Of a DNA stretch of 64,000 nt, positions 1-64,000 are shown in pieces. The stretch's first letter is position 1; each line of letters begins with the position of its first letter. The notes under the pieces are model-generated. The model did not search any database. It was not told the origin of the DNA and was given only the letters and a program-made list of their open reading frames with translations. The stretch spans positions 930,001-994,000 of the forward strand of contig NZ_QBUG01000001.1 in NCBI RefSeq assembly GCF_003058225.1, given 5' to 3'. The stretch is from Promicromonospora sp. AC04. GTDB taxonomy: Bacteria; Actinomycetota; Actinomycetes; Actinomycetales; Cellulomonadaceae. The position numbers were made by a program, and so were the translations under genes.

Positions 1-359
1 TGACCCGCCCGCATCCAGACCGAGTCCGGAAGGTCGCCGCTCGGCCGCGCAGGCAGGTCAGACCGGGCGGCGTACCCGAGATAGCCGACCCACTCCACAT
101 CGTCCGGACCGCACGCCAGCTCCTGGTCCAGCACCGTGAAGATGTCGGTGCCGACCGCTTCGACGGCGTCGCCGACATGCCGGCGCACCAGTCCGTCGGA
201 TGCCGTGTACGACAGGGAGACGTCCTTGTCGGCCAGCCACCCGATATGGGAGGTGCGCCCCGACCAGTCCCGGCCGCCGGCTCCGTCGAGCCAGAAGCAA
301 CGAGCGTGCGTGGCGGCAACCTCGCGAAAGTACGCGATCGCGGCCTCGTCGTCGCACAC
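1..359 (-). CDS. pabB: Aminodeoxychorismate synthase component I (PabB/TrpE family), N-terminal part only
   Basis: Only the first ~119 residues lie in the window; the gene runs off the left edge. The protein has the N-terminal pattern of PabB/TrpE chorismate enzymes, including CFWLDGAGG near residue 21 and VGYLGYAAR followed by SVWMR near the end. The family uses chorismate and ammonia from the PabA subunit to make 4-amino-4-deoxychorismate (for PABA and folate) or anthranilate. The catalytic C-terminal half is outside the window, so PabB and TrpE cannot be told apart. The likely start is GTG at 359, two bases after the pabA stop, so the pair is probably translationally coupled. It is the last visible gene of a catabolic operon. 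Confidence 0.82.
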   Translation of the reverse strand, partial: MCDDEAAIAYFREVAATHARCFWLDGAGGRDWSGRTSHIGWLADKDVSLSYTASDGLVRRHVGDAVEAVGTDIFTVLDQELACGPDDVEWVGYLGYAARSDLPARPSGDLPDSVWMRAG

Positions 360-361
360 GG

Positions 362-922
362 CTATCTCAGCCCCAGGAAGTTGGCCATCAGCCGTGCACC
401 CTGCTCGGACAGCACCGACTCGGGATGAAACTGCACGCCCTCCAGCGCCAGGCGACGGTGCCGCACCCCCATGACGGTCCCGTCCTCGCTGCGCGCGGTG
501 ACCGACAGGCACGACGGGACCGCGACAGCAGCCAGCGAGTGGTAGCGGACCGCCCGGAACTCGGGCGGCAGACCGCGAAACACACCGGTGCCGTCGTGCC
601 GGATCGTGGCGACCTCCCCATGGGCCGGCCGCACCCTGCGCACCGTTCCGCCGTACGCCCTCACCAGGCCTTGCAGGCCGAGGCAGACGCCCAGCACCGG
701 CACCTGCGCGGAGCGGAGCAGGTCGCGGCCGATGCTGAAGTCGGCCGGGTCGTCCGGGGTGCCCGGGCCGGGCGAGAGCACGACGTGAGTTCGAGCCCGC
801 AGGTCGCTGGTCGTGGCCTCGTCGTGCTGGACGACGTCAGGAAGGGCACCCGTCACCTCGGCGACGAGGTGCGCCAGGTTCCACGTGTAGGAGTCGTGGT
901 GGTCGATCACGAGGACGTTCAC
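362..922 (-). CDS. pabA: Glutamine amidotransferase subunit PabA/TrpG
   Basis: This 186-residue class I glutamine amidotransferase has the whole family layout: DHHDSYTWNL at the N-terminus, the oxyanion motif SPGPGTPDD, the nucleophile cysteine in VLGVCLGLQG, and the His-Glu pair in VQFHPES. Such subunits hydrolyse glutamine and pass ammonia to PabB or TrpE. The start is GTG (complement of 920-922), ten bases after the aldehyde dehydrogenase stop, and pabB follows after two bases. Its place at the end of a dioxygenolytic-type operon is unusual. It may supply PABA for folate, which the O-demethylase-like protein encoded at 23442-24830 would need; that link is inference. Confidence 0.92.
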   Translation of the reverse strand: MNVLVIDHHDSYTWNLAHLVAEVTGALPDVVQHDEATTSDLRARTHVVLSPGPGTPDDPADFSIGRDLLRSAQVPVLGVCLGLQGLVRAYGGTVRRVRPAHGEVATIRHDGTGVFRGLPPEFRAVRYHSLAAVAVPSCLSVTARSEDGTVMGVRHRRLALEGVQFHPESVLSEQGARLMANFLGLR

Positions 923-932
923 CGGTGCTCAC

Positions 933-2414
933 TCATCGTGCACCCGCAAACGGGTCGGGCGTGAGCGTGTACTTCGTCTGGAGATACTCGTGGATGCCCT
1001 CCGGGCCGCCCTCGCGGCCCAGGCCGGACAGCTTCCAGCCGCCGAACGGGGCCGCGGCGTCGGAGACGACGCCAACGTTGAGGCCCATCATCCCGGTCTC
1101 GAGCCGCTCGATCATGCGCTGGCCGCGAGCCAGGTTCTCGGTGTAGACGTAGGAGACCAGCCCGTACTCCGTGTCGTTGGCAATGCGGACGGCCTCGTCC
1201 TCGTCGTCGAAGGGAAGGATCGCGAGGACCGGCCCGAAGATCTCCTCGCGCAGGATCGCGCTGCCGGGGCGCACACCGGACAGCACGGTCGCCGCGTAGA
1301 ACGAGCCCGGCCGGTCGATCGCGGCGCCCCCGACCAGCAGGGTCGCACCGTGGGCGACGGCATCGTCCACGAGCTCCGCGGTCTTGGCCACGGCGCGGTC
1401 GTCGATGAGCGGGCCGATCGTCACGCCGTCCTCGGTGCCACGGCCCGTGCGGAACGCCCGGACCCGCTCGGTGACGCGGCGGGCGAACTCCTCGGCGACG
1501 GAGCGGTGGACGATGAACCGGTTCGCGGCCGTGCAGGCCTGCCCGATGTTGCGGAACTTCGCGGCGACCGCCCCGTCGACGGCCTTGTCCAGGTCGGCGT
1601 CCTCGAACACGACGAACGGGGCGTTGCCGCCCAGCTCCATGGAGGTGCGCAGGACGCCGTCGGCGGACTGCTCCAGGAGCTTCTGGCCCACCGGCGTGGA
1701 GCCGGTGAACGACAGCTTGCGCAGGCGGGGGTCGCGCAGGATCGCCTCGGAGACCGGACCGGTGCGCGTGGTGGTGATGACGTTGACCACGCCGTCGGGC
1801 ACGCCCGCCTCCTGCAGGATCTGAGCCATCACGAGTGTCGTCAGCGGGGTGAGCGCCGCGGGCTTGAGCACGACGGTGCATCCGGCCGCAAGCGCCGGGG
1901 CGACCTTGCGGGTCGTCATGGCAAGGGGGAAGTTCCACGGGGTGATGAGGTAGCAGGGTCCGACGGGGTGGTGGGTGACGGTCATGCGGCCGGTACCCGC
2001 GGGGTTGGCGCCGTAGCGACCCTGGACATGAGCAGCCTCCTCGCTGAACCAGCGGAGGAACTCGCCGCCGTAGGCGACCTCGCCGCGAGCCTCGGCCAGC
2101 GGCTTGCCCATCTCGATGGTCATGAGGAGGGCGACCTCCTCCTTGCGCTCCTGGAGCAGGTCGAAGGCCCTGCGCAGGATCTCGGCGCGTTCGCGGGCGG
2201 GCGTCGACGCCCAGACGGGAGAGGCGTCGCTCGCGGCGTCCATGGCAGCGACCCCGTCTGCGACGGCGGCGTCGGCGACCTCCTTGACGACCTCGCCTGT
2301 CGCGGGGTCGTGCACGGCGAACCAGGTCTTGTCCTCGGCGGCCCGCCATCGGCCGCCGATGAGCAGGCCGTCCGGTACCTGTGCGAGGAGTCTCGCCTCG
2401 GGGTTGTCGTTCAT
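933..2414 (-). CDS. NAD(P)+-dependent aldehyde dehydrogenase (succinate/hydroxymuconic semialdehyde type)
   Basis: A 493-residue ALDH, normal for the family. The catalytic cysteine is C294 in GQACTAANR and the general base is E260 in MELGGNAP; PWNFP and the LSFTGST cofactor loop are also present. Overall it looks like succinate-semialdehyde dehydrogenases (GabD group), which share ancestry with 5-carboxymethyl-2-hydroxymuconate semialdehyde dehydrogenase (HpaE). The context (ring-cleavage dioxygenase, FAH enzyme, hydratase and aldolase in the same island) makes oxidation of a ring-cleavage semialdehyde, or of succinic semialdehyde released by the aldolase, the likely job. The ATG at 2414 overlaps the MFS stop as ATGA, so the two are translationally coupled. 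Confidence 0.9.
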   Translation of the reverse strand: MNDNPEARLLAQVPDGLLIGGRWRAAEDKTWFAVHDPATGEVVKEVADAAVADGVAAMDAASDASPVWASTPARERAEILRRAFDLLQERKEEVALLMTIEMGKPLAEARGEVAYGGEFLRWFSEEAAHVQGRYGANPAGTGRMTVTHHPVGPCYLITPWNFPLAMTTRKVAPALAAGCTVVLKPAALTPLTTLVMAQILQEAGVPDGVVNVITTTRTGPVSEAILRDPRLRKLSFTGSTPVGQKLLEQSADGVLRTSMELGGNAPFVVFEDADLDKAVDGAVAAKFRNIGQACTAANRFIVHRSVAEEFARRVTERVRAFRTGRGTEDGVTIGPLIDDRAVAKTAELVDDAVAHGATLLVGGAAIDRPGSFYAATVLSGVRPGSAILREEIFGPVLAILPFDDEDEAVRIANDTEYGLVSYVYTENLARGQRMIERLETGMMGLNVGVVSDAAAPFGGWKLSGLGREGGPEGIHEYLQTKYTLTPDPFAGAR

Positions 2415-3700
2415 CTGAGCCCTCCTGGGCCTTCGTCGGCGGCCCGCGGCAGCAGACTGGTGTGGATGGTTCTCCGGATCACGGCCCAGACGAGCAGGGC
2501 CGCCGCGGAGCTCGCGACGATCAGCACCCCGAGGTGGGTCGACGTCGGGCCGATGACACCGGTCAGGGGCGAGCCCACGACGCCGCCCAGGAACTGTGCC
2601 GAGCCCGTGAGGGCTGAGGCCGCGCCCGAGGCGACGAGGGTGGCCCGCCGCGCGCCCTGCCCAGGGTCCAGGCGTGCCGCTGGTCGGGAGCCGGAGAGGC
2701 GCTGCCCCCAGCTGTGCGCGGCGGGCAGGACGAGGCCGGCGCCGGCGGCGAAGCCCGTGGACGCGGCCCAGAGCACCGCGGCCGCCGCCCCCGCGAGGGC
2801 GGCGAAGAGCAGGACGACCCCGCTGACGGTGGCCAGGGCCAGGCCGAGGCCGAGCGGGGCCGACGGGTGATGATGCCGTGCGAAGCGGCGAAACATGAGA
2901 TTCCCGCAGAACATCGCCGCGGCGTTGGTGCCGAACACGAGCGCGAACACTGCTGGCGGATATCCGAGCTCGCGCTCGATCACGAACGAGGCGGTGGCGA
3001 TGTAGGCATAGAAGCCGACGGACAGCAGCGCGAGCGCGAGCGCGACGCCCAGCAGTTCCCTGTGGCGCAGCGCGGCTCTGAGCGTCGACAGGACGCCTCC
3101 GCCGCTGACGCGCTTCTCGGGTGCGAGGGACTCGCGCACCGTCGTCGCGAAGACGACGGCGATCAGCGCCCCGAGGAGGGCGAGTACGACGAAGTCGGCA
3201 CGCCAGCCCCACGCGGCAGCGATCGCGGCCCCCGCGACAGGAGCGAGCACCGGGGCCAGCGCGGTCACTGTCGAGAGCGTGCCGACCCGGGTGGCGACGG
3301 CGACGTCGTCGTGCGAGAGATCGCGCACCATGCTGCGGGCCACGACTATCCCGGCGGCGCCGCACAGCCCCGCCAGCCCCCGGGCCACGACGAGCAGGAC
3401 CGACGTGGTCGCCAGCGCGCTCGCCACGGAGGCAAGCGTCCATCCGGCGACGCCGGCGAGGATCACAGGCCGGCGGCCGACCCTGTCGCTGAGCGGGCCG
3501 AGCACGAGCTGGCCGATCCCGATGCCGAGCAGGCACGACGTGACGATCGCCTGAGTGAGCCAGTCGGCGCTGGCGAGCTCTGCCTGAATTGCGGGCAGGG
3601 ACGGGGTGTAGATGTCGATGGACAGCGGGGCCAGTGCTGTGAGGACGGCGAGCAGGGCCAGCAGGCGTCGGGACATCACCGGAACCGGGCTGTCCGTCAT
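2411..3700 (-). CDS. MFS transporter, Bcr/CflA type
   Basis: A 429-residue polytopic membrane protein with about 12 hydrophobic segments. The first helix contains the Bcr/CflA signature around SIDIYTPSLPAIQ, and the loop after helix 2 carries the MFS motif GPLSDRVGRRP. Members export drugs and other small molecules by proton antiport. The gene is coupled at both ends: its ATG overlaps the RidA stop and its stop overlaps the dehydrogenase start. That position suggests export of a toxic or excess pathway intermediate, or movement of the aromatic substrate. Substrate and direction cannot be read from sequence. Confidence 0.88.
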   Translation of the reverse strand: MTDSPVPVMSRRLLALLAVLTALAPLSIDIYTPSLPAIQAELASADWLTQAIVTSCLLGIGIGQLVLGPLSDRVGRRPVILAGVAGWTLASVASALATTSVLLVVARGLAGLCGAAGIVVARSMVRDLSHDDVAVATRVGTLSTVTALAPVLAPVAGAAIAAAWGWRADFVVLALLGALIAVVFATTVRESLAPEKRVSGGGVLSTLRAALRHRELLGVALALALLSVGFYAYIATASFVIERELGYPPAVFALVFGTNAAAMFCGNLMFRRFARHHHPSAPLGLGLALATVSGVVLLFAALAGAAAAVLWAASTGFAAGAGLVLPAAHSWGQRLSGSRPAARLDPGQGARRATLVASGAASALTGSAQFLGGVVGSPLTGVIGPTSTHLGVLIVASSAAALLVWAVIRRTIHTSLLPRAADEGPGGLR

Positions 3701-4092
3701 GTGTCCCCCGCGCTGCCCAGGACGGCGAGCAGGTCGCAGTGGACCAGCGCTCCGCCGTCGAGCTGCGCCGCGACGACCTGGCGGGCCGGGCGGGCGGACC
3801 GCTCGGGGAACATCGCCGTCCACTCCCGGTTGAGCGCGTCCCGGTCGCTCGGGTCGGCGAGCCGGAACGTCATCTTCAGGACGTCGTCCGAGGTGCCGCC
3901 CGCGGCCGCGAGCAGAGCGCGGACATGGTCGAACACGTGCGCGCACTGCTCGTCGATGCCTTCGCCCATCGCACCGGTGGCCGGGTCGCGGCCGGTGAGG
4001 ACACCCGTCGCCAGGAACGGGCCGATGCGGCGCGCGACCGGGATCGGGTTCGCGTGGCCGAACCCGGGCAGCTCGATGCTCTCCCGGTCCAT
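3697..4092 (-). CDS. RidA/YjgF-family protein (enamine/imine deaminase type)
   Basis: A 131-residue RidA-fold protein. The arginine that binds the substrate carboxylate in active RidA enzymes appears to be kept in RPARQVV. The following strand reads ALVHCDLLA where many RidA proteins have VEIEAIA, so it may not be a canonical imine deaminase. RidA-family members also include 2-aminomuconate deaminase of aminophenol and hydroxyanthranilate meta-cleavage routes, which suits this neighbourhood. The ATG at 4092 overlaps the stop of the FAH gene (ATGA). A TTG codon directly upstream could also be read as a start but is less likely. Confidence 0.86.
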   Translation of the reverse strand: MDRESIELPGFGHANPIPVARRIGPFLATGVLTGRDPATGAMGEGIDEQCAHVFDHVRALLAAAGGTSDDVLKMTFRLADPSDRDALNREWTAMFPERSARPARQVVAAQLDGGALVHCDLLAVLGSAGDT

Positions 4093-4958
4093 CAAGGCTC
4101 CGCGACGACGCGGTTCTCGATGGCGCCGAGCCCCTCGATCTCGGCCCGTACCACGTCACCGGGCTTGAGGAACCGGCCGGTGGGGGCACCGATCCCGGAC
4201 GGCGTTCCCGTGGCGATCACGTCACCCGGCATCAGGGTCATCACCTGGGTCAGGTAGGCGATCTGCTCGTAGACGTCGTAGATCATGTCGTCCGTGGTCC
4301 AGTCCTGGCGGACCTCGCCGTTGACGGTGAGCCGCATACGCAGGGCGTGGGGGTCCGCGACCTCGTCGGAGGTGGTCAGCCAGGGGCCGAGCGGGCCGTG
4401 GGTGTCGAACGACTTGCCGAGCGTGAAGGTGGGCGAGCGCTTCATCAGCCAGTCGCGCACCGACACGTCGTCGGCGACCAGGTACCCGGCGATCACGGAC
4501 CGGGCATCCTCGGCCGCGACGTGGCGGCACCGCGTCCCGATCACGACGGCCAGCTCGACCTCATAGTCGAGCTCGTCGGAGACGTCAGGCTTCACGACGT
4601 CGTCGTACGGACCGACGATGCAGGAGACCTGCTTGTTGAACCAGAGCTGGCTCGTGGGGATCGGGATGCCCGCCTGCCGGGCTTCCTCGGCATGCTCCCT
4701 GTAGTTCATGCCGATGCCGAGGTACTTCTGCGGGTCGTCGACCGGTGACTCGAGAACGACGTCGGCCACGGCGTACCGCGGCCCGTCCGCGGCGAGGATG
4801 GCCGCACGTAGGTCGTCGAGCCGCGGCAGGATCGCGCGCAACGACGTCCCGACGCCGGGTACGTCCGAGACGTCGGTGATCCTGAGCTGGTCCTCGTTGC
4901 CATCCACACGGCCGAGCCGCGCGGGGCCGTCACCGATGTGGAATCGTGCGATCTTCAT
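4092..4958 (-). CDS. Fumarylacetoacetate hydrolase-family protein (HpaG-like isomerase/decarboxylase or hydrolase)
   Basis: A 288-residue FAH-superfamily protein. The family blocks GMNYREHAEE, the metal-binding DYEVELAVVIG, GKSFDTHGPLGPWL and DVIATGTPSGIG occur in order. Members use a divalent metal held by acidic residues to cut or decarboxylate 2-oxo acids; HpaG, 4-oxalocrotonate decarboxylase-like and diketo-acid hydrolases all belong here. The hydratase (21850) and aldolase (22623) elsewhere in the island favour a decarboxylase/isomerase role in a hydroxymuconate lower pathway. The gene starts 3 bases after the SnoaL-like gene stop, within a tightly packed operon. Confidence 0.88.
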   Translation of the reverse strand: MKIARFHIGDGPARLGRVDGNEDQLRITDVSDVPGVGTSLRAILPRLDDLRAAILAADGPRYAVADVVLESPVDDPQKYLGIGMNYREHAEEARQAGIPIPTSQLWFNKQVSCIVGPYDDVVKPDVSDELDYEVELAVVIGTRCRHVAAEDARSVIAGYLVADDVSVRDWLMKRSPTFTLGKSFDTHGPLGPWLTTSDEVADPHALRMRLTVNGEVRQDWTTDDMIYDVYEQIAYLTQVMTLMPGDVIATGTPSGIGAPTGRFLKPGDVVRAEIEGLGAIENRVVAEP

Positions 4959-4961
4959 CGT

Positions 4962-5420
4962 CTACGCCTCTCCTTCGTCCGGGCCCGCGTGGTCCTGCTC
5001 GGAGGGCAGCGCGGGCCATTCGCGTTCCCCGTCGGGCGTCATCTGGAAGCTGATGAACCGCCAGGCGCCGTCCTCGCAGCGCCGCAGCACCTGCGTGGCC
5101 ACCCCGCCGAGCACCCGCTCGCCTCCGTCATGGGTGCGCAGCCGGTTGACCAGCCGCCCCGTGATGACGGCCACGTCCCCCACGAGCCGGATGGTCAGCT
5201 CGCCCCGGGTCATGTCGAGATAGGCCTGGTGCGTCGTGACGTGCTCCAGGAGCTGGGCCTTGGTGTGGACCAGCCCGGGCGCGTGGATGTGCACGAGCGA
5301 CTCGTCGTACAGGTCGTCGAGCGCGGGCAGGTCGCCCGCGATGAGCGCCTGGCGCCGGCGCTCCTCGACGGCCAGGATCTCGGCCCGGGTCGCGTCGTCC
5401 GCGACGAGGACGACGCTCAC
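4962..5420 (-). CDS. SnoaL/NTF2-fold small protein (DUF4440-type)
   Basis: A 152-residue protein with the pattern of the DUF4440/SnoaL branch of the NTF2 fold: an N-terminal helix (ATRAEILAVEERRRQAL), a DLYDESLVHIHAPG segment, and alternating strands ending in WRFISFQMTP. The start is GTG at 5420, overlapping the monooxygenase stop (GTGA). The fold is used by ketosteroid isomerase, small cyclases and dehydratases, and by proteins with no known chemistry. In this operon it could be the isomerase or tautomerase that the pathway otherwise seems to lack. That idea rests on fold and position only. Confidence 0.8.
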   Translation of the reverse strand: MSVVLVADDATRAEILAVEERRRQALIAGDLPALDDLYDESLVHIHAPGLVHTKAQLLEHVTTHQAYLDMTRGELTIRLVGDVAVITGRLVNRLRTHDGGERVLGGVATQVLRRCEDGAWRFISFQMTPDGEREWPALPSEQDHAGPDEGEA

Positions 5421-6706
5421 ACCAGCCCCCGGTAAGAGCCACCGTCGAGCTGCCACGTGCGGAACCCGGTGGCCTGACCCTGCTCCCATCCCGGGCGTTC
5501 CTGGCCCACGAGCTTGTGGTACTTGCTGAAGATCTCGTCGGCCTCGGTCAGCGGGAGCACGTTCTCGATGTCGTCGAAGCGCTGTCCGCCGGTGCGGTCC
5601 TCCACCATGCGGCGGACCACCTCGTAGCCCTCGCCGCGGTGCGCCATGACGATCCCGTTGACCGCCTGGAGCCGCTGCTCCTCGAAAGCCTTGAGCGCCT
5701 CGGGCACGTCGTCGATCGTGGCGAGCTTCTCGGCCAGCACGCCGCCGTCGACGATGGCCTGGCAGGCGCCGTTGCCGCCGCGCGGGTACATTGCGTGCGC
5801 CGCGTCGCCGATCAGGACCACGCGCCCGTCGGTCCAGGTGTCGAGCGGCTCGTGCCGGATGAGCGGGAACAGGTAGACCTCTCGGGCGTCGCGGAGCATC
5901 TGCTGCACGTCCAGGAAGTCCAGCTCGAACTGGTCGTAGTAGGACAGGATCTCCTCGACACCGCCGAGCTGGTTCCAGTCCTCGACGGTCTCGTCGCGCT
6001 CGGCCTCCACGACCCAGTTGACGAGCACCTTGCCGGTGCCCTCGAAGTCGTCGGCGATCGGGTAGACGATCATGCTGGAGATCTGCGGTGCGCCGATGTG
6101 CAGGATCGTGTGGCCGCCGCGGAACGGCTCCATGAGCGTCGTGCCCCGCCACATCGTGATGCCGGAGTAGACGGGCTCGGAGTGCTCAGGGTGCATCTGC
6201 TGGCGCACCACCGACTTGATGCCGTCGGCGGCGATCACGACGTCGGCGCGGACCTGCTCGCGACCGCCGTCCTCGTGCTCCAGATCGAGGAGGACCGACT
6301 CGTCCTCGTTGATGTAGCCGGTGCAGCGGACACCCTGGACCACGGCGTCCGCGCCGAGCCGGTCAAGGACCGTGCGGTAGAGCAGCATCTGCAGGTACCC
6401 GCGGTGTACGAACCGCTGCTCGTACAGGTACCCCATGTGCTTGCCGCACAGCTCGGCGTAGATCTCCTGGCCGTACTTGTTGTAGAAGATCGACTCCTCA
6501 GCGTCGACCGAGATCGCGCGAAACTCCTCGAGCAGGCCGAGCTCGTCGAGCTCCTTCGAACCGTAGACCTTGACGTCGATCCCCACTCCGAGCGGCTTGA
6601 GCTCCGGGACGGTCTCGTAGATCCGCGGGCGGAGGCCCTTCTGGTGCAGCCTCAGGGCTGCGGCAAGGCCGGCCGGCCCCGCGCCGATGATGGCGATGTC
6701 GAGCAT
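5417..6706 (-). CDS. FAD-dependent aromatic monooxygenase (PhzS / 3-hydroxybenzoate-hydroxylase-like)
   Basis: A 429-residue group A flavoprotein monooxygenase. The N-terminal dinucleotide-binding site is IIGAGPAGLAAAL (residues 5-17), and the second FAD-binding motif is GDAAHAMYPRGGNGACQA near residue 300. The stretch LKPLGVGIDV resembles the PhzS-like flavin-dependent oxidoreductases. Such enzymes take electrons from NAD(P)H and add one oxygen atom to an aromatic ring, often next to a carboxylate. The start is ATG at 6706; upstream in-frame codons to 6784 overlap the promoter and are unlikely to be translated. It is first in the leftward operon and would create the catechol needed for ring cleavage. 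Confidence 0.9.
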   Translation of the reverse strand: MLDIAIIGAGPAGLAAALRLHQKGLRPRIYETVPELKPLGVGIDVKVYGSKELDELGLLEEFRAISVDAEESIFYNKYGQEIYAELCGKHMGYLYEQRFVHRGYLQMLLYRTVLDRLGADAVVQGVRCTGYINEDESVLLDLEHEDGGREQVRADVVIAADGIKSVVRQQMHPEHSEPVYSGITMWRGTTLMEPFRGGHTILHIGAPQISSMIVYPIADDFEGTGKVLVNWVVEAERDETVEDWNQLGGVEEILSYYDQFELDFLDVQQMLRDAREVYLFPLIRHEPLDTWTDGRVVLIGDAAHAMYPRGGNGACQAIVDGGVLAEKLATIDDVPEALKAFEEQRLQAVNGIVMAHRGEGYEVVRRMVEDRTGGQRFDDIENVLPLTEADEIFSKYHKLVGQERPGWEQGQATGFRTWQLDGGSYRGLV

Positions 6707-6771
6707 GTTGTCCCTCGTCCTCCTCGGTGCGCGACCGTCGTCGGTCGCCTTCGACGCTGAAGCGTGGGTGG

Positions 6772-6801
6772 ATCGTAGGAGCATTTCCTACACGATTTCA
6801 A
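6772..6801 (-). promoter_or_regulatory. Sigma-70-type promoter of the monooxygenase operon with a palindrome in its spacer
   Basis: On the minus strand TTGAAA (complement of 6796-6801) is followed after 18 bases by TACGAT (complement of 6772-6777). A perfect inverted repeat GTAGGA-5-TCCTAC (6775-6791) lies between and over these elements, where a repressor would block RNA polymerase. The gene start is 65 bases downstream. The promoter call rests on sequence match only. Confidence 0.6.
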
Positions 6802-6951
6802 GTGCGAACTTGGAGGAGGATGAGGCGGCCGGACTGCATAATTGCAGATCAGACCACATATTGACCCGGCGGAGGCGAATGCTCACGGGCGATAAGCATG
6901 CGGGGACTTGATCGCCACCTGCGGATCTGCATATGATTTCCAACACGATTT
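6783..6951. promoter_or_regulatory. Divergent control region with a repeated 16-bp operator-like motif
   Basis: The 317-bp gap 6707-7023 is less GC-rich than its surroundings and holds no gene. The 16-mer ATTTCCTACACGATTT (6783-6798) recurs as ATTTCCAACACGATTT (6936-6951), one mismatch apart, one copy on each promoter. A related 14-mer lies in front of the GntR gene (complement of 14146-14159). A separate palindrome CTGCA-TAAT-TGCAG lies at 6834-6847. The GntR protein encoded at 13375-14058 is the natural candidate to bind the shared motif. Confidence 0.55.
6908..6937 (+). promoter_or_regulatory. Sigma-70-type promoter of the amidohydrolase/ABC importer operon
   Basis: TTGATC (6908-6913), an 18-bp spacer and TATGAT (6932-6937) match -35 and -10 elements closely. 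The second copy of the 16-bp motif begins inside the -10 element at 6936, so a bound protein would occlude it. The start codon is at 7024, leaving an 80-base leader with GGGAG as ribosome binding site. Confidence 0.6.
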
Positions 6952-7023
6952 GTCCCCCCGCATCGGTGCGGGAGCACGGCGAGGTGCTCAGGGAACGACC
7001 GCCAGACGGGAGCAGCGACCGAC

Positions 7024-8073
7024 ATGACCGTCGTCGACATCAACATCCACCACCTGCCCGAGGACCTCTTCACGAACGAGAAGATGCTCAACGGGTTCCT
7101 CAACAGCGCCCCGCGCGGCTTCGGCGAGATCGCACGGATCGGCACAGCCGACGACGGCAGAGCGCAGCTCGTCCTGGAGAAGCCGAAGGGCTTCCAGAAC
7201 CTCAACTACGTCGACGGTGACTACTCCGCCGAGGCGAAGCTCGCCGCGATGGACGACGCCGGCGTCGACTACGGCATCATGCGGGTGCCGGTCTGGCAGG
7301 AGTGGCTCGACCTGGAGACCTGCAAGGCCGTCAACGACAACGCGCATCAGATCGTCAAGGGTTCGGACGGACGGCTGTTCTCGACCGCGTGCGTGCCACC
7401 GTGGGGCGGCAAGGAGAACGTCGACGAGCTCAGGCGCTGCGTCGAGGAGCTCGGCGTCGTCGGCGTGCAGCTCGCCTGCCACTACGGCCAGATCTACCTC
7501 GACGACGAGGTGTTCAAGCCGTACTTGAAGGTGCTGAACGACCTGAACCTGCCGGTGATCGTGCACCACACGCCGCTGCCGGTGGAGTGGCGGTCGGTCG
7601 TCGACTACCAGAACCTGCGCCGGGAGTACGGCCGCATCATGGACCAGGGCATCGCGGTGGGGCGTGAGCTGTTCAGCGGCATGTTCGACGAGTTCCCGAA
7701 CCTGCGCTTCATCCACACGATGCTCGGCGGCAACTGGTTCGCCAGCACCGAGCTGCTGACACCGCACGCCTCCACCAAGAAGGAGTCGCTCACCCGGCTC
7801 GACCCGACCGGCGGGGAGAAGATCAAGGGCTACCTGGAGAACAACATCTTCTTCGACCTGACCCACCCGCACTCGTGGGGCAAGCACCAGGTCGAGGCCG
7901 CGCTCAAGATCAACGGCGCCGACCACTACCTGTTCGGGTCCTCCTTCCCGGTCTTCCGTGGCTGGATGAGCCAGGGCGTCGACTTCGTGAAGAACGACCT
8001 CGAGATCAGCGACGAGGACCGCGCTCTGGTGTTCTCCGGCAACGCTCAGCGTCTCTTCGACCTGCCGATCTGA
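7024..8073 (+). CDS. Amidohydrolase-2 family protein with an altered metal site (ACMSD/LigJ-like fold)
   Basis: A 349-residue protein of the family that includes aminocarboxymuconate-semialdehyde decarboxylase (ACMSD), 2,3-route PraH-type decarboxylases and the LigJ hydratase. The TIM-barrel landmarks are present: VVDINIHHLP at the N-terminus, VIVHHTPLP (H181, H182), FPNLRFIH (H231) and YLFGSSFPV. Two usual metal ligands differ: the HxH motif reads N7-I-H9, and the aspartate of the FGSDxP motif is S307. It may therefore bind metal differently or use other chemistry. It is first in the importer operon, divergent from the monooxygenase operon. Decarboxylation or hydration of a ring or ring-cleavage product is the best guess. 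Confidence 0.85.
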   Translation: MTVVDINIHHLPEDLFTNEKMLNGFLNSAPRGFGEIARIGTADDGRAQLVLEKPKGFQNLNYVDGDYSAEAKLAAMDDAGVDYGIMRVPVWQEWLDLETCKAVNDNAHQIVKGSDGRLFSTACVPPWGGKENVDELRRCVEELGVVGVQLACHYGQIYLDDEVFKPYLKVLNDLNLPVIVHHTPLPVEWRSVVDYQNLRREYGRIMDQGIAVGRELFSGMFDEFPNLRFIHTMLGGNWFASTELLTPHASTKKESLTRLDPTGGEKIKGYLENNIFFDLTHPHSWGKHQVEAALKINGADHYLFGSSFPVFRGWMSQGVDFVKNDLEISDEDRALVFSGNAQRLFDLPI

Positions 8074-8124
8074 CCTCGAACCACACGTGATTCGCAGCGT
8101 CGCGAAGACGGGAGCAGTGACCTC

Positions 8125-9156
8125 ATGACCCACACCGAGGCAGACGCCGCCGCGAGCGGTGTCCCGGGCAGCAGCGCCGAGGCCTCAGCGGCCGGCAACC
8201 CCATCACGCGCAAGCACCGCGGCCCCGTGGCCGCGCGGTATGCGGTCATCGGGGTCTGGATCCTGATGATCGTCCTGTTCGCAGTCCTGCGGCCGGAGAC
8301 CTTCCTGACCGAGGGGACGTTCAGCTCGATCCTCGGCAGCCAGCAGGCCCTGGTGTTCCTCTCTGCCGCCCTGCTGTGCACCATCCTGGTCGGCGAGTTC
8401 GTCGACATGTCCCTCGCCTCGAACTTCGGGCTCGCGGCCATCCTCGTACCTGTGCTGACCGTCAACCACGGCTGGAACGTATGGCTGGCGGCGCTCCTGG
8501 CGGTCGTGGTGTCCACGGTCGTGGGCGTGGTCAACGGGTTGCTCGTCGTCCGGGTCGGAGTCAACACCATCGTCGTCACTCTCGGCATGGGTACCTTCCT
8601 GCTCGGCATCGCACTGTGGTCGAGCAACCTGATGCCCGTGAGCGGCCTGCCGGCAGGCTTCTCGGCCATCGCGCTCACTCCGGTCCTGGGCCTGCCCGTG
8701 AACTTCTTCCTGGGCCTGGTCCTCATGCTCGGGTTCGCCTACGTCCTGGAGTTCACACCCCTGGGCCGCAACATGCGGTTCGTCGGCGCGAACCGAGAGG
8801 TCAGCCGCCTCGCCGGCCTGCGGGTGCCGCTGATCCGGCAGACCGCCTTCGCCGCCGGTGGACTGATCGCGGGCGTCGGCGGAGTGCTCGCGGCCGCCGC
8901 GACCGGCGGGTTCGACCCGTCGGTGTCGCACAGCTACCTGCTGCCCATGTTCGCGGCGACCTTCCTCGGCACCGCCATCCTGCAGCCGGGCCGGTTCAAC
9001 CCGCTGGGAACCCTCGTCGCGGTGTACTTCCTGGCGACCGGTGTCCTCGGGCTCCAGCTGCTCGGCGGCAGCTCGTGGGTGTCGAGCGTCTTCTACGGCG
9101 GTGTGCTCGTCGTCGCGGTGACGATCTCGACGGTTCTGAACAACCGGTCTCGCTGA
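8125..9156 (+). CDS. ABC importer permease, RbsC/branched-chain type
   Basis: A 343-residue inner-membrane permease of the BPD_transp_2 class. A hydrophilic N-terminal tail of ~30 residues precedes about nine to ten hydrophobic segments. The characteristic stretch FTPLGRNMRFVGANREVSRLAGLRV sits near residue 210-235 and is the cytoplasmic coupling region. It would form the channel of an importer with the adjacent binding protein and double ATPase. Although the class is best known for sugars, its place between an amidohydrolase and a DUF3500 gene in an aromatic island suggests uptake of the pathway substrate. The ribosome site GGGAG in the 51-base gap resembles that of the preceding gene. Confidence 0.9.
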   Translation: MTHTEADAAASGVPGSSAEASAAGNPITRKHRGPVAARYAVIGVWILMIVLFAVLRPETFLTEGTFSSILGSQQALVFLSAALLCTILVGEFVDMSLASNFGLAAILVPVLTVNHGWNVWLAALLAVVVSTVVGVVNGLLVVRVGVNTIVVTLGMGTFLLGIALWSSNLMPVSGLPAGFSAIALTPVLGLPVNFFLGLVLMLGFAYVLEFTPLGRNMRFVGANREVSRLAGLRVPLIRQTAFAAGGLIAGVGGVLAAAATGGFDPSVSHSYLLPMFAATFLGTAILQPGRFNPLGTLVAVYFLATGVLGLQLLGGSSWVSSVFYGGVLVVAVTISTVLNNRSR

Positions 9157-9219
9157 CGGCGCGCCTCTCGGCACCACCTCGTTCATCCCATGGCAACGAA
9201 GCCAGAAAGTGAGCTCACC

Positions 9220-10371
9220 ATGCATTCGACGACCTCCCGCACCCCCCTGCTGCGGGTCCTCGCAGCGAGCGCCGCGGCCCTCACGCTCCTGACCCTGCCC
9301 GCCTGTTCCGCCGCCGAGCCCACCGGTGCGGGGGCGGGCGGGGAGCTGACGGTCGACCTCTCGGAGTTCCTCGAGCCGCTCGACGCGTACCCCGTGCCCA
9401 CCGAGCCCGTCGAGGACGTCGCGTCGCTGGAGGGCAAGACCGTCTACTACATCCCGATCACGCAGCAGTCACCCCAGTTCGGCGTGACGGGCCCGGCTCT
9501 CGCGGAAGCGCTCGGCACGGTGGGCATCGACGTGCAGACCTGCAACGGCAACGGCACGCCCACCGACATCTCGGCCTGCCTGAACCAGGCCGTCAACCAG
9601 GGCGCCGTCGCTATCGTCGCCGACGCGATCTCGTATGCCATGGCCGCCAACGCGTTCGACGCGGCCCGCGCGGCCGAGGTCCCCGTGATCATCGGCAACC
9701 AGGTGCCCGACCCGGAGCACCCGGCCGACGAGACGCTCGCCTACCTCGAGGGTGACGCCGGCGCGGCGATGCAGGTCGCGCTCGCCCGCTGGGTGGCGCA
9801 GGACTCGGGCGGCACGGCGAACGTGCTCATCAACCAGTCGGTGGACGGGAAGTCTCCCGGTGTCTTCGTCGATGCGGGCGAGGCCGAGTACGCGGAGATC
9901 TGCCCCGACTGCAAGGTCACGATCAACGAGGTCACCTCGGCCAACTTCTCCATGATCCCCTCCTCGACCAGCTCGGCGCTGCTGCAGAACCCGGACGTCA
10001 CCTACGTGGAGTCCCAGTTCGCGCAGTACCTGCAGCCCACCCAGACCGGCGTCCAGCAGTCCGGGCGGACCGGCTCCATCAAGGGCTTGACCGGGTCCGC
10101 GCAGGTCGGCGCGCTCCAGGCCCTGGAGTCGGAGAACTTCCTCGCCGCGGCGTCCGGGCAGGCGTCCGCCTATCGCGGCTGGGCATACGGCGACGCAGTG
10201 CTACGCCTCGCGCTCGGCACGGAGCTTCCCGAGTACACGGTCCCGGTGCGCCTGTTCACGGCGGACAACATCGGTGACGTGACACTCACCGAGGAGGCCG
10301 AGGCGTCGGGCGAGTGGTTCGGCCCGGCCACGTTCCGCGACGACTTCACGGCATTGTGGGGCGCGCAGTGA
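9220..10371 (+). CDS. Substrate-binding lipoprotein of the RbsB-type ABC importer
   Basis: A 383-residue protein starting at ATG 9220, preceded by AAAGTGAGC; an in-frame ATG at 9190 would add ten residues before the signal. The N-terminus is a lipoprotein signal with lipobox LPAC followed by a Ser/Ala/Thr/Gly linker. The mature part follows the peripla_BP_4 pattern (YYIPITQQSPQF, then AIVADAISYAMAANAFDAA, then VIIGNQV), as in the sugar-binding group. A CPDC pair in the C-terminal half might form a disulfide. It would capture the ligand outside the membrane and deliver it to the permease at 8125. Its stop overlaps the ATPase start. Confidence 0.9.
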   Translation: MHSTTSRTPLLRVLAASAAALTLLTLPACSAAEPTGAGAGGELTVDLSEFLEPLDAYPVPTEPVEDVASLEGKTVYYIPITQQSPQFGVTGPALAEALGTVGIDVQTCNGNGTPTDISACLNQAVNQGAVAIVADAISYAMAANAFDAARAAEVPVIIGNQVPDPEHPADETLAYLEGDAGAAMQVALARWVAQDSGGTANVLINQSVDGKSPGVFVDAGEAEYAEICPDCKVTINEVTSANFSMIPSSTSSALLQNPDVTYVESQFAQYLQPTQTGVQQSGRTGSIKGLTGSAQVGALQALESENFLAAASGQASAYRGWAYGDAVLRLALGTELPEYTVPVRLFTADNIGDVTLTEEAEASGEWFGPATFRDDFTALWGAQ

Positions 10372-11990
10372 TGACCGACCCGACCACGGAGGCGCGGTCG
10401 ATGACGGCCGCGCCTCCGGCGCAGCGGCTGTCGATCACCGGCCTGTCCAAGACGTTCGGCCGGAGCCGAGTGCTGACCGACGTCGCGCTGGACGTACGGC
10501 CCGGCGAGATCCACGCCTTGGTCGGCCAGAACGGATCGGGCAAGTCCACGCTGGCCAAGATCCTGAACGGTTTGCACACGCCGGACCCAGGGGCTTCGGT
10601 CACGATCGGCGGCGTCCCTCTCGCCCTGCCGGTACGGCCACGGGACCTGCGGACCCACGGCATGGCGGTGGTGCACCAGAACCTGGGCCTGGTCGACGAC
10701 CTCAGCGTGCTGGAGAACATGCGAGTGGGCCGGCTCACGCCCAGCCGCTTCCTGCGGCGCGTCCGCTGGGCGGACGAGCGCGCGGAGGCGAGCGCCGTCT
10801 TCGAGCGCATCGGCCGCGACGTCGCCCTGGACGCACGGGTCGGCACGCTGCACGAGGAGGAGCGCGCTACGGTCGCGATCGCACGAGCCCTGCAGGACGC
10901 GGCTACCGGCACGGGCCTGATCGTCTTCGACGAGTCGACCCGGGCACTTACCCGGCGCTCCCTGGAGCACTTCTTCACGCTCCTGGACGAGATCGTCAGC
11001 ACCGGCACGTCGGTCCTGATGATCACGCACCGCCTCGAGGAGGTCATCAGCGGGGCGGACCGGGTGACTGTCCTCCGGGACGGCCGTGCCGTGGTGTCCG
11101 GCGCGGAGGTCGAGGGCATGACCGAGCCGGAGCTCGCGGGCCTGATCCTCGGCAGCAACCTGGTCGATCTCGAGCACCGGCCGACCTCTGCCGGCGTCGA
11201 GGGCACCGCACCGCTGCGCGTCGACAGTCTGACCGGACAGAGCGTCACCGACGTCTCGTTCGAGGTCCGGCCCGGAGAGATCGTCGGCCTCACCGGTCTG
11301 GCCGGGTCCGGGTACGACGAGGTTCCCTACCTCCTTGCCGGCGCCACCCCGGCGGCGACGGGCCGCATGACGACGTCGGGCCTGACACTGGGCCTTCCCG
11401 GACTCACCCCGGCGGCGGCCATCGAGCACGGGATCGCGCTCGTCCCCGAAGGGCGCGAGCGCTCCGGGCTCGCCCTGGAGCTGACCGTCACCGAGAATCT
11501 CGGGTTCCCGAAGACCGCTCGTGCGCGCAAGCGGCTGCGGCCGCTCGATCGCCGGGCCGAGCGCACGCTGGTCCAGGACTGGAGCGAGCGGCTCGACGTG
11601 CAGCCGCGTCGCCCTCGGGCGCCCGTCGGCACCCTGAGCGGCGGAAACCAGCAGAAGGTGTTCGTCGCGAAGTGGCTCGCCACCGATCCCGACCTGCTGC
11701 TCCTGCACGAACCGACCCAGGCGGTCGACGTCGGCGCGCGCCACACGATCGTCGCTGCGATCCACGAGAAGGCACGCGCCGGGGCATTCGTCATCGTCGC
11801 CGGGTCCGACGAGAACGAGCTGGCGCTCCTGTGCGACCGGGTCCTGGTCTTCGACGACGGGCGGATCCGCCGCGAGCTGACGTCGACGCCCGACCTCACG
11901 CCTGACGCGATCGTTGCGGCGATCTACACCGACGGTTCGCGCGCCCGGCTGCGCGGGCTGCGGAAGGACGGATCACGACATGAGGAGTAA
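10371..11990 (+). CDS. Double ATP-binding protein of the importer (RbsA type) with degenerate motifs
   Basis: A 539-residue protein with two ABC domains. Domain 1 has a full Walker A (GQNGSGKST) and the H-loop LMITHRLEEV, but where an LSGGQ signature belongs it reads LHEEERATVAIARAL. Domain 2 has the usual degenerate Walker A of RbsA proteins (GLTGLAGSGYDE), a full signature LSGGNQQKV, and a Walker B reading LLLLHEPTQAVDVG, where H replaces the common aspartate while the catalytic E stays. The start ATG at 10371 overlaps the binding-protein stop. These changes suggest one of the two ATP sites is weak or silent, common in asymmetrical ABC pairs but here more marked. Confidence 0.88.
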   Translation: MTDPTTEARSMTAAPPAQRLSITGLSKTFGRSRVLTDVALDVRPGEIHALVGQNGSGKSTLAKILNGLHTPDPGASVTIGGVPLALPVRPRDLRTHGMAVVHQNLGLVDDLSVLENMRVGRLTPSRFLRRVRWADERAEASAVFERIGRDVALDARVGTLHEEERATVAIARALQDAATGTGLIVFDESTRALTRRSLEHFFTLLDEIVSTGTSVLMITHRLEEVISGADRVTVLRDGRAVVSGAEVEGMTEPELAGLILGSNLVDLEHRPTSAGVEGTAPLRVDSLTGQSVTDVSFEVRPGEIVGLTGLAGSGYDEVPYLLAGATPAATGRMTTSGLTLGLPGLTPAAAIEHGIALVPEGRERSGLALELTVTENLGFPKTARARKRLRPLDRRAERTLVQDWSERLDVQPRRPRAPVGTLSGGNQQKVFVAKWLATDPDLLLLHEPTQAVDVGARHTIVAAIHEKARAGAFVIVAGSDENELALLCDRVLVFDDGRIRRELTSTPDLTPDAIVAAIYTDGSRARLRGLRKDGSRHEE

Positions 11991-11993
11991 CGG

Positions 11994-13301
11994 ATGACCG
12001 AGCCTGATGAGAAAATCGACGACTTCTTCTCGTCTGCGCGGGTGACGGCCCGTGCCGAGGACGTCACTCTCGGGCAGGAGAGCTACCGGGAGCACCTCTA
12101 CGAGCAACAGGATCCCGTCCTGGCCCGGTGGCGAGGCCTTGGGTACGAGGAGTTCTCGGCACAGAAGCGATCCCCCGACTTCGTCCAGGAGCTGCTCTCG
12201 TCGTGGCAGGCGCTGTACGACGAGCCGTTCGTCGGCGTGACCTCGGACGGTGTCGTCCGCGACGACGTGCACCGCCTGCATCAGGCCGCGACGCCGGCGG
12301 ACCCGGCGCCGGTCCACGCGGCCCAGCGCGTCCTCGACCTGTTGACGACCGACCAGCGTGACCGGTACTGCCACCCGGTCGACGCTCCGCAGTGGCGTGC
12401 GTGGAGCAACCCCGAGTTCGTCATCCACGAGGTCGGGCTGCGTCTGGAGGAGCTGACCGACGAGCAGGCCGATGCCGTCCTCGGGCTCGTCCGCGCCTCC
12501 CTCAGCCCCGAGGGCTACGAACGAGTTCGGGAGGCCATGGAGCTCAACCGCTTCCTGGGCGACCTCGTCGGCCTGCCCGCCCTGATGAACGAGCGCAGCT
12601 ACTGGGTGTCGCTCTTCGGAACCCCGTCGACCGACGGTCCCTGGGGCTGGCAGCTTTTCGGGCACCATGTCGCGGTGAATTTCATGTCGGTGGGAGGCCG
12701 CCACGTGATCGCCCCGGTATTCCTCGGCGCAGAACCGGCATTGGCCGACGGCGCCCGGGTCGCTCTCTTCGACGCGCGCGAGACGCTGGCGATCGAGCTG
12801 GCGTCGTCCCTGACACCCGAGCAGCGTGCCGAGGCGATCGTCTATGCGTCGGTGCTCGACCCCGCGATGCCCGAGGGCCGACTGCACCCCGCAGACGAGC
12901 GCCACGTGGCCGGGGCGTTCCGCGACAACCGGGTCGTCCCGTACGAGGGACTGCGTGCCTCGGCGCTCACCGACGCCCAGTGGGGGCGGCTGCGCGGGAT
13001 CGTCGAGGACTTCCTCCTCCTGCTCGTCGAGCCGCAACGAGAGGCTACGCTGCGGGACGTCGACGCGTTCCGGGACGAGACCTGGTTCGCCTGGTACGGG
13101 GGCACCGACGGTTCCCAGCCGTTCTACCTGCGGATCCAGAGCCCGGTCGTGCTGGCCGAGCTCGACCACCACGCCGGCGTGTGGCTCAGCAACAAGCTCC
13201 CCGCCCGGTTCCATGTGCACACGACGCTCCGGCTGCCGAACGGCAACGACTACGGGCGGGCCTACCTCGCCCAGCTCGCGGACAGGTCACCCGCGACCTG
13301 A
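11994..13301 (+). CDS. DUF3500-family protein
   Basis: A 435-residue soluble protein without signal peptide or membrane segment. It matches the DUF3500 pattern: WSNPEFVIHEVGLRLEEL, then ERSYWVSLFGTPS, GPWGWQLFGHHVAVNFM, then FLGAEPALADG, and a late FHVHTTLRLPNGNDYG. Conserved histidines in HHVAVN and HVHTT could form a catalytic or metal site. I know of no settled function for the family; members are often found beside aromatic or dicarboxylate catabolic genes. It starts three bases after the ATPase stop, so it is made with the importer, and may process the imported substrate. A strong hairpin follows. Confidence 0.85.
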   Translation: MTEPDEKIDDFFSSARVTARAEDVTLGQESYREHLYEQQDPVLARWRGLGYEEFSAQKRSPDFVQELLSSWQALYDEPFVGVTSDGVVRDDVHRLHQAATPADPAPVHAAQRVLDLLTTDQRDRYCHPVDAPQWRAWSNPEFVIHEVGLRLEELTDEQADAVLGLVRASLSPEGYERVREAMELNRFLGDLVGLPALMNERSYWVSLFGTPSTDGPWGWQLFGHHVAVNFMSVGGRHVIAPVFLGAEPALADGARVALFDARETLAIELASSLTPEQRAEAIVYASVLDPAMPEGRLHPADERHVAGAFRDNRVVPYEGLRASALTDAQWGRLRGIVEDFLLLLVEPQREATLRDVDAFRDETWFAWYGGTDGSQPFYLRIQSPVVLAELDHHAGVWLSNKLPARFHVHTTLRLPNGNDYGRAYLAQLADRSPAT

Positions 13302-13331
13302 CCGGGGACACCCGTGAAGCTCGGAAGCACG

Positions 13332-13363
13332 GACGTGGGCCCGGCACGTATCGGGCCCACGTC
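13332..13363. terminator. Bidirectional hairpin terminator
   Basis: Perfect 12-bp arms GACGTGGGCCCG (13332-13343) and CGGGCCCACGTC (13352-13363) around an 8-base loop lie between the convergent DUF3500 and GntR genes. No long T-run follows, as is usual in high-GC actinomycetes. Confidence 0.75.
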
Positions 13364-13374
13364 GCCGCTCCAAG

Positions 13375-14058
13375 TCAGCCGGCGCTACGGGCCTCGTCCG
13401 CGGCCTCTGCCGCCAGCCGCGCCTCGTGCTGGGCGACCGCCGTGACGGAGTTGAGCTCGTGCCGGCGGGCTGCCGTCTCGATGACGTCGGGGTCGGCGCC
13501 GCCCGCGATGAGGTCGATGAGCCCGTCGTGCTCGGCGACCGCCGCCATTGCCCGGCCCGGGGCGTACCAGAACGCGGACCGGCGGATCAGCTCCAGCCGG
13601 GTCCATTCCGCCTCCACCAGGCCGCTCAGCCGGTCGTCGCCGCACTGCGAGCACAGGAGCAGATGAAACTGACGGTTGAGGCGCCCGAAGAGCGCCGGGT
13701 CGAAGGTCGAGAGCGCCTCGGCCATCTGCCTGTTCAGGGTCCGTGCCCGGTCGAGGTCCTCCTCCGACAGGCGCGTGGCGGACAGTGCGGTGGCGTAGCC
13801 TTCCAGCCGGGCGAGCAGCTGCATCGTCCGCTCCCACGAGCCCGTGTCGAAGGTCCTCACGACCGCGCCGGCGTTGCGAACGATCTCCACCCAGCCCTCG
13901 GCCTCCAGACGGCGCAACGATTCCCGCCAGGGCACGGAGCTGATGCCGTGCTCACGCACGAGCTGGTCGATCACCAGCCGGTGACCGGGCGCGTATGCGC
14001 CCTCCATGATGCCTTTGCGCAGGATCTCGTAACTCTGGTCAGCCTTGCTCAGGGCCAC
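13375..14058 (-). CDS. GntR-family regulator, FadR/FCD type
   Basis: A 227-residue regulator with an N-terminal winged helix (SYEILRKGIMEGAYAPG through LRRLEAEGWVEI) and an all-helical FCD domain (LARLEGYATAL, then RLNRQFHLLLCSQ, then AEHDGLIDLIAGG), the class that senses carboxylic acids. Conserved D/H positions could hold a metal. The recognition helix region reads REHGISSVPWRESLRRLE. The start was taken as GTG at 14058 because AAGGAGGAGG ends eight bases before it; GTG at 14064 is only two bases from that site. The motif shared between its own promoter and the divergent promoters at 6783-6951 suggests it is the local repressor, released by a pathway intermediate. Confidence 0.88.
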   Translation of the reverse strand: MALSKADQSYEILRKGIMEGAYAPGHRLVIDQLVREHGISSVPWRESLRRLEAEGWVEIVRNAGAVVRTFDTGSWERTMQLLARLEGYATALSATRLSEEDLDRARTLNRQMAEALSTFDPALFGRLNRQFHLLLCSQCGDDRLSGLVEAEWTRLELIRRSAFWYAPGRAMAAVAEHDGLIDLIAGGADPDVIETAARRHELNSVTAVAQHEARLAAEAADEARSAG

Positions 14059-14092
14059 GCCCACAACCTCCTCCTTGAGACGGTGTCTTGCC

Positions 14093-14159
14093 GTCGCATC
14101 CGCGCCGTCGCTGATGCGACGACAGACCCGTCACTCATGACCAAGATCATATCGGAAAT
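14093..14159 (-). promoter_or_regulatory. Control region of the GntR gene: inverted repeat plus motif copy
   Basis: An 8-bp perfect inverted repeat GTCGCATC/GATGCGAC (14093-14100, 14113-14120) lies in the leader about 35-62 bases before the start codon. Farther upstream, on the minus strand, ATTTCCGATATGAT (complement of 14146-14159) matches the 16-bp motif of the 6783-6951 region at 11 of 14 positions and contains a TATGAT -10 element. Autoregulation is the simplest reading. Confidence 0.45.
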
Positions 14160-14168
14160 CGCACAGGA

Positions 14169-15365
14169 TCATCGGATCCCCCCGGACCCGGCCGGCAGGT
14201 CCGTCCGGCCAGATACCACCACCTCGGACACACGACCGAACGCGAGCGCGACGCCGCCGAGTGCCTGTGAGCGCTGGCCCAGCTCGCCCGGCGCGACGAG
14301 GAGCGACCTCGTCGTACCGCTGCTGCCGAACCGGGCGACAGCGTCGTTCACGCCCCGGAACAGGTGCTCCCCCGCCGCGCCCGGGAGGCCGTCGACGAGG
14401 ACGGCCTCGGGACTGAGGAAGGCGACGAGCTGTGCCAGTGTCCGGCCGACCACCATGCCGGCTTCGTAGAGCACGGTCGTGGCCGCGCGATCGCCGGCCG
14501 TAGCGAGCTCAGCCAGGGCGACGACATCGACCACCCGGTCCGGGTGGACGGGCTGGAGCGCACCGGTCAGGGCGTCGACGGACGCGACCGTCTCCAGGCA
14601 GCCGACATTCCCGCAGACGCAGGCCCGCCCGGCGTTAGCCACGCGGACGTGCCCGATGTCGCCGGCGAACCCGCCACCCCGGTACAGGGCGCCCCCGAGC
14701 ACGACACCGGCCCCGACGCCGTGAGACACCACAACCCGCACGACATTGCTCAGACCTCGCCCGGCGCCGAAGACGACCTCGCCGACCGCACCGAGGTCGG
14801 CGTCGTTGCGCACATGGACGACGTCGGTGACGGTGCGGAGCCCGATCGTGCCGGCCAGATCGATGTCGCGCAGGTCCCCCGACACGGGCCGGCCCGCCGG
14901 GTCGACGGGCGACGGCACGCCCACGACCGCGCCCACGAGCTCCAGCCCATGGGCGCGCACCACCTCCATCGACTCGGCGACGAGCACGCCGGCGAGCGTG
15001 AGCTGCTTGGCCGTCGGCCGTCGCCTGCCCGCCGACCGAGTCCGCTCGACGAGCAAACGGCCCACGGAGTCAGCGACGAGCACACGCACGTGCGAGCGAC
15101 CGACGTCGACGGCGAGCGCGACGCCGGTGGCAGGTGCCGCCTCGACAAGCTCGGCGGGGCGGCCGCGTTCGGGATGGTTCCGCCGACCCGAGCGCGCCAG
15201 GAGCCCGGCGCCGAGCAGCTCCGAGACGATGCCGGAGACGGTTGGCCGCGACAGCCCCGTAGCCCGGGCGATCTCGGCGCGGCTCGTCCCGCCACTCTTC
15301 CGGACGAGCGCCAGGACACGTTCGCGGTTGATGTCACGCAGGGATGTGCGGCGCGCCGTGGCCAT
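14169..15365 (-). CDS. ROK-family transcriptional regulator
   Basis: A 398-residue ROK repressor. An N-terminal winged helix (SRAEIARATGLSRPTVSGIVSELL, residues ~29-52) is followed by an actin-like ATPase fold with DVGRSHVRV in the phosphate loop, NDADLGAVGE, GVGAGVVLGG, and the ROK zinc cluster CVCGNVGCLE. The usual ExGH box reads GDIGH, so kinase activity is unlikely and a sugar-sensing repressor role more so. It is divergent from the first secreted carboxylesterase gene, which it may control. ROK regulators most often respond to sugars or sugar phosphates, so the esterase pair could be sugar-controlled and separate from the aromatic operons. Confidence 0.9.
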   Translation of the reverse strand: MATARRTSLRDINRERVLALVRKSGGTSRAEIARATGLSRPTVSGIVSELLGAGLLARSGRRNHPERGRPAELVEAAPATGVALAVDVGRSHVRVLVADSVGRLLVERTRSAGRRRPTAKQLTLAGVLVAESMEVVRAHGLELVGAVVGVPSPVDPAGRPVSGDLRDIDLAGTIGLRTVTDVVHVRNDADLGAVGEVVFGAGRGLSNVVRVVVSHGVGAGVVLGGALYRGGGFAGDIGHVRVANAGRACVCGNVGCLETVASVDALTGALQPVHPDRVVDVVALAELATAGDRAATTVLYEAGMVVGRTLAQLVAFLSPEAVLVDGLPGAAGEHLFRGVNDAVARFGSSGTTRSLLVAPGELGQRSQALGGVALAFGRVSEVVVSGRTDLPAGSGGIR

Positions 15366-15621
15366 GGCTGAGGATCGTACGAGCCGGGGCGGGATCTGTC
15401 GCGCTCCTGATCAGATCGGCGCGCGGTGCCCGCCGCGACGACGGCCACCGCGCCGGTTTATGACAAGGCACACGACGGAACCAGTTCTCAGACGACGCCA
15501 TCGGTTGCCGTGGCCGGGGCCTCTCCGGATGATCGGCCCCGGACGCCCGCCAACGGCGCGTCCCCGTACGCATCACCCGAGAGGGACCGGAACACAGAGC
15601 TGTGCCCGGGGAGAGGGAGCC
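15366..15621. other. Divergent intergenic region ROK / carboxylesterase
   Basis: 256 bases without a convincing gene. An inverted repeat with 8-bp arms CCGGGGCC (15514-15521) and GGCCCCGG (15535-15542) is the only clear structure and could be an operator. The esterase ribosome binding site GGGAGAGGGAG is at 15609-15619. No confident -35/-10 pair was seen. Confidence 0.4.
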
Positions 15622-17286
15622 ATGCGTCCATCGAGAATTCGCAACGTCGCGGGAGGCGCCGTCCTCGCCGCGATCATGACCGTCACGCTCGCGCAAGCAC
15701 CCGCGGGTCCGAACGCCGGTAGTGCCACCGAGCAGGCAGCGACCGTGCAGGCAGGCAGCGGCCAGCACACCGAACGTGACGGTCGCCCCGTCAGCACCGT
15801 CGTGTCGACCGAGTCGGGCAAGGTCCGGGGTGAGGCCGGCGCGATGGTCACGTCGTACGAGGGCATCCCGTACGCCGCGCCTCCCGTCGACGACCTGCGC
15901 TGGCGCTCCCCGCAACCGGTCGAGGCGTGGCGTGGGGTGCGCGACGCCACGGCACCGGGACCGTCGTGCGTGCAGGGGTCCGGCTGGGACCCCGGCTACG
16001 AGGAGCCCACGCTGACCGAGGACTGCCTCTACCTCAACGTCCACCGGCCGAGCACAGCCGACCGCAGGCTGCCGGTGTTCGTCTGGATCCACGGCGGCGG
16101 CAACACCGGCGGCGCCGGCAGCGACACCGACCCCGCCAAGTTCGTCTCCCGCAGCGACGTCGTCTACGTCACTGTCAACTACCGCCTCGGCGCCATGGGG
16201 TACCTCGACACCCCCGCCCTGGAAGCGTCGAACGACGACGACGGCTCGACCGGGAACTTCGGGATCCTCGACCAGCAGGCGGCGCTCCGCTGGGTCCAGG
16301 ACAACATCGCAGCGTTCGGGGGCGACCCGCGCGCCGTGACGATCGGCGGCCAGTCCGCGGGCGCGAGCAACACGTGCGTGCACCTCTCGGCCCCCGGCTC
16401 CCAGGGCCTGTTCGACCGCGCCATCATGCAGAGCGGCAGCTGCTCCGCCCGGACGCCCGATGCCGCCCAGAGCTCGGGAGAGGCGCTCGCGGCCGTGCTC
16501 GGCTGCCCCGACACCGACGCCCAGGTCGCCTGCCTGCGCGGCGCCTCCGCGGCCGAAGTGCTCGCTGCCCAGCAGGAGGTGCGCCAGTCCGGGGCCGTCG
16601 CGGGCAACGCCGTGCTGCCGACGGACCCCGCCGAGCTGCTCGCCACAGGTCGTCTGGCCGACGTGCCGGTCCTCCTCGGCGCCACCTCCGACGAGTCGCA
16701 GCAGAGCGTCTTCGCCACGTACGACTACGTCGACGACCCGCTGACCGTGGACGGCCTTTATGACCTGATCACCGAGAGGTTCGACGAGCATGCGGATGCG
16801 GTCCGCGAGGCCTATCCTGCCGACGACTATGCCTCGCCCACCGTCGCGTGGGGCGACGTCCTCAGCGACCAGCGTGCCTGCCGGGACCAGAACATCCGCG
16901 ACGCGATGGCTGCCGGCAACCGTACCTACACCTACGAGTTCGCGGAGCAGGACGGGCCGCCGTTCACCTCGATCTGGCGGCTCGGCACGGACTACCCGTT
17001 CGGCGCCACGCACGTGAACGACCTCGGCTACCTCTGGGACTACCTCGGCACCGCCCTGCCGTTCAGCGCCGACCAGGTGCGGTTGTCGGACCAGATGATC
17101 AGCTACTGGTCGTCGTTCATCACCACGGGCGAGCCCGACGTGCGGACCGCACCCGCCTGGCCGCGCTACCGCCCCGGCGGACAGGTCATGCAGCTCACGG
17201 CGCCGTCGGGGCACGTCGTCGACAGCGCCGCGATCGACGCGGCGCATGGCTGCGACCTGTGGGACGAGGTCGGCACGACCTCCTGA
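15622..17286 (+). CDS. Secreted type-B carboxylesterase
   Basis: A 554-residue alpha/beta-hydrolase of the cholinesterase/type-B family with a Sec signal peptide (start MRPSRIRNVAGGAV, hydrophobic core, cleavage near residue 30). The nucleophile is S245 in GGQSAGAS, the oxyanion loop is FVWIHGGGNTGG, the acid is in ATSDESQQ, and the histidine is likely in FGATHVND. The conserved cysteine motif TEDCLYLNVH is present. Likely activity is hydrolysis of carboxylic esters outside the cell; plant phenolic esters are plausible given the neighbours. ATG at 15622 was chosen because it begins the signal peptide and follows a strong ribosome site. It is 29% of the length of the gene pair with the paralogue at 17415. 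Confidence 0.9.
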   Translation: MRPSRIRNVAGGAVLAAIMTVTLAQAPAGPNAGSATEQAATVQAGSGQHTERDGRPVSTVVSTESGKVRGEAGAMVTSYEGIPYAAPPVDDLRWRSPQPVEAWRGVRDATAPGPSCVQGSGWDPGYEEPTLTEDCLYLNVHRPSTADRRLPVFVWIHGGGNTGGAGSDTDPAKFVSRSDVVYVTVNYRLGAMGYLDTPALEASNDDDGSTGNFGILDQQAALRWVQDNIAAFGGDPRAVTIGGQSAGASNTCVHLSAPGSQGLFDRAIMQSGSCSARTPDAAQSSGEALAAVLGCPDTDAQVACLRGASAAEVLAAQQEVRQSGAVAGNAVLPTDPAELLATGRLADVPVLLGATSDESQQSVFATYDYVDDPLTVDGLYDLITERFDEHADAVREAYPADDYASPTVAWGDVLSDQRACRDQNIRDAMAAGNRTYTYEFAEQDGPPFTSIWRLGTDYPFGATHVNDLGYLWDYLGTALPFSADQVRLSDQMISYWSSFITTGEPDVRTAPAWPRYRPGGQVMQLTAPSGHVVDSAAIDAAHGCDLWDEVGTTS

Positions 17287-17414
17287 CTCCTGCGCCACGG
17301 ACGACCGGAGGTGCCGACGATTTGCGCGTCCTTCCGTTCGCTCCCCGAATGACGTCCGCAGGGGAACCACCAGCAGTCCACGCCGTCCCGATGTCTCGCA
17401 CCGAGAGGTGAACG

Positions 17415-19022
17415 ATGAGCTTCAGCACCCGACGAAGGATCGTCATTGCGGTCATGGCGGTCGCCACGACCGCTGCAACCCTTCTGAGCACCACATACGT
17501 CCAGGACCGGCAGATCGAACGGGGCGATCAGGATCGTCCCGGGTTCACGATCGTCAGCACCAGCGACGGGGCGCTGCGTGGCAGCGTCGAGCGCGACCGT
17601 CGCGAGTTCCTGGGTGTGCCGTACGCCGCACCCCCGGGCCGCTGGGAGCGACCCACGGAGGTCGAACCGTGGCGGGGCGTCCGCGACGCCACCGTGCCGG
17701 GCGCCGAGTGCGTCCAGCAGGCGGTGTTCTGGCGCCCGGGGCATGCGGCAAGCACCACGGAGGACTGCCTGTTCCTTGACGTGTACACGCCCCGCGACAT
17801 CACGAAAGACGCTCCCGTCGTGGTCTTCTTCCACGGCGGGGGCAGCATCAACGGGTCGTCCCAGGACGCGGTCCCCGCGCGCATGGCGGCGCGGGGCGAC
17901 GCCGTCGTGGTCTCCGCGAGCTACCGTCTCGGCCTCATGGGCGGGCTGTACCTGCCGGAGCTCGACAACGAGTCCCCCGACGGTGAGTCGGGCGGCAACT
18001 ACGGCAACCTCGACAAGATCCAAGCCTTGCGCTGGGTCCAGGACAACGCTGCGGCGTTCGGGGGCGATGCCGACAACGTGACGATCGCCGGCCAGTCCGC
18101 AGGCGCGGGCGCCGTCTGCTTCCTGCTGGCGTCGCCGAGTGCGGAGGGCCTGTTCGACCGGGCGGTCATCGAGAGCTCGGGAAGCTGCGGCTCCACGGTC
18201 TCTGCGGAGGCAGCCGCAGCGCGGGGCGCCCGGGTGGCCGAGCACCTCGGCTGCACGGACGAGTCGGAGCGGCTCGCGTGCCTGCGCGCCAAGCCCGCCG
18301 AGGACGTACTGGCCGCGCAGGTCGACCTCGGCGTCGGAAGCTCGACCGTGCCCGGTGGCGCCGACCTTCCTCTTGCGCCCGCCGATGCCTTCGCCGCCGG
18401 TGACTTCAACGAGGTGCCCGTCATCTACGGCACCACCCGCAACGAGGACCGAGCGTTCGTGTACGAGCAGAACGATCTCGTCGCACAGCCCCTGCCCGCG
18501 AGCAGGTACGAGGCCACGGTGCGCGCCGAGCACGGCGACGCCGCCGAGGCGCTGCTCACCGCGTACCCGCTGGGCGACTTCGACACGCCCGGGCTCGCCC
18601 TCGCCCAGCTCGGCACAGACGAGCGGGTCTGCACGGGGCAGCCGGTCCTCGACGCCCTGGCGACGCACGTACCGACCTACGCCTACGAGTTTCAGGACGA
18701 GACCGCGCCCGGCCGTCCCTACATGACCGTGCCGTCGTCCTTCCCGATCGGCACCGGCCATTCCTCGGAACTTGCGTACCTCTGGGGCTCCGCGACCGGC
18801 GAGCCGCTCGACCCGGTCCAGCTGCGACTGTCGGCGCTCATGATCGACTACTGGACGCAGTTCGCACGCTCCGGTGATCCGAACGACCGGGGCGTGCCGA
18901 CGTGGCCCACCGCCGACGACGGCGAGCGACTGGCGCTCCAGTCGGGCGGGCGGACCGAGGTCATGACCGGCAGCGACTTCCGCGCCAGGCACCGCTGCGA
19001 CGTGTGGGAGTCGATTGCCTGA
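17415..19022 (+). CDS. Secreted type-B carboxylesterase, second copy
   Basis: A 535-residue paralogue of the preceding esterase. The N-terminus (TRRRIVIAVMAVATTAATLLS) is a signal peptide or signal anchor. The catalytic serine is S228 in AGQSAGAG, the oxyanion loop is VVFFHGGGSINGS, the acid sits in GTTRNEDRAF and the histidine in IGTGHSSELAYLWG. The cysteine motif TEDCLFLDVY is kept. Spacing of 128 bases to the first copy, same strand and shared architecture suggest an old tandem duplication with divergence, so the two probably take different esters. A GGTGAAC-rich leader, GAGAGGTGAACG, provides the ribosome site before ATG 17415. Confidence 0.9.
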   Translation: MSFSTRRRIVIAVMAVATTAATLLSTTYVQDRQIERGDQDRPGFTIVSTSDGALRGSVERDRREFLGVPYAAPPGRWERPTEVEPWRGVRDATVPGAECVQQAVFWRPGHAASTTEDCLFLDVYTPRDITKDAPVVVFFHGGGSINGSSQDAVPARMAARGDAVVVSASYRLGLMGGLYLPELDNESPDGESGGNYGNLDKIQALRWVQDNAAAFGGDADNVTIAGQSAGAGAVCFLLASPSAEGLFDRAVIESSGSCGSTVSAEAAAARGARVAEHLGCTDESERLACLRAKPAEDVLAAQVDLGVGSSTVPGGADLPLAPADAFAAGDFNEVPVIYGTTRNEDRAFVYEQNDLVAQPLPASRYEATVRAEHGDAAEALLTAYPLGDFDTPGLALAQLGTDERVCTGQPVLDALATHVPTYAYEFQDETAPGRPYMTVPSSFPIGTGHSSELAYLWGSATGEPLDPVQLRLSALMIDYWTQFARSGDPNDRGVPTWPTADDGERLALQSGGRTEVMTGSDFRARHRCDVWESIA

Positions 19023-19026
19023 TCCG

Positions 19027-19046
19027 GACCGCCATCTCCGGCGGTC
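19027..19046. terminator. Hairpin between convergent esterase and LysR genes
   Basis: 7-bp arms GACCGCC (19027-19033) and GGCGGTC (19040-19046) enclose a 6-base loop in the 32-base gap between the two stop codons. It probably ends transcription from both sides. Confidence 0.55.
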
Positions 19047-19054
19047 GCACGGGG

Positions 19055-19966
19055 CTACTCCGCCGGCTCGCCCATGACCCGGCGGAGCAGCCCCGCCACA
19101 CCGGGATTCGTGGATGCACCCGGCCGGGAGAGCACAAGAGCACGCAGGGGCCGCGGCTCGGGATCGAGGCGGCGCACGACGACGTCGAACCGCGCCAGGC
19201 TCGCCCGGTCCGGGTCTGGCAGGATCGCGCGCGCGATGCCGGCCTCGACGAGCGGCAGCCCCGCCTGGATGGTCTCGACCGTGCGCACCGAGCCCGGCGT
19301 GATGCCATGGCGGCGGAAGGTCGCGTCGACCGCCTCGGGGAGGCTCGGGACCGCCGGCGAGCGCCGGGGCAGCAGCATGTGCGCGCCGTCGAACGCGCGC
19401 AGCGGGAACGGGTCGAGCGCGCCGTGCTCCTCCGGCGGCAGCGCCGCCACGAGCGGGACGGGCCCCCAGTCGTGGACGGCGAGCGTCCCCCGGTGCCGCG
19501 CAGCGAACCGCTGGGGGTCTGCGACCACGACGGCGGCCAGGTCGGCCGCACGCTGCTGCACCATCTCGACGGCGGTCCAGGGCGGCGGGTCCACGAGCCG
19601 CACCTCCAGGTCGGGCGACTGGCGGGCGTGGGCGCGCAGCAGGGCCGGCACGCGGTGCCACATGAGCTGGGGCACCGCCGCCAGCGTGACCGTCCCCGCC
19701 AGCCCCGCACCGAACCTCCGCAGCTCCGCGACGATGTCGTCGACGTCACCGAGCAGGCGCGAGGCGGCGTCGAGCAGGTAGTGCCCCGCGCTCGTCGGCT
19801 CGACTCCTCGTGGCGAACGCACCAGGAGGGGCACGCCCACCTCCTTCTCCAGCTTCGCGATGGCGACGCTCAGGGGCGGCTGGGAGAGGTGCAGCTCCGC
19901 TGCTGCGGCAGTGAGCGACCCGGCCCCCACCACCGTGGTGAAGTACCGAAGCTGGCGCAGTTCCAT
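19055..19966 (-). CDS. LysR-family transcriptional regulator
   Basis: A 303-residue LTTR. The N-terminal helix-turn-helix reads MELRQLRYFTTVVGAGSLTA through LSQPPLSVAIAKLEKEVG, and the rest is a periplasmic-binding-like effector domain. The start was set at ATG 19966, which begins the standard MELRQLRYF; an upstream in-frame start at 19987 would fall on the likely operator. It is divergent from the ring-cleavage operon beginning at 20113, the usual arrangement for a LysR activator. LTTRs normally bind a pathway intermediate and activate from a T-N11-A site, one of which lies in the gap. Confidence 0.92.
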   Translation of the reverse strand: MELRQLRYFTTVVGAGSLTAAAAELHLSQPPLSVAIAKLEKEVGVPLLVRSPRGVEPTSAGHYLLDAASRLLGDVDDIVAELRRFGAGLAGTVTLAAVPQLMWHRVPALLRAHARQSPDLEVRLVDPPPWTAVEMVQQRAADLAAVVVADPQRFAARHRGTLAVHDWGPVPLVAALPPEEHGALDPFPLRAFDGAHMLLPRRSPAVPSLPEAVDATFRRHGITPGSVRTVETIQAGLPLVEAGIARAILPDPDRASLARFDVVVRRLDPEPRPLRALVLSRPGASTNPGVAGLLRRVMGEPAE

Positions 19967-19995
19967 ATGCCAAGGATAGAACGGCACCCGGTGCG

Positions 19996-20010
19996 ATACG
20001 CCTGATGTAT
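19996..20010. promoter_or_regulatory. LysR-type T-N11-A site
   Basis: ATAC-7-GTAT (19996-20010) is an interrupted palindrome with the T-N11-A form of LysR binding sites, 30 bases from the LysR start and about 100 from the dioxygenase start. A nearby GCACC-C-GGTGC palindrome may be a second half-site region. No experiment supports it; position and symmetry do. Confidence 0.5.
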
Positions 20011-20112
20011 GACTGCCCTTGGAGATTCGTTCTTCCCTGCGGTGCCGCCTCGGTGCGACCCTGGCGATCGCAGGGCCCTCCCCGTACCTGCAGCTGTAGG
20101 AAGGAGCCGACG

Positions 20113-21108
20113 ATGCTTCCCGTCACCAACCCCGATCCGACATTCGCGCTCACCCGCGCCAGCCACGTCACGATGTCCGTCACGAACCTGGAGCGCAGCC
20201 GCGACTTCTACCGCGACGTCGTCGGCCTGGTGGTCACCGAGGAAAGCGACCATGCGGTCTACCTGCGCGGCCTCGAGGAGGCGGCGCACCACTCGCTGGT
20301 CCTGGAGCGCGCCGACCGGGCCCACGCCCGGCGCATCGGCCTGCGCGTACGCACGGCTGACGACGTCGTTGCTGCCGAGCGGTTCTGCAAGGCCGCCAAC
20401 CTTCAGTTCGAGCGACTGGAGCGGCCCCATCAGGGGCCCACCCTGCAGTTCCGCGACCCCGTCGGCACACTCGTCGAGCTGACCTCCGAGATGGACGTCG
20501 TCCCCCGCAAGATGCAGGACTACCACGAGTACCGATCGGGTGCGCCGCAGCGCATCGACCACTACCAGGTGGTCACGTACGACGTGCAGACCGCGACGGA
20601 CTTCTGGGCGGGTCTGGGGATGCGGATGTCGGAGTACACCGCCAAGGACGACACCGACGAGCTGTGGGGCACGTGGTTGGAGTGCAAGGGCAACACCCAC
20701 GACCTGGTGTTCACCAACGGCAAGGGCCCCCGCCTGCACCACTTCGCGTTCGCCGTCCCGGACGCCACCTCCCTCATCCACGCCGCCGACGTGGCCGGTG
20801 CGCTCGGCTTCGGCGACGAGATCGACCGCGGTCCCGGGCGGCACGGCATCAGCAATGCGCTGTTCCTGTACCTTCGCGACCCCGACCAGCACCGCGTGGA
20901 GCTCTTCAACACGCACTACCAGTTCATGGACCTGGAGACCCCGCCGATCCGCTGGGACGTCACCGACCCGCGCAGGGCCCAGCTCTGGGGTATGCCCGCC
21001 TCGCGCCGCTGGTTCTTCGAGGCCAGCGAGTTCCCCGGCGAGGAGGTCCAGGAGCCCACCTTGCACGCCACGCCGGCCACGCTCGAGGACTACCTGGGGA
21101 TCCACTGA
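20113..21108 (+). CDS. Extradiol ring-cleavage dioxygenase of the homoprotocatechuate 2,3-dioxygenase type (VOC)
   Basis: A 331-residue two-domain vicinal-oxygen-chelate protein. By comparison from memory with Brevibacterium homoprotocatechuate 2,3-dioxygenase, the iron ligands are H150, H210 and E263, and second-shell residues W188, H196, R239, H244 and Y253 are kept. The lid residue equivalent to R293 is alanine (A289), so the side chain recognised on the catechol may differ. The enzyme would open a catechol next to a hydroxyl to give a hydroxymuconic semialdehyde. The start ATG follows GGAAGGAG by six bases and begins the operon with the RraA-type, hydratase and aldolase genes. Control is probably by the divergent LysR. 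Confidence 0.92.
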   Translation: MLPVTNPDPTFALTRASHVTMSVTNLERSRDFYRDVVGLVVTEESDHAVYLRGLEEAAHHSLVLERADRAHARRIGLRVRTADDVVAAERFCKAANLQFERLERPHQGPTLQFRDPVGTLVELTSEMDVVPRKMQDYHEYRSGAPQRIDHYQVVTYDVQTATDFWAGLGMRMSEYTAKDDTDELWGTWLECKGNTHDLVFTNGKGPRLHHFAFAVPDATSLIHAADVAGALGFGDEIDRGPGRHGISNALFLYLRDPDQHRVELFNTHYQFMDLETPPIRWDVTDPRRAQLWGMPASRRWFFEASEFPGEEVQEPTLHATPATLEDYLGIH

Positions 21109-21109
21109 C

Positions 21110-21853
21110 ATGACGACCGACCACCCCACGACGGCGCCAGGCACCCTGTCCGCAGGACTCCGCGACCGGCTGCTGCGCACTCCCGTAGCCGCGCTCTCCG
21201 CCGAGCTGCGGCGCCGCGGGCTGGACGACGTGACGATCGACGGCCCTCGCCCCCTGCACCCGGAAGCGAAGATGGTCGGCGTCGCCCGCACCCTTCGACT
21301 CGTTCCGCATCGCGTGGACCTGTTCGCGCAGCACGGCGGCGGCCAGAACGCACAGAAGCGTGCGTTCGACGCCGTCGGACCCGGTGAGGTCCTGGTGATC
21401 GAGGCGCGGGGCGAGACCGGCTCGGCCACGCTCGGCGACATCCTCGCCCTGCGCGCGCACGTCCGTGGTGCGGCAGGCATCGTGACCGACGGTGGGGTGC
21501 GCGACGTCGCCGCCGTCACCGCGGTCGGGCTGCCGGTCTACTGCCTGGGTGCCCACCCGGCCGTGCTCGGCCGAAGGCACGTCCCATGGGAGACCGGCGG
21601 CGTTGTCGTATGCGGCGGGACCACCGTCCTGCCGGGCGACGTGCTGGTGGGCGACGCGGACGGCGTCGTCGTCGTCCCGACCGACCTCGTCGAGGACGTG
21701 GTCGCCGCTGCGCTCACCAAGGAGGCCGAGGATGCTTGGGTCGCCGAACGCGTCGCCGAGGGCCACCCCGTGCACGGTCTGTTCCCGATGAATGCCGAGT
21801 GGCGCGCCAGGTACGAGGCGTCCCAGGAAGCCAGGACGGAGGACGCGTCGTGA
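21110..21853 (+). CDS. RraA/HMG-aldolase-family protein
   Basis: A 247-residue protein of the RraA fold. The key motif GIVTDGGVRD holds the Arg-Asp pair used by 4-hydroxy-4-methyl-2-oxoglutarate and 4-carboxy-4-hydroxy-2-oxoadipate aldolases to bind pyruvate and metal; GDVLVGDADGVVVVP follows. Members split 2-oxo-4-hydroxy acids or decarboxylate oxaloacetate. It starts one base after the dioxygenase stop and overlaps the hydratase start by GTGA. The operon already has a class II HpaI-type aldolase, so this protein may act as an oxaloacetate or pathway-specific decarboxylase. RNase-inhibitor function of E. coli RraA is unlikely here. Confidence 0.87.
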   Translation: MTTDHPTTAPGTLSAGLRDRLLRTPVAALSAELRRRGLDDVTIDGPRPLHPEAKMVGVARTLRLVPHRVDLFAQHGGGQNAQKRAFDAVGPGEVLVIEARGETGSATLGDILALRAHVRGAAGIVTDGGVRDVAAVTAVGLPVYCLGAHPAVLGRRHVPWETGGVVVCGGTTVLPGDVLVGDADGVVVVPTDLVEDVVAAALTKEAEDAWVAERVAEGHPVHGLFPMNAEWRARYEASQEARTEDAS

Positions 21854-22638
21854 CGCTCGCCGACGAGACGATCACCGCGCTCGCCGCGGAGCTGGCCGAG
21901 GCGCACCGTACACGCAGAGTGATCCCCCGGATCACGTCCCGGTACCCCGAGGCGACGGTCGAGGACTCCTACGCGATCCAGGGTGTGTGGCGCGACGCCC
22001 GGCTCGCTGCCGGCAGCCGCCTCGTGGGCCGGAAGATCGGCCTGACCTCGCGCGCCATGCAGGCCGCGACGGGCATCACCGAACCCGACTACGGCGTCAT
22101 GTTCGAGGACACTCTTTGGGAGAACGGCGCCGTGATCCCCGCCGACGCCTACTCCAACGTGCGCATCGAAGTCGAGCTCGCCTTCGTCCTGGCCGCTCCC
22201 CTCGAAGGCCCGCACTGCAGCGTGTTCGACGTGCTGCGGGCCACCGAGTACGTGACTCCTGCCCTGGAGATCCTCAACTCGCACATCGAGCTGCAGGGGC
22301 GCACCATCGTCGACACGATCGCGGACAACGCCGCCTACGGCGGCATTGTGCTGGGCGGGCGCCCGGTCCGGCCCGACGACGTCGACCTGCGCTGGATCTC
22401 GGCCCTGCTGTACCGGAACGAGGCCATCGAGGAGACCGGAGTCGCCGCCGGCGTCCTCAACCATCCGGCCACGGGCGTGGCCTGGCTCGCGAACAAGCTC
22501 CACCAGCACGACACACGCCTGGAGGCCGGCGAGATCATCCTGGCAGGGTCGTTCACCCGGCCCGTATGGGTCTGTGCCGGCGACTCCGTGCTGTGCGACT
22601 ACGGACCGATGGGAACCATCACATGCCGCTTCCTCTGA
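21850..22638 (+). CDS. 2-oxopent-4-enoate / 2-oxohept-4-ene-dioate hydratase (MhpD/HpaH family)
   Basis: A 262-residue hydratase of the FAH-like MhpD/HpaH family. The blocks [12 protein letters not shown] (residues ~59-70), [10 protein letters not shown] with its metal-binding acidic pair, and [26 protein letters not shown] near the C-terminus are diagnostic. It adds water to a 2-hydroxy-2,4-dienoate, giving a 4-hydroxy-2-oxo acid for the next enzyme. The start is GTG at 21850, overlapping the RraA-family stop, and its end overlaps the aldolase start by 16 bases. Together with the dioxygenase and aldolase it gives the lower meta-cleavage pathway. HpaH-type or MhpD-type substrate cannot be separated by eye. 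Confidence 0.92.
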
Positions 22639-23423
22639 GCCCCACCTTCCGCTCCGTGCTGGGCGGCGCGACCCGCCCGCTCGCCGGGATGTGGGTCTGC
22701 ACCGGCAGCCCGCTCGTGGCCGAGATCTGCGCGGGCGGCGGCCTGGACTGGCTGCTGATCGACATGGAGCACGGACCCAACGGTCTCGGATCGGTGCTCG
22801 CCCAGCTCCAGGCGGTGGCCGCCTACCCGCCCGTCCCCGTGGTCCGCGTCCCGGCCAACGACGCCGTGACCATCAAGCAGGTGCTCGACCTCGGCGCCCA
22901 GAACATCCTCGTGCCCATGGTGTCGTCCGCCGACGATGCTCGCGCGGCCGTCGAAGCCGTGCGCTATCCCCCGCGCGGCCGCCGCGGCGTCGGCTCGGCG
23001 CTCGCGCGCTCCGCGCGCTGGAACAGGGTGGACGGCTACCTCGCCGACGCGGACGAGCACGTCTCGCTCTACGTGCAGGTCGAGAACGTCGATGGCGTCG
23101 ACGCGGCGGCCGAGATCGCCGCCGTCGACGGCGTGGACGGCGTCTTCGTCGGCCCTTCGGACCTCGCCGCGTCGATGGGGTTCCTGGGACGGCAGACCCA
23201 CCCGGACGTCATTGCCGCCGTGCTCCGTGCCTTCGCAGCCGTCCGGGTCACCGGCACCCCTGTCGGGGTCAACGCCTTCGACCCCGCTGTCGCCGACGCC
23301 TATCTAGCGGCCGGCGCATCCTTCGTGCTCGTGGGCGCGGACGTCGCGCTGCTCGCACGTGGTGCCGAGGAGCTCGCCGCGCGGTTCGGCGGCTCGGCGG
23401 CCCCTGAACGCGCCGGCTACTAA
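22623..23423 (+). CDS. HpcH/HpaI-family class II aldolase (4-hydroxy-2-oxoheptanedioate aldolase type)
   Basis: A 266-residue (beta/alpha)8 aldolase. The family residues are visible: DMEHGPN (base His and metal-side acid), VRVP (pyruvate-binding Arg), QVEN (metal Glu) and VFVGPSDLAAS (metal Asp). It cleaves 4-hydroxy-2-oxo acids into pyruvate and an aldehyde; with the homoprotocatechuate series this aldehyde is succinic semialdehyde, which the dehydrogenase at 933-2414 could oxidise. The ATG at 22623 lies inside the hydratase gene. It ends the rightward operon, 18 bases from the convergent O-demethylase gene. Confidence 0.93.
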   Translation: MPLPLSPTFRSVLGGATRPLAGMWVCTGSPLVAEICAGGGLDWLLIDMEHGPNGLGSVLAQLQAVAAYPPVPVVRVPANDAVTIKQVLDLGAQNILVPMVSSADDARAAVEAVRYPPRGRRGVGSALARSARWNRVDGYLADADEHVSLYVQVENVDGVDAAAEIAAVDGVDGVFVGPSDLAASMGFLGRQTHPDVIAAVLRAFAAVRVTGTPVGVNAFDPAVADAYLAAGASFVLVGADVALLARGAEELAARFGGSAAPERAGY

Positions 23424-23441
23424 CCCTTCTCGGCGACCTGG

Positions 23442-24830
23442 CTAGAGGGTGGTGACGTCAACGCGCCGGTTGTCGGGCTTGAACGGCAGCGTGCTGACGG
23501 TGGCCCGGATCTCTCGCTGGGGCGTGCCGGGCCGCCCCCACACCACGGTGACCTCGGTGCCGGGAGCCGTGTGCTCGCGGTCGAGCACGGACAGCGAAAT
23601 GGTCTCTCCGACCGAGATGCTCAGCGAGCGTCCCGACGAGACGCCCACCCCGACATCACCCATCAACACCTGGTCGAAACTCATTCCCTGGTACCTCGGC
23701 AGCTCCATCGAGTCCACGGGGCCTTCCGTCGCAAAGGGCCCTTCGCCCAGAACCTGAGCGACATCGGCGTGGTCCCAGACGAGTCCGACCAGCGAGCGGC
23801 CCGGTCCACCAGCGGCGGCATCAGCGGCCAGTGCCTCGCGACCAAGGAAGTCGTGCGCGCCCACGGCGCGGCCACCCCAGCCGAGCTCCCCAGGCTTCCG
23901 GAAGAAGTCAGCCACTCCCGACGGCACGTAGCTGCCCATCATCGGCCGCTGCCGGAACTGGGTCGGCGCCCCGGGAGTGACGATCGACGACGGGAGGTAG
24001 TCGAGACCGTTCGTCGCGATGCCGGACTCGATGTGCTGCACGGACTGGCTGCGGTAGCCGAGCTGTCGAATGCCGTGACCCGCGCCCGCCTCGAGCAGGA
24101 GCGACCACACGGCGCTCCCGACAGCTGACGGCCCGTGGAGCTCATATCCGAGCTCCCCGGAGATCCCCGTGCGCAGGACCCGCACCGACATCCCGCACAG
24201 ATCGACCACCACGCTCCTGTTGAACCGGAGATCCCGGAGCGACTCCCCGATCGCAAGCTCCAGCACCGCGAGCGACGTCGGGCCCTGGACCCCGAAGATG
24301 AAGGTGTCGGGGCTGACGTCGACGGCAACCGCATCCCACCCGCCCGTTCCGAGCTGCCAGCGAAGCCAGTCAGCACTCCCCGCGGTATAGAGAAACTCCT
24401 CCACCCCGAGCCGACACAGGATGCCCTCGGAGGCGACCAGACCGTTCGCGTCGAGCTGGACGCTGTGCTTGACCTGGCCGAGCTCGAACTTGCTCAGGTT
24501 GTTCATCCCCAGCCAGCTCAGGAACGCCAGTGCCTGCGGGCCCGACACCCGGACCTTGTTGAGGGGCGACCAGTCACCGATGTAGCAGGCTTTGGTGTGG
24601 ACCGAGCTCTCTTCGGTCCACGTGGTGAACTCCCACGGCAGGAGCATCTGAGCGAAGTGTCCGTACACCCCGTTGCCGGTCCGGTCCTGCGTCGCGACAC
24701 CCGGGCTGAAGTAGGCGGGCCGCTCCTCCGGAAACGCGCCCTCTCGATTCGCCACGAGCCGTTCGTACGCAGATCGCTGCGGACCTGCCTCCACGTCACC
24801 GGCCGGACGGGTTCCTCCAGTGGTCGTCAT
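23442..24830 (-). CDS. GcvT-fold aminomethyltransferase family protein, LigM/DesA-like O-demethylase
   Basis: A 462-residue protein of the glycine-cleavage T-protein fold. Its N-terminal YFSPGVATQDRTGNGVYGHF and TKACYIGDWSPLNKVRVSGP and length resemble LigM/DesA-type aryl O-demethylases better than GcvT (~370 residues). LFTASG-type folate contacts and LRTGISGELGYELHGP are visible, as is a C-terminal barrel domain. LigM enzymes move a methyl group from vanillate or methylgallate to tetrahydrofolate, leaving a catechol. That suits a neighbour that opens catechols. The ATG at 24830 has ribosome site GAGGAGG. Other members of the family act on dimethylsulfoniopropionate or glycine betaine derivatives, so the substrate is inferred from context. 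Confidence 0.82.
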   Translation of the reverse strand: MTTTGGTRPAGDVEAGPQRSAYERLVANREGAFPEERPAYFSPGVATQDRTGNGVYGHFAQMLLPWEFTTWTEESSVHTKACYIGDWSPLNKVRVSGPQALAFLSWLGMNNLSKFELGQVKHSVQLDANGLVASEGILCRLGVEEFLYTAGSADWLRWQLGTGGWDAVAVDVSPDTFIFGVQGPTSLAVLELAIGESLRDLRFNRSVVVDLCGMSVRVLRTGISGELGYELHGPSAVGSAVWSLLLEAGAGHGIRQLGYRSQSVQHIESGIATNGLDYLPSSIVTPGAPTQFRQRPMMGSYVPSGVADFFRKPGELGWGGRAVGAHDFLGREALAADAAAGGPGRSLVGLVWDHADVAQVLGEGPFATEGPVDSMELPRYQGMSFDQVLMGDVGVGVSSGRSLSISVGETISLSVLDREHTAPGTEVTVVWGRPGTPQREIRATVSTLPFKPDNRRVDVTTL

Positions 24831-24862
24831 CGCGACCTCCTCTTCATTGAGCGCGCCTGGAT

Positions 24863-24889
24863 AACTAGAACCATTTAGTTGGATCGTAG
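24863..24889 (-). promoter_or_regulatory. Promoter and operator of the O-demethylase-like gene
   Basis: On the minus strand a -10 element TACGAT (within complement of 24880-24889) is followed directly by the inverted repeat AACTA-8-TAGTT (24863-24880), placing the palindrome at the transcription start. The 10-mer TGGATCGTAG is identical to that around the -10 element at 6769-6778. No good -35 element is visible, which fits activator-dependent control. Confidence 0.4.
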
Positions 24890-25019
24890 CAACGCTCTCG
24901 ACCTTCACCTGGCCGCCGAGACCGCACCGTCTGCATGCTCAGCATGCACGCGGCGTGGGCTCGTCTCACGGGTGCATGCTGTCGCCGGCCGGGTCCTCCG
25001 CCGCTGACGATGGTCACCC

Positions 25020-25910
25020 TCATCCCTTCACCGCCCCTGCCGTGAGGCCGTTGACGAGCTGCTTGCGCAGGACGAAGAACACGATCAGCGCGGGCACCGC
25101 AGCGAGCACCGACCCGGCCATGACGAGGTCGTACTGACGACCCTCTGCCCCGAACAGCGCCTGCAGGCCGAGGGGCACCGTGTAGAACTCGGGCTCGGCC
25201 ACGATGACCAGGGGCCACAGGAGGTTGTTGTACGAGCTCAGGAAGCTCCACACGGCCAGGGCTCCGACAGCAGGACGCAGCAGTGGGAACACCACGGTGA
25301 GGAACGCCCGGAACTCCGAGCACCCGTCGATGCGTGCCGCGTCGAGGATCTCGTCCGGCACGGACTGCTCGGTGTACTGGCGCATCATGAAGATCCCGAA
25401 CGCCGGCGCCACCCACGGAACCACGAGCGCGAAGAACGGGTTGGCGAGCCCCAGCTTGGCGATGAGGATGAACAGCGGGACCACTATCACCGCGAACGGG
25501 ATGGCCATCGACGAGAACATCACGTCGAACAGCAGGTTCTTGCCGCGGAAGTCGTACTTGGCGAACCCGAACCCGGCCAGGGAGCAGAGAAAGACGGTGG
25601 CAGCAGTGCTCACGACCGCGACCACGGTGCTCATCAGCATCCACGACCAGAACGGCTGGGCGGCGAGCAGGTTCGAGTAGTTGTCAAGGGAAGCCGGGGC
25701 CGGCCACAGCGTCGGCGGGAAGGCGAAGATGTCGCTGCGGTCCTTGAAGGACGACGACAGCGCCCACAGCAGGGGGACCACGTAGACGATGGCAAGGGCG
25801 ATGAGGGCCGTGTAGAGCGCGACCCGTGCGGGGCGGGTAGCCCGCCGACGCCGTGCCGGTGCAACGGGCCTGGCCGTCGCCTCTTCGGTGGTGATCAGTG
25901 TGGTGCTCAT
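25020..25910 (-). CDS. Sugar ABC importer permease, MalG type
   Basis: A 296-residue permease with six hydrophobic segments after a short basic tail. The EAA-type coupling motif is EILDAARIDGCSEFRAF (residues ~190-206) followed by the conserved FPLLRP. It forms the second half of the channel with the protein encoded at 25907-26809. The start ATG overlaps the stop of that gene. No ATPase gene is present in this cluster, so a shared MsmK/MalK-type ATPase elsewhere in the genome probably powers it. It is the last gene of the GH35 operon. Confidence 0.9.
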   Translation of the reverse strand: MSTTLITTEEATARPVAPARRRRATRPARVALYTALIALAIVYVVPLLWALSSSFKDRSDIFAFPPTLWPAPASLDNYSNLLAAQPFWSWMLMSTVVAVVSTAATVFLCSLAGFGFAKYDFRGKNLLFDVMFSSMAIPFAVIVVPLFILIAKLGLANPFFALVVPWVAPAFGIFMMRQYTEQSVPDEILDAARIDGCSEFRAFLTVVFPLLRPAVGALAVWSFLSSYNNLLWPLVIVAEPEFYTVPLGLQALFGAEGRQYDLVMAGSVLAAVPALIVFFVLRKQLVNGLTAGAVKG

Positions 25911-26809
25911 CGGGTCCTCCCGACGCCGAAGGCCCTGGTGCCGATGCGGCCCAGCACGAAGACGATGACGAACATGACGACGCCGGCTGCCGCAGCGTAG
26001 CCGAGCTCCTGGCGCTGGAAACCCGCCCGGTAGACGAACATCGAGACCGACAGGGTGGCTTCACCCGGGCCGCCCTGTGTGAGGAGGAACGGCTCTTCGA
26101 AGATCTGCGCGGTGTTGACCAGCATGGTCACGGCGATGAAGGCCGTGACCGGACGTAGCTGCGGCAGCGTGACGGAGAAGAAGCGGCGCACGAGACCCGC
26201 TCCGTCCAGCTCGGCCGCTTCGTGCAGCTCTCGGGGGATGGCCTGCAGGCCGGCGAGAAAGAAGATCGTGAGGTATCCGGTCCACCGCCACAGGACAAGC
26301 ACGACGACCACGACGCGCGCCCACATCGGATCGGTGAGCCAGGAGACTCCGCCGAACCCGAAAAGAGCTTCGAGGACTGCGTTCAGGAGCCCGTACTGCC
26401 CGTCGAAGATCAGGCCGAAGATCAGGGCGATGATGATCGGCGACAGTACGACGGGCATGAAGTACGTCAGGCGGAAGAAGTCGCGCAGACGCAGCCCCCG
26501 CGTGTCCAGCCCGAGAGCGATCAACAGCGATACGGGCAGCACGACGACGATGGCGAAGAGGGTGTAGAAGGCGGTGTTGCCCAGTGCCGCGCCGAAGCTC
26601 GCGTCGCCGAGGAGTCTGGAGTAGTTGGCGAGACCGATGAAGTCGGGCTCACCTAGCCCCGCCCAGTCGGTCAGGCTCAGGTAGATGCCTGCCCCGACGG
26701 GGACGAGCAGGAAGACGGTGAAGAGCACGAAGAAGGGCGAGATGAATGCGTAGGGCGCCCAGCGGCGCTGGTCCGAACGCAGCTTCGTCGCTGCTGTCGT
26801 GGCGGTCAC
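25907..26809 (-). CDS. Sugar ABC importer permease, MalF/UgpA type
   Basis: A 300-residue permease with six hydrophobic segments. The coupling motif reads ELHEAAELDGAGLVRRFFSVTLPQLRP, as in MalF/UgpA proteins. It starts with GTG at 26809, overlapping the binding-protein stop. With the MalG-type partner it would import an oligosaccharide, most likely a beta-galactoside cut by the GH35 enzyme in the same operon. Confidence 0.91.
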   Translation of the reverse strand: MTATTAATKLRSDQRRWAPYAFISPFFVLFTVFLLVPVGAGIYLSLTDWAGLGEPDFIGLANYSRLLGDASFGAALGNTAFYTLFAIVVVLPVSLLIALGLDTRGLRLRDFFRLTYFMPVVLSPIIIALIFGLIFDGQYGLLNAVLEALFGFGGVSWLTDPMWARVVVVVLVLWRWTGYLTIFFLAGLQAIPRELHEAAELDGAGLVRRFFSVTLPQLRPVTAFIAVTMLVNTAQIFEEPFLLTQGGPGEATLSVSMFVYRAGFQRQELGYAAAAGVVMFVIVFVLGRIGTRAFGVGRTR

Positions 26810-28134
26810 TGCTGCACCTGCCTCTCGTATGCGTGCACGCCTGCCGTGAGGGCCTCTTCGGCGCTGGCCTGGCCGTTGATCGCGCGCAGGATCGGTCCGC
26901 CGAGGCTGTCGCGCAGGACCGATGCCCCGGCGGCCTGGTAGAAGGCCGGCATGTCCATGGCCGCTGCCGCGTAGACCTCGAAGACACGCTGGCCCCCGAG
27001 GTAGTCGTCGGTGATCTGCTGGAACCTGGTCGCCTGGTACAGGTCGACGAGGGTCGGCATGTACGCGCCGGCGTGATAGCGGGCGAGCTGACCGTCCTCG
27101 CTCAGGTAGGTCCGCCGGAGCAGGTCTGTCGCGGCGTCGGTCAGCGGCTGGTCCTTGAGAACCGCGAACGCCGTCCCACCGAGGGTCGACCCGATATGAC
27201 CGCCGCCGGTAAACCTGGGGATGGTGCGCGCCCGCCAGCGACCTGACTGGTCGGGAACGTTCGCCTGGAGCCCGTAGACCTCGTACCAGTTCGGCATCAC
27301 GGTCGCGATCAGCTGGTTCTCCTTCAGCGCTGCTGCCACGGCACCGCCGTACGGGTCCGACAGCGGGAGGAACGCGCCGGAGCGCACCCCAGCAGCCATG
27401 AGCTCCAGGACCTCGACGGACTCGTCGGACACGACCGTGAGGTTGCCGTCGGCGTCGTACAGGCTGCCGCCACGCTGCAGGAGCAGCTGCGTGAATCCGT
27501 TGACGATGGAGCCGTTGTCGCCGTTGGCGACCATCCCGATCGCCCGTCCGGTGTCCGCGGCGACGCCTGCGCCGATCTCGAGCAGCTCTTCCCAGGTGCC
27601 GACGTCGTCCGGGATGCCGAGCTGTTCGAACAGGTCCGCCCGGTAGAACATCACCGAGACCGAGTTGTCCGACTCGAGGGCGTAGACCTTGCCGTCGACG
27701 GAGTACGGCTGGGTCTTGAGCAGCCGGTCACCCAGCGGCTCGGTCAGGGACGTGAGGTCGACGAACAGATTCTCGGCGATGTCGGCTCGCATGACCCGCG
27801 GGAACTGGTCGATGACCAGGCCTGCGAGCTGCGGGAGCGGACGCTGCGCAACAGCCTGGGTGATGAGCCGCGACACGATGTCCGCCGGGGCGATGGACGT
27901 CACGTCGACACCGAACGTCCACGCGCTGCCACCGACCAGTGCGGCATCGGTAGCGGCGTCTGTGAAGAACGTCGCATATCCGGGGTCGTGCGTCCACAGG
28001 TCCAGGTCTGCGTTGCCTGACAGCACCGGCGCGCCGCCGCCCGACGTCGTGCACCCCGCGAGGACTCCCCCGCCGGCGACGCCGAGGCCCGCCAGGCCAA
28101 GAACCTTGAGCAAGTCTCGCCTGTTCAGCTCCAC
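26806..28134 (-). CDS. Extracellular sugar-binding lipoprotein, probable Tat substrate
   Basis: A 442-residue family 1 solute-binding protein. The N-terminus combines a twin-arginine motif (NRRDLLKVLG) with a lipobox LAGC, so export by Tat followed by lipid attachment is likely. The mature part has the usual two-lobe pattern with WEELLEIGAGVAADTGRAIG and GGTAFAVLKDQP. It starts with GTG at 28134 and overlaps the GH35 gene by 10 bases. It would bind the oligosaccharide taken in by the permeases at 25020-26809. Tat use is a prediction from the motif. Confidence 0.9.
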   Translation of the reverse strand: MELNRRDLLKVLGLAGLGVAGGGVLAGCTTSGGGAPVLSGNADLDLWTHDPGYATFFTDAATDAALVGGSAWTFGVDVTSIAPADIVSRLITQAVAQRPLPQLAGLVIDQFPRVMRADIAENLFVDLTSLTEPLGDRLLKTQPYSVDGKVYALESDNSVSVMFYRADLFEQLGIPDDVGTWEELLEIGAGVAADTGRAIGMVANGDNGSIVNGFTQLLLQRGGSLYDADGNLTVVSDESVEVLELMAAGVRSGAFLPLSDPYGGAVAAALKENQLIATVMPNWYEVYGLQANVPDQSGRWRARTIPRFTGGGHIGSTLGGTAFAVLKDQPLTDAATDLLRRTYLSEDGQLARYHAGAYMPTLVDLYQATRFQQITDDYLGGQRVFEVYAAAAMDMPAFYQAAGASVLRDSLGGPILRAINGQASAEEALTAGVHAYERQVQQ

Positions 28135-30524
28135 GATGCGCTCGTCTCCTCGGCGGTGAGCAAGACCTTGGCCACCCGCACGACCTCGATCGCGGACACC
28201 GTGATGCCCTCGGCCACTTCCCGCACCGAGGGGTCCACCCAGACTCCGGTGTCGCGGCGCCAGGGCAGCAGCTCGAGCGTCACCCCGTCGCGGGCCACCA
28301 GCTCACGCCACGGCGTCAGGTCCACGTCCCACACGCGCCCGTGCCAGAAGTGGTCGCTGACGACCTCCTCGCCGATCAGGGCGCGGCCGACGTCGCCCGT
28401 CCAGCCGATCCGGAGCAGGGCGCGGTCGACGTCCGCCAGGAGCTCGCCCGGCACGTCGAGCTGGACTCGTGCCGCGCCGGTGAAGTCCCGGGGCGCGCTG
28501 AGGCGGCCCATCGGGCCGCCCCGCGCTGGATCCGGTGGTGCGGGAGCGTGCGGTTGGAGGCCGCTCGTCACCGTGCGTCGTCCGGCGGTGGTCGAGACCG
28601 TCCAGGTCTTCCACAGTGCTCCAGCCGCGGTGCCCGCGACAACGTCGGCGTCGTCGGACGTGAGCGATGCCGGTGCGGGAAGGAGCGACATGGTGACCGA
28701 CTCGGTGTCGGGGTGGGCGACCAGGCCGCCGTCGATGCCGTACACGGGCGCACCGGACAGAACGAGCCGGTCCCGTCCGGCGATCTCCAGGCGGTAGAGG
28801 CGGTTGACCGTCTCCTCGTCGACGACCAGGACACGCACGCCCGGCAGTTCTACGACGGTGTCCGGTCCAGGCGTATCCGTGAGGTCGACGACGGTGTGCC
28901 CGCCGTCGCGTCGCGCCGTCCCCGCACCGCGCACGTCAACGTCACCGTCAAGGACCAGCTCGACCGGAACGCCGTCGGTCGCGCTCAGGACCACGATCTC
29001 GCCGGCGGCGTCGGCGATCCTGGTGACGAGCCGTGCCGTAGCGCTCCGAAGCACCAGGTCGTCGGTCAGCGGGTAGCGCAGCGGCCAGGCCAACGACAGG
29101 CCAGCCGGTAGGTCCATCGGGCGGGACGGGACGGTCACGATGGTGTCGTCCAGCTCGACGGCGACCTGGAGCCCGGGCTGCGGGTCGAGGGGACGACGGG
29201 CCGGCTGGTAGGTCGTGAGGAAGAGGTAACCGCGATGCCCGTCAGACCGCACCGACCACCGCAGCTCCGACCGGTCCTCACTACCCCCGCCGACCATGGT
29301 GCGCATCGTGGCCAGCTGTGAGCCGTCGGTCGCGAGCCACAGGTGCTGGCGGCGCAGCAGGTGGTGATGCAGGCGGACCTGCCCGTGCTCGCCGACCGGC
29401 GCGTAGAAGTCGTAGCTGACGGCGGGTACGTCGTTCGGGTACCCGGTGGCGTGCGACTCCTGCTCGGTGCCGTGGCCGCCGCGTCGTTGCGTCCCGCCGG
29501 CGTACATGTAGTAGCCCTGCCAGACGGAGCCGCTGCCGATCTTCGCCAGCGCGAGTGCGCCGACGTCCTCGGAGGTGACGAGTGGCCGACGGTGGTAGGC
29601 CACGTGCATTCCGCCGCCGAGCTCGCAGGTGGCGAAGGGCAGCGCGGCGTCGTCCTCGAGCTGCGCCGCGGACGGGTCGAGCACGATGCCGTCCAGGGAC
29701 TCGCGCAGGTCGGCGCCGACGGTCAGGTCGTCGCGGACCTCGCTGTAGCGGAAGTGGAAGGCCGCGAACTCCGGCCACTCCGTGGCCGAGTCCTCCCAGA
29801 ACCCGTCCGAGTACGCGCTGTACAGCGGCAGCAGGGACTCGGGCACCTGGGCGCCACCCCAGCCGGTTGCCGTCCAGATCGGCATGCGCAGGCCGAGGTC
29901 CTCGGCGATCATGCGCAGGGTCGCAAGGTGCTCTGGCTGGTCGTACAGCTCGTTGTCCATCTGTACGCCGACGACCGGACCTCCCTCGGCGTGGGTAAGC
30001 CCGACCAGCTGGTCGATGATCTGTCCGTAGAGCCGGCGCACCAGCTCGAGGTAGGCGGGGTCGTTGGTGCGGGTGGGAAGAACGCGCTCGACGAGCCAGT
30101 CCGGGAAGCCGCCGTACCGGGCCTCGCCGTGGGCCCAGGGCCCCATGCGGACGACCACGTCGAGGCCGTGCCGTGCGGCTAGCTCGATGAACGCCCGGAG
30201 GTCGAGGTTGCCGTCCCAGCGGAACTGGCCTGGCTGCGGCTCGTGCGCCTGCCAGAAGACGTAGGTGGCCACTGTGTCCAGGCCGCCGGCACGGGCGTGC
30301 CCCAGAACCTCGGACCACCGGTCGCGCGGGAGCCGTGAGTAGTGGATCTCGCCGGTGATCGGGAACCAGGGCTTGCCGGCCCGTTCCATCCACCCGCTGG
30401 TGACCTCTATCCGGTCGGAGGCGCCGGCAGGGTCGCCGAGGGGCAGGTGCCCGCGCCGGAGCGGGGGCGGAGGCTCGGGACGCAGGCGTCGAGCGGTAGG
30501 TACCGGGTGAACGTCGATGTTCAT
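28125..30524 (-). CDS. Glycoside hydrolase family 35 beta-galactosidase-like enzyme
   Basis: A 799-residue enzyme. The N-terminal TIM barrel holds ITGEIHYSRLPRDRW, TYVFWQAHEP and, as catalytic residues, E192 in QMDNELYD (acid/base) and E301 in TCELGGGM (nucleophile). Beta-sandwich domains follow, with a carbohydrate-binding-like end. GH35 enzymes hydrolyse terminal beta-galactosyl bonds in plant polysaccharides and oligosaccharides. No signal peptide is visible, so it is probably intracellular and acts on imported sugar. The ATG has a good ribosome site, GAAGGAGAG. It begins the operon and is divergent from the AraC regulator. Confidence 0.92.
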   Translation of the reverse strand: MNIDVHPVPTARRLRPEPPPPLRRGHLPLGDPAGASDRIEVTSGWMERAGKPWFPITGEIHYSRLPRDRWSEVLGHARAGGLDTVATYVFWQAHEPQPGQFRWDGNLDLRAFIELAARHGLDVVVRMGPWAHGEARYGGFPDWLVERVLPTRTNDPAYLELVRRLYGQIIDQLVGLTHAEGGPVVGVQMDNELYDQPEHLATLRMIAEDLGLRMPIWTATGWGGAQVPESLLPLYSAYSDGFWEDSATEWPEFAAFHFRYSEVRDDLTVGADLRESLDGIVLDPSAAQLEDDAALPFATCELGGGMHVAYHRRPLVTSEDVGALALAKIGSGSVWQGYYMYAGGTQRRGGHGTEQESHATGYPNDVPAVSYDFYAPVGEHGQVRLHHHLLRRQHLWLATDGSQLATMRTMVGGGSEDRSELRWSVRSDGHRGYLFLTTYQPARRPLDPQPGLQVAVELDDTIVTVPSRPMDLPAGLSLAWPLRYPLTDDLVLRSATARLVTRIADAAGEIVVLSATDGVPVELVLDGDVDVRGAGTARRDGGHTVVDLTDTPGPDTVVELPGVRVLVVDEETVNRLYRLEIAGRDRLVLSGAPVYGIDGGLVAHPDTESVTMSLLPAPASLTSDDADVVAGTAAGALWKTWTVSTTAGRRTVTSGLQPHAPAPPDPARGGPMGRLSAPRDFTGAARVQLDVPGELLADVDRALLRIGWTGDVGRALIGEEVVSDHFWHGRVWDVDLTPWRELVARDGVTLELLPWRRDTGVWVDPSVREVAEGITVSAIEVVRVAKVLLTAEETSASWS

Positions 30525-30592
30525 GTCTCTCCTTCGAGGAGTGGTGTGGCGAACCTAGGTCGGCTTGACCGCACCTGACGATGGGGGTTTCG

Positions 30593-31492
30593 ATGCCATC
30601 CATGGACGAAACAACGGCGCTCGAGGATCAGACGCTTCGGGATGGTTTCGCCGGCCAGCGCATGTTCGTCGTGCCGCGGCCTACGGTGCGGGCTGCCCTA
30701 GCCCGCCCAGTGACCGGCCGCCTCCTAGTCACTGATGCCGGTCTCTTCCCTCATGCGGCGCACCACGGACGGCTGCGCCATGGCGGCGCGAGCCAGCACA
30801 TCCTCATGGTGTGCACCAGTGGCACGGGCTGGTGCCGGACACCCGATGGACGGTTCGCCGTGCAACGAGGCGACGCGGTCCTCCTGCCCGCCAACGTCGC
30901 CCACGAGTACGCGGCGTCGGACGACGATCCCTGGACGCTGTGGTGGTTGCACTTCGTCGGCCTGGACTCGGCAGAGCTGGTGCGGTCGGCACATCATGCC
31001 GCCGGCGGTCCCCTCTCCCACCTGCGCGACCCGGCACCCGTCGCAAGCCTCGTCTCGCAGGTCATCGATGCCCTCGACTCAGGCACCGCCGGAGGTCTCG
31101 TCCGAGCCAGCGGCGCCGCATGGAACGCGCTGGCGCAGCTGATCGCAACCGGCCGCCGAACACCGGGCCCCGCCCTGAGCCCTGTCGAGCAGGCTGTCGA
31201 ACATCTGCGTGCCACGACCCCACAGCGCACGTCGGTCGACGCGCTGGCAGCGATGGTGGGCCTCAGCCCTTCCCAGCTCAACACCGTCTTCCGTCAGCAG
31301 GTCGGCGTGCCGCCGTTGCGCTACCAGAGTGATCTGCGCATGGCGCGGGCCCGCGAGCTCCTCGACAGCACCGAGCTCGCGGTCGCGGCAATCGCGCACA
31401 GCTGCGGGTATGACGACCCGCTCTACTTCTCGCGCCAGTTCACCCGGACCCACGGTCTGGCGCCTACGGCGTACCGCGCCCGGGTCAAGTGA
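30593..31492 (+). CDS. AraC-family regulator of the GH35 module
   Basis: A 299-residue regulator. An N-terminal cupin sensor (TPDGRFAVQRGDAVLLPANVAHEY; WWLHFVGLDS) precedes two helix-turn-helix motifs (VDALAAMVGLSPSQLNTVFRQQVGVPP and IAHSCGYDDPLYFSRQFTRTHG). This is the arrangement of sugar-responsive AraC activators. The start was placed at ATG 30593 after GGGGG; ATG 30581 and 30602 are possible. The 68-base divergent gap contains GGTC-5-GACC (about 30559-30571), a possible half of its operator. Its end overlaps the convergent TetR gene by 8 bases. Confidence 0.9.
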   Translation: MPSMDETTALEDQTLRDGFAGQRMFVVPRPTVRAALARPVTGRLLVTDAGLFPHAAHHGRLRHGGASQHILMVCTSGTGWCRTPDGRFAVQRGDAVLLPANVAHEYAASDDDPWTLWWLHFVGLDSAELVRSAHHAAGGPLSHLRDPAPVASLVSQVIDALDSGTAGGLVRASGAAWNALAQLIATGRRTPGPALSPVEQAVEHLRATTPQRTSVDALAAMVGLSPSQLNTVFRQQVGVPPLRYQSDLRMARARELLDSTELAVAAIAHSCGYDDPLYFSRQFTRTHGLAPTAYRARVK

Positions 31493-32063
31493 CCTCACGC
31501 CCATGCTCGCCGACAGCCCCGTGTGGCTGGACCAGCGCCTGCACGATGGGCGCATAATGGGCGACGATCTGCTCGGGAGGTGCGGAGAGCAGATCTCGGT
31601 CGCGGGCGATCCACAGCGCGTGCATGAGGCCGGCGACCATCGAGGCGATCATTGCCGCGCGCAGCCCGGCATCCGGTCCGTCGAGGCGGTCGCGCAGCGG
31701 CTTGACGATGGTGTCCTCGTGAACGGTGCGCAACAACGTCGCGACGTCTTCGGTGTCGCTGGCCCTGACGAGCGCAAGATACGTGGACCGGACGCGCTCA
31801 TCCGCGTTCAGGACGAACCTCACCAGATGCTCACCCATGGTTGGCAGCGGGGCATCGACCGTGAGGATGTAGGCGCTTGTGGTCCTCATCGTCTCGATGA
31901 ACAGGTTGACCTTTGACCCGAAGTGGCGAATGACCAGGGCAGGGTCCACGCCCGCCGCCGTCGCGATGTCGCGGACCGTGGTGTGGGCATAGCCATGCTG
32001 CGTGAACAGGGTTGTCGCGGCCTCGTAGATGGACTGCTTGCTGGCGCCGGCTCGGAGAGGCAT
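31485..32063 (-). CDS. TetR-family transcriptional repressor
   Basis: A 192-residue TetR protein. The DNA-binding domain (SKQSIYEAATTLFTQHGYAHTTVRDIATAAGVDPALVIRHFGSKVNLF) fills the first ~60 residues; the rest is a helical ligand domain with HALWIARDRDLLS. It is divergent from the SDR gene, and a perfect palindrome lies in the gap. The effector is unknown. Regulation of the SDR and hydrolase pair is likely. Confidence 0.92.
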   Translation of the reverse strand: MPLRAGASKQSIYEAATTLFTQHGYAHTTVRDIATAAGVDPALVIRHFGSKVNLFIETMRTTSAYILTVDAPLPTMGEHLVRFVLNADERVRSTYLALVRASDTEDVATLLRTVHEDTIVKPLRDRLDGPDAGLRAAMIASMVAGLMHALWIARDRDLLSAPPEQIVAHYAPIVQALVQPHGAVGEHGREVT

Positions 32064-32091
32064 GCCTCAGATTATCCGCACCGTCGCAGGT

Positions 32092-32106
32092 GTCAACTAA
32101 GTTGAC
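32092..32106. promoter_or_regulatory. TetR operator
   Basis: GTCAACT-A-AGTTGAC (32092-32106) is a perfect 7-1-7 palindrome, 28 bases from the TetR start and 91 bases before the SDR start. Size, symmetry and place are typical of TetR operators controlling both directions. Confidence 0.7.
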
Positions 32107-32197
32107 GAACGGTGAGGGTCGGCGCACAATCGAGTCTTCACCTGGCTGTCGGGTCATCCCGTCGGCCGGGTCGGCGGGTACCGCGAAAGGAATCGTG

Positions 32198-33250
32198 ATG
32201 AGCACGAACAAGCCGCTGACGATCAAGAGCTCGGTGGGCGACTGGTTGGCAGACCCGGTGGGACACCAGCTGCTGGCCGAGCTCCTGGCTCAGCACGGCC
32301 GCGACGTCAGCGTCCTGAAGGCAGCTCGGATGTTCTCGCTGCAGCGGATGGTCGCCATGAGCCGCGGGATGCTGCCCCAGGAAACGGCGGACGACCTCGT
32401 ACGCCGCGTCAATGTCGGCCGAAGTCCCGATCAGGACGCTGAGCAGGGCGGTGCGCCGAAGACGACCTTGCCCGCCGTCCCGGCGCGGGCCTGGACGGAG
32501 AGGATCGTCTCGGACCGCTTTGGCGGGTGCACAACGATCGTGACCGGTGCGGGATCCGGGATCGGGTTCGCCACCGCGTCGCGGATCCTACGGGAGGGCG
32601 GCCGCGTGATCGCGGTCGACGTCTCCGCCCCGCGGCTGGCAGCGCTCGTCGCTGCCCACCCGAACGCGCAGCTCGTGACCGTCGAGGCCGACATCACCGA
32701 TGAAGCGGGTGTTCGGCGCATCGTCGACGCCGCAGGGGACCGTATCGACGGTCTCGCGAACGTCGCCGGAATCGGCGACGACATGACCCCGATCCACGAG
32801 ACCTCCGACCAGGTCTGGGAGCGCGTCTTCGCCGTGAATGTCGACGGCACGTTCAGGCTCACCCGCGCTGTCGTTCCCAAGATGCTGGCCGCGGGCCGCG
32901 GGTCGATCGTGAATGTCGCGTCCGAGGCGGCGCTGCGGGGATCGGCTGCCGGTGTCGCGTACACGGCGTCCAAGCATGCGGTGGTCGGGATGACAAAGAG
33001 CTCCGCGTACATGTACGGCGAAGCGGGGATCCGGGTGAACGCGGTGGCGCCCGGTCCGGTCGCGACCAACATCGAGGTGTCGTTCGCCTCCGCACTCGGG
33101 GAGGATCGGATCGGCGCCGCGATGGCCAACATCCCGCTGGCCGCCGATGCCGCTCAGCTCGCCGCCTCGATCACGTTCCTCCTCAGCGACGACGGGACGA
33201 ACCTGACCGGTGCCGTCCTGCCCTCCGACGGCGGATGGTCCGCGCTGTGA
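32198..33250 (+). CDS. Short-chain dehydrogenase/reductase with an extra N-terminal helical domain
   Basis: A 350-residue protein. Residues ~108-350 form a classical SDR: TGAGSGIGFAT cofactor loop, NVAG, catalytic S in VNVASEA, and YTASKHAVV with the Tyr and Lys, ending SDGGW. Residues ~1-75 (SVGDWLADPVGHQLLAELL through DDLVRRVN) are not part of that fold and resemble the small helical tail seen in some bacterial beta-glucosidases and esterases; a linker joins the two. The reaction is unknown, probably NAD(P)-linked oxidation of an alcohol. The gene is divergent from the TetR gene and overlaps the hydrolase gene, suggesting joint use of an ester-derived alcohol. Confidence 0.88.
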   Translation: MSTNKPLTIKSSVGDWLADPVGHQLLAELLAQHGRDVSVLKAARMFSLQRMVAMSRGMLPQETADDLVRRVNVGRSPDQDAEQGGAPKTTLPAVPARAWTERIVSDRFGGCTTIVTGAGSGIGFATASRILREGGRVIAVDVSAPRLAALVAAHPNAQLVTVEADITDEAGVRRIVDAAGDRIDGLANVAGIGDDMTPIHETSDQVWERVFAVNVDGTFRLTRAVVPKMLAAGRGSIVNVASEAALRGSAAGVAYTASKHAVVGMTKSSAYMYGEAGIRVNAVAPGPVATNIEVSFASALGEDRIGAAMANIPLAADAAQLAASITFLLSDDGTNLTGAVLPSDGGWSAL

Positions 33251-34218
33251 GCGCGCGGATGCAGGCTGTTCACCCGGAGCTGAGGAGTGTGCGGTGGCTA
33301 CCTCGCACCTCGTACGGCCCGGTGAGCTCCTGGCTCCTGCGGAAGCTACCGCGCCGCGCCGCGCCGGCCGGGGACGACGTCACAGTGCGCGAGGTCACCG
33401 TTCCCGGCATCGACCAACACCCTGAGGTCCGGCTCAGGCTGATCGCTCCCGCGAACATCGATGCGCCCGGTCCCGCTCTGCTGTGGGTGCACGGGGGAGG
33501 GCACATCTTCGGTTCGGCCGAGCAGGACGACCCGATCAACATGACGTTCGTGCGGGAGCTGGGGATCACGGTCGCGGCGGTACGGTATCGCCTCGGGGCG
33601 GACGTCCCAGGGCCGGCCGCAGTGGAGGACGCTTACGCAGCGCTTCGTGCGCTGGTGGCCCAGGGGCGCGACTGGCAGATCGATCCTGAGCGCATCGCGG
33701 TCGGCGGCGCCAGCGCCGGCGGCGGGATCGCAGCCGCCACCGTGCTGATGGCTGCCGATCGCGGCGAGACCCGACCGGCGTTCCAGCTGCTGGTCTATCC
33801 CATGCTCGACGACAGAACCGCCGCGGCAGGTGCGCGGCCCGCTCAGGCGGCCTGGGTGTGGTCCGCGAAGAGCAACCGCTACGGATGGTCCCGGTACCTG
33901 CGTAAAGCCCCAGGCCTGTCCGATGTCTCGCCGTATGTCGCTCCAGCGCGCCGCGTCGATCTGCATGGCCTGCCCCCTGCCTGGATCGGGGTGGGAGATC
34001 TCGACCTGTTCCTGGACGAGGACGTCGACTATGCGCGACGGCTCCAGGCGAGCGGTGTCGAATGCACCCTGGAGATCGTGCCTGGGGCGTTCCACGGGTT
34101 CGACACCATCTACTCCCGGACGGCGGTGTCCGAACGATTCCTGGGATCCCAGGTCCACGCACTCGCGGCAGGGCTGAACGTTCGGCGGAAGTCGCCCGGG
34201 CGGCGCATGGCTGGGTGA
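33235..34218 (+). CDS. Alpha/beta hydrolase, hormone-sensitive-lipase family
   Basis: A ~327-residue esterase. It has the oxyanion motif WVHGGGHIFGS, the nucleophile in GGASAGG, the acid in GVGDLDLFLDED and histidine in VPGAFHGFD, the HSL-family triad. The gene overlaps the SDR gene; GTG at 33247 overlaps that stop as GTGA and is the likeliest start, whereas ATG 33235 gives the longest form. Likely it cuts a short-chain ester, lactone or acyl group whose alcohol the SDR then oxidises. There is no signal peptide. Confidence 0.88.
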   Translation: MVRAVSARMQAVHPELRSVRWLPRTSYGPVSSWLLRKLPRRAAPAGDDVTVREVTVPGIDQHPEVRLRLIAPANIDAPGPALLWVHGGGHIFGSAEQDDPINMTFVRELGITVAAVRYRLGADVPGPAAVEDAYAALRALVAQGRDWQIDPERIAVGGASAGGGIAAATVLMAADRGETRPAFQLLVYPMLDDRTAAAGARPAQAAWVWSAKSNRYGWSRYLRKAPGLSDVSPYVAPARRVDLHGLPPAWIGVGDLDLFLDEDVDYARRLQASGVECTLEIVPGAFHGFDTIYSRTAVSERFLGSQVHALAAGLNVRRKSPGRRMAG

Positions 34219-34258
34219 GCCCGTGCTCGTCGCGACTGCACCGCACCGAGCTCGTTGA

Positions 34259-34277
34259 GTAGGTGAGGCTAACCCAA
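34259..34277. promoter_or_regulatory. DtxR/IdeR-type iron box
   Basis: GTAGGTGAGGCTAACCCAA (34259-34277) matches the 19-bp consensus TTAGGTTAGGCTAACCTAA at 16 positions. Such boxes repress iron-uptake genes when iron is plentiful. Here the box abuts a fragment of an iron-type ABC ATPase rather than an intact gene. Confidence 0.7.
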
Positions 34278-34586
34278 GCTCGCCTCCCCGTGGCGGACCT
34301 GAACCTCACCGCACGCTACGCCCACAGCATCGCTATGTTCTCCGACGGACGCCTGGTCGCGTCGGGCACTCCCGGGGAAGTTCTCACGGAAGCGCGCATC
34401 CTCGACGTCTACGGTCAGCCGGTCCAGGTGCTCCAGCGCCCGATCTCCAAACGCCCCCCTGGTCGTGCCGCTGTAACCCGGCAACCTTCCAAACGTTCAT
34501 CTCCGCAGACCACCCTGTGGATAACTTTCCCCTGGGGCAGGGGTTATCCACCTAATCCACAGGCTTGTCCACAAAGGTGCAGGTAA
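34263..34586 (+). pseudogene. C-terminal remnant of a FecE-type iron-siderophore ABC ATPase
   Basis: About 55 residues (ADLNLTARYAHSIAMF, then DGRLVASGTPGEVLT) are the end of a siderophore or haem ABC ATPase of the FecE/FhuC family, from the H-loop region (normally HDLNLAARY) to near the C-terminus. The Walker motifs and the rest are absent. The H-loop histidine is lost. The reading frame then runs on into unrelated sequence until 34586. The open frame begins inside an iron box, which suggests that a deletion fused the promoter to the ATPase tail. It is very unlikely to encode a working protein. Confidence 0.7.
34516..34573. other. Cluster of four DnaA-box-like 9-mers with a hairpin
   Basis: TGTGGATAA (34516-34524, the exact complement of TTATCCACA), TTATCCACC (34544-34552), TAATCCACA (34553-34561) and TTGTCCACA (34565-34573) lie within 58 bp. 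GTGGATAAC (34517-34525) and GTTATCCAC (34543-34551) also form perfect 9-bp hairpin arms. No dnaA, dnaN or unwinding AT tract is beside them. It could bind DnaA, be an element remnant, or act as a terminator. Confidence 0.5.
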
Positions 34587-34651
34587 AGAGGGTTGTCCGA
34601 GATGCCGGGACATGAACCCGCGGTGGACGAGCGGTGGATATCGTCTAGCCC

Positions 34652-35911
34652 ATGAACGCCCACCATTCACCTGCCAGCGGTCCCGGCCGCGGCCGGGACC
34701 GCTGGCAGGACACCGCGAGCGCCGCCGGCCTGCTGGCCGACGACGGCACCGTCGCCGTCACGATCTTCGCCGAGATGTCGGCCCTGGCCGTTCGCACCGG
34801 TGCGATCAACCTCGGCCAGGGCTTCCCCGACGTCGACGGGCCCGAGTACGTCAAACAGGCGGCGATCCGGGCGATCGAGGAGGGCCGCAACCAGTACGCG
34901 CCCGGTGACGGCGTGCCGGAGCTGCGCCACGCGATCGCCGAGCACCAGAAGCGGCACTACGGGCTGGACGTCGATCCCGACACCGAGGTGCTGGTGACCA
35001 CCGGCGCCACCGAGGCGCTGACGGCCTCCGTCCTGGCGCTGACCCGAGCGGGCGACGAGGTGCTCACGCTCGAGCCGTTCTACGACTCGCACGCCGCCGC
35101 GATCGGCATGTCCGGCGCCACGCACGTCACCGCTCCCCTGGTCCCGGGGCCGGACGGCTTCCGGCTGGACGTCGAGGCGCTCCGGGCCGCGGCCTCGCCG
35201 CGCCTGCGGATGATCCTGCTGAACTCCCCGCACAACCCGACCGGTACGGTGCTCACGCGGGACGAGCTGGCGGCCGTCGCCGCCGTCGCCCGGGAGCGCG
35301 ACGCGATAGTCGTGACCGACGAGGTCTACGAGCACCTCACGTTCGGCGCGGAGCACATCCCGATCGCCACGCTGCCGGGGATGGCCGAGCGGACCCTGAC
35401 CGTCTCGTCGTCGGGCAAGACGTTCTCGTTCACGGGCTGGAAGGTGGGCTGGGTGCACGGGCCGGCCGACCTGGTCACGGCGGTGCGGACGGTCAAGCAG
35501 TTCCTCACGTACACGTCGGGCGCGCCGTTCCAGCCCGCCATCGCGCAGGCCCTGGCCGACGACGACACCCCGCGCGCCCTGGCCGCCTCCCTCGCCGACC
35601 GCAGGGACCTGCTGTGCGCCGGCCTGGAGGCCGCGGGCTTCGCGGTCACGCGCCCGGCCGGCACGTACTTCGTGATGGCCGACGCCTCGGCCCTGCTGGG
35701 CCCGCTCGGCCTGCGGGACGGCGTAGAGCTGTGCCGGCGGCTGCCCGAGCTGGCCGGCGTGGTGGCGATCCCGGCGTCGGCGTTCTGCCGCCCCGGTTCC
35801 CCGACGGCGCGGGCGCTGGCGGCACACGTACGGTTCACCTTCGTCAAGCGCGAGGAAGTCCTGCGCGAGGCGGCGACCCGCATGGCAGCTCTGACGATCC
35901 CGCCGAGCTAA
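34652..35911 (+). CDS. PLP-dependent aminotransferase, class I/II (methionine/kynurenine aminotransferase-like)
   Basis: A 419-residue fold-type I aminotransferase. INLGQGFPDVDGPEYV, the ATP-like TTGATEAL, NSPHNPTG and the PLP lysine in SSSGKTFSFTGWKVGW are clear, and the C-terminus has VRFTFVK. It resembles the YbdL/DapC/KAT group, which uses methionine, glutamine or N-succinyl-diaminopimelate with 2-oxo acids. The family normally begins near TIFAEMSAL; the first ~25 residues here, encoded over a perfect palindrome, are extra, so the real start may be later. The next gene is convergent and separated by a palindromic element. Confidence 0.88.
   Translation: MNAHHSPASGPGRGRDRWQDTASAAGLLADDGTVAVTIFAEMSALAVRTGAINLGQGFPDVDGPEYVKQAAIRAIEEGRNQYAPGDGVPELRHAIAEHQKRHYGLDVDPDTEVLVTTGATEALTASVLALTRAGDEVLTLEPFYDSHAAAIGMSGATHVTAPLVPGPDGFRLDVEALRAAASPRLRMILLNSPHNPTGTVLTRDELAAVAAVARERDAIVVTDEVYEHLTFGAEHIPIATLPGMAERTLTVSSSGKTFSFTGWKVGWVHGPADLVTAVRTVKQFLTYTSGAPFQPAIAQALADDDTPRALAASLADRRDLLCAGLEAAGFAVTRPAGTYFVMADASALLGPLGLRDGVELCRRLPELAGVVAIPASAFCRPGSPTARALAAHVRFTFVKREEVLREAATRMAALTIPPS
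34670..34709. repeat. Perfect 40-bp palindrome at the aminotransferase start
   Basis: Arms of 19 bp (34670-34688 and 34691-34709) with a self-complementary GC centre give 40 bases equal to their own complement. It begins 18 bases after the proposed start codon. In mRNA it would form a very stable hairpin, so it may control translation or mark a cruciform. Confidence 0.85.
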
Positions 35912-35918
35912 CGGTCCC

Positions 35919-35989
35919 CCTTGGTTGTGGGCGTGACCGTTGCAACCGCGCGCCCGATCTAGGCGCAACGATCGCGCCCACAACCAAGG
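35919..35989. repeat. Palindromic element, copy 1
   Basis: Arms of 25 bp (35919-35943 and 35965-35989) match at 23 positions around a 21-base loop. The element fills the gap between the aminotransferase stop (35911) and the LysE stop (35993), so it acts at least as a two-way terminator. Its arm sequence and much of the loop recur, in opposite orientation, at 53113-53173. Confidence 0.85.
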
Positions 35990-35992
35990 ACA

Positions 35993-36610
35993 TCAGCCAA
36001 GGAGCAGGGAGATCGCCACGGCCAGCATGATCAAGGCGATCAGGCCGTCCAGGACCCGCCACGCGCCCGGCCGCTGCAGCACGGGCGCGAGCAGCCGCGC
36101 GCCGTACCCGAGGGCGGCGAACCACGCGACGCTGGACACCATGGCCCCCGCGGTGAACCACCACCGCGTGTCGCCGTAGGTGGCGGCGACCGAGCCCTGC
36201 AGCATCACCGTGTCGAGGTACACGTGCGGGTTCAGCCAGGTGAGCGCCAGCGCGGTGAGGACCGCGGGCTTGAGGCGCCGGCCGGGGGCGTCCCCCAGGG
36301 CGCCGTCGTCGGCGGCGGCGAGCGTCGTGTCGCCCTTCACCGCCCGCCAGGCGGCCATGGCCCCGTACCCGAGCACGACGGCGGCGCCCAGCCAGCGCAC
36401 CACGACCACGGCGTCGGGCCACCGCTCGACGAGCGGCCCGAACCCGGCGGCGCCCGCCGCGTAGAGCACGACGTCGGAAGCCGCGCAGATCGCCGCGACC
36501 ACGCCCACGTGCTCGCGGCGCAGGCCTTGGCGCAGCACGAACGCGTTCTGGGCTCCGATGGCGACGATGAGCGAGAGGCCGAATCCGAGTCCGGCGAGGA
36601 GGGCGAGCAT
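35993..36610 (-). CDS. lysE: LysE-family amino acid exporter, copy 1
   Basis: A 205-residue LysE/ArgO-type exporter with about six hydrophobic segments. Family marks are GLSLIVAIGAQNAFVLRQGL near the start and LTWLNPHVYLDT in the middle. These proteins export lysine, arginine or related cations. ATG 36610 begins the standard start; a longer frame to 36652 is unlikely. It is divergent from the LysG-type regulator, the classical lysG-lysE layout, and closely resembles the second copy at 37731. Confidence 0.9.
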   Translation of the reverse strand: MLALLAGLGFGLSLIVAIGAQNAFVLRQGLRREHVGVVAAICAASDVVLYAAGAAGFGPLVERWPDAVVVVRWLGAAVVLGYGAMAAWRAVKGDTTLAAADDGALGDAPGRRLKPAVLTALALTWLNPHVYLDTVMLQGSVAATYGDTRWWFTAGAMVSSVAWFAALGYGARLLAPVLQRPGAWRVLDGLIALIMLAVAISLLLG

Positions 36611-36662
36611 GACGCCCACGCTAGGCAGCGGTTCGCCTGAAGACCAGTTCATGTTTCTCAGG

Positions 36663-36674
36663 CTGCGTAAGCAG
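36663..36674. promoter_or_regulatory. Possible LysG operator between lysE copy 1 and lysG
   Basis: CTGC-GTAA-GCAG (36663-36674) is a perfect palindrome in the 90-base divergent gap, 27 bases before the regulator start. A second look-alike, TTCTCAG against CTGAAG, surrounds it. Binding by the LysR-type regulator next door is inference. Confidence 0.4.
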
Positions 36675-36700
36675 AACTGAAGATGAGCCAGACTAGGGGC

Positions 36701-37633
36701 ATGCGATGGGACTCCCGCCAGCTCGAGGCACTGTCAGCCGTGGTCACCGAGGGCTCGTTCGACGCGGCGGCCCGGGTGCTGCACGTGACGCCGTCGGCCG
36801 TGAGCCAGCGCATCCGCGCACTGGAGAACGCGGCGGGCAGCGTGCTCGTGCGGCGCGCCCGGCCGGTGGTCGCCACGGCGTCGGGCCAGGCGCTACTGCG
36901 CCTCGCCCGGCAGACCGAGCTGCTCGGCGCGGAGGTCGCCGCGGAGCTGGGCGCGCACGACGCCGGCGACCGCGCGGGCGGGCTGGGAGCGGACGGCGGC
37001 GCGCCGGACACCTTCGTCACCGTGCCCCTGGCGGTCAGCGCGGACTCGCTCGGCACCTGGGTGCTGCAGGCCCTCGCCCAGGTCGACGGCGTCTGCTTCG
37101 ACCTGCATCGCGCCGACGACAGCCGCACCGCCGACCTGCTCCGCGAGGGCGTGGTCATGGCGGCGGTCACCTCGCAGACCGCCCAGGTGCAGGGCTGCCG
37201 CAGCACCCCGCTCGGGATCATGCGCTACCGCCCGGCGTGCACACGCGCGTTCGCGGAGCGCTGGTTCCCCCACGGCCCGACGCCGGACGCGCTCGCCGCC
37301 GCGCCCGTCGTCGTCTTCGACCGGACCGACGACCTGCAGGACATGTACCTGCGCGAGCGCGCACCGCGGGCCAGGCCGCCGCGGCACCACGTGCCGAGCA
37401 CCGTCGAGTACGAGGAGACCATCCGCCTCGGCCTGGGCTGGGGCATGCTGCTCGAGCGCCCCGCCATCGGCGGGCTCCACGAGGGCACCGGGGGTGGCAT
37501 CACGCTGCTGGAGCCCGACGCCGTCCTCGACATCCCGCTCCACCTGCAGCAGTGGAAGCTGCGGTCAGCGGTGCTGGACCGGGTAACGGCAGCCCTGCGA
37601 AAAGAAGCAACGCGCGAGCTGCTCCCGGCGTGA
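36701..37633 (+). CDS. lysG: LysG/ArgP-type LysR regulator
   Basis: A 310-residue LTTR of the ArgP/LysG branch. WDSRQLEALSAVVTEGSFDAAARVLHVTPSAVSQRIRALE is the DNA-binding start shared with C. glutamicum LysG and E. coli ArgP. It would sense basic amino acids and activate exporters. ATG 36701 was chosen because it begins the usual N-terminus; ATG 36683 is possible. It lies between two LysE exporters and can reach both. Confidence 0.9.
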   Translation: MRWDSRQLEALSAVVTEGSFDAAARVLHVTPSAVSQRIRALENAAGSVLVRRARPVVATASGQALLRLARQTELLGAEVAAELGAHDAGDRAGGLGADGGAPDTFVTVPLAVSADSLGTWVLQALAQVDGVCFDLHRADDSRTADLLREGVVMAAVTSQTAQVQGCRSTPLGIMRYRPACTRAFAERWFPHGPTPDALAAAPVVVFDRTDDLQDMYLRERAPRARPPRHHVPSTVEYEETIRLGLGWGMLLERPAIGGLHEGTGGGITLLEPDAVLDIPLHLQQWKLRSAVLDRVTAALRKEATRELLPA

Positions 37634-37730
37634 AATCTGGACTTTCCCCCATCATTAACCCTGTTCCAGGCCTACCGCACTTCCGAATCATGAACCGGAC
37701 ATCCCGCGTCCGACTTCCTACGGTTCAGAC

Positions 37731-38336
37731 ATGCTCTCAGCCCTCGCCGGCATGGCCTTCGGCCTGTCGCTCATCGTCGCCGTCGGAGCACAGAACATCT
37801 TCGTCCTCCGCCAGGGGCTGCGGCGGGAGCACGTGGGTCTCGTGGCGGGCATCTGCGCGGCCAGCGACTTCGTGCTCATCTCGGCCGGGGTCGGCGGGCT
37901 GGGCACCCTGATCCAGAGCGCGCCGTTCGTGGTCGAGCTGGCGCGCTGGGCGGGTGCCGTCGTCGTGCTGGTCTACGGCGGCATGGCCGCGCGCCGCGCG
38001 TGGCATGGCCAGCAGATGGTCATGGGCCGCCACAGCATGACCACCCGGACCGTGGGCGCCGCCGCCGTCACCACCCTCGCCCTTACCTGGCTGAACCCCC
38101 ACGTCTACCTCGACACCGTGGTGCTCGTGGGCGGCCTGGCCGCCACGCACGGCGACGACCGGTGGTGGTTCGGGCTCGGCGCCTGCCTCGCCAGCACCGC
38201 GTGGTTCGTCGCGCTCGGCTACGGGGCGCGCTACCTCGCGCCGGTGCTGGAGAAGCCCGGCGCGTGGCGCGTCCTGGACGGCGTCGTCGCCGCGACGATG
38301 CTGGTCGTGGCGGTATCGCTGCTCGTCGGCGCCTGA
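37731..38336 (+). CDS. lysE: LysE-family amino acid exporter, copy 2
   Basis: A 201-residue exporter closely related to copy 1: GLSLIVAVGAQNIFVLRQGL and LTWLNPHVYLDT are nearly the same, and the end VLDGVVAATMLVVAVSLLV aligns without gaps. Differences cluster in the central loop (residues ~85-105), so specificity may differ. It follows the regulator gene by 97 bases on the same strand. The two copies point away from each other around lysG, an inverted duplication. Confidence 0.9.
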   Translation: MLSALAGMAFGLSLIVAVGAQNIFVLRQGLRREHVGLVAGICAASDFVLISAGVGGLGTLIQSAPFVVELARWAGAVVVLVYGGMAARRAWHGQQMVMGRHSMTTRTVGAAAVTTLALTWLNPHVYLDTVVLVGGLAATHGDDRWWFGLGACLASTAWFVALGYGARYLAPVLEKPGAWRVLDGVVAATMLVVAVSLLVGA

Positions 38337-38343
38337 TCCCCCG

Positions 38344-39786
38344 TCAGGCGCAGACGCCGTCGAGCAGCACCTCCGGGCTCGGGCTCGGCTTCGGCGTGGC
38401 CGGCTCCTCGGCGGTACCGCCGTCGGCCCCGCCGGTCTCGCCCGTCGTGGTGTCCCCGGTGTCCGCCGTGTCGCCGGTGTCTCCCGTATCCGTGCCGGTG
38501 TCGCCGCCGGTCTCTTCGCCGGTGTCGGCGGAGCCGCCCTCGGCCGCACCGCTCGCGCTCGGCGAGCTCGACGGCTCCGCCTCGGGCAGCACCACGCTGT
38601 CCGGCGGGGTGTCCGCGGCGAGGCGGGCGAAGATCTCACTGGCCTCCGGAAGGTAGCCCAGGCCACCCACGCCGCCCTCGGTGGTGTCGTACACCGGGAC
38701 CTCGGTCATGATGATGTTGCGCTTCTCGATCTCCCGCAGCGACCACGCGAGGCCCGCTACGCTGCCCGGGTTGGCGATTGCCGGGTCGGCACTCAGGGAA
38801 CCGAGCGCCGCGTTGATCAGGCGGAAGGTCTTGGTCGGATCGGCGAGCGTCTCGGCGGACAGGATCTGCCGCAACGTGGCGTTGATGAACGCCTGCTGCC
38901 GCGCGATACGCGTCAGGTCGCTGCCCATCTCGAGCCCCATGCCGGTGCCCTTGCGTACGCGGAGGAACTGGATGGCGGTCTTGCCGTCGAGCCTGTTCTC
39001 GCCCGCTTCCAGATCGATGCGGGCTGACCTCGGGTCGCCGTGCAGCGCCTCGGGCAGGCACATCTTCACGCCGCCGATCGCGTCGACGACGTCGATCACG
39101 CCGTTCATCTTGACGACCGCGTGGTTGGAGATGGTGACGCCGGTCAGGGCGTTGACCGTGTTGATGGTGCACGCGGCGGCGTACTTGAGATCCGTGCCGC
39201 CGCTCCCGGTGCTGAAGGATGCGTTGAACTTGTCCCGGTAGGGCTGGGACTGGCTACCGTCCGGGAGCTGGCAGGACGGGATGTCCACGAAGGCGTCGCG
39301 CGGCAGCGAGACGATCTCGATCCATTCCCGGTCCGCCGAGATGTGTACCAGCATCGTGGTGTCCGACCGCATGCCGCTGACGGTGCCGCCGATGTCGGCG
39401 TTGCTGCCGTCGCGGATGTCCGTGCCCATCAGGAGCAGGTTGACCGGCGCGTCCTTGAACGGGTCGGTCGGGTCCTTCGGCTCGACCTGCTCGGTCACCA
39501 GGCCGTCCAGATCCTGGACCTCGATCTGCGAGATGGCGTTGTGGTACGCCGTCGCGGCCGCCGCGGAGCCGAACGCCATCGCCCCGACCACACCCATGGT
39601 CACCCCGCGGAACGCCAGCATCTTCCGCCAGCTACGCACGTGGCGGGGCTGGCGTTCGCCCGATCGCGCGTGTCGGGGAACCCCTTGAATTACCTCGCCG
39701 ACAGGTCGGACCGCCGTCCAGAAATCACTCGCCACGCCTTGGAGAGTAGGGCCTCGGTGCAACATTCGTGTAAATAAAGCCCGCAT
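38344..39786 (-). CDS. LytR-CpsA-Psr (LCP) family cell-wall ligase
   Basis: An LCP protein of up to ~480 residues. A transmembrane helix near residue 60-80 (GVTMGVVGAMAFGSAAAATA) precedes the LCP domain with MRSDTTMLVHIS, SLPRDAFVDIP, LDGKTAIQFLRVRKG and DLTRIARQQAF, which hold the polyprenyl-phosphate-binding arginines and the acidic metal site. LCP enzymes attach teichoic acid or arabinogalactan-like polymers to peptidoglycan. The C-terminal tail is low-complexity, rich in T, D and G, and ends in GVCA. The start is uncertain; ATG 39786 is the longest form not overlapping the upstream gene, and later GTG codons are possible. Confidence 0.88.
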   Translation of the reverse strand: MRALFTRMLHRGPTLQGVASDFWTAVRPVGEVIQGVPRHARSGERQPRHVRSWRKMLAFRGVTMGVVGAMAFGSAAAATAYHNAISQIEVQDLDGLVTEQVEPKDPTDPFKDAPVNLLLMGTDIRDGSNADIGGTVSGMRSDTTMLVHISADREWIEIVSLPRDAFVDIPSCQLPDGSQSQPYRDKFNASFSTGSGGTDLKYAAACTINTVNALTGVTISNHAVVKMNGVIDVVDAIGGVKMCLPEALHGDPRSARIDLEAGENRLDGKTAIQFLRVRKGTGMGLEMGSDLTRIARQQAFINATLRQILSAETLADPTKTFRLINAALGSLSADPAIANPGSVAGLAWSLREIEKRNIIMTEVPVYDTTEGGVGGLGYLPEASEIFARLAADTPPDSVVLPEAEPSSSPSASGAAEGGSADTGEETGGDTGTDTGDTGDTADTGDTTTGETGGADGGTAEEPATPKPSPSPEVLLDGVCA

Positions 39787-39829
39787 CTCCCAGGCCGTGT
39801 CCAGCCCACGCCTCGGGTCGGCCCGGGGT

Positions 39830-41068
39830 TCAGTTCGCGCAGACGCCCGGCAGCAGCGAGGGCGACGGCGACGGGCTGGCGCCGTCCGACGGCGTCTCCC
39901 CGCCCTCCTCGCCGGCTCCCGCGCCCGTGCCCTGGCCCGAGGCACCGCCTGAGGGCTCCCCCGATTCCCCGCCGGCACTCCCCGTGGCGGACGGCGCCGG
40001 CGTCTCGTGCCCGGGCGGCGGCTCGTCGGCAGCGATGCGCTCCCAGATCGCCGTGGCGTCCTCGGTCCAGACCACGCGGTTGGGGTCGCTCGGCGCGGCC
40101 ACCACGGGCAGCTCGGTGAACACGATCTGGGCCGGGTCGATGTCCCGGATGCTGAAGGCGAGGCCCGCGAGCGCCGCCGGGTCGGCCAGGCCGGGGTCCG
40201 CGGAGATGGCGCGCAGCACCGCCTGGATGGTGCGGTACAGCCGCGGTGAGTTCGTCACGACGTTCTGGTCCAGGACCTGGCGCACCAGTGCGTCGACGAA
40301 CGCCTGCTGGCGCTCGATCCGCGTGAGGTCGCTGCCCTGTTCGAGGCCCAGGCCCGTGCCGTGCCGGGCCCTGAGAAAGCCGATCGCCTGGCGCCCGTCG
40401 AGGGTCTGCTCGCCGGCGGGCAGCTCGAACTTGCCGTACGCCGGGTTCTGCACGAGCGGCTCGGGCAGGCACATGCGCACCCCGCCGAGCGCTTCGACGA
40501 CCTCGACCACGCCGTCCATCTTCACGACCATGTGGTTGGTGACTGGGACGTCGGTGAGGATCTGCACCGTCGAGATCGTGCAGGCGGCGGCGTACGTGAG
40601 GTCCTCCTCCGCGCCGCCGCCGATCGTGAACGCGCTGTTGAACATGCCGTAGGTGGCGCCGGACTCGCCGCCGTCGGGCAGCTCGCACGACGGGATGTCG
40701 ACCAGCGAGTCGCGCGGGACGGAGACCACCTCGATGCGGGACCGGTCGCCTGAGATGTGCACCAGCATCGTGGTGTCCGACCGCATGCCGCCGTCGCCCG
40801 CGCCCGCGATCTCGGTGTTCTCACCGCCGCGCAGGTCGGTTCCCATGATGAGGATGTTGAGGCTGCGGCCGGTGAACGGGTCGTCGGGGTCCGGCGTCGC
40901 CACCGACCCCTTGACCAAGCCGGACACGTCGCTCACGCCGATCTGCTGCTTCAGGTCGAGGTACGCGGCGGCTCCACCGGCGGCCACGAAGGCGAGTGCG
41001 CCGACGACAAGAAGCGTCGCGGCACGCGCGACGCGATGACTGCGCTGAGTACGGCTGTGCCGGGCCAC
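39830..41068 (-). CDS. LytR-CpsA-Psr family cell-wall ligase
   Basis: A 412-residue LCP protein, a paralogue of the next gene. After a short basic tail and one transmembrane segment (LLVVGALAFVAAGGAAAY), the LCP domain has MRSDTTMLVHIS, SVPRDSLVDIP, LDGRQAIGFLRARHG and DLTRIERQQAF. The tail is a Ser/Gly/Pro-rich linker ending in GVCAN. It would act outside the membrane, joining wall polymers to peptidoglycan. Its close neighbour downstream suggests the two are made together. Confidence 0.9.
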   Translation of the reverse strand: MARHSRTQRSHRVARAATLLVVGALAFVAAGGAAAYLDLKQQIGVSDVSGLVKGSVATPDPDDPFTGRSLNILIMGTDLRGGENTEIAGAGDGGMRSDTTMLVHISGDRSRIEVVSVPRDSLVDIPSCELPDGGESGATYGMFNSAFTIGGGAEEDLTYAAACTISTVQILTDVPVTNHMVVKMDGVVEVVEALGGVRMCLPEPLVQNPAYGKFELPAGEQTLDGRQAIGFLRARHGTGLGLEQGSDLTRIERQQAFVDALVRQVLDQNVVTNSPRLYRTIQAVLRAISADPGLADPAALAGLAFSIRDIDPAQIVFTELPVVAAPSDPNRVVWTEDATAIWERIAADEPPPGHETPAPSATGSAGGESGEPSGGASGQGTGAGAGEEGGETPSDGASPSPSPSLLPGVCAN

Positions 41069-41118
41069 CTTCGGAGCATAGGCAGGTAGCCCGGCACAAG
41101 GCCTGTTAAGTGGGCAGG

Positions 41119-43359
41119 TCAGCCCACTGCGGCGGCACCCAGGTCCGGGTTGTCCGTAAAGAAGCCGTCCAGGCCGGCCGCCAGGAAGACGCTGATCTCG
41201 CCCACGAGGTCACCGATCCCGTTCGGGTCGGCGGACGAGCGGAACTCGGTCGGCATGAACTGGTTCTCCCGGCGGAACGTCCAGGTGTGCACCTCGAGGC
41301 CCGCGCGGTGCGCATCGCGGATCACGCTGCTCGGCGCGGCGAGCGTGCCGTCGGCGTTGCGCGGGATCAGCACGTTCTTCTCCGCGCCGATGCCGTCCGC
41401 GTAGGTGGCGACCTCACGCAGCCCCTGCCGGGTGACCAGGTCCGCGTAGGTGCGCGGGTCGCCGTCGGCCACGAAGTCGTAGGGCGCACCGCTGCTGCTC
41501 ACGAGCTGGCCGAGCGGTACGTCGGTGAGCTCGTCGAGGTCCTGCAGGTTGCCCACCTCGAAGGACTGCACGATCACGGGGGCGTCCGCGTGGTCGAAGC
41601 CGTTGCGGCGCAGCTCGCGCACGAGCGGCTCCTCCAGGGACAGGCCCACGGAGTCGAAGTAGGTCGGGTGCTTGGTCTCCGGGTAGACGCCGACGGGCGC
41701 GCCGTCGCAGGTGCGGCTGTTCCGGGCCAGGTCGAGGACCTCGTCGAGCGTCGGGATCAGATAGAGCCCGTCGAACGGGGTGTTCTGGGGCCGGACCTGC
41801 GGCAGACGCTCCTTGGCGCGCAGGGTGCGCAGCTCGGCGAGCGTGAAGTCCTCGGTGAACCAGCCGGTGATCTGGACGCCGTCGATCGTCTTGGTGGTGC
41901 GGCGGCCGGCGAACTCGGGGTGGGCGGCGACGTCGGTCGTGCCGCTGATCTCGTTCTCGTGCCGGGCGACCAGCACGCCGTCCTTCGTGGACACCACGTC
42001 TGGCTCGATGTAGTCCGCGCACTGGTTGATGGCGGTCTCGTACGAGGCGAGCGTGTGCTCCGGCCGGTAGCCGGACGCCCCGCGGTGCCCGACGACGGTG
42101 ACGCCGTCGTCGACCACGCGCTCCTTCTTGAGGTCCACCAGGGCCATCTCGGTGTCGTCCGGGGTGCCAGTGGTCCGCGCGTCGTTGCCAGGGTAGTTGT
42201 TGTCGTTGCCGATCAGCAGCGTGTTCCTGTCGACGAACAGAACGGTCTCGAAGGACTGCACGGGGAGCGCGAACGTGTCGCCGAGCCCGTAGCCCTCCCC
42301 CGCGTCGATGCCGCGCGGGTTCTCGATCCGCAGGGCGTCCACGACGAGCTCCTTGCGGACGTAGCCGTCGCGGTCCGTGCGGTCGAGGTCGATCTCGTAC
42401 ACGCGCTTGGTGACCGACTGGTCGCCCTCGAAGTCGTCGCGCTCGATGAGCAGCATCGAGTCGCGGCCGGTGGAGAACGCGTCGCCGATGACGTCGGCCT
42501 CCTGGTCCGTCTGGTACGCCCAGCGCTTGCCGGTGTACTCGCCGCGACGTGTGTCGAACTGGTAGATCCAGCGGCGGCGGGCGTCGGCGTCGTCCGCCAG
42601 CTTGCCCTCGACGACCGGGTAGAGGTAGCGCCCGCTGCCCGCCAAGGCCTCGAAGCCGCGGCTGCTGCCGACGTTGGGCGTCTCGCCGGGCTCCAGGTAC
42701 GGGTTGCCGGGCGACTTGCCGTCCGGGAACTCGTACGGGGCCTCCAGCAGCGTGCCGTCGGCGTCGAAGTGCAGCAGGAACGGGCCGAACTCCTCGCCCA
42801 CCCACAGCGTGCCGTCGGCTGCACGGACGAGGGACTCGATGTCGAAGTCGGCGCCCGTGAGGAGCCGCTCGTCGGTGTCCTCGTTGACGATGTCGAAGTC
42901 GAGCACGTCGTTGCGGTCGTTGTACTCGATGAAGTCGAGGACCTTGATCTCGCCCGAGCCCCTCTTGCCGGTGTCCCACTGGGGGCGCACCAGGTAGTTG
43001 CGCAGGAGGAAGTCGGCGGAGTTGCCCTTCGCCCCGAAGCCGTTGTCCGGCTGGGCCCAGAAGGTCCCGTCGTGGTTGTCGACCATCGCGGAGAAGCCGG
43101 GGATCACCTGGCCGTCCCAGGGTCCCTGCCGCCCGTTGGCGGGGCTGGCGGCGGCGCCCGACGGCGGGCCTTCGGCCAGGTAGTCGGCTGACAGCGTGGC
43201 GCGGCCGGCCAGCGTGGCGGCGAGGTGGGTGGCGCCGTGGTGCTCAGGCCCCGAGCCCTGCTGGGGCCGGGCGACGGCGACGGCCGCGGGAAGCAGCAGC
43301 GACGCTGCTGCCGCGGCGGCCAGCACGCGCGTGGCGCGGGTACGCATGGGTGTGCTCAT
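41119..43359 (-). CDS. Secreted fusion: phytase-like esterase domain plus glycerophosphodiester phosphodiesterase
   Basis: A 746-residue exported protein with a Sec signal (~residues 1-30). Residues ~55-415 match the esterase-like activity of phytase family (GQVIPGFSAMVDNHDGTFWAQPDNGFG; SFETVLFVDRNTLLIGNDNNYP). Residues ~420-740 are a GDPD barrel, with the catalytic HRGASGYRPEHT near residue 425 and YIEPDVV. Known GDPDs release alcohols and glycerol-3-phosphate from phospholipid head groups or teichoic acids. The combined protein probably frees phosphate from wall or environmental phosphodiesters. A PHO-box-like repeat lies just upstream. Confidence 0.9.
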   Translation of the reverse strand: MSTPMRTRATRVLAAAAAASLLLPAAVAVARPQQGSGPEHHGATHLAATLAGRATLSADYLAEGPPSGAAASPANGRQGPWDGQVIPGFSAMVDNHDGTFWAQPDNGFGAKGNSADFLLRNYLVRPQWDTGKRGSGEIKVLDFIEYNDRNDVLDFDIVNEDTDERLLTGADFDIESLVRAADGTLWVGEEFGPFLLHFDADGTLLEAPYEFPDGKSPGNPYLEPGETPNVGSSRGFEALAGSGRYLYPVVEGKLADDADARRRWIYQFDTRRGEYTGKRWAYQTDQEADVIGDAFSTGRDSMLLIERDDFEGDQSVTKRVYEIDLDRTDRDGYVRKELVVDALRIENPRGIDAGEGYGLGDTFALPVQSFETVLFVDRNTLLIGNDNNYPGNDARTTGTPDDTEMALVDLKKERVVDDGVTVVGHRGASGYRPEHTLASYETAINQCADYIEPDVVSTKDGVLVARHENEISGTTDVAAHPEFAGRRTTKTIDGVQITGWFTEDFTLAELRTLRAKERLPQVRPQNTPFDGLYLIPTLDEVLDLARNSRTCDGAPVGVYPETKHPTYFDSVGLSLEEPLVRELRRNGFDHADAPVIVQSFEVGNLQDLDELTDVPLGQLVSSSGAPYDFVADGDPRTYADLVTRQGLREVATYADGIGAEKNVLIPRNADGTLAAPSSVIRDAHRAGLEVHTWTFRRENQFMPTEFRSSADPNGIGDLVGEISVFLAAGLDGFFTDNPDLGAAAVG

Positions 43360-43392
43360 GCGGGCGAGCCAAGTCGGCGCAGCGGAAATCCC

Positions 43393-43421
43393 GGTGAATC
43401 CGGCACTACCGCCAGGTGAAC
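43393..43421 (-). promoter_or_regulatory. PHO-box-like direct repeats before the GDPD gene
   Basis: On the minus strand GTTCACC (complement of 43415-43421) and ATTCACC (complement of 43393-43399) are exactly 22 bp apart, two turns of the 11-bp direct-repeat unit bound by actinobacterial PhoP. The middle unit is poorly conserved. The repeat ends 34 bases before the start codon at 43359. Confidence 0.5.
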
Positions 43422-43434
43422 TCTCAGACCGGTC

Positions 43435-44691
43435 TCAGACCGGCATGTGCCAGCCACCGCGCCGGAACGCCGGGGTAGCGGTCGCGAGCACACCGATCGC
43501 CAAAAGCACGGCCACGAGCATCACCATGGCCATGGCCACGGCGTCGCCGCCGAGGAACCCGCCGAGCGAGCTCACCACCCCGGCCACCAGCGACTGGATG
43601 GCGCCGATCATCGCGGCCGCCGTCCCGGCGATCTCGCCGTGCCGCGACAGGGCCATCGCCGACGCGTTCGCCGGGATGAGCCCCTGGAACGCGAGGACGC
43701 ACCACAGGGCCACCAGCAGGCCGATCAGTCCGCCCGCGCCGGTCAGAACCACGACGAGGAGCACGACGACGAGCACCGCCTGCGCGACGACCCCGAACCG
43801 GAGCAGCCGGACCGGCGCGACCTTGCGCACGAGCGCCGCGTTGACCTGGGCGGACAGGACCAGCCCCACACCGTTGATGCCGAACAGCAGGGCGAACTGC
43901 CCCCCGGTGAGCCCGAACTCCTGCTGGAAGATGATGGGGGAACCCACCACGTAGCTCATGAGCACCCCGAAGCCGAGTCCGGGGATCACGGCGAGGGCGA
44001 GGAAGTGCCGGTCCCGTAGCAGCCGGCCGTAGCCGCCGGCGACGGTACGGATGCCGCCCGTCAGTCGCTTGAGCGGCGGGTGCGTCTCGGGCATCCACAC
44101 CAGCACGACGACGGCCAGCACCGCGCCCATTGCGGCCAGCGCCGCGAAGACCCAGCGCCAGGTGCCGTGCGCCAGCACGAAGGAGCCGAGCGTGGGCGCG
44201 AACATCGGCGCCACGCCGATCACGAGCATGAGTCGGGACAGGATGCGGGCCGCCTCGGCACCCACGAACCGGTCGCGCACGACGGCGACGGAGGCAACGC
44301 CTGCGGCCGCGTTGAAGAAGCCCTGCGCGAGCCGCAGACCGATCAGCAGCGGCATGCTCGTGACCACCGCGCACAGCAGCGAGATGACTACGTGCAGCAC
44401 CAGACCCACGAGCAGCGGGGCGCGGCGGCCGAAGCGGTCGGACAGCGGGCCGATGACAAGCTGGCCCACGCCGCCGCCGATCAGCATGCAGGACACCGTG
44501 AGCTGCGCCATCGCCTCTGTGGAGAGCAGGTCGTCCGCGACCTGCGGCAGCGCCGGGAGGTACATGTCGACGGTGAACGCAGGCAGGGCGGAGAGCGCCC
44601 CGAGCATGAGGACCCACTTGACGGTCGACCGGGACGACGCGCGGCGCGCGGGCATGGTTGAGGACACGCCCGACGGCGCAACGGATGGCAT
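43435..44691 (-). CDS. MFS multidrug exporter, Bcr/CflA type
   Basis: A 418-residue membrane protein with about 12 hydrophobic segments. FTVDMYLPALPQVADDL and GPLSDRFGRRAPLL mark the Bcr/CflA branch. ATG 44691 starts the sensible N-terminus (MPSVAPSGV); the open frame extends further upstream but overlaps the SRAP gene on the other strand. It is a paralogue of the exporter at 2411-3700. The stop lies within an 11-bp tandem repeat (43422-43443). Confidence 0.88.
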   Translation of the reverse strand: MPSVAPSGVSSTMPARRASSRSTVKWVLMLGALSALPAFTVDMYLPALPQVADDLLSTEAMAQLTVSCMLIGGGVGQLVIGPLSDRFGRRAPLLVGLVLHVVISLLCAVVTSMPLLIGLRLAQGFFNAAAGVASVAVVRDRFVGAEAARILSRLMLVIGVAPMFAPTLGSFVLAHGTWRWVFAALAAMGAVLAVVVLVWMPETHPPLKRLTGGIRTVAGGYGRLLRDRHFLALAVIPGLGFGVLMSYVVGSPIIFQQEFGLTGGQFALLFGINGVGLVLSAQVNAALVRKVAPVRLLRFGVVAQAVLVVVLLVVVLTGAGGLIGLLVALWCVLAFQGLIPANASAMALSRHGEIAGTAAAMIGAIQSLVAGVVSSLGGFLGGDAVAMAMVMLVAVLLAIGVLATATPAFRRGGWHMPV

Positions 44692-44820
44692 GTCCCCGAT
44701 GCTATCGAATCGATACGACACTGGCCAGAGTGATCTCGATCTCGCGCCGCATGTTCGCTCCGTGTTCACCGGTCCATTGCCGCGCGGGTGGGTGTCAGTG
44801 GCTCGGGGCATGCTGGTCCT

Positions 44821-45576
44821 ATGTGCGGACGCTTCGCCTCCTTCACGGATGCCCAGGACCTCGCCGACGAGCTCGCCATCGCCGAGATCGCCGAGGACGC
44901 GCGGCTGTTGCCGCCGTCGTGGAACGTGGCGCCTACGGACCCGGTGCGGATCGTCCTTGAGCGCGCGCGTAAGGACTCCGGCGAGGTGAGACGGTCGATG
45001 GAGCTCGCGCGCTGGGGGCTGGTGCCGTCCTGGGCCAAGGACCCGACCGTGGGCGCCCGCATGATCAACGCGCGCTCCGAGACGCTGCTCGACAAGCCGG
45101 CGTTCGCCAAGCCGTTCGCCGCGCGGCGCTGCCTGGTGCTGGCCGACGGCTACTACGAGTGGCGCAAGCTGGCGCTGCCCGCCTCCGGTTCCAAGAAGGT
45201 CCCCAAGCAGCCGTACTGGATCCACCCGGCCGGCCCCGGCGTGGCCGCCTTCGCCGGCCTCTACGAGTTCTGGCGCAACCCGGCGGCGAGCGAGAGCGAC
45301 CCGGACCGCTGGCTGGTGTCGACCACCGTGGTGACGCGTCCGGCGGCTGGCCGCATGGAGGCCATCCACGACCGCATGCCGCTCCTGCTGCCGCCGGAGG
45401 CCTGGGACACGTGGCTCGACCCGGCCGTCGGCGACGCCTCCGACCTGTTGCGGGTCGACAACGTGCCGCTGGCGACACTCCCTGTGGGCGACGCCGTCGG
45501 CTCGGTGCAGAACGATGGGCCATCGCTGATCGAAGTGGACCCGGAGCCGAGAGATCCAGAGCCGGTGGCGCTCTGA
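44821..45576 (+). CDS. SOS-response-associated peptidase-family protein (SRAP, HMCES/YedK)
   Basis: A 251-residue SRAP protein. The catalytic Cys is C2 in MCGRF, exposed after removal of Met1; N35 in WNVAPT, E113 in YYEWRK and H183 in AIHDRMP complete the site. YedK/HMCES forms a thiazolidine crosslink with abasic sites in single-stranded DNA and protects forks. The start is fixed by the need for Cys at position 2. A palindrome follows the gene, then a broken DUF1016 gene. Confidence 0.95.
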   Translation: MCGRFASFTDAQDLADELAIAEIAEDARLLPPSWNVAPTDPVRIVLERARKDSGEVRRSMELARWGLVPSWAKDPTVGARMINARSETLLDKPAFAKPFAARRCLVLADGYYEWRKLALPASGSKKVPKQPYWIHPAGPGVAAFAGLYEFWRNPAASESDPDRWLVSTTVVTRPAAGRMEAIHDRMPLLLPPEAWDTWLDPAVGDASDLLRVDNVPLATLPVGDAVGSVQNDGPSLIEVDPEPRDPEPVAL

Positions 45577-45594
45577 GCAGTTTGAGCGCAGATC

Positions 45595-45610
45595 GTTGCG
45601 TATATGCAAC
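45595..45610. promoter_or_regulatory. Palindrome before the DUF1016 remnant
   Basis: GTTGC-GTATAT-GCAAC (45595-45610) lies 41 bases before the ATG of the remnant. It is shorter in GC than its surroundings and could be an operator or a promoter part. Confidence 0.4.
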
Positions 45611-45650
45611 TCGGGTGGCGGATAGCCGGATACCTCTACACGCTTACCCC

Positions 45651-46265
45651 ATGACGATCTCCACCACAAAGGACGACCTTGAGCCCGACGGCTACCAGGC
45701 GTTCATCACGGACCTCAAGCACCGGGTCCGCGGCACGCAGTTCCGCATGGTCCGCGCAGCCAACGCCGAGCTCCTCCGGCTACTGGAGCGTGGGCAACGA
45801 CATCTTGACCCGACAGCGAGACCAGGGCTGGGGCGCCAAGGTCGTGGACCGCATCTCGGCCGATATGCGACGCGAGTTCCCTGGTCAGCACGGATGGTCG
45901 CGGCGCAATCTGCTCTACATGCGCAAGGTCGCCGAGGCGTGGCCGACCGAGGCCGAATTTGTGCACCAGCCTGGTGCACAATTGCCATGGCGCCACGTCA
46001 CCGTTCTCCTCGACAAGCTTCACGCTCGCCAGGACCGCTGTCCACGGCCGCCGCGCCAACTGCCGTGGCGCTCTACGAGGGCCTGACGCCCGAGGAGCAG
46101 GCCGCGTTGCCGAGTGCGGCCGAGCTCGAAGCAGTCGTCAGGGACGAGATCAAGGCCTACGACCGAGCGCGGTTGGATGCCGCAGGAGACGACGCTGCGG
46201 ACTACTTCGAGCCGCTTGAACCCGACGCTCTCGGCGTCATCCAGCGATCGAGGAACGGCATCTAG
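45651..46265 (+). pseudogene. Broken DUF1016 (PDDEXK/YhcG-type) gene
   Basis: From ATG 45651 the first frame gives the family start (YQAFITDLKHRVRGTQFRMV, ANAELLR). Near 45780 the pattern moves to another frame, which continues YWSVGNDILTRQRDQGWG, then WSRRNLLYMRKVAEAWP and LPWRHVTVLLDKL, up to about 46030. That is the DUF1016 N-terminal domain; the C-terminal nuclease domain is missing. After it the first frame carries ALYEGLTPEEQAALPSAAEL and ends at 46265, seemingly a piece of another protein. So one frameshift and one deletion have broken the gene. DUF1016 proteins often occur on mobile or defence-related islands. Confidence 0.75.
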
Positions 46266-46282
46266 CGCTACCCGCACGCGGA

Positions 46283-46316
46283 GCGTGCCGTGTCGGCCGA
46301 GGCCGACGCGGCACGC
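46283..46316. terminator. Bidirectional hairpin terminator
   Basis: 16-bp arms (46283-46298 and 46301-46316) pair at 15 positions around a tight centre, in the gap between the DUF1016 remnant and the convergent membrane protein gene. Confidence 0.75.
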
Positions 46317-46333
46317 CCTGGCGACCGGCCCGG

Positions 46334-47335
46334 TCAGCCGACCGTCGTCGGCCCGTAGACCGCGACCTGGACGCTGCCGCCGACCTCGAAGTCCACGCGG
46401 GCGCACTCCGCCGACTCGTCCACGACGGTCGTGGTCGGCCAGTGGTGCTCGAGGGGAGCGAGCGCCTCGTCGGCGACGTCCCGCGCCTGCTCGGCCGTGA
46501 GGCACTGCTCGGCGATGTCGCTGCGCAGCATGTCCACCACCGGTTCGAGCTCGGGGACGGAGTAGAGCAGCTCCGGATCCTCGGAAGGCGCGACCACCAG
46601 CGTCCCGGCTTCTTCGGCGGACATCCCGCTGCACGGCCGCTCCGGGCTCGCCGTCCCCACCGTCTCGACGGCCCAGTCCTCCTCCAGCCCCAGCCGGTCG
46701 AGCTCGGACTGCGCCCATGCCACGCCCTCGTCGAGGGTGCGGCAGGAAGAGTTGCCGCCGTCGACCTGGTCGCCCAGGCTCATCCGGAGCTCGATCACCC
46801 TCGCGTCCACCGCAGGCCCGGACCCGCTGTCGATCGGCTCGATCCAGTCAGGTGCCTGGTCGGTGGGCGTCACGAACATGTGGCCGTCGTGCTCGAAGAC
46901 CACGGGATCGGCGATGGGCGGCAGACCCGCCTCGGCGAGCATAGTGGTGCAGTCGGCGACGGCGTCGCCGGTGAGCCACGGCCCGGACGCGTCGGTGTCC
47001 AGGCCCTCGAGCGCACGGTCGTTCCACGTGGTCATGCACGTGAGCCCCTCCGTGCCCCCGCCCAGGTACGCCTGGACGGCCGCGTATGCGACGCCGCCCC
47101 CCGCGAGCACGCCGGCCAGGGTGACGGCGATCGCGCCACGCCGCCCGAGCCGCTTCCGGCGGGCGCCGGGCAGCGGCGCCCCGAAGGCCTCTCGCTCCGC
47201 CGCGGCGGCGTCCAGCTGGGTTCCTGTCATGGTGATCTCCTCGCGCAGGGCGGCGAATGCCGCCGGATCCACGGCGTCGAGGTCAACCCGACGCATCGGG
47301 TCCGCGGCCTTCAGCTGCTTCATCTCGTCCGTCAT
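46334..47335 (-). CDS. Membrane protein next to ECF sigma factor, putative anti-sigma factor
   Basis: A 333-residue protein of one-helix topology: an N-terminal cytoplasmic part (~78 residues), a helix (GAIAVTLAGVLAGGGVAYAAV), and an extracellular C-terminal part with paired cysteines that may form disulfides. It lacks the HxxxCxxC zinc anti-sigma motif. Its ATG at 47335 overlaps the sigma factor stop (ATGA). This is the standard place for an ECF anti-sigma or sensing partner. The extracellular sequence is not recognised. Confidence 0.75.
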   Translation of the reverse strand: MTDEMKQLKAADPMRRVDLDAVDPAAFAALREEITMTGTQLDAAAAEREAFGAPLPGARRKRLGRRGAIAVTLAGVLAGGGVAYAAVQAYLGGGTEGLTCMTTWNDRALEGLDTDASGPWLTGDAVADCTTMLAEAGLPPIADPVVFEHDGHMFVTPTDQAPDWIEPIDSGSGPAVDARVIELRMSLGDQVDGGNSSCRTLDEGVAWAQSELDRLGLEEDWAVETVGTASPERPCSGMSAEEAGTLVVAPSEDPELLYSVPELEPVVDMLRSDIAEQCLTAEQARDVADEALAPLEHHWPTTTVVDESAECARVDFEVGGSVQVAVYGPTTVG

Positions 47336-47937
47336 CACGCCTCCTCGATCCCGGGGCGGGCTCCTGCCCACCTGCTCATCACCTGTCCGCCTGTGGCGGA
47401 ACGTTTCAGGGGTTCCTGCAGAGCGGCCAGCTGGTCGGCGAGCCGACGGCGCGCCCGGTGCAGACGAACGCGCACCACGGTGCGCGAGACGCCAAGGGCC
47501 AGCGCGATCTCGTCTCGGCCGAGCTCTTCCCAGGCCACCAGGCGCAGGATCTCCTGGTCGTCGGCGGAGAGGCGGGCGAGGGCCCGCTCGATATCGCTCC
47601 CAGAGTCGTCGGGCGGCGGCGCCACGTCGGTGAGGTGGTCTCGCAGCCGATCCGCGAGGGCGAGCCGACGGCGATCGCCGCGGCGCGTGTTGGCGAGCAC
47701 CCGGCGGGCCACCCCGAACATCCAGGGCCGGGCGTCGTCCCCGCCGGGGACGTCGTCGATGCGACGCCAGGCGACGAGGAAGCTCTCGGCGACCACGTCA
47801 GCGGCGTCCGCCGGCTCGGTCACCCGGCGCACGGCGTAGGCGAGCAGGGCGCGGTGCGTGGACTCGAAGAGCGCGGTGAACCGGTCCTCGCGGTCGGCGA
47901 GCGGGTCGGGTGGTGGCTGGGGCTCGGGGGACGTCAT
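47335..47937 (-). CDS. ECF-type RNA polymerase sigma factor
   Basis: A 200-residue sigma factor with region 2 (FTALFESTHRALLAYAVRRV, then DVVAESFLVAWRRIDDVPG, then RPWMFGVARRVL) and region 4 (IERALARLSADDQEILRLVAWEELGRDEIALALGVSRTVVRVRLHRARRRL). The structure fits small ECF factors controlling envelope or stress genes. Only the linked membrane gene is visible as a target. An in-frame start matches the ORF length for the family. Confidence 0.93.
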   Translation of the reverse strand: MTSPEPQPPPDPLADREDRFTALFESTHRALLAYAVRRVTEPADAADVVAESFLVAWRRIDDVPGGDDARPWMFGVARRVLANTRRGDRRRLALADRLRDHLTDVAPPPDDSGSDIERALARLSADDQEILRLVAWEELGRDEIALALGVSRTVVRVRLHRARRRLADQLAALQEPLKRSATGGQVMSRWAGARPGIEEA

Positions 47938-48014
47938 CCGGGACCTCTCGGTGGCGTGGCTGTGACGAGAGTGTCATGTCCGGTTGGCCCGGCAGCGTTA
48001 CAGGAGCCTGCCGG

Positions 48015-48686
48015 CTACGCCGCGAGCGGTACGTCGTCCAGCGTCCGGATCCGGTCCGCGACCTCCGGGTACCGGTCGGCCCGGTCCAGCAGCAGCGCGC
48101 CCAAGCCGGCGTCGAGCGGGCCCAGGTAGTCCTTCTCGACGTCGTTGCCCACCATCAGCACGTCGCCCGGCGTGACGCCGAGGATCTCGCAGGCGACGGC
48201 GTACGCGCGCGGGTCGGGCTTGCCCGCGGGCAGGTCGTCCGAGGAGACGACGACGTCGACGTGCTCGGCCAGGCCCGTGCGGTCGAGCTTGAGCCGCTGG
48301 TGGGCCGAGTCGCCGTTGGTGAGCAGCGCGACGACGAGGCCGGCGTCGCGCACCCGCCGCAGGGCCGGGACGGCGTCGTCGAACGCCGTCCAGGCCTGTT
48401 CGTAGCGGGACAGGTAGCCGGAGAAGAGCTCGTCGGCCTCTTCGTCGGTGGCGTCGGCCCCCAGGAACTCGCGCACGCGGACGCGCCGCTGCCCCGCGAA
48501 CGTCAGCTCGCGGCGCTGGTAGCGGCCGTAGGCCTCCTCGGCGATGCTGCCCCACGCGGCGACCAGCTCATCCGGGTCGTCGAGGTCCAGACCCAGCTCG
48601 GGCAGCCAGTCCAGGAGCGCCGCGCGAGAGGCGCCCTCCTGGTCCACGAGTGTGTCGTCGAGATCGAAGAGAACGACTTTCAGCAC
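48015..48686 (-). CDS. HAD-superfamily hydrolase
   Basis: A 223-residue HAD phosphatase with motif I VLFDLDDTLVDQ, motif II LLTNGD, and motif III-IV K near SSDDLPAGKPDPRAY and VGNDVEKDYLG. The helical cap is of the C1 type, as in phosphoglycolate phosphatase- and haloacid-dehalogenase-like proteins. It probably removes phosphate from a small metabolite; the substrate is not apparent. The start is GTG at 48686. Confidence 0.9.
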   Translation of the reverse strand: MLKVVLFDLDDTLVDQEGASRAALLDWLPELGLDLDDPDELVAAWGSIAEEAYGRYQRRELTFAGQRRVRVREFLGADATDEEADELFSGYLSRYEQAWTAFDDAVPALRRVRDAGLVVALLTNGDSAHQRLKLDRTGLAEHVDVVVSSDDLPAGKPDPRAYAVACEILGVTPGDVLMVGNDVEKDYLGPLDAGLGALLLDRADRYPEVADRIRTLDDVPLAA

Positions 48687-48749
48687 GTTCGCATCGTGTC
48701 ATACGCCCGCCACCGCACCGCCATGGCGGGCCGCGCGGCCGTCGTCCGG

Positions 48750-49490
48750 CTACGCCCCGCCCGTCATCCCGATCACCTGGCCGTTGATCGCGGTGTTGGC
48801 GGCCGAACCGAGCCAGACGACGGCGGTCGCCACCTCCGACGCGTCCAGCAGCCGGCCGAGCGGAGACCGCTCCCCGTACGTCTGCCCCACCTCCTCGATG
48901 ATGTGGGTGTTGGTCGCCGTCCTGGTCAGGCCCAGCAGAGCCACGTTGGAGAGCAGGTCCCCGTCCCGCCCGAGCGAGAACGCGACGGACCGGCTGAAGC
49001 CGTGCAGCGCCGCCTTGGCCGCCGCGTAGTACTCGGCCCCGGGCGCGCCGTCCGTCGCGAGCGACGACGAGAGATGGATGAGCCGCCCCCAGCCGGCCGC
49101 ACGCATCAGCGGTGTGACGGCGCGGGTCAGCCGGATCGCGCCCTCGATGTTGCTGCGGATCAGCCCGGTCCACTCCTCGTCCGGCACGGTGTCGAAGGGC
49201 GCCATGCCTCCCCAGGCCACCGCGTTGTTGACCAGCACGTCCACCCGTCCGGTGGCCTCGACGGCGGCGGCGACAAGCGCCTCGGCCGCTGCCGGGTCCG
49301 CCTGGTCGTACTGGACGACGACCGCACGGTCGCCGATCTCGTCGGCCACCTTCTGCGCCTCGTCGCGAGCGTTGCGGTAGGTGACCACGACGTTCGCGCC
49401 CTCCGCTCCGAAGGCGGTGGCGATGTGTCGCCCGACGCCGCCCGACGCGCCGGTCACGATGACTGTCCGTTCCTGAAGTCCGGTATCCAT
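48750..49490 (-). CDS. SDR-family oxidoreductase
   Basis: A 246-residue classical SDR with TGASGGVGRHI as cofactor loop, NNAV, catalytic S in HLSSSLA, and YYAAAKAALHGF. It likely uses NADP, since the loop is followed by TYRNARD. Function cannot be set from sequence. It is divergent from the XRE-family regulator gene at 49592. Confidence 0.9.
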   Translation of the reverse strand: MDTGLQERTVIVTGASGGVGRHIATAFGAEGANVVVTYRNARDEAQKVADEIGDRAVVVQYDQADPAAAEALVAAAVEATGRVDVLVNNAVAWGGMAPFDTVPDEEWTGLIRSNIEGAIRLTRAVTPLMRAAGWGRLIHLSSSLATDGAPGAEYYAAAKAALHGFSRSVAFSLGRDGDLLSNVALLGLTRTATNTHIIEEVGQTYGERSPLGRLLDASEVATAVVWLGSAANTAINGQVIGMTGGA

Positions 49491-49591
49491 GGCTCCACCG
49501 TGCGCGGGCCGGCGTCGGGCAACCAGGCCGCCCTGAGGCTGGCCCTGAGCGGGCCACCCTCCGCGCGTCCGGCACCTCTACGCTGGGCCTC

Positions 49592-50428
49592 ATGACCAGC
49601 GAGCTCGGCGCGCTCCTGCGCGCCCACCGCGAGGCCCTCGCCCCGGAGGACGTGGGCCTGCCCCGCGGCGCCCGACGCCGGACGCCGGGCCTGCGCCGCT
49701 CGGAGCTCGCCACGCTCGCCGAGGTCAGCGTCGAGTACCTGACCCGCCTGGAGCAGGGGCGCGACAAGCATCCGTCGCCCGAGATCCTCGGCGCGCTGGC
49801 GGACGCGCTCCGGCTCCCCTCGGACGAGCGCTTCCTGCTGCTCCGCGCCAGCAAGGGCCCGAACGGCGTCTGCGCCGTCGACCCGCCCGCCGACTCGGTG
49901 CGGCCGCCGGTCCGCGCGTTCCTCGACCGGCTGGAACCATCGCCCGCGGTGCTGCTCAACCGCGTGAGCGACGTCCTCGCCGCCACGAGCGCGTACCGCA
50001 GGCTGCTCGAGCCGTTCGGCCTGTTCGACGACGACCAGCCCAACCTGCTGCGGTTCGTCCTCACCGAACCCCGGGCCCGGGAGGCGTATCCCGACTGGGA
50101 GCACGTCGCGGACCGGCACGTCGCGGCCCTCCGGATGGAGTCGGTCCCGGGCGATCCGCACGTCGCCGAGCTCGCCAGGACGATGACCGTCCTGGCGGGA
50201 GCGGCATTCAGCGACCGGTTCGCCGCGCCGCTCTCGGCCCGGTACCGCACCGCCACGGAGCGGATGCGGCATCCGGAGGCCGGGGATCTGCGGCTGGACG
50301 TCGAGACCCTCGCGCTGCCCGACGCCGACGGCCAGCATCTGGTGGTGCACCTGCCCGCGGACGCGGCGACGTCGGACGCGCTCGACCGGCTGGCCGGCCG
50401 CAGGCCGGGCGCGCTGCGCGCCGTGTGA
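49592..50428 (+). CDS. XRE-family regulator with MmyB-like ligand domain
   Basis: A 278-residue protein. The N-terminal XRE helix-turn-helix (RRRTPGLRRSELATLAEVSVEYLTRLEQGRDKHPSPEIL) precedes an MmyB-like PAS-type domain (LLNRVSDVLAATSAYRRLLEPFG), common in actinomycete regulators. These often control a divergent oxidoreductase, and the SDR gene at 48750 fits. The ligand is unknown. Confidence 0.92.
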   Translation: MTSELGALLRAHREALAPEDVGLPRGARRRTPGLRRSELATLAEVSVEYLTRLEQGRDKHPSPEILGALADALRLPSDERFLLLRASKGPNGVCAVDPPADSVRPPVRAFLDRLEPSPAVLLNRVSDVLAATSAYRRLLEPFGLFDDDQPNLLRFVLTEPRAREAYPDWEHVADRHVAALRMESVPGDPHVAELARTMTVLAGAAFSDRFAAPLSARYRTATERMRHPEAGDLRLDVETLALPDADGQHLVVHLPADAATSDALDRLAGRRPGALRAV

Positions 50429-50595
50429 CGGGCACTCCGCACCACGACAGGCACCCACCGCGCCCGTGTAACGGGCGCCCTCCGCGCGAGCTGACGTCCG
50501 GAAGGTGAACTATGCCCCTCGGGGCAACGTAACAGCAGGTCCGAGCGTCCCTACCCCGTGACAGGTTTTCCGTCCTTACCCGACATGGGGGATTC

Positions 50596-52287
50596 ATGAC
50601 CGCACGCCGCTTGTCCCGCCCATCACCGCGCCTGCTCACGATGGGCGTCGCCGCTGTACTGGCACTGGGCCTGCTCGGCGAAGGGGGCGCGACCGACACC
50701 GCGGCCGCGGCCGCCGGGACAACAACACCGACTGCCGCCGAACCCTCGGCGCAGCGCGGCCTCCGCTTCGCCCCGGCGTCGAGCACCGTCGAGGGCTACA
50801 CCTACGACGGCTACGTGTACCTCGACTCGGCCGTCTGGATGGCCGCCTACGGCGAAGGCTACGAGTTCTTGACCAAGCGCGCCAAGGCCTCTGACCCGGT
50901 CACGCTCACCAAGACGGTGATCCGCGGCGACAAGCGCACCACCACGAAGGCCCCGGCCGCGATCGTCGACGGGCTCGACGGCTTCAAGAACGGGCTCACG
51001 GTCCAGGTGGTCGACGCCAACGGCAACGTGCTGCTCAAGAAGTCCCGCAGCCTGTGCCTGGGCGGGGCGGAGCGCCAGCGCGTCGAGCCCACCGGCAACA
51101 CGGAGCCGATCTACCCCGGGTTCTGCGGCGGCAACTGGTTCACGAAGTCCACGGTGTTCGGGATCGAGCAGGGCTGGGCGGCCAAGCTGGACACCTACTT
51201 CGAGGTGAAGACCACGCGCAGGAACCTCAGGATGACCGTGACCATCAGCGATCCCGTCGCGAACTTCCTCGGCCTCCCCGCCGACGGTCGCTCGGTGTCG
51301 CAGCGCGTCAAGGTGGTCGACGAATGCCAGCTCGTGGACTGCGGAGAGGTCGGCGAAGCGCTGCTGGGCACGCCCGACGAGGGCTTCAGCACCCTGGCGG
51401 AGGGCGAACCGACCCCCCAGGAGAAGCACGTGCGCACCCTGTCCGGCGGCTCGCACGCGGTCCACGGTGACAGCACCGAGTCCACGCACCGCACCAACCT
51501 CTTCACCATCGACGGCGAGAGCCAGGCGCACGGCGGCGACCACCCGGCGCTCGGCCAGCCGGGTTCGACCCCCTCGAACGACAAGCCGGCCAAGGACACG
51601 CTCCCCGACCTCGTGTCGGTGCCCGCGTGGCAGATCGGGAGCGAGCGGGACGGCGGCGTCGACCGCCTCACCTTCAACGCCCACGAGTGGAACGCCGGAC
51701 CGGCTCCCCTGGTCGTCGAGGGCTACCGCCGCGGCGCCGGCGAGGTCATGGACGCCTACCAGTTCTTCTACCGGGACGGCAAGGAGGTCGGCAGCACCAG
51801 GACCGGGACCATGAAGTACCACGACGCTCCCGAGCACGACCACTGGCACTTCCTGGACTTCGCGAGCTACGAGCTCGTCAAGCCCGACGGCTCCCTGGTG
51901 ACGACGAGCGGCAAGCAGTCGTGGTGCCTGGTGCCGACGGACCCCGTCGACCTCTCGGTGCCGGGTGCCGCCTGGCGTCCGGAGGCCACCGGCCTCGACA
52001 GCGCGTGCGGCGACAGGTCCGCCCTGTGGCTGCGCGAGGTGCTGCCCGCCGGCTGGGGCGACACCTACAGCCAGTACCAGACCCAGGCGTTCAACCTGAC
52101 GGGCGTCCCCAACGGGACCTACAAGATCAAGATCACGGTGAACCCGAACGGCAACCTGCACGAGCGGACGACGGCAAACAACGTCAGCTACCGGACCGTC
52201 GTCCTCGGCGGTCGGCCGGGCGCTCGCACGGTCAAGGTCCCGCCGTACCAGGGCGTCGACACCGAGGTCCCGGTCACCGAGGAGTAA
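50596..52287 (+). CDS. Secreted lysyl-oxidase-like protein
   Basis: A 563-residue protein with a signal peptide (~residues 1-40, Ala-rich). The C-terminal ~200 residues match the lysyl oxidase family: the copper ligands sit in H414-x-H416-x-H418 (PEHDHWHFLDF), preceded by MKYHDAP and followed by NPNGNLHERTTANN. Bacterial members oxidise amines or crosslink proteins; the animal enzyme acts on collagen lysines. The N-terminal ~350 residues are not recognised but repeat short Ig-like blocks. The 167 bases before it hold no other gene. An oxidised-lysine wall or matrix role is inference. Confidence 0.85.
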   Translation: MTARRLSRPSPRLLTMGVAAVLALGLLGEGGATDTAAAAAGTTTPTAAEPSAQRGLRFAPASSTVEGYTYDGYVYLDSAVWMAAYGEGYEFLTKRAKASDPVTLTKTVIRGDKRTTTKAPAAIVDGLDGFKNGLTVQVVDANGNVLLKKSRSLCLGGAERQRVEPTGNTEPIYPGFCGGNWFTKSTVFGIEQGWAAKLDTYFEVKTTRRNLRMTVTISDPVANFLGLPADGRSVSQRVKVVDECQLVDCGEVGEALLGTPDEGFSTLAEGEPTPQEKHVRTLSGGSHAVHGDSTESTHRTNLFTIDGESQAHGGDHPALGQPGSTPSNDKPAKDTLPDLVSVPAWQIGSERDGGVDRLTFNAHEWNAGPAPLVVEGYRRGAGEVMDAYQFFYRDGKEVGSTRTGTMKYHDAPEHDHWHFLDFASYELVKPDGSLVTTSGKQSWCLVPTDPVDLSVPGAAWRPEATGLDSACGDRSALWLREVLPAGWGDTYSQYQTQAFNLTGVPNGTYKIKITVNPNGNLHERTTANNVSYRTVVLGGRPGARTVKVPPYQGVDTEVPVTEE

Positions 52288-52325
52288 CCCGTTGCTGTCG
52301 GCCGGCGGTGCGTAGGCTGCGCCCC

Positions 52326-53105
52326 ATGACCGCCAGCACCACGACGTCGGGCATCCCGTCCGGGAGCCGCATCACCTGCACCCTCTCGGACGGGATCGCC
52401 GACGTCCGCCTCGACCGGCCCGACAAGCTCAACGCGCTGTCCCTCGACATGCTCCGCGAGCTCAAGGCCACCGCGCGCCGGCTCCGCCGCGAGCCCGGGC
52501 TGCGCGCGGTGGTCGTCTCGGGCAACGGCAGGTCGTTCTGCGCGGGGCTCGACCTCGGCGCGGCGGCCCGCAACCCGGCCGCCGTGGCCAGGGCGTTCGT
52601 GCCGACCCCGCGCGGCACCAACCTGTTCCAGGAGGCCTGCTGGACGTGGCGACGCCTGCCGGTCCCCGTGATCGCCGCCGTGCACGGGCACGTGCTCGGC
52701 GCGGGCGTGCAGATCGCGCTCGCCGCCGACCTGCGCCTCACGACCCCCGATGCCCGCTGGTCCGTCAAGGAGGTCGAGCGCGGCCTGGTCCCCGACATGT
52801 CCGGGATCCGCGCGCTGACGCAGCTCGTGGGCATCGAGACGGCAAAACGCCTCACCTTCACGGCCGAGGAGTTCACCGGGGCCGACGCCGGCCGGCTGGG
52901 CCTGGCCGGGACCGTCACCGACACGCCGCTGGACGAGGCGTTCGCGCTGGCGCGGCAGATCTCCGAACGCCGGCCCGAGGCCGTTGCGGCGGCGAAGCGG
53001 CTGTTCGACCGGCGCTGGTCGTCGGGCGACCGGCGCACGTTCGCGGCCGAGCGCCGCGAGCAGCTGAGGCTCCTCCCGGGCGCCATGCGAACCCTGAAGC
53101 GCTGA
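52326..53105 (+). CDS. Enoyl-CoA hydratase/isomerase-family (crotonase) protein
   Basis: A 259-residue crotonase. The oxyanion-hole pieces are FCAGLDLG and HVLGAGVQIALAADLRL, followed by MSGIRALTQLVG. The usual second catalytic glutamate of hydratases is not at the common position (VERGLVPDMSG), so an isomerase, hydrolase or decarboxylase reaction is possible. No beta-oxidation partner lies adjacent. The gene is followed by the second palindromic element. Confidence 0.9.
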   Translation: MTASTTTSGIPSGSRITCTLSDGIADVRLDRPDKLNALSLDMLRELKATARRLRREPGLRAVVVSGNGRSFCAGLDLGAAARNPAAVARAFVPTPRGTNLFQEACWTWRRLPVPVIAAVHGHVLGAGVQIALAADLRLTTPDARWSVKEVERGLVPDMSGIRALTQLVGIETAKRLTFTAEEFTGADAGRLGLAGTVTDTPLDEAFALARQISERRPEAVAAAKRLFDRRWSSGDRRTFAAERREQLRLLPGAMRTLKR

Positions 53106-53112
53106 CCCCCTC

Positions 53113-53173
53113 GTTGTGGGCGCGATCGTTGCGCCTAGAACGGGCGTCTCATCGCAACGATCGCGCCCACAAC
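53113..53173. repeat. Palindromic element, copy 2
   Basis: Perfect 21-bp arms (53113-53133 and 53153-53173) surround a 19-base loop. It sits between the crotonase stop (53105) and the cyclase stop (53178), the same layout as copy 1. Compared with copy 1 read on the other strand, the loop and inner arm agree at about 16 of 19 bases and the arms share TTGTGGGCG. Confidence 0.85.
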
Positions 53174-53177
53174 AAGA

Positions 53178-54245
53178 TCAGCCGCGGTAGGCGCGTTGGA
53201 GACGGACCGGGGCCAGCGGGCCGATGCCCGGGACGTCACGCTCCGGCTGCGCGGTGAGCGCGAAGCGCGAGCTCGTCGCGAGCATCGCCGCGGTGTCCTT
53301 GTCGACCAGGACGGTCGAGGGGTCGGACTGCTCGGTGAGGCGCGAGGCGAGGTTGACGGTCGGGCCGAAGATGTCGCCGAACCGGGACAGCACCCGTCCC
53401 CAGACGAGCCCGACGCGCACCGGGATCTCGGGGTCGCCCGGGGCGGCGGTGCCGAGCGCCACACCAGAGGTCTCGGCAAGGCCGAGGGCCACCTCGGCGC
53501 CGGTGGACACGTCGTCGGTCACGAAGAGGACCGCGTCGCCGATCGTCTTCACGACCCGCCCGCCCGCGTTGACGATGACGTCGCGCGCGCCGGCCTCGAA
53601 CCGCTGCACGAACTCCGCCAGCTCCTCCGAGCCGAGGCCCGCGGTGCGCTTCGTGAACGACACGATGTCCGCGAACCCGACCGCCCGCAGCAGGGGCAGC
53701 TGGTGGGTGTCGCCGCGGTCGTCCGAGTGCGCGCCCGCGAACTCGATGGCCATGCGTCCGGTGAGCGCCGCGAGCTGACGCCGCCACGCGTGCTCGAGCT
53801 GCCCCTGCAGCATCTCCGTCATCTCCGGGAGCCGGTCCAGGGCGAGCAGGCGGGCGGAGGTCTCGTCCAGCTCGTACCGCCGCGCGAGATGCTCCACGAG
53901 CGCCTCGACCTGCCACAACGCCAGCCGGTCAGCCGTGTGGCCGACGGACCGGATGAACGTCATCTGGGCGCGCTCGTCCATCTGCTCGGCCTCGAACAGC
54001 CCGGCCGCGTCCTTGAGCGCCTCGACGTCGGCGTCGGTGAACCAGGTCTCGGTCGGGTGCGTGACGGGCAGGCCGATCCAGCGCCAGTAGCGGGTCACGA
54101 ACTGCTTGTCGAGCCCGGTGAGCTCCAGCACCTGCGACAGCGTGTACCGACGTGCGCCACCCAGCAGCGTCTCGTCGAGCCGGGCCGCGGTGTCGGCGCC
54201 CGGCGCGTCGTGGTGGTTCTGGGAGGTCTCGGAATTGTGGAGCAC
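53178..54245 (-). CDS. Class III adenylate/guanylate cyclase with N-terminal regulatory domain
   Basis: A 355-residue protein. Residues ~1-165 form an all-helical regulatory domain like that of Rv1264-type mycobacterial cyclases ([39 protein letters not shown]). The catalytic domain has the metal aspartates in [10 protein letters not shown] and KTIGDAVLF, and the transition-state N and R in [10 protein letters not shown]. It should make cAMP from ATP. No membrane helix is present. GTG 54245 is the likely start; upstream codons overlap no recognised domain. Confidence 0.9.
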
Positions 54246-54310
54246 GTCACCACTGTAGGCGGGCGCACCCTGTGCAACCGCAGGTATCCGCTGGTCGGGC
54301 CAGCGCTTGG

Positions 54311-54607
54311 TCAGCCCCAGAACGTCAGCACCAGGGGAATCCCCATGAGCACCAGCAGCATCCCGACCACGGTGACGACGTTCCACAGGTCCAGCCGCAC
54401 GCCCCGCACGCCGTCGTCGCGGTAGAGCAGGACCCAGACCACCAGCAGCCAGGCGATCCCGGCGGCGATCAGGCCGGCCGCGGGCGTCCCGTCGGTCTGC
54501 ACGATGCCCCGGTCCAGCCGGACCGTGCTGATCAGGTAGACCGCGACCACCGCCGCGGCACACACGATTCCCTTGGCCACCCCGACCGTGGCTCGACCTG
54601 CCTCCAT
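54311..54607 (-). CDS. Small membrane protein, three helices
   Basis: A 98-residue protein with hydrophobic segments around residues 8-24, 40-58 and 74-95 ([18 protein letters not shown]) and few charged residues between. ATG 54607 follows GGGGAG, the best ribosome site. I do not recognise a family. It stands alone between the cyclase and biotin ligase genes. Confidence 0.7.
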
Positions 54608-54774
54608 GGCGTCTCCCCTGCTCACGGGCCCCCGCACTTACCTATCGTCGCCTGCGGCGGAGATTACCGCAGGTCAGGCGTATCGCGGCAGGGGCTGCCG
54701 CCGAGTTCACCCCGGGCGGCGCACGAGTTCACCCGGGCCCGGCGCACGCCGGCGCTCGGCCTCGGCGGCGGGTG

Positions 54775-55611
54775 TTATCGCAGGTGCCAGACGTCGCCGG
54801 CGGTCACCGCGCGCTCCTCGCCCGAGTCCGTGCGCACCACCAGCGCCCCCGACGGGTCCAGCCCCACGGCCTCACCTTCGAGCGCGCCGGCCCGCCCGGC
54901 GAGCTCCGCCCGCACGCGGGTCCCGAGCGTCGCGGACACCGCTGTGTACTCGTCCAGCAGGCCGGCGGCGACGGCGTCGCCCCCGAAGCTCTCCCACCGC
55001 CGGACGACGGCGTGCACCTCGCCCAGCAGCCGCACCAGCACGTCGGTCCGGTCGGGTCGGGGATGTCCAGCGAGCGCCAGCGACGTCGCCGTCGGCACGG
55101 GCAGCTCGTCCGCGGTCTGCGACACGTTGAGCCCGATCCCGAGCACGACGGCGGGCGCCCCGTTGCCTGCACCCGGCGCCTCGGGCACGACCTCCGCGAG
55201 GATCCCGGCGACCTTGCGGTACAGGCCCAGCCCGGCGACGGTGTCGACGGCGGGCAGCAGCACGTCGTTCGGCCACTTCAGCGCGGCGGTGACGCCGCCG
55301 TCCGACACCGTGCGCACGACGGCGAGCCCCGCCAGCAGCGGGAGCCAGCCCAGCGACCCGGCCGGGACCTGGGGCCGCAGCAGGACGGACACGGTGAGCC
55401 CGGCGCGCGGCGGCGTCTGCCAGGAGCGCCCGGCTCGCCCCCGGCCGGCGGTCTGGTGCTCGGCGATCAGGGCCGACGGCGCCGGCCAGGCGGCCGGGTC
55501 GGACCGGACCGCCTCGGCGAGCTCGGCGTTGGTGGACGTCGCGGTCTGGACCACCTCGACCCGGCCAAAACCGGGGACGGCCAGCTTGTCCAGGAGCAGG
55601 GACTGGTGCAC
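54775..55611 (-). CDS. birA: Biotin--[acetyl-CoA-carboxylase] ligase BirA
   Basis: A 278-residue BirA of the class lacking the DNA-binding wing. The ATP/biotin site is [18 protein letters not shown], with LKWPNDVLL and GIGLNVSQ. It attaches biotin to the carrier domain of acyl-CoA carboxylases. GTG 55611 was preferred because the family begins at that point; the open frame to 55716 overlaps the divergent carboxylase promoter. The neighbouring gene encodes a partner enzyme subunit. Confidence 0.9.
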
Positions 55612-55729
55612 ATCCTCATCCTCGCCCCTCACCCCCTGGTCTGTCTTGGAGGAAACCCACAACGCAGCTGTGCGACCCGCTGGACGCTCTCGCATCGAGC
55701 CTGAGGCATCCGACAACTACGCTCGAACT

Positions 55730-57328
55730 GTGAACGACGCCATCACCACCCTTTCCGGCACGCGCGCCAAGCTCGACGACCTCGACGCCCGCCGGGCCGC
55801 CGCCATCGACGGCCCGGAGGAGACGGCTCAGGAGAAGCAGCACAAGCGCGGCAAGAAGACCGCACGCGAACGCATCGACGCGCTCCTGGACGAGGGCAGC
55901 TTCACCGAGCTGGACGCGCTGGCCAAGCACCGCAGCCGCAACTTCGGCCTGGAGAAGAAGCGGATAGCGGGCGACGGTGTGGTCACCGGGTACGGCACCA
56001 TCGACGGCCGCCAGGTGTGCATCTACTCCCAGGACTTCACGGTGTTCGGCGGCAGCCTCGGTGAGGTGCACGGCCAGAAGATCACCAAGGTGCAGGACCT
56101 CGCGCTGCGCACGGGCGTGCCGCTCATCGGCATCAGCGACGGCGGCGGCGCGCGCATCCAGGAGGGTGTCGCGGCCCTCACGCAGTTCGCGGAGATGTTC
56201 CGGCGCAACGTCGCGGCGTCGGGCGTGATCCCGCAGATCTCCCTGATCCTCGGCCCGAGCGCAGGCGGTGCGGTGTACTCCCCCGCCCTGACCGACTTCA
56301 TCGTCATGGCCGACCAGACGTCCAACATGTTCATCACCGGCCCGGACGTGATCCGCACCGTGACGGGCGAGGACGTCGACTTCGAGACCCTGGGCGGCGC
56401 CCGGACGCACAACTCGAAGTCGGGCGTCGCGCACTACATGGGCAGCGACGAGGACGACGCGCTCGACTACGTGCGGCACCTGGTGAGCTACCTGCCGCAG
56501 AACAACCTCTCCGACCCGCCCGCGTTCCCGCCGGAGGACGAGACGGCGCTGGAAGTCACGGCGGAGGACGAGGCCCTCGACGCGCTGATCCCCGACAGCG
56601 ACAACCAGCCCTACGACATGCGCGAGGCCATCGAGGCGGTCCTGGACCCGGAGTCGTTCCTCGAGGTCCAGCCGATGTTCGCGACCAACGTGCTGGTCGG
56701 GTTCGGCCACGTGGAGGGCCTGTCGGTCGGCATCGTCGCGAACCAGCCGCAGTCCATGGCGGGCACTCTCGACATCGACGCCGCCGAGAAGGCGGCGCGG
56801 TTCGTGCGCACGTGCGACGCGTTCAACATCCCCGTGCTGACGTTCGTGGACGTGCCGGGCTTCCTCCCCGGCGTCGGGCAGGAGCACCAGGGCATCATCC
56901 GGCGTGGCGCCAAGCTCATCTACGCGTACGCCGAGGCCACTGTGCCGCTGGTCACGATCATCACCCGCAAGGCCTACGGCGGCGCCTACATCGTCATGGG
57001 CTCCAAGCAGCTCGGCGCCGACGTGAACCTGGCCTGGCCGACCGCCCAGATCGCGGTCATGGGCGCGAGCGGCGCAGTGAACATCCTGCAGCGCGGCGCG
57101 CTGCGCACGGTCCAGGAGGCGGGCGGGGACGTCGACGCCGAGCGGGCCCGGCTGACCGCCGAGTACGAGGACGCCATCGTCAACCCGTGGGACGCCGCCG
57201 AGCGCGGCTACGTCGACGCGGTGATCCGCCCGTCCGAGACACGCGTGCAAGTGGTGCGTGCGCTTCGCGCGCTGCGCACCAAGCGATCTACGCTTCCTCC
57301 GAAGAAGCACGGCAACATCCCGCTCTGA
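55730..57328 (+). CDS. Acyl-CoA carboxylase beta subunit (carboxyltransferase)
   Basis: A 532-residue carboxyltransferase of the AccD5/PccB family. [28 protein letters not shown] and, in the second half, [30 protein letters not shown] and [15 protein letters not shown] are the oxyanion and acyl-CoA-binding segments. It moves carboxyl from biotin to propionyl- or acetyl-CoA. The alpha (biotin) subunit is not in the window. GTG 55730 starts the family pattern. The epsilon subunit follows, separated by one small gene. Confidence 0.94.
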
Positions 57329-57376
57329 CCGGCGGGAGGACCCGAGCAGTCAGATCAGATCGGGATGAGGAATCAG

Positions 57377-57901
57377 ATGAGCCACGAGGACGCCACCCAC
57401 GGCCCGGCGCCGATGGGCCGCGTCGACACGGAGCCGATGCACCGCGCGGTCGACGCACTGGCGGCTGCGCTGCACGACTACGTGGGGACGGCCGTGGGCG
57501 TACGCGCCGAGTTCGGCGCGGCGGAAGCGGACGAGGACCCGCGAGTGCTGGCCCTCGAGTCGAAGGTGGGGCACCTGAACGCCACCCTGTTCGACGCGCT
57601 GCACAACGCGCTGGGCATGCACCCCGACCTCACCTCGTCGGTGTGGGAGCCGGAGCACGAGGGCGAGGCCGAGGAGATCCTCGAGTCCGACACGCCGGAG
57701 GACGGCGAGTCGTTCTACCTGGGCTTCGTCGTCGGCGCGCGGGGCGGCGACGCGTCCCTGGACGGTGTGATCGACCTGCTCGACGCCGCCGGCGAGTCCG
57801 TGGCGACGCAGCTCTCCGAGGGCGGTTACGACATCGCCGAGTGGGCGGCCTCACGGGGCGAGGCGCCCGGCTTCGGCTTCTACGAGGAGGACGACGAGTG
57901 A
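57377..57901 (+). CDS. Acidic protein of unknown function between carboxylase beta and epsilon genes
   Basis: A 174-residue protein, strongly acidic (C-terminus YEEDDE) and with helical stretches such as MHRAVDALAAALHDYVG and ESKVGHLNATLFDALHNALG. ATG 57377 has ribosome site GAGG at the right distance; ATG 57365 is an alternative. Its stop overlaps the start of the epsilon-subunit gene by GTGA, so the two are coupled. I do not recognise a family; a link to carboxylase assembly is suggested only by position. Confidence 0.8.
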   Translation: MSHEDATHGPAPMGRVDTEPMHRAVDALAAALHDYVGTAVGVRAEFGAAEADEDPRVLALESKVGHLNATLFDALHNALGMHPDLTSSVWEPEHEGEAEEILESDTPEDGESFYLGFVVGARGGDASLDGVIDLLDAAGESVATQLSEGGYDIAEWAASRGEAPGFGFYEEDDE

Positions 57902-58137
57902 GCTCCCAGGTGCGCGTCGTGCGCGGCGAGCCCGACGACGTCGAGGTGGCTGCCCTGGTGGCGGGCCTCGCCGCGGTCGCGGCGACCAGCCAGGAGCCCG
58001 AGGACGCCGCCCCGCTCGACGAGTGGATCAACCACTCCCGCGTGCTGCGCGGGAACGGGGCCGCGACGGCCAAGAACTTCGGCGGACGCTCCGGTCGGCA
58101 CAACGCCGACGCGTGGCGCTGGAGCCTGCGCTCATGA
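57898..58137 (+). CDS. accE: Acyl-CoA carboxylase epsilon subunit
   Basis: A 79-residue protein with the epsilon pattern: RVVRGEPDDVEVAALVAGLAA at the N-terminus and a C-terminal region with DEWINHSRVLRG, which suits the small subunit that binds the beta subunit of actinobacterial acyl-CoA carboxylases. GTG 57898 overlaps the previous stop, and its own stop overlaps the glycosyltransferase start by ATGA. Confidence 0.88.
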   Translation: MSSQVRVVRGEPDDVEVAALVAGLAAVAATSQEPEDAAPLDEWINHSRVLRGNGAATAKNFGGRSGRHNADAWRWSLRS

Positions 58138-59696
58138 CGAAGGCTCCCCGCCCTGGGGACACCGACGTCGTCCTGTTCGTCCGCTCGCTCGGCCACCGCA
58201 TCGCGGGCGGCACACGCGCCGTCCTGGCCCGGGCCAACCTCTACGCCGACAGCGGGTACCGCACCACCCTCGTGGTGACCGGCCTCCTGGACGACGACGG
58301 TGCGTGGGTCCGCGCGCAGGGCCTCCTGCACCCGGACGTCCGCCTGCTGGTCCTGTGGCGCGACGGGCCCGACGCCGTCGACCGGGCACGTGCCCGCGAG
58401 GTGGAACCCGTCGAGGTGCCCCGGGTCGCGGACGGACCCGGCGTGCAGCGCCGCCGTCGGACCGTGGACGACGCCGTGCAGGTGCGCACCCTGGTGGACG
58501 GCACGCTGCGGACGATCGAGCTGCTGGACAAGGACACCAAGGTCACCCGCCAGCTCGTCGTCCTGCGTGAGGACGGCTCGCGTGAGTCGCTGTGGGCGTT
58601 CGCGCACGGCACGCTCGTCGCCATCGACCACCTCGCGCCGGGGGGCGGCGGGCGGCGGCGCGAGTTCGTCGTCGACGGGCGCGCGGTCTGGCTCGAGGCC
58701 GAGGTCACCGGGCACGTCGGCGCAGGCGAAGCCCGCCTGCGCCTGCGGGAGGACCCGGTCGGGGACTACGCGGGCGCGATCGCCCGCTGGCTCGACACCA
58801 CGTTCGCGTCGGCACGGCACCTCGTCGTCTTCGCCGACGGCGAGAACGTGTGGCAGCGCAGCCTGCGCCTCATGCGCCACCCGCGCATGCGGGGCGTCTC
58901 CGTGCTGCACAACTCGCACTTCGGCGAGCCCTACGACTCGACGGCGCCCACCAAGCCGCACTGGCAGGAGTTCTTCGCGGACACGACGAACGTCGACGCG
59001 ATGGTCTGCCTCACCGAGCGGCAGCGTACGGACCTCCTGGCGCGGTACCCGGGGCTGCCGCTGCACGTGCTGCGGCACGCCGCCCCGCGCCCGAAGGTCC
59101 GCGGCGTACGGCGCGACCAGGACTCCGTGGTGTTCGTGGGCCGGCTCGCACCGCAGAAGCAGCTCGACCACCTGCTGCGGGCGTTCGCGCTGGTGCACGA
59201 GCGCGTCCCGCGTGCGCACCTCGACGTGTACGGGCACGGCGCGGAGGAGGACTCCCTGAAGAAGCTCGCCACCGAGCTCGGCCTGGAGCTCGGCGACGAC
59301 GTCCGCTTCCACGGGGCGACGTCGCAGGCGCTGCACGCGTTCGCCGGCGCCCGGGTCGCGGCCATGTCGTCCCTCCACGAGGGGCTGCCGCTCACCCTCA
59401 CCGAGGCCATGTCGGTTGGCACGCCCTTCGTGGCGTACGACTGCAACTACGGCCCGGCCGAGGTGATCCGGGACGGCGAGAACGGGTTCCTGGTGCCGCG
59501 CGACGACGTCGAAGCCCTCGCCGCCCGGCTGGTTCAGGTGCTCGAGGACAACCGGCTCGCCCGGCGGCTCAGCCGCGGCGCGAGGCGGGTCACCAGCAGC
59601 TTCTCGCCGCGCCGGTACAGGGACGCCTGGCGGGACCTGCTCGACGACGTCGCCGGTCGCGACTCGAGCAGCTCGCACACCATCGCGAGGAGCTGA
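58134..59696 (+). CDS. GT4-family glycosyltransferase, teichoic-acid (TarM-like) type
   Basis: A 520-residue GT-B enzyme. The C-terminal half has VVFVGRLAPQKQLDHLLRAF and the E-x7-E motif HEGLPLTLTEAMS with GTPFVAYDCNYGPAEVI. Together with the N-terminal SLGHRIAGGTRAV and ~170-residue insert, it resembles TarM-like poly(ribitol/glycerol phosphate) glucosyltransferases. It would decorate a wall polymer with sugar from a nucleotide donor. ATG 58134 overlaps the epsilon stop. Its 3' end overlaps the convergent gene by 163 bases. Confidence 0.88.
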   Translation: MTKAPRPGDTDVVLFVRSLGHRIAGGTRAVLARANLYADSGYRTTLVVTGLLDDDGAWVRAQGLLHPDVRLLVLWRDGPDAVDRARAREVEPVEVPRVADGPGVQRRRRTVDDAVQVRTLVDGTLRTIELLDKDTKVTRQLVVLREDGSRESLWAFAHGTLVAIDHLAPGGGGRRREFVVDGRAVWLEAEVTGHVGAGEARLRLREDPVGDYAGAIARWLDTTFASARHLVVFADGENVWQRSLRLMRHPRMRGVSVLHNSHFGEPYDSTAPTKPHWQEFFADTTNVDAMVCLTERQRTDLLARYPGLPLHVLRHAAPRPKVRGVRRDQDSVVFVGRLAPQKQLDHLLRAFALVHERVPRAHLDVYGHGAEEDSLKKLATELGLELGDDVRFHGATSQALHAFAGARVAAMSSLHEGLPLTLTEAMSVGTPFVAYDCNYGPAEVIRDGENGFLVPRDDVEALAARLVQVLEDNRLARRLSRGARRVTSSFSPRRYRDAWRDLLDDVAGRDSSSSHTIARS

Positions 59697-61837
59697 CCCC
59701 GGTCGATCCGGAGGTTCTCCAGGTGGGGGCGGACGTCGTTGCGGCCGCGGCGTTCGCCCTCACCGACGGGCTCACCGAGGATGGTCGACGGTACGGGCCG
59801 GCCCTCCGACTCGCGTGCCCCTGGCCGGAGCTCGGGGGGCAGGTCGCCGAGGGACCTCGGCGCGTACACCACACCGGGGGCGTCGCTGAACCAGCCCACC
59901 TTGTGCTGGCTCGTCCCGTTGGGCGCGATGTACACGTCCGTGGCCTCGGCCCACAGAACGGCCTCCCGCAGGGTGCTTCCCACCAGGTCGATGACCTGGT
60001 CACCGCGCCGGACGTTGCCCTTGATGGCCCGGGCCACCGCGTGCAGCTCGTCGATGCTGCCCTGCCACTGCTCCGAGACGAGGTCGTTGCCCATCGGGTA
60101 CGAGTAGCCGTCCAGCACGACCAGCGCCCGCGGGTAGCGCAGGTGCAACGCGTCGATGAACCGGGCTGCCTCCTGCTCCTGGTCCGCCCAGGCGCGGCTG
60201 CGCACGCGCAGCCCGATCCAGATCACCGGCCCCGGCAGTAGCCCCCCTCCGGCCGACGGCGGCTGGGGGAACCCTGGTGTCGGCTCCTCCCGTGCAACCC
60301 GCTCACGGATCCGGTCCACAAGCGACCTGCGAATGAAGTACCCGCCGACCGCGACCACCAGGTACTCGCGCGAGAAGGGGTACGGATCGCGCACCCCGTT
60401 ACGCGGCTCGTCGACGATCCGCGCGCCCGAGAACTCCGGGAAGAGCTCCTGGAACGAGCCGAAGAACCCGGTCCCGGCCGTGCGCACCTCGGCGACGTTC
60501 CCGGCCACACCGTGGTCGATCAGCCGCTCGACGCCCGGGTGGAAGTTCCAGATGTGGTGGGCGAAGTTCTCCGGGATGGTCATCTGCAGCACGACCGTGC
60601 GCTCCGCCCGGGGGGTGGGGCGGTTCGCGACGGCCTCGGCATACCGGTCCCGCTGAGTCACCAGGCGCTGGAGCAGGTCCCTGGAGAGGTTGGCGATCCG
60701 GTGCGGCGGAAGGATGGGCCGGGCGAACGTCGCGCCCAGGTCCAGCAGGAGCCCGCGCGCCGGGAGGAAGACGTAGGCGGCCCGGTGGCCGGCCCCGAGG
60801 CTCAGCAGCATCGCGAGCTCGTCGTCCCCGAAGGAGTAGACGGCCTTGCCGAACGACACCACCGTGTCGAAGGGCGCGCACTCCGAACCGGTCAGGAGGT
60901 CGCGCAGCACCAGGGTCCGGTCCCGGACCGCGCGGGTCTGGTGAGCGAGGTGCGGGTCGTCGGCGTCGGCGGCCTGCCGCTGGGCCAGCGTGACGAACTC
61001 GCGGTCGTCCGGCTGCGGCACGTCCGGGCTGAGGAACTCCTCACGCCACCACGTGATCGCGTCCGGGTCGAGCGGCACCCCGGCGGCGAGCGCCTCGTCG
61101 GGCGTCATCATGCGGGGCAGCGTGGCGAGGAAGTACAGCTCCTTGACGACGTTCGGCAGCGCGGCCACCAGATCGGCGTCCGCCTCGGGGAGCGGCCTGA
61201 GCGCGGCGTAGGCCGCCCAGACCCGCGCGCACGCCCGTGCGGCGTCGCCGTCGAGGAAGGCCGCGAGCGCCGCGGCGTGCACCTGGCGCGCCGTGTCGCC
61301 CGCCGGCCCGCGGAGCAGCTCGTGCAGCACGACGGGAAGCGGGCCCTCGGCATCCTCCTGGAGCGCGGAGAGCCGTTCGGCGAACGGCACGTCGTCCGCG
61401 TCGCGCGCCACCTCGCGCCACTCGCCCAGGGCGGGCGCGGCCTCGGGTTCGTACCGCAGGACCTGCGCGTAGGCGTCGTCCACCTCAGTGATGGACGCGC
61501 CGGACGCCGCGAGCGCACGTGCGAGGCGCCTGGCCGTCCGGTGGTCGTTGTTCGTGCCGAGCTCCAGCGCCCGGCGCAGGTGCGGCACCGCCGAGGCGGG
61601 CTGCCCCGAACCCTCCAGGGCTCCCGCGCACGCCAGGAGCACGCGCGCGCGGCCGGTGAACCGGGCCGACGCGGCGGCCGCGAGATCGGCCGCGAGCACC
61701 GGGTCCCCGGCCTGGCCGACCCGGATGAGCGCCGAGATGACCGCGGGAGCGGCGACCTTCCGCCGCTCGCCCAGAGCCAGGACGAGGTCCCGCACCTCGC
61801 GGTGCAGGACCCCGTCCGTGTGCAGCGTGTCGGTCAC
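59534..61837 (-). CDS. Large cytoplasmic protein with probable glycosyltransferase-like C-terminal half
   Basis: A 767-residue protein. The first ~300 residues are helical and TPR-like (ALEGSGQPASAVPHLRRALELG). The rest contains alpha/beta segments typical of a GT-B or pyruvyl-transferase-type fold: VVLQMTIPENFAHHIWNF, GPVIWIGLRVR, and GYSYPMGNDL with DVYIAPNGTSQHKVGWFS. I do not recognise the exact family. GTG 61837 overlaps the upstream stop by GTGA, so it is made with the PPT-GT8 fusion. Its C-terminal ~54 codons lie antisense to the end of the GT4 gene. A role in wall-polymer synthesis is inferred from the neighbours. Confidence 0.8.
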   Translation of the reverse strand: MTDTLHTDGVLHREVRDLVLALGERRKVAAPAVISALIRVGQAGDPVLAADLAAAASARFTGRARVLLACAGALEGSGQPASAVPHLRRALELGTNNDHRTARRLARALAASGASITEVDDAYAQVLRYEPEAAPALGEWREVARDADDVPFAERLSALQEDAEGPLPVVLHELLRGPAGDTARQVHAAALAAFLDGDAARACARVWAAYAALRPLPEADADLVAALPNVVKELYFLATLPRMMTPDEALAAGVPLDPDAITWWREEFLSPDVPQPDDREFVTLAQRQAADADDPHLAHQTRAVRDRTLVLRDLLTGSECAPFDTVVSFGKAVYSFGDDELAMLLSLGAGHRAAYVFLPARGLLLDLGATFARPILPPHRIANLSRDLLQRLVTQRDRYAEAVANRPTPRAERTVVLQMTIPENFAHHIWNFHPGVERLIDHGVAGNVAEVRTAGTGFFGSFQELFPEFSGARIVDEPRNGVRDPYPFSREYLVVAVGGYFIRRSLVDRIRERVAREEPTPGFPQPPSAGGGLLPGPVIWIGLRVRSRAWADQEQEAARFIDALHLRYPRALVVLDGYSYPMGNDLVSEQWQGSIDELHAVARAIKGNVRRGDQVIDLVGSTLREAVLWAEATDVYIAPNGTSQHKVGWFSDAPGVVYAPRSLGDLPPELRPGARESEGRPVPSTILGEPVGEGERRGRNDVRPHLENLRIDRGQLLAMVCELLESRPATSSSRSRQASLYRRGEKLLVTRLAPRLSRRASRLSSST

Positions 61838-64000
61838 GCGCTGGTACGTCGCGACGCGACGAACGCGGCACCCCTGTCCCACAGGTCGCGGGACTTGACG
61901 TACAGGTCCTGGTTCCAGGGCTTGAGCCAGCCCGCCCAGTGGACGATGCTCGGGTCGGTCACCGTCTCCTGCGTGGGCCAGTTGTTCCAGGCCGGCTCGA
62001 TCTTGCGGTACCGGGAGCCGGCGTAGCAGTTCAGGATCTCCTGGTCGTTGAGACCGTAGGTCTCCACGTACGCCACGTAGTCGGCGGTGAAGCCCTCCGA
62101 CCGCATCTGCGCGAGGTCCATGAGCAGGATGCCCGCGTTGAAGCCGTCGAAGTCGTTCGGGTGCCGCTGGTACATCGCGCGGAAGAACTCGTTGGCGACC
62201 ACGGGCTCCTCCGACAGGCGGCGGCCCTGCTTCAGGATGTTGCCGAGACCGCTGCGCACGCCGTGCCCGACGGACGGACGGGCGGCGAGCGGGGAGCCAC
62301 CGAGGTCGACGTCGTGCAGCGTCGCGATGTCCTTGACGGTCAGCGCGTCGATGTCGTGGTAGACCACGCGGTCGAGGTTCGGGAGCAGCTCCGGCAGGAG
62401 CAGGCGGTCCATCGTGGAGACCGTGATGTGCTTGAGCATGCCGAGCACCGGCCCGTAGTCGATGTCGTCGCACGCGATCCACTCGAAGCTGACCTCGGGG
62501 AACAGGCCGGCGAGCCGGTCGTGGTCCTCCGTGGTGTGGTCGCGCGTGAGCGCGACGACGTGGAGCGGACGGTCCGAGTGCTGGACCATACCGCCGATGA
62601 CGATCTCCATCTCCTGCTTGAGGTTGCCGTCCAGCGCGACCGCCACGTTGACGACCTCACCGGTGCGCGGCGCGGTGGCCGGCGTCAGCACGCGCGACGC
62701 ACGCGCCGTCCGGCACGCCTCGTCGACGTCGAAGGACGCCGTCAGCTTCGTGGTCGGGGCGGCGAAGCGCTCCTCGGCCAGTGCCACCTCCGGCGCGACG
62801 GTCTTGCGCCACTCGGCGTAGACCTCCTCGCGCGACGCGCCCTGGAGCACGAGGGCCATCGCCGGCGCGAGCAGGCGACGGATGCGCTCGCGCATCGCGT
62901 TCAGGTCGTTCTCGTCGGCGTCGAGCAGGCCCGCGAACCGCACGTCGGCGCGGTTCTTCGGGGTGAACTGCACGTTCGCACCGATCGACCACGACGGCAG
63001 GTAGCAGTGCAGACGCGAGGTGACGACCTGGCCGAACTCCGAGCGGTAGCTCTCCAGGAGCCCCAGCGCCTCGCGGACGTTCGGGCCCATCGACGTCCAG
63101 CGGACGTCCTCGTGCATCTGCGTGATCTGGATGGCGTCGTCCGTCGGCGCCGGGGTGTCCACGTAGGCGGTGGGGCCGCCGACCGGGACCGGCGTGGCGG
63201 CGTCCGGGAACACCGTGCTGATCGTCGTGGTGAGGCAGCCCGAGAAGAAGGCCGGCACGCCGCGGGCGAGCAGCAGGTAGACCGTGTTCCAGTCGCGGCA
63301 GCCGATCGGGCCGTGCGCCTTGAGGTACTCGATCGCCTCGGGCGTGAGCATGTTCGGGCGGTTCACGTGGAACGAGATGAACAGCGGGTTCACGTTCGGG
63401 TTGAACGGGAAGTCGTAGGCCAGCCCGAAGATGTCCTGCATGTACCAGCCGAACGCGATCGCCCACGTGTTCTCGGGGACGGCGTCGTAGCTCGACGAGT
63501 CGCGGTTGAGGGCCATCAGCTGGACGTCGGCGCCGGGGCCGTCGATCGCGAGCTCGGGGCGCACCCGGCCCTGGAGCTCGGAGACCACCTCGACGAGCTC
63601 GTCGTCGCCGTGCAGGCGCAGGTTCGCGTGGCGGACCAGGTGGCCCAGGCTCGCGATGGTCTGCACGTAGTCGCCCACGTTGGACGACGTCGTGCCCTCG
63701 TCCGGCTGCTTGTAGTCGATGACGCCGAACGAGACGTGCCCCTGCGGGACGGTCGCGGTCTGCGGCGTGATGGCGCGCGCCGTGAAGTCGGCGAGCAGCT
63801 CGATGCGGCGGGCGAGCCTCTCGTCCGCGTCGCCGGCCTCGCGGGCCGCGTCGATCGCGCGGGACGCCGCTGAGTGCTCCTTGACCGCGAAGAAGATCGA
63901 CGCCATGGCGAACAGGTCCTTGGCGCCGTGCACCAGGCCCTGGTCGATCCACTTGACGCACTCGTCGACCACGCTCAGGTCGCCGACCTGGGCCGCGGTG
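61834..64000 (-). CDS. Fusion: polysaccharide pyruvyl transferase-like domain plus GT8 glycosyltransferase, 5' end outside window
   Basis: The frame is open to the right edge with no stop, so the start may lie outside; GTG 63972 is the first visible candidate, giving 712 residues. Residues ~80-430 from that start follow the polysaccharide pyruvyl transferase pattern (SSNVGDYVQTIASLG; AIAFGWYMQDIF; GCRDWNTVYLL). Residues ~440-710 are a GT8 enzyme: VNVAVALDGNLKQEME, the DxD-like HDIDALTVKDI, FNAGILLMDLAQMR, LNDQEILNCY and IVHWAG. It would add a ketal pyruvate and a sugar to a wall or capsule polymer. The two domains in one chain are unusual. Confidence 0.85.
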   Translation of the reverse strand, partial: TAAQVGDLSVVDECVKWIDQGLVHGAKDLFAMASIFFAVKEHSAASRAIDAAREAGDADERLARRIELLADFTARAITPQTATVPQGHVSFGVIDYKQPDEGTTSSNVGDYVQTIASLGHLVRHANLRLHGDDELVEVVSELQGRVRPELAIDGPGADVQLMALNRDSSSYDAVPENTWAIAFGWYMQDIFGLAYDFPFNPNVNPLFISFHVNRPNMLTPEAIEYLKAHGPIGCRDWNTVYLLLARGVPAFFSGCLTTTISTVFPDAATPVPVGGPTAYVDTPAPTDDAIQITQMHEDVRWTSMGPNVREALGLLESYRSEFGQVVTSRLHCYLPSWSIGANVQFTPKNRADVRFAGLLDADENDLNAMRERIRRLLAPAMALVLQGASREEVYAEWRKTVAPEVALAEERFAAPTTKLTASFDVDEACRTARASRVLTPATAPRTGEVVNVAVALDGNLKQEMEIVIGGMVQHSDRPLHVVALTRDHTTEDHDRLAGLFPEVSFEWIACDDIDYGPVLGMLKHITVSTMDRLLLPELLPNLDRVVYHDIDALTVKDIATLHDVDLGGSPLAARPSVGHGVRSGLGNILKQGRRLSEEPVVANEFFRAMYQRHPNDFDGFNAGILLMDLAQMRSEGFTADYVAYVETYGLNDQEILNCYAGSRYRKIEPAWNNWPTQETVTDPSIVHWAGWLKPWNQDLYVKSRDLWDRGAAFVASRRTSA

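What the first reader, a model, noticed from the sequence alone, without database searches (positions are those of the whole stretch)
35919..53173. A palindromic element occurs twice, each time between convergent stop codons
Copies at 35919-35989 and 53113-53173 have long arms sharing TTGTGGGCG and the GATCGTTGC core, and their loops align at ~16 of 19 bases when one is reversed. Conserved loops are not needed for termination, so these look like members of a mobile or duplicating family that doubles as terminator.
Basis: seen in the sequence. Interest (0 to 1): 0.62.

Follow-up and report, generated by a model that had tools for sequence, protein, structure and literature searches.

The report
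Dispersed hairpin family at gene ends
The two hairpins belong to a family of about fifty near-copies that sit just after genes in this Promicromonospora genome, come and go between related species, and probably mark the ends of RNA transcripts, although the enzyme that usually spreads such repeats was not found.

Summary
The two palindromes belong to a family of at least 48 copies in this 6.85-Mb Promicromonospora genome: 19-nt core arms around a conserved centre, 21 nt long in 46 of 48. Of 43 copies in convergent or tandem gaps, 42 lie within 30 nt of a stop codon (median 10); only 24 of 48 are convergent. Arm hits range from 0 to 125 per strand among 13 Promicromonospora genomes. Orthologous sites are often empty, collapsed, or hold another hairpin, and the centre can lie inverted at the same site in two species. 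No Y1/RAYT-type gene was found in the 13 genomes and no U-tract follows the stem. Loop direction ignores gene direction and G-U/C-A mismatches show no strand bias, so the loop is not an oriented RNA signal. Best reading: REP-like dispersed hairpins acting on both strands as 3'-end hairpins (terminator or exonuclease barrier), spread without RAYT. Palindromes with the same outer end but other inner arms occur in other genera of the family. New variant of a known kind; function and copying step are inferred.

The parts
35919..35989 (-). Copy A of the hairpin family (core 35925-35983; centre reads GCCTAGATCGGGCGCGCGGTT on the - strand)
   Evidence: G000:C1:965919-965989:-, 85.8 bits; no copy in the same gap in 11 of 11 relatives in which both flanks aligned
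53110..53176 (+). Copy B of the family (core 53114-53172; centre GCCTAGAACGGGCGTCTCATC on the + strand)
   Evidence: the same gap in P. panici (G008) holds a copy with the same private centre variant, inverted; no copy in the other 10 aligned relatives
34652..35911 (+). Class I/II aminotransferase gene; its stop lies 13 nt before the copy A core
   Evidence: Pfam PF00155, 1.3e-64
35993..36652 (-). LysE-type translocator gene; its stop lies 9 nt after the copy A core
   Evidence: Pfam PF01810, 2.2e-34
52326..53105 (+). Enoyl-CoA hydratase/isomerase family gene; its stop lies 8 nt before the copy B core
   Evidence: Pfam PF00378, 1.8e-39
53178..54245 (-). Gene with an adenylate/guanylate cyclase catalytic domain; its stop lies 5 nt after the copy B core
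   Evidence: Pfam PF00211, 6.2e-13

Best explanation
The two palindromes are members of a family of dispersed, non-autonomous hairpin repeats of Promicromonospora, REP-like in behaviour. SHOWN: one unit, a stem of about 25 bp with a conserved centre, is present at many unrelated loci, nearly always within 30 nt of a stop codon; between species, sites are filled, empty, collapsed, or hold another hairpin; the centre can be inverted in place, and the foot of the stem is extended copy by copy. INFERRED: transcribed from either side, the unit forms a very stable RNA hairpin that ends the transcript, either by stopping RNA polymerase without a U-tract or by blocking 3'-5' exonucleases behind Rho-terminated ends; being palindromic, it serves both convergent genes. 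INFERRED: inversion, arm correction and stem extension come from replication template switching within the hairpin. The step that carries copies to new loci is unidentified; no Y1/RAYT gene was found, and an unknown trans-acting enzyme or ectopic template copying between hairpins are both open.
For: 48 paired copies. The 12-mer TTGTGGGCGNGA followed by a base other than C at position 14 occurs twice in the genome, both inside these palindromes, and every place listed that holds the 12-mer belongs to a paired copy (by eye; that list is cut at its end). 42 of 43 copies in convergent or tandem gaps within 30 nt of a stop, median 10. Convergent gaps over-used, 24 of 43 against 19% background (p=1e-7); divergent gaps avoided, 2 of 45 against 28% (p=7e-5). 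Stem covariation: 44 double-changed cells against 21 in shuffles, 0 of 500 as high. Site A without a copy in 11 of 11 aligned relatives; site B filled only in P. panici of 11. 22 randomly drawn own copies: filled in 32 of 67 syntenic site-genome pairs. Identical 59-nt cores at different loci, 2 pairs each in P. soli and P. panici. Inversion of the centre: site B, with a private variant, and 3 of 32 shared copies in the random sample, one doubtful. Stem extension: 0 of 1000 shuffles reach the observed run of foot pairs in each of three genomes.
Against: No T-run follows the stem: in 94 of 96 outward 12-nt stretches the longest T run is 2 or less. [quoted passage not shown]). 2 of 48 copies are between divergent genes, and 3 of 19 tandem copies leave only 21-24 nt before the next called start, little room for a promoter. 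Two other covariation measures are weaker: pairs with a double change 38 of 500 shuffles as high, further pair types 28 of 500. Orthologous copies (84% identical, n=29) are only a little more alike than the same copies and own paralogs (80%), and by the centre alone the ortholog is the closest own copy in only 4 of 29, so descent and homogenisation are not cleanly separated. In the own genome no two cores are identical (best 98%) and in G001 the best is 90%, so recent copying is seen only in two species. No clean insertion junction or target duplication was seen, and several unfilled sites read as deletion remnants, so loss explains part of the pattern. No expression data.
Confidence: 0.72

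Rival explanations
1. Non-autonomous miniature element moved in trans by an unidentified transposase or recombinase that recognises the conserved ends, with insertion aimed at gene ends; any terminator role is secondary. (This and the next rival are versions of the copying step that the best explanation leaves open.)
For: Arms conserved in sequence beyond what pairing needs; identical cores at different loci; outer 12 nt shared across genera while inner arms differ; arm hits from 0 to 125 per strand within one genus.
Against: No Y1 transposase; the genes between 10 close pairs of copies read as ordinary chromosomal genes, with no shared gene (judged by eye); no lone ends that could bound an autonomous element; no target duplication seen.
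Confidence: 0.35
2. Passive spread by template switching: nascent strands stalled in one hairpin copy the centre of another, so that hairpin modules replace one another at gene-end slots without a dedicated enzyme.
For: Inversion in place, copy-specific stem extension, strand-symmetric mismatches, different hairpins in the same slot and a chimera with this family's outer arms and another family's centre (L321). Loop inversion and stem extension by template switching are described in PMC8794818 (passages).
Against: The passages seen describe change within a hairpin; copying between distant loci is not shown. Site A has no long hairpin in the short gaps of 11 aligned relatives, so it was not a pre-existing hairpin slot there.
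Confidence: 0.25
3. Ordinary transcription terminators that look alike by convergence or common need.
For: Gene-end placement and strong stems.
Against: Centre and exact arm sequence are shared, which termination does not need; the centre lies with the gene in 9 and against it in 10 tandem gaps; aligned relatives without a copy have short gaps at site A.
Confidence: 0.04
4. Sequence-specific RNA aptamer or riboregulator in 3' UTRs, recognised by an RNA-binding protein through its loop.
For: Conserved loop.
Against: Loop direction random relative to transcription, 9 to 10; G-U against C-A mismatches 39 to 44 in loop orientation; no Rfam family at gathering score in the window.
Confidence: 0.03
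5. DNA uptake signal whose paired copies form terminators, as in Neisseria and Pasteurellaceae.
For: Paired uptake signals in terminator hairpins are a known arrangement (PMC1852404, passages).
Against: Uptake signals generally occur a thousand times or more; here the outer 12-mer was found only inside palindromes.
Confidence: 0.01

Closest known systems
REP elements / REPINs with RAYT (GTAG-tagged REPs)
   Same: Dispersed extragenic palindromes in many copies, placed just after stop codons between convergent or tandem genes (PMC3733652, abstract and sections 6, 15, 16).
   Different: No Y1/RAYT gene found in 13 genomes; no conserved unpaired GTAG or CGTC tag at the foot; unit about 69 nt with a 25-bp stem instead of 20-40 bp; copies not in dimers, the closest two own copies found being 927 nt apart.
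CGTC-tagged REPs
   Same: REP-like placement and no associated transposase gene (PMC3733652, sections 15, 16).
   Different: CGTC REPs have 8-9-bp stems, 4-5-nt loops and a CGTC tag (section 6); this unit has none of these.
U-less ('I-shaped') hairpin terminators of mycobacteria
   Same: Hairpin within 50 nt of the stop codon, no poly-U (PMC12288462, passages).
   Different: Described there as a structural class, not as a homologous dispersed sequence family; here arms and centre are shared by descent.
Template-switch hairpins
   Same: Loop inversion in place, arm correction and stem extension (PMC8794818, passages).
   Different: The passages seen concern change within hairpins, not dispersal of one hairpin to tens of loci.

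Membership tests
REP (GTAG/CGTC-tagged repetitive extragenic palindrome) | Palindrome dispersed in many copies in extragenic space | tested here: met
   48 paired copies; 45 of 48 outside called genes, 3 overlapping one
REP (GTAG/CGTC-tagged repetitive extragenic palindrome) | Placement close to the 3' end of flanking genes, convergent or tandem | tested here: met
   42 of 43 within 30 nt of a stop codon; 24 convergent, 19 tandem, 2 divergent, 3 overlapping, of 48
REP (GTAG/CGTC-tagged repetitive extragenic palindrome) | Unpaired GTAG or CGTC motif at one end | tested here: not met
   Columns outside the stem carry little information and show no conserved tetranucleotide (46 copies); a GTAG occurs only inside the centre consensus
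REP (GTAG/CGTC-tagged repetitive extragenic palindrome) | Unit of 20-40 bp | tested here: not met
   Unit about 69 nt
REP/REPIN mobilised by RAYT | Y1 tyrosine transposase (RAYT) in the genome | tested here: not met
   PF01797: 0 of 13 genomes at E<=1; control rings in 10 of 14, 6 over the cut-off
TIR-type MITE | Target-site duplication and an autonomous partner with the same ends | tested here: inconclusive
   No lone ends found; no duplication visible at empty/filled pairs, but the junctions are diverged
Canonical intrinsic terminator | G+C-rich hairpin followed by a U-tract | tested here: not met
   Longest T run 2 or less in 94 of 96 outward stretches; the scan near copy A finds none, but its loop limit of 8 nt would exclude this hairpin anyway
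U-less 3'-end hairpin | RNA 3' ends at the hairpin in vivo | not testable with these tools
   No RNA data
DNA uptake signal in terminators | Signal also abundant as single copies | tested here: not met
   Outer 12-mer found only inside palindromes
Rfam RNA family | Match at the curated gathering score | tested here: not met
   0 matches in the window; 12 sub-gathering matches, mostly generic microRNA-type hairpins, in 6 chosen loci

The most novel reading that the evidence does not exclude
Gene ends in Promicromonospora, and perhaps in other genera of its family, carry 'slots' occupied by competing hairpin families that replace, nest in and invert one another without a dedicated transposase. 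The hairpins are built of modules (an outer 12-14 nt TTGTGGGCGNGA shared across genera, with exchangeable palindromic inner arms) copied between loci through their own single-stranded hairpin form: replication of a structure rather than of a coding element.
Probability: 0.22. Interest if true: 0.78.

Novelty: new variant of a known kind. Interest (0 to 1): 0.52.

Why it matters
REP elements are explained by RAYT transposases, or left unexplained in the CGTC class. Here is a family in an actinobacterial genus for which no RAYT was found, with site differences between species, inversion of the centre and different hairpin families in the same sites. That makes it a tractable case for asking how short hairpins multiply in bacterial genomes, and whether high-GC actinobacteria draw their transcript 3' ends from such dispersed hairpins. 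The listings returned by my searches (some lists were cut, for example 20 of 247 papers) showed no paper on this family by title; subscription journals are largely outside that library.

Tried and rejected
Autonomous element with the same ends: none found. Genes between close pairs of copies (10 pairs up to 7.5 kb apart in the loci used): ordinary chromosomal genes by reading, no shared gene. Plasmid and phage records: no match for copy A. Viral contigs: 3 contigs with one arm hit each, not examined further. RNA aptamer reading: rejected by direction and mismatch symmetry. Uptake signal: rejected. Rfam: nothing at gathering score, only sub-gathering matches.

Limits and rows dropped. One search lists only part of the low-scoring places; 48 is a lower bound. 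The occupancy test used 22 copies drawn at random from 46 (A and B left out) and 4 genomes; 21 of 88 site-genome pairs without both flanks were dropped, and the 18 anchor hits in a fifth genome, G002, were not fetched. The convergent/tandem test left out 3 copies overlapping a called gene and 2 divergent ones; its background is the window plus 400 kb of another genome of the genus, chosen where family copies were known. Loci used for other hairpin families were likewise chosen around copies, so no densities are claimed. Loci of P. soli and P. panici come mostly from an exact pattern, which favours well-conserved copies and filled sites. In one of the four identical-core pairs the match continues past the element on one side as far as it can be read, so a larger duplication is not excluded there. 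Of 23 loci read, two (L233, L234) do not belong to the outer-end group although the model matched them.
Full report
1. The observation. Two long hairpins lie at 35919-35989 and 53110-53176, each between convergent stop codons. Their neighbours are an aminotransferase and a LysE-type translocator, and an enoyl-CoA hydratase and a cyclase-domain gene. Folding is far beyond shuffles (z -7.5 to -8.7).

2. Genome-wide family. The arm TTGTGGGCGCGATCGTTGC with up to 3 mismatches hits this genome 52+51 times, against 0+3 for the reversed control. Pairing the arms in the 54 loci fetched gave 48 palindromes; in 46 the arms start exactly 40 nt apart, enclosing a 21-nt centre that can lie either way round. 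The centre consensus is GCCTAAAACGGGCACGTAGTC, with eight of 21 columns above 90%. A covariance model built on the 48 copies gives 114 matches at E<=0.01 in this genome; one search shows that one place can be reported on both strands, so this may be about 57 elements. The 12-mer TTGTGGGCGNGA followed by a base other than C at position 14 occurs twice, both inside these palindromes, and each place listed that holds the 12-mer belongs to a paired copy. I found no lone ends.

3. Placement. With a simple codon-usage gene caller, 24 copies are convergent, 19 tandem, 2 divergent and 3 overlap a called gene. Of the 43 convergent and tandem copies, 42 are within 30 nt of a stop codon, median 10. Convergent gaps are used 24 of 43 times against a 19% background (p=1e-7), and divergent gaps 2 of 45 against 28% of gaps of 60 nt or more (p=7e-5). 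No U-tract follows the stem: 94 of 96 outward 12-nt stretches have no T run above 2.

4. Structure and strand. The stem keeps pairing through double changes: 44 cells against 21 in shuffles, 0 of 500 as high; two weaker measures reach 38 and 28 of 500. In loop orientation, G-U and C-A mismatches are about equally common (39 and 44). In tandem gaps the centre is read with the gene 9 times and against it 10 times. A loop read as RNA by a protein would not be expected to tolerate this. Conservation of the centre therefore more likely reflects descent, or recognition of DNA without regard to strand.

5. Distribution. Of 13 genomes of the genus, 8 have a model match; in one, G005, the single match reads as another hairpin type (L233), leaving 7; 5 have none, one of them 83% complete. 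Outside the genus, 5 of 46 sampled relatives had a single arm hit. The model matches 27 of 200 genomes of the family, in 7 of 25 genera, some weakly. I read 23 loci from 10 of these genomes: 21 show palindromes with the outer end TTGTGGGCGNGA or a version of it with a few changes, and inner arms that differ between genomes but stay palindromic; L233 and L234 do not. An exact search for this end on both sides hits 7 of 396 genomes of the order, in 2 of 110 genera.

6. Gain, loss, inversion. At site A none of 11 aligned relatives has a copy (gaps of -7 to 21 nt against 81); in the twelfth, P. panici, about 6.4 kb separate the two genes. At site B, P. panici has a copy and 10 other aligned relatives have none. 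The P. panici copy carries the same centre variant GTCTCATC, which I found at no other site in the loci held, and lies inverted. For 22 randomly drawn own copies, 32 of 67 syntenic site-genome pairs are filled: P. soli 10 of 17, P. panici 11 of 19, G001 4 of 16, P. iranensis 7 of 15. Three of these 32 are scored as inverted, one doubtful because its centre differs in length. Two more inversions (L028/L124, L167/L068) are in the set, which favours filled sites. Unfilled sites include collapsed remnants of the family (for example L308, L280) and other hairpins. Against a simple story of mobility: orthologous copies are 84% identical and the same copies 80% identical to own paralogs, and by the centre alone the ortholog is the closest own copy in 4 of 29; some absences are losses. 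For recent copying: two pairs with identical 59-nt cores at different loci in each of P. soli and P. panici, though none in this genome or in 13 copies of G001.

7. Other hairpin families and chimeras. The loci held contain further multi-copy hairpins at gene ends: GGTCGAGCTTGTCGAGACC, TTGAGTGCTGG, CGAGGTAGAAC and ACGTGTCAGACGCC types. At the slot of own locus L033, five genomes hold four kinds of hairpin by reading; in P. iranensis (L321) this family's outer arms enclose a GGTCGAGCTTG-type centre. In 400 kb of one genome of another genus (G102) several families occur, some sharing an outer end with different centres.

8. Mechanism. Placement and stem strength make a 3'-end role on both strands the likeliest function. 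A review describes U-less terminators within 50 bp of stop codons as predominant in mycobacteria and Rho-dependent termination as dominant overall, while its reference list includes a paper titled as requiring a U-tract (PMC12288462, passages). An exonuclease barrier behind Rho-dependent ends is therefore an equal candidate; that alternative rests on general knowledge, not on a call. Inversion of the centre, arm correction and copy-specific stem extension fit replication template switching (PMC8794818, passages). For stem extension, 0 of 1000 shuffles reach the observed run of foot pairs in three genomes; a looser count of pairs in 12 nt gives 1, 0 and 13 of 1000. How copies reach new loci is not shown. 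The Y1/RAYT route is excluded as far as PF01797 detects it, and no shared gene lies between 10 close pairs.

9. Comparison. The closest kind is the REP element: Di Nocera et al. report REPs next to the 3' ends of convergent and unidirectional genes, GTAG REPs with RAYTs and CGTC REPs without a transposase (PMC3733652, abstract and sections 6, 15, 16). This family works like a REP but is not filed as one: no tag, a larger unit, no RAYT found. The listings of my literature searches showed no report of it.

Noticed in passing
L256, L268, L275, L277, L287, L289, L312, L316, L321, L325, L327 (orthologous sites) and loci: At least four other multi-copy hairpin families (GGTCGAGCTTGTCGAGACC, TTGAGTGCTGG, CGAGGTAGAAC, ACGTGTCAGACGCC types) sit at gene ends in Promicromonospora, some in slots that hold this family in another species.
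   Followed up: partly
L321, middle of the locus (P. iranensis), orthologous to L033 1501-1559: Chimeric hairpin: outer arms of this family, centre of the GGTCGAGCTTG family.
   Followed up: partly
   Followed up: partly
L081, L089, L269 (P. panici, G008:C9:203109-209528); window site 35912-35992: About 6.4 kb separate the two genes in P. panici at the gap that holds copy A here; the border genes read as other genes, the middle was fetched but not read.
   Followed up: no
L039, right after the element (about 1565-1610): A short run of direct repeats of GGTCAGGG next to the hairpin, each carrying a reverse-strand stop codon (seen).
   Followed up: no
window 35993-38336: Two LysE-like genes (71% identical over about 600 nt) flank a gene that reads as a LysR-type regulator (name recalled).
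   Followed up: no
L037 and L046: The called end of the neighbouring gene lies inside the element, as reported for some REPs.
   Followed up: no
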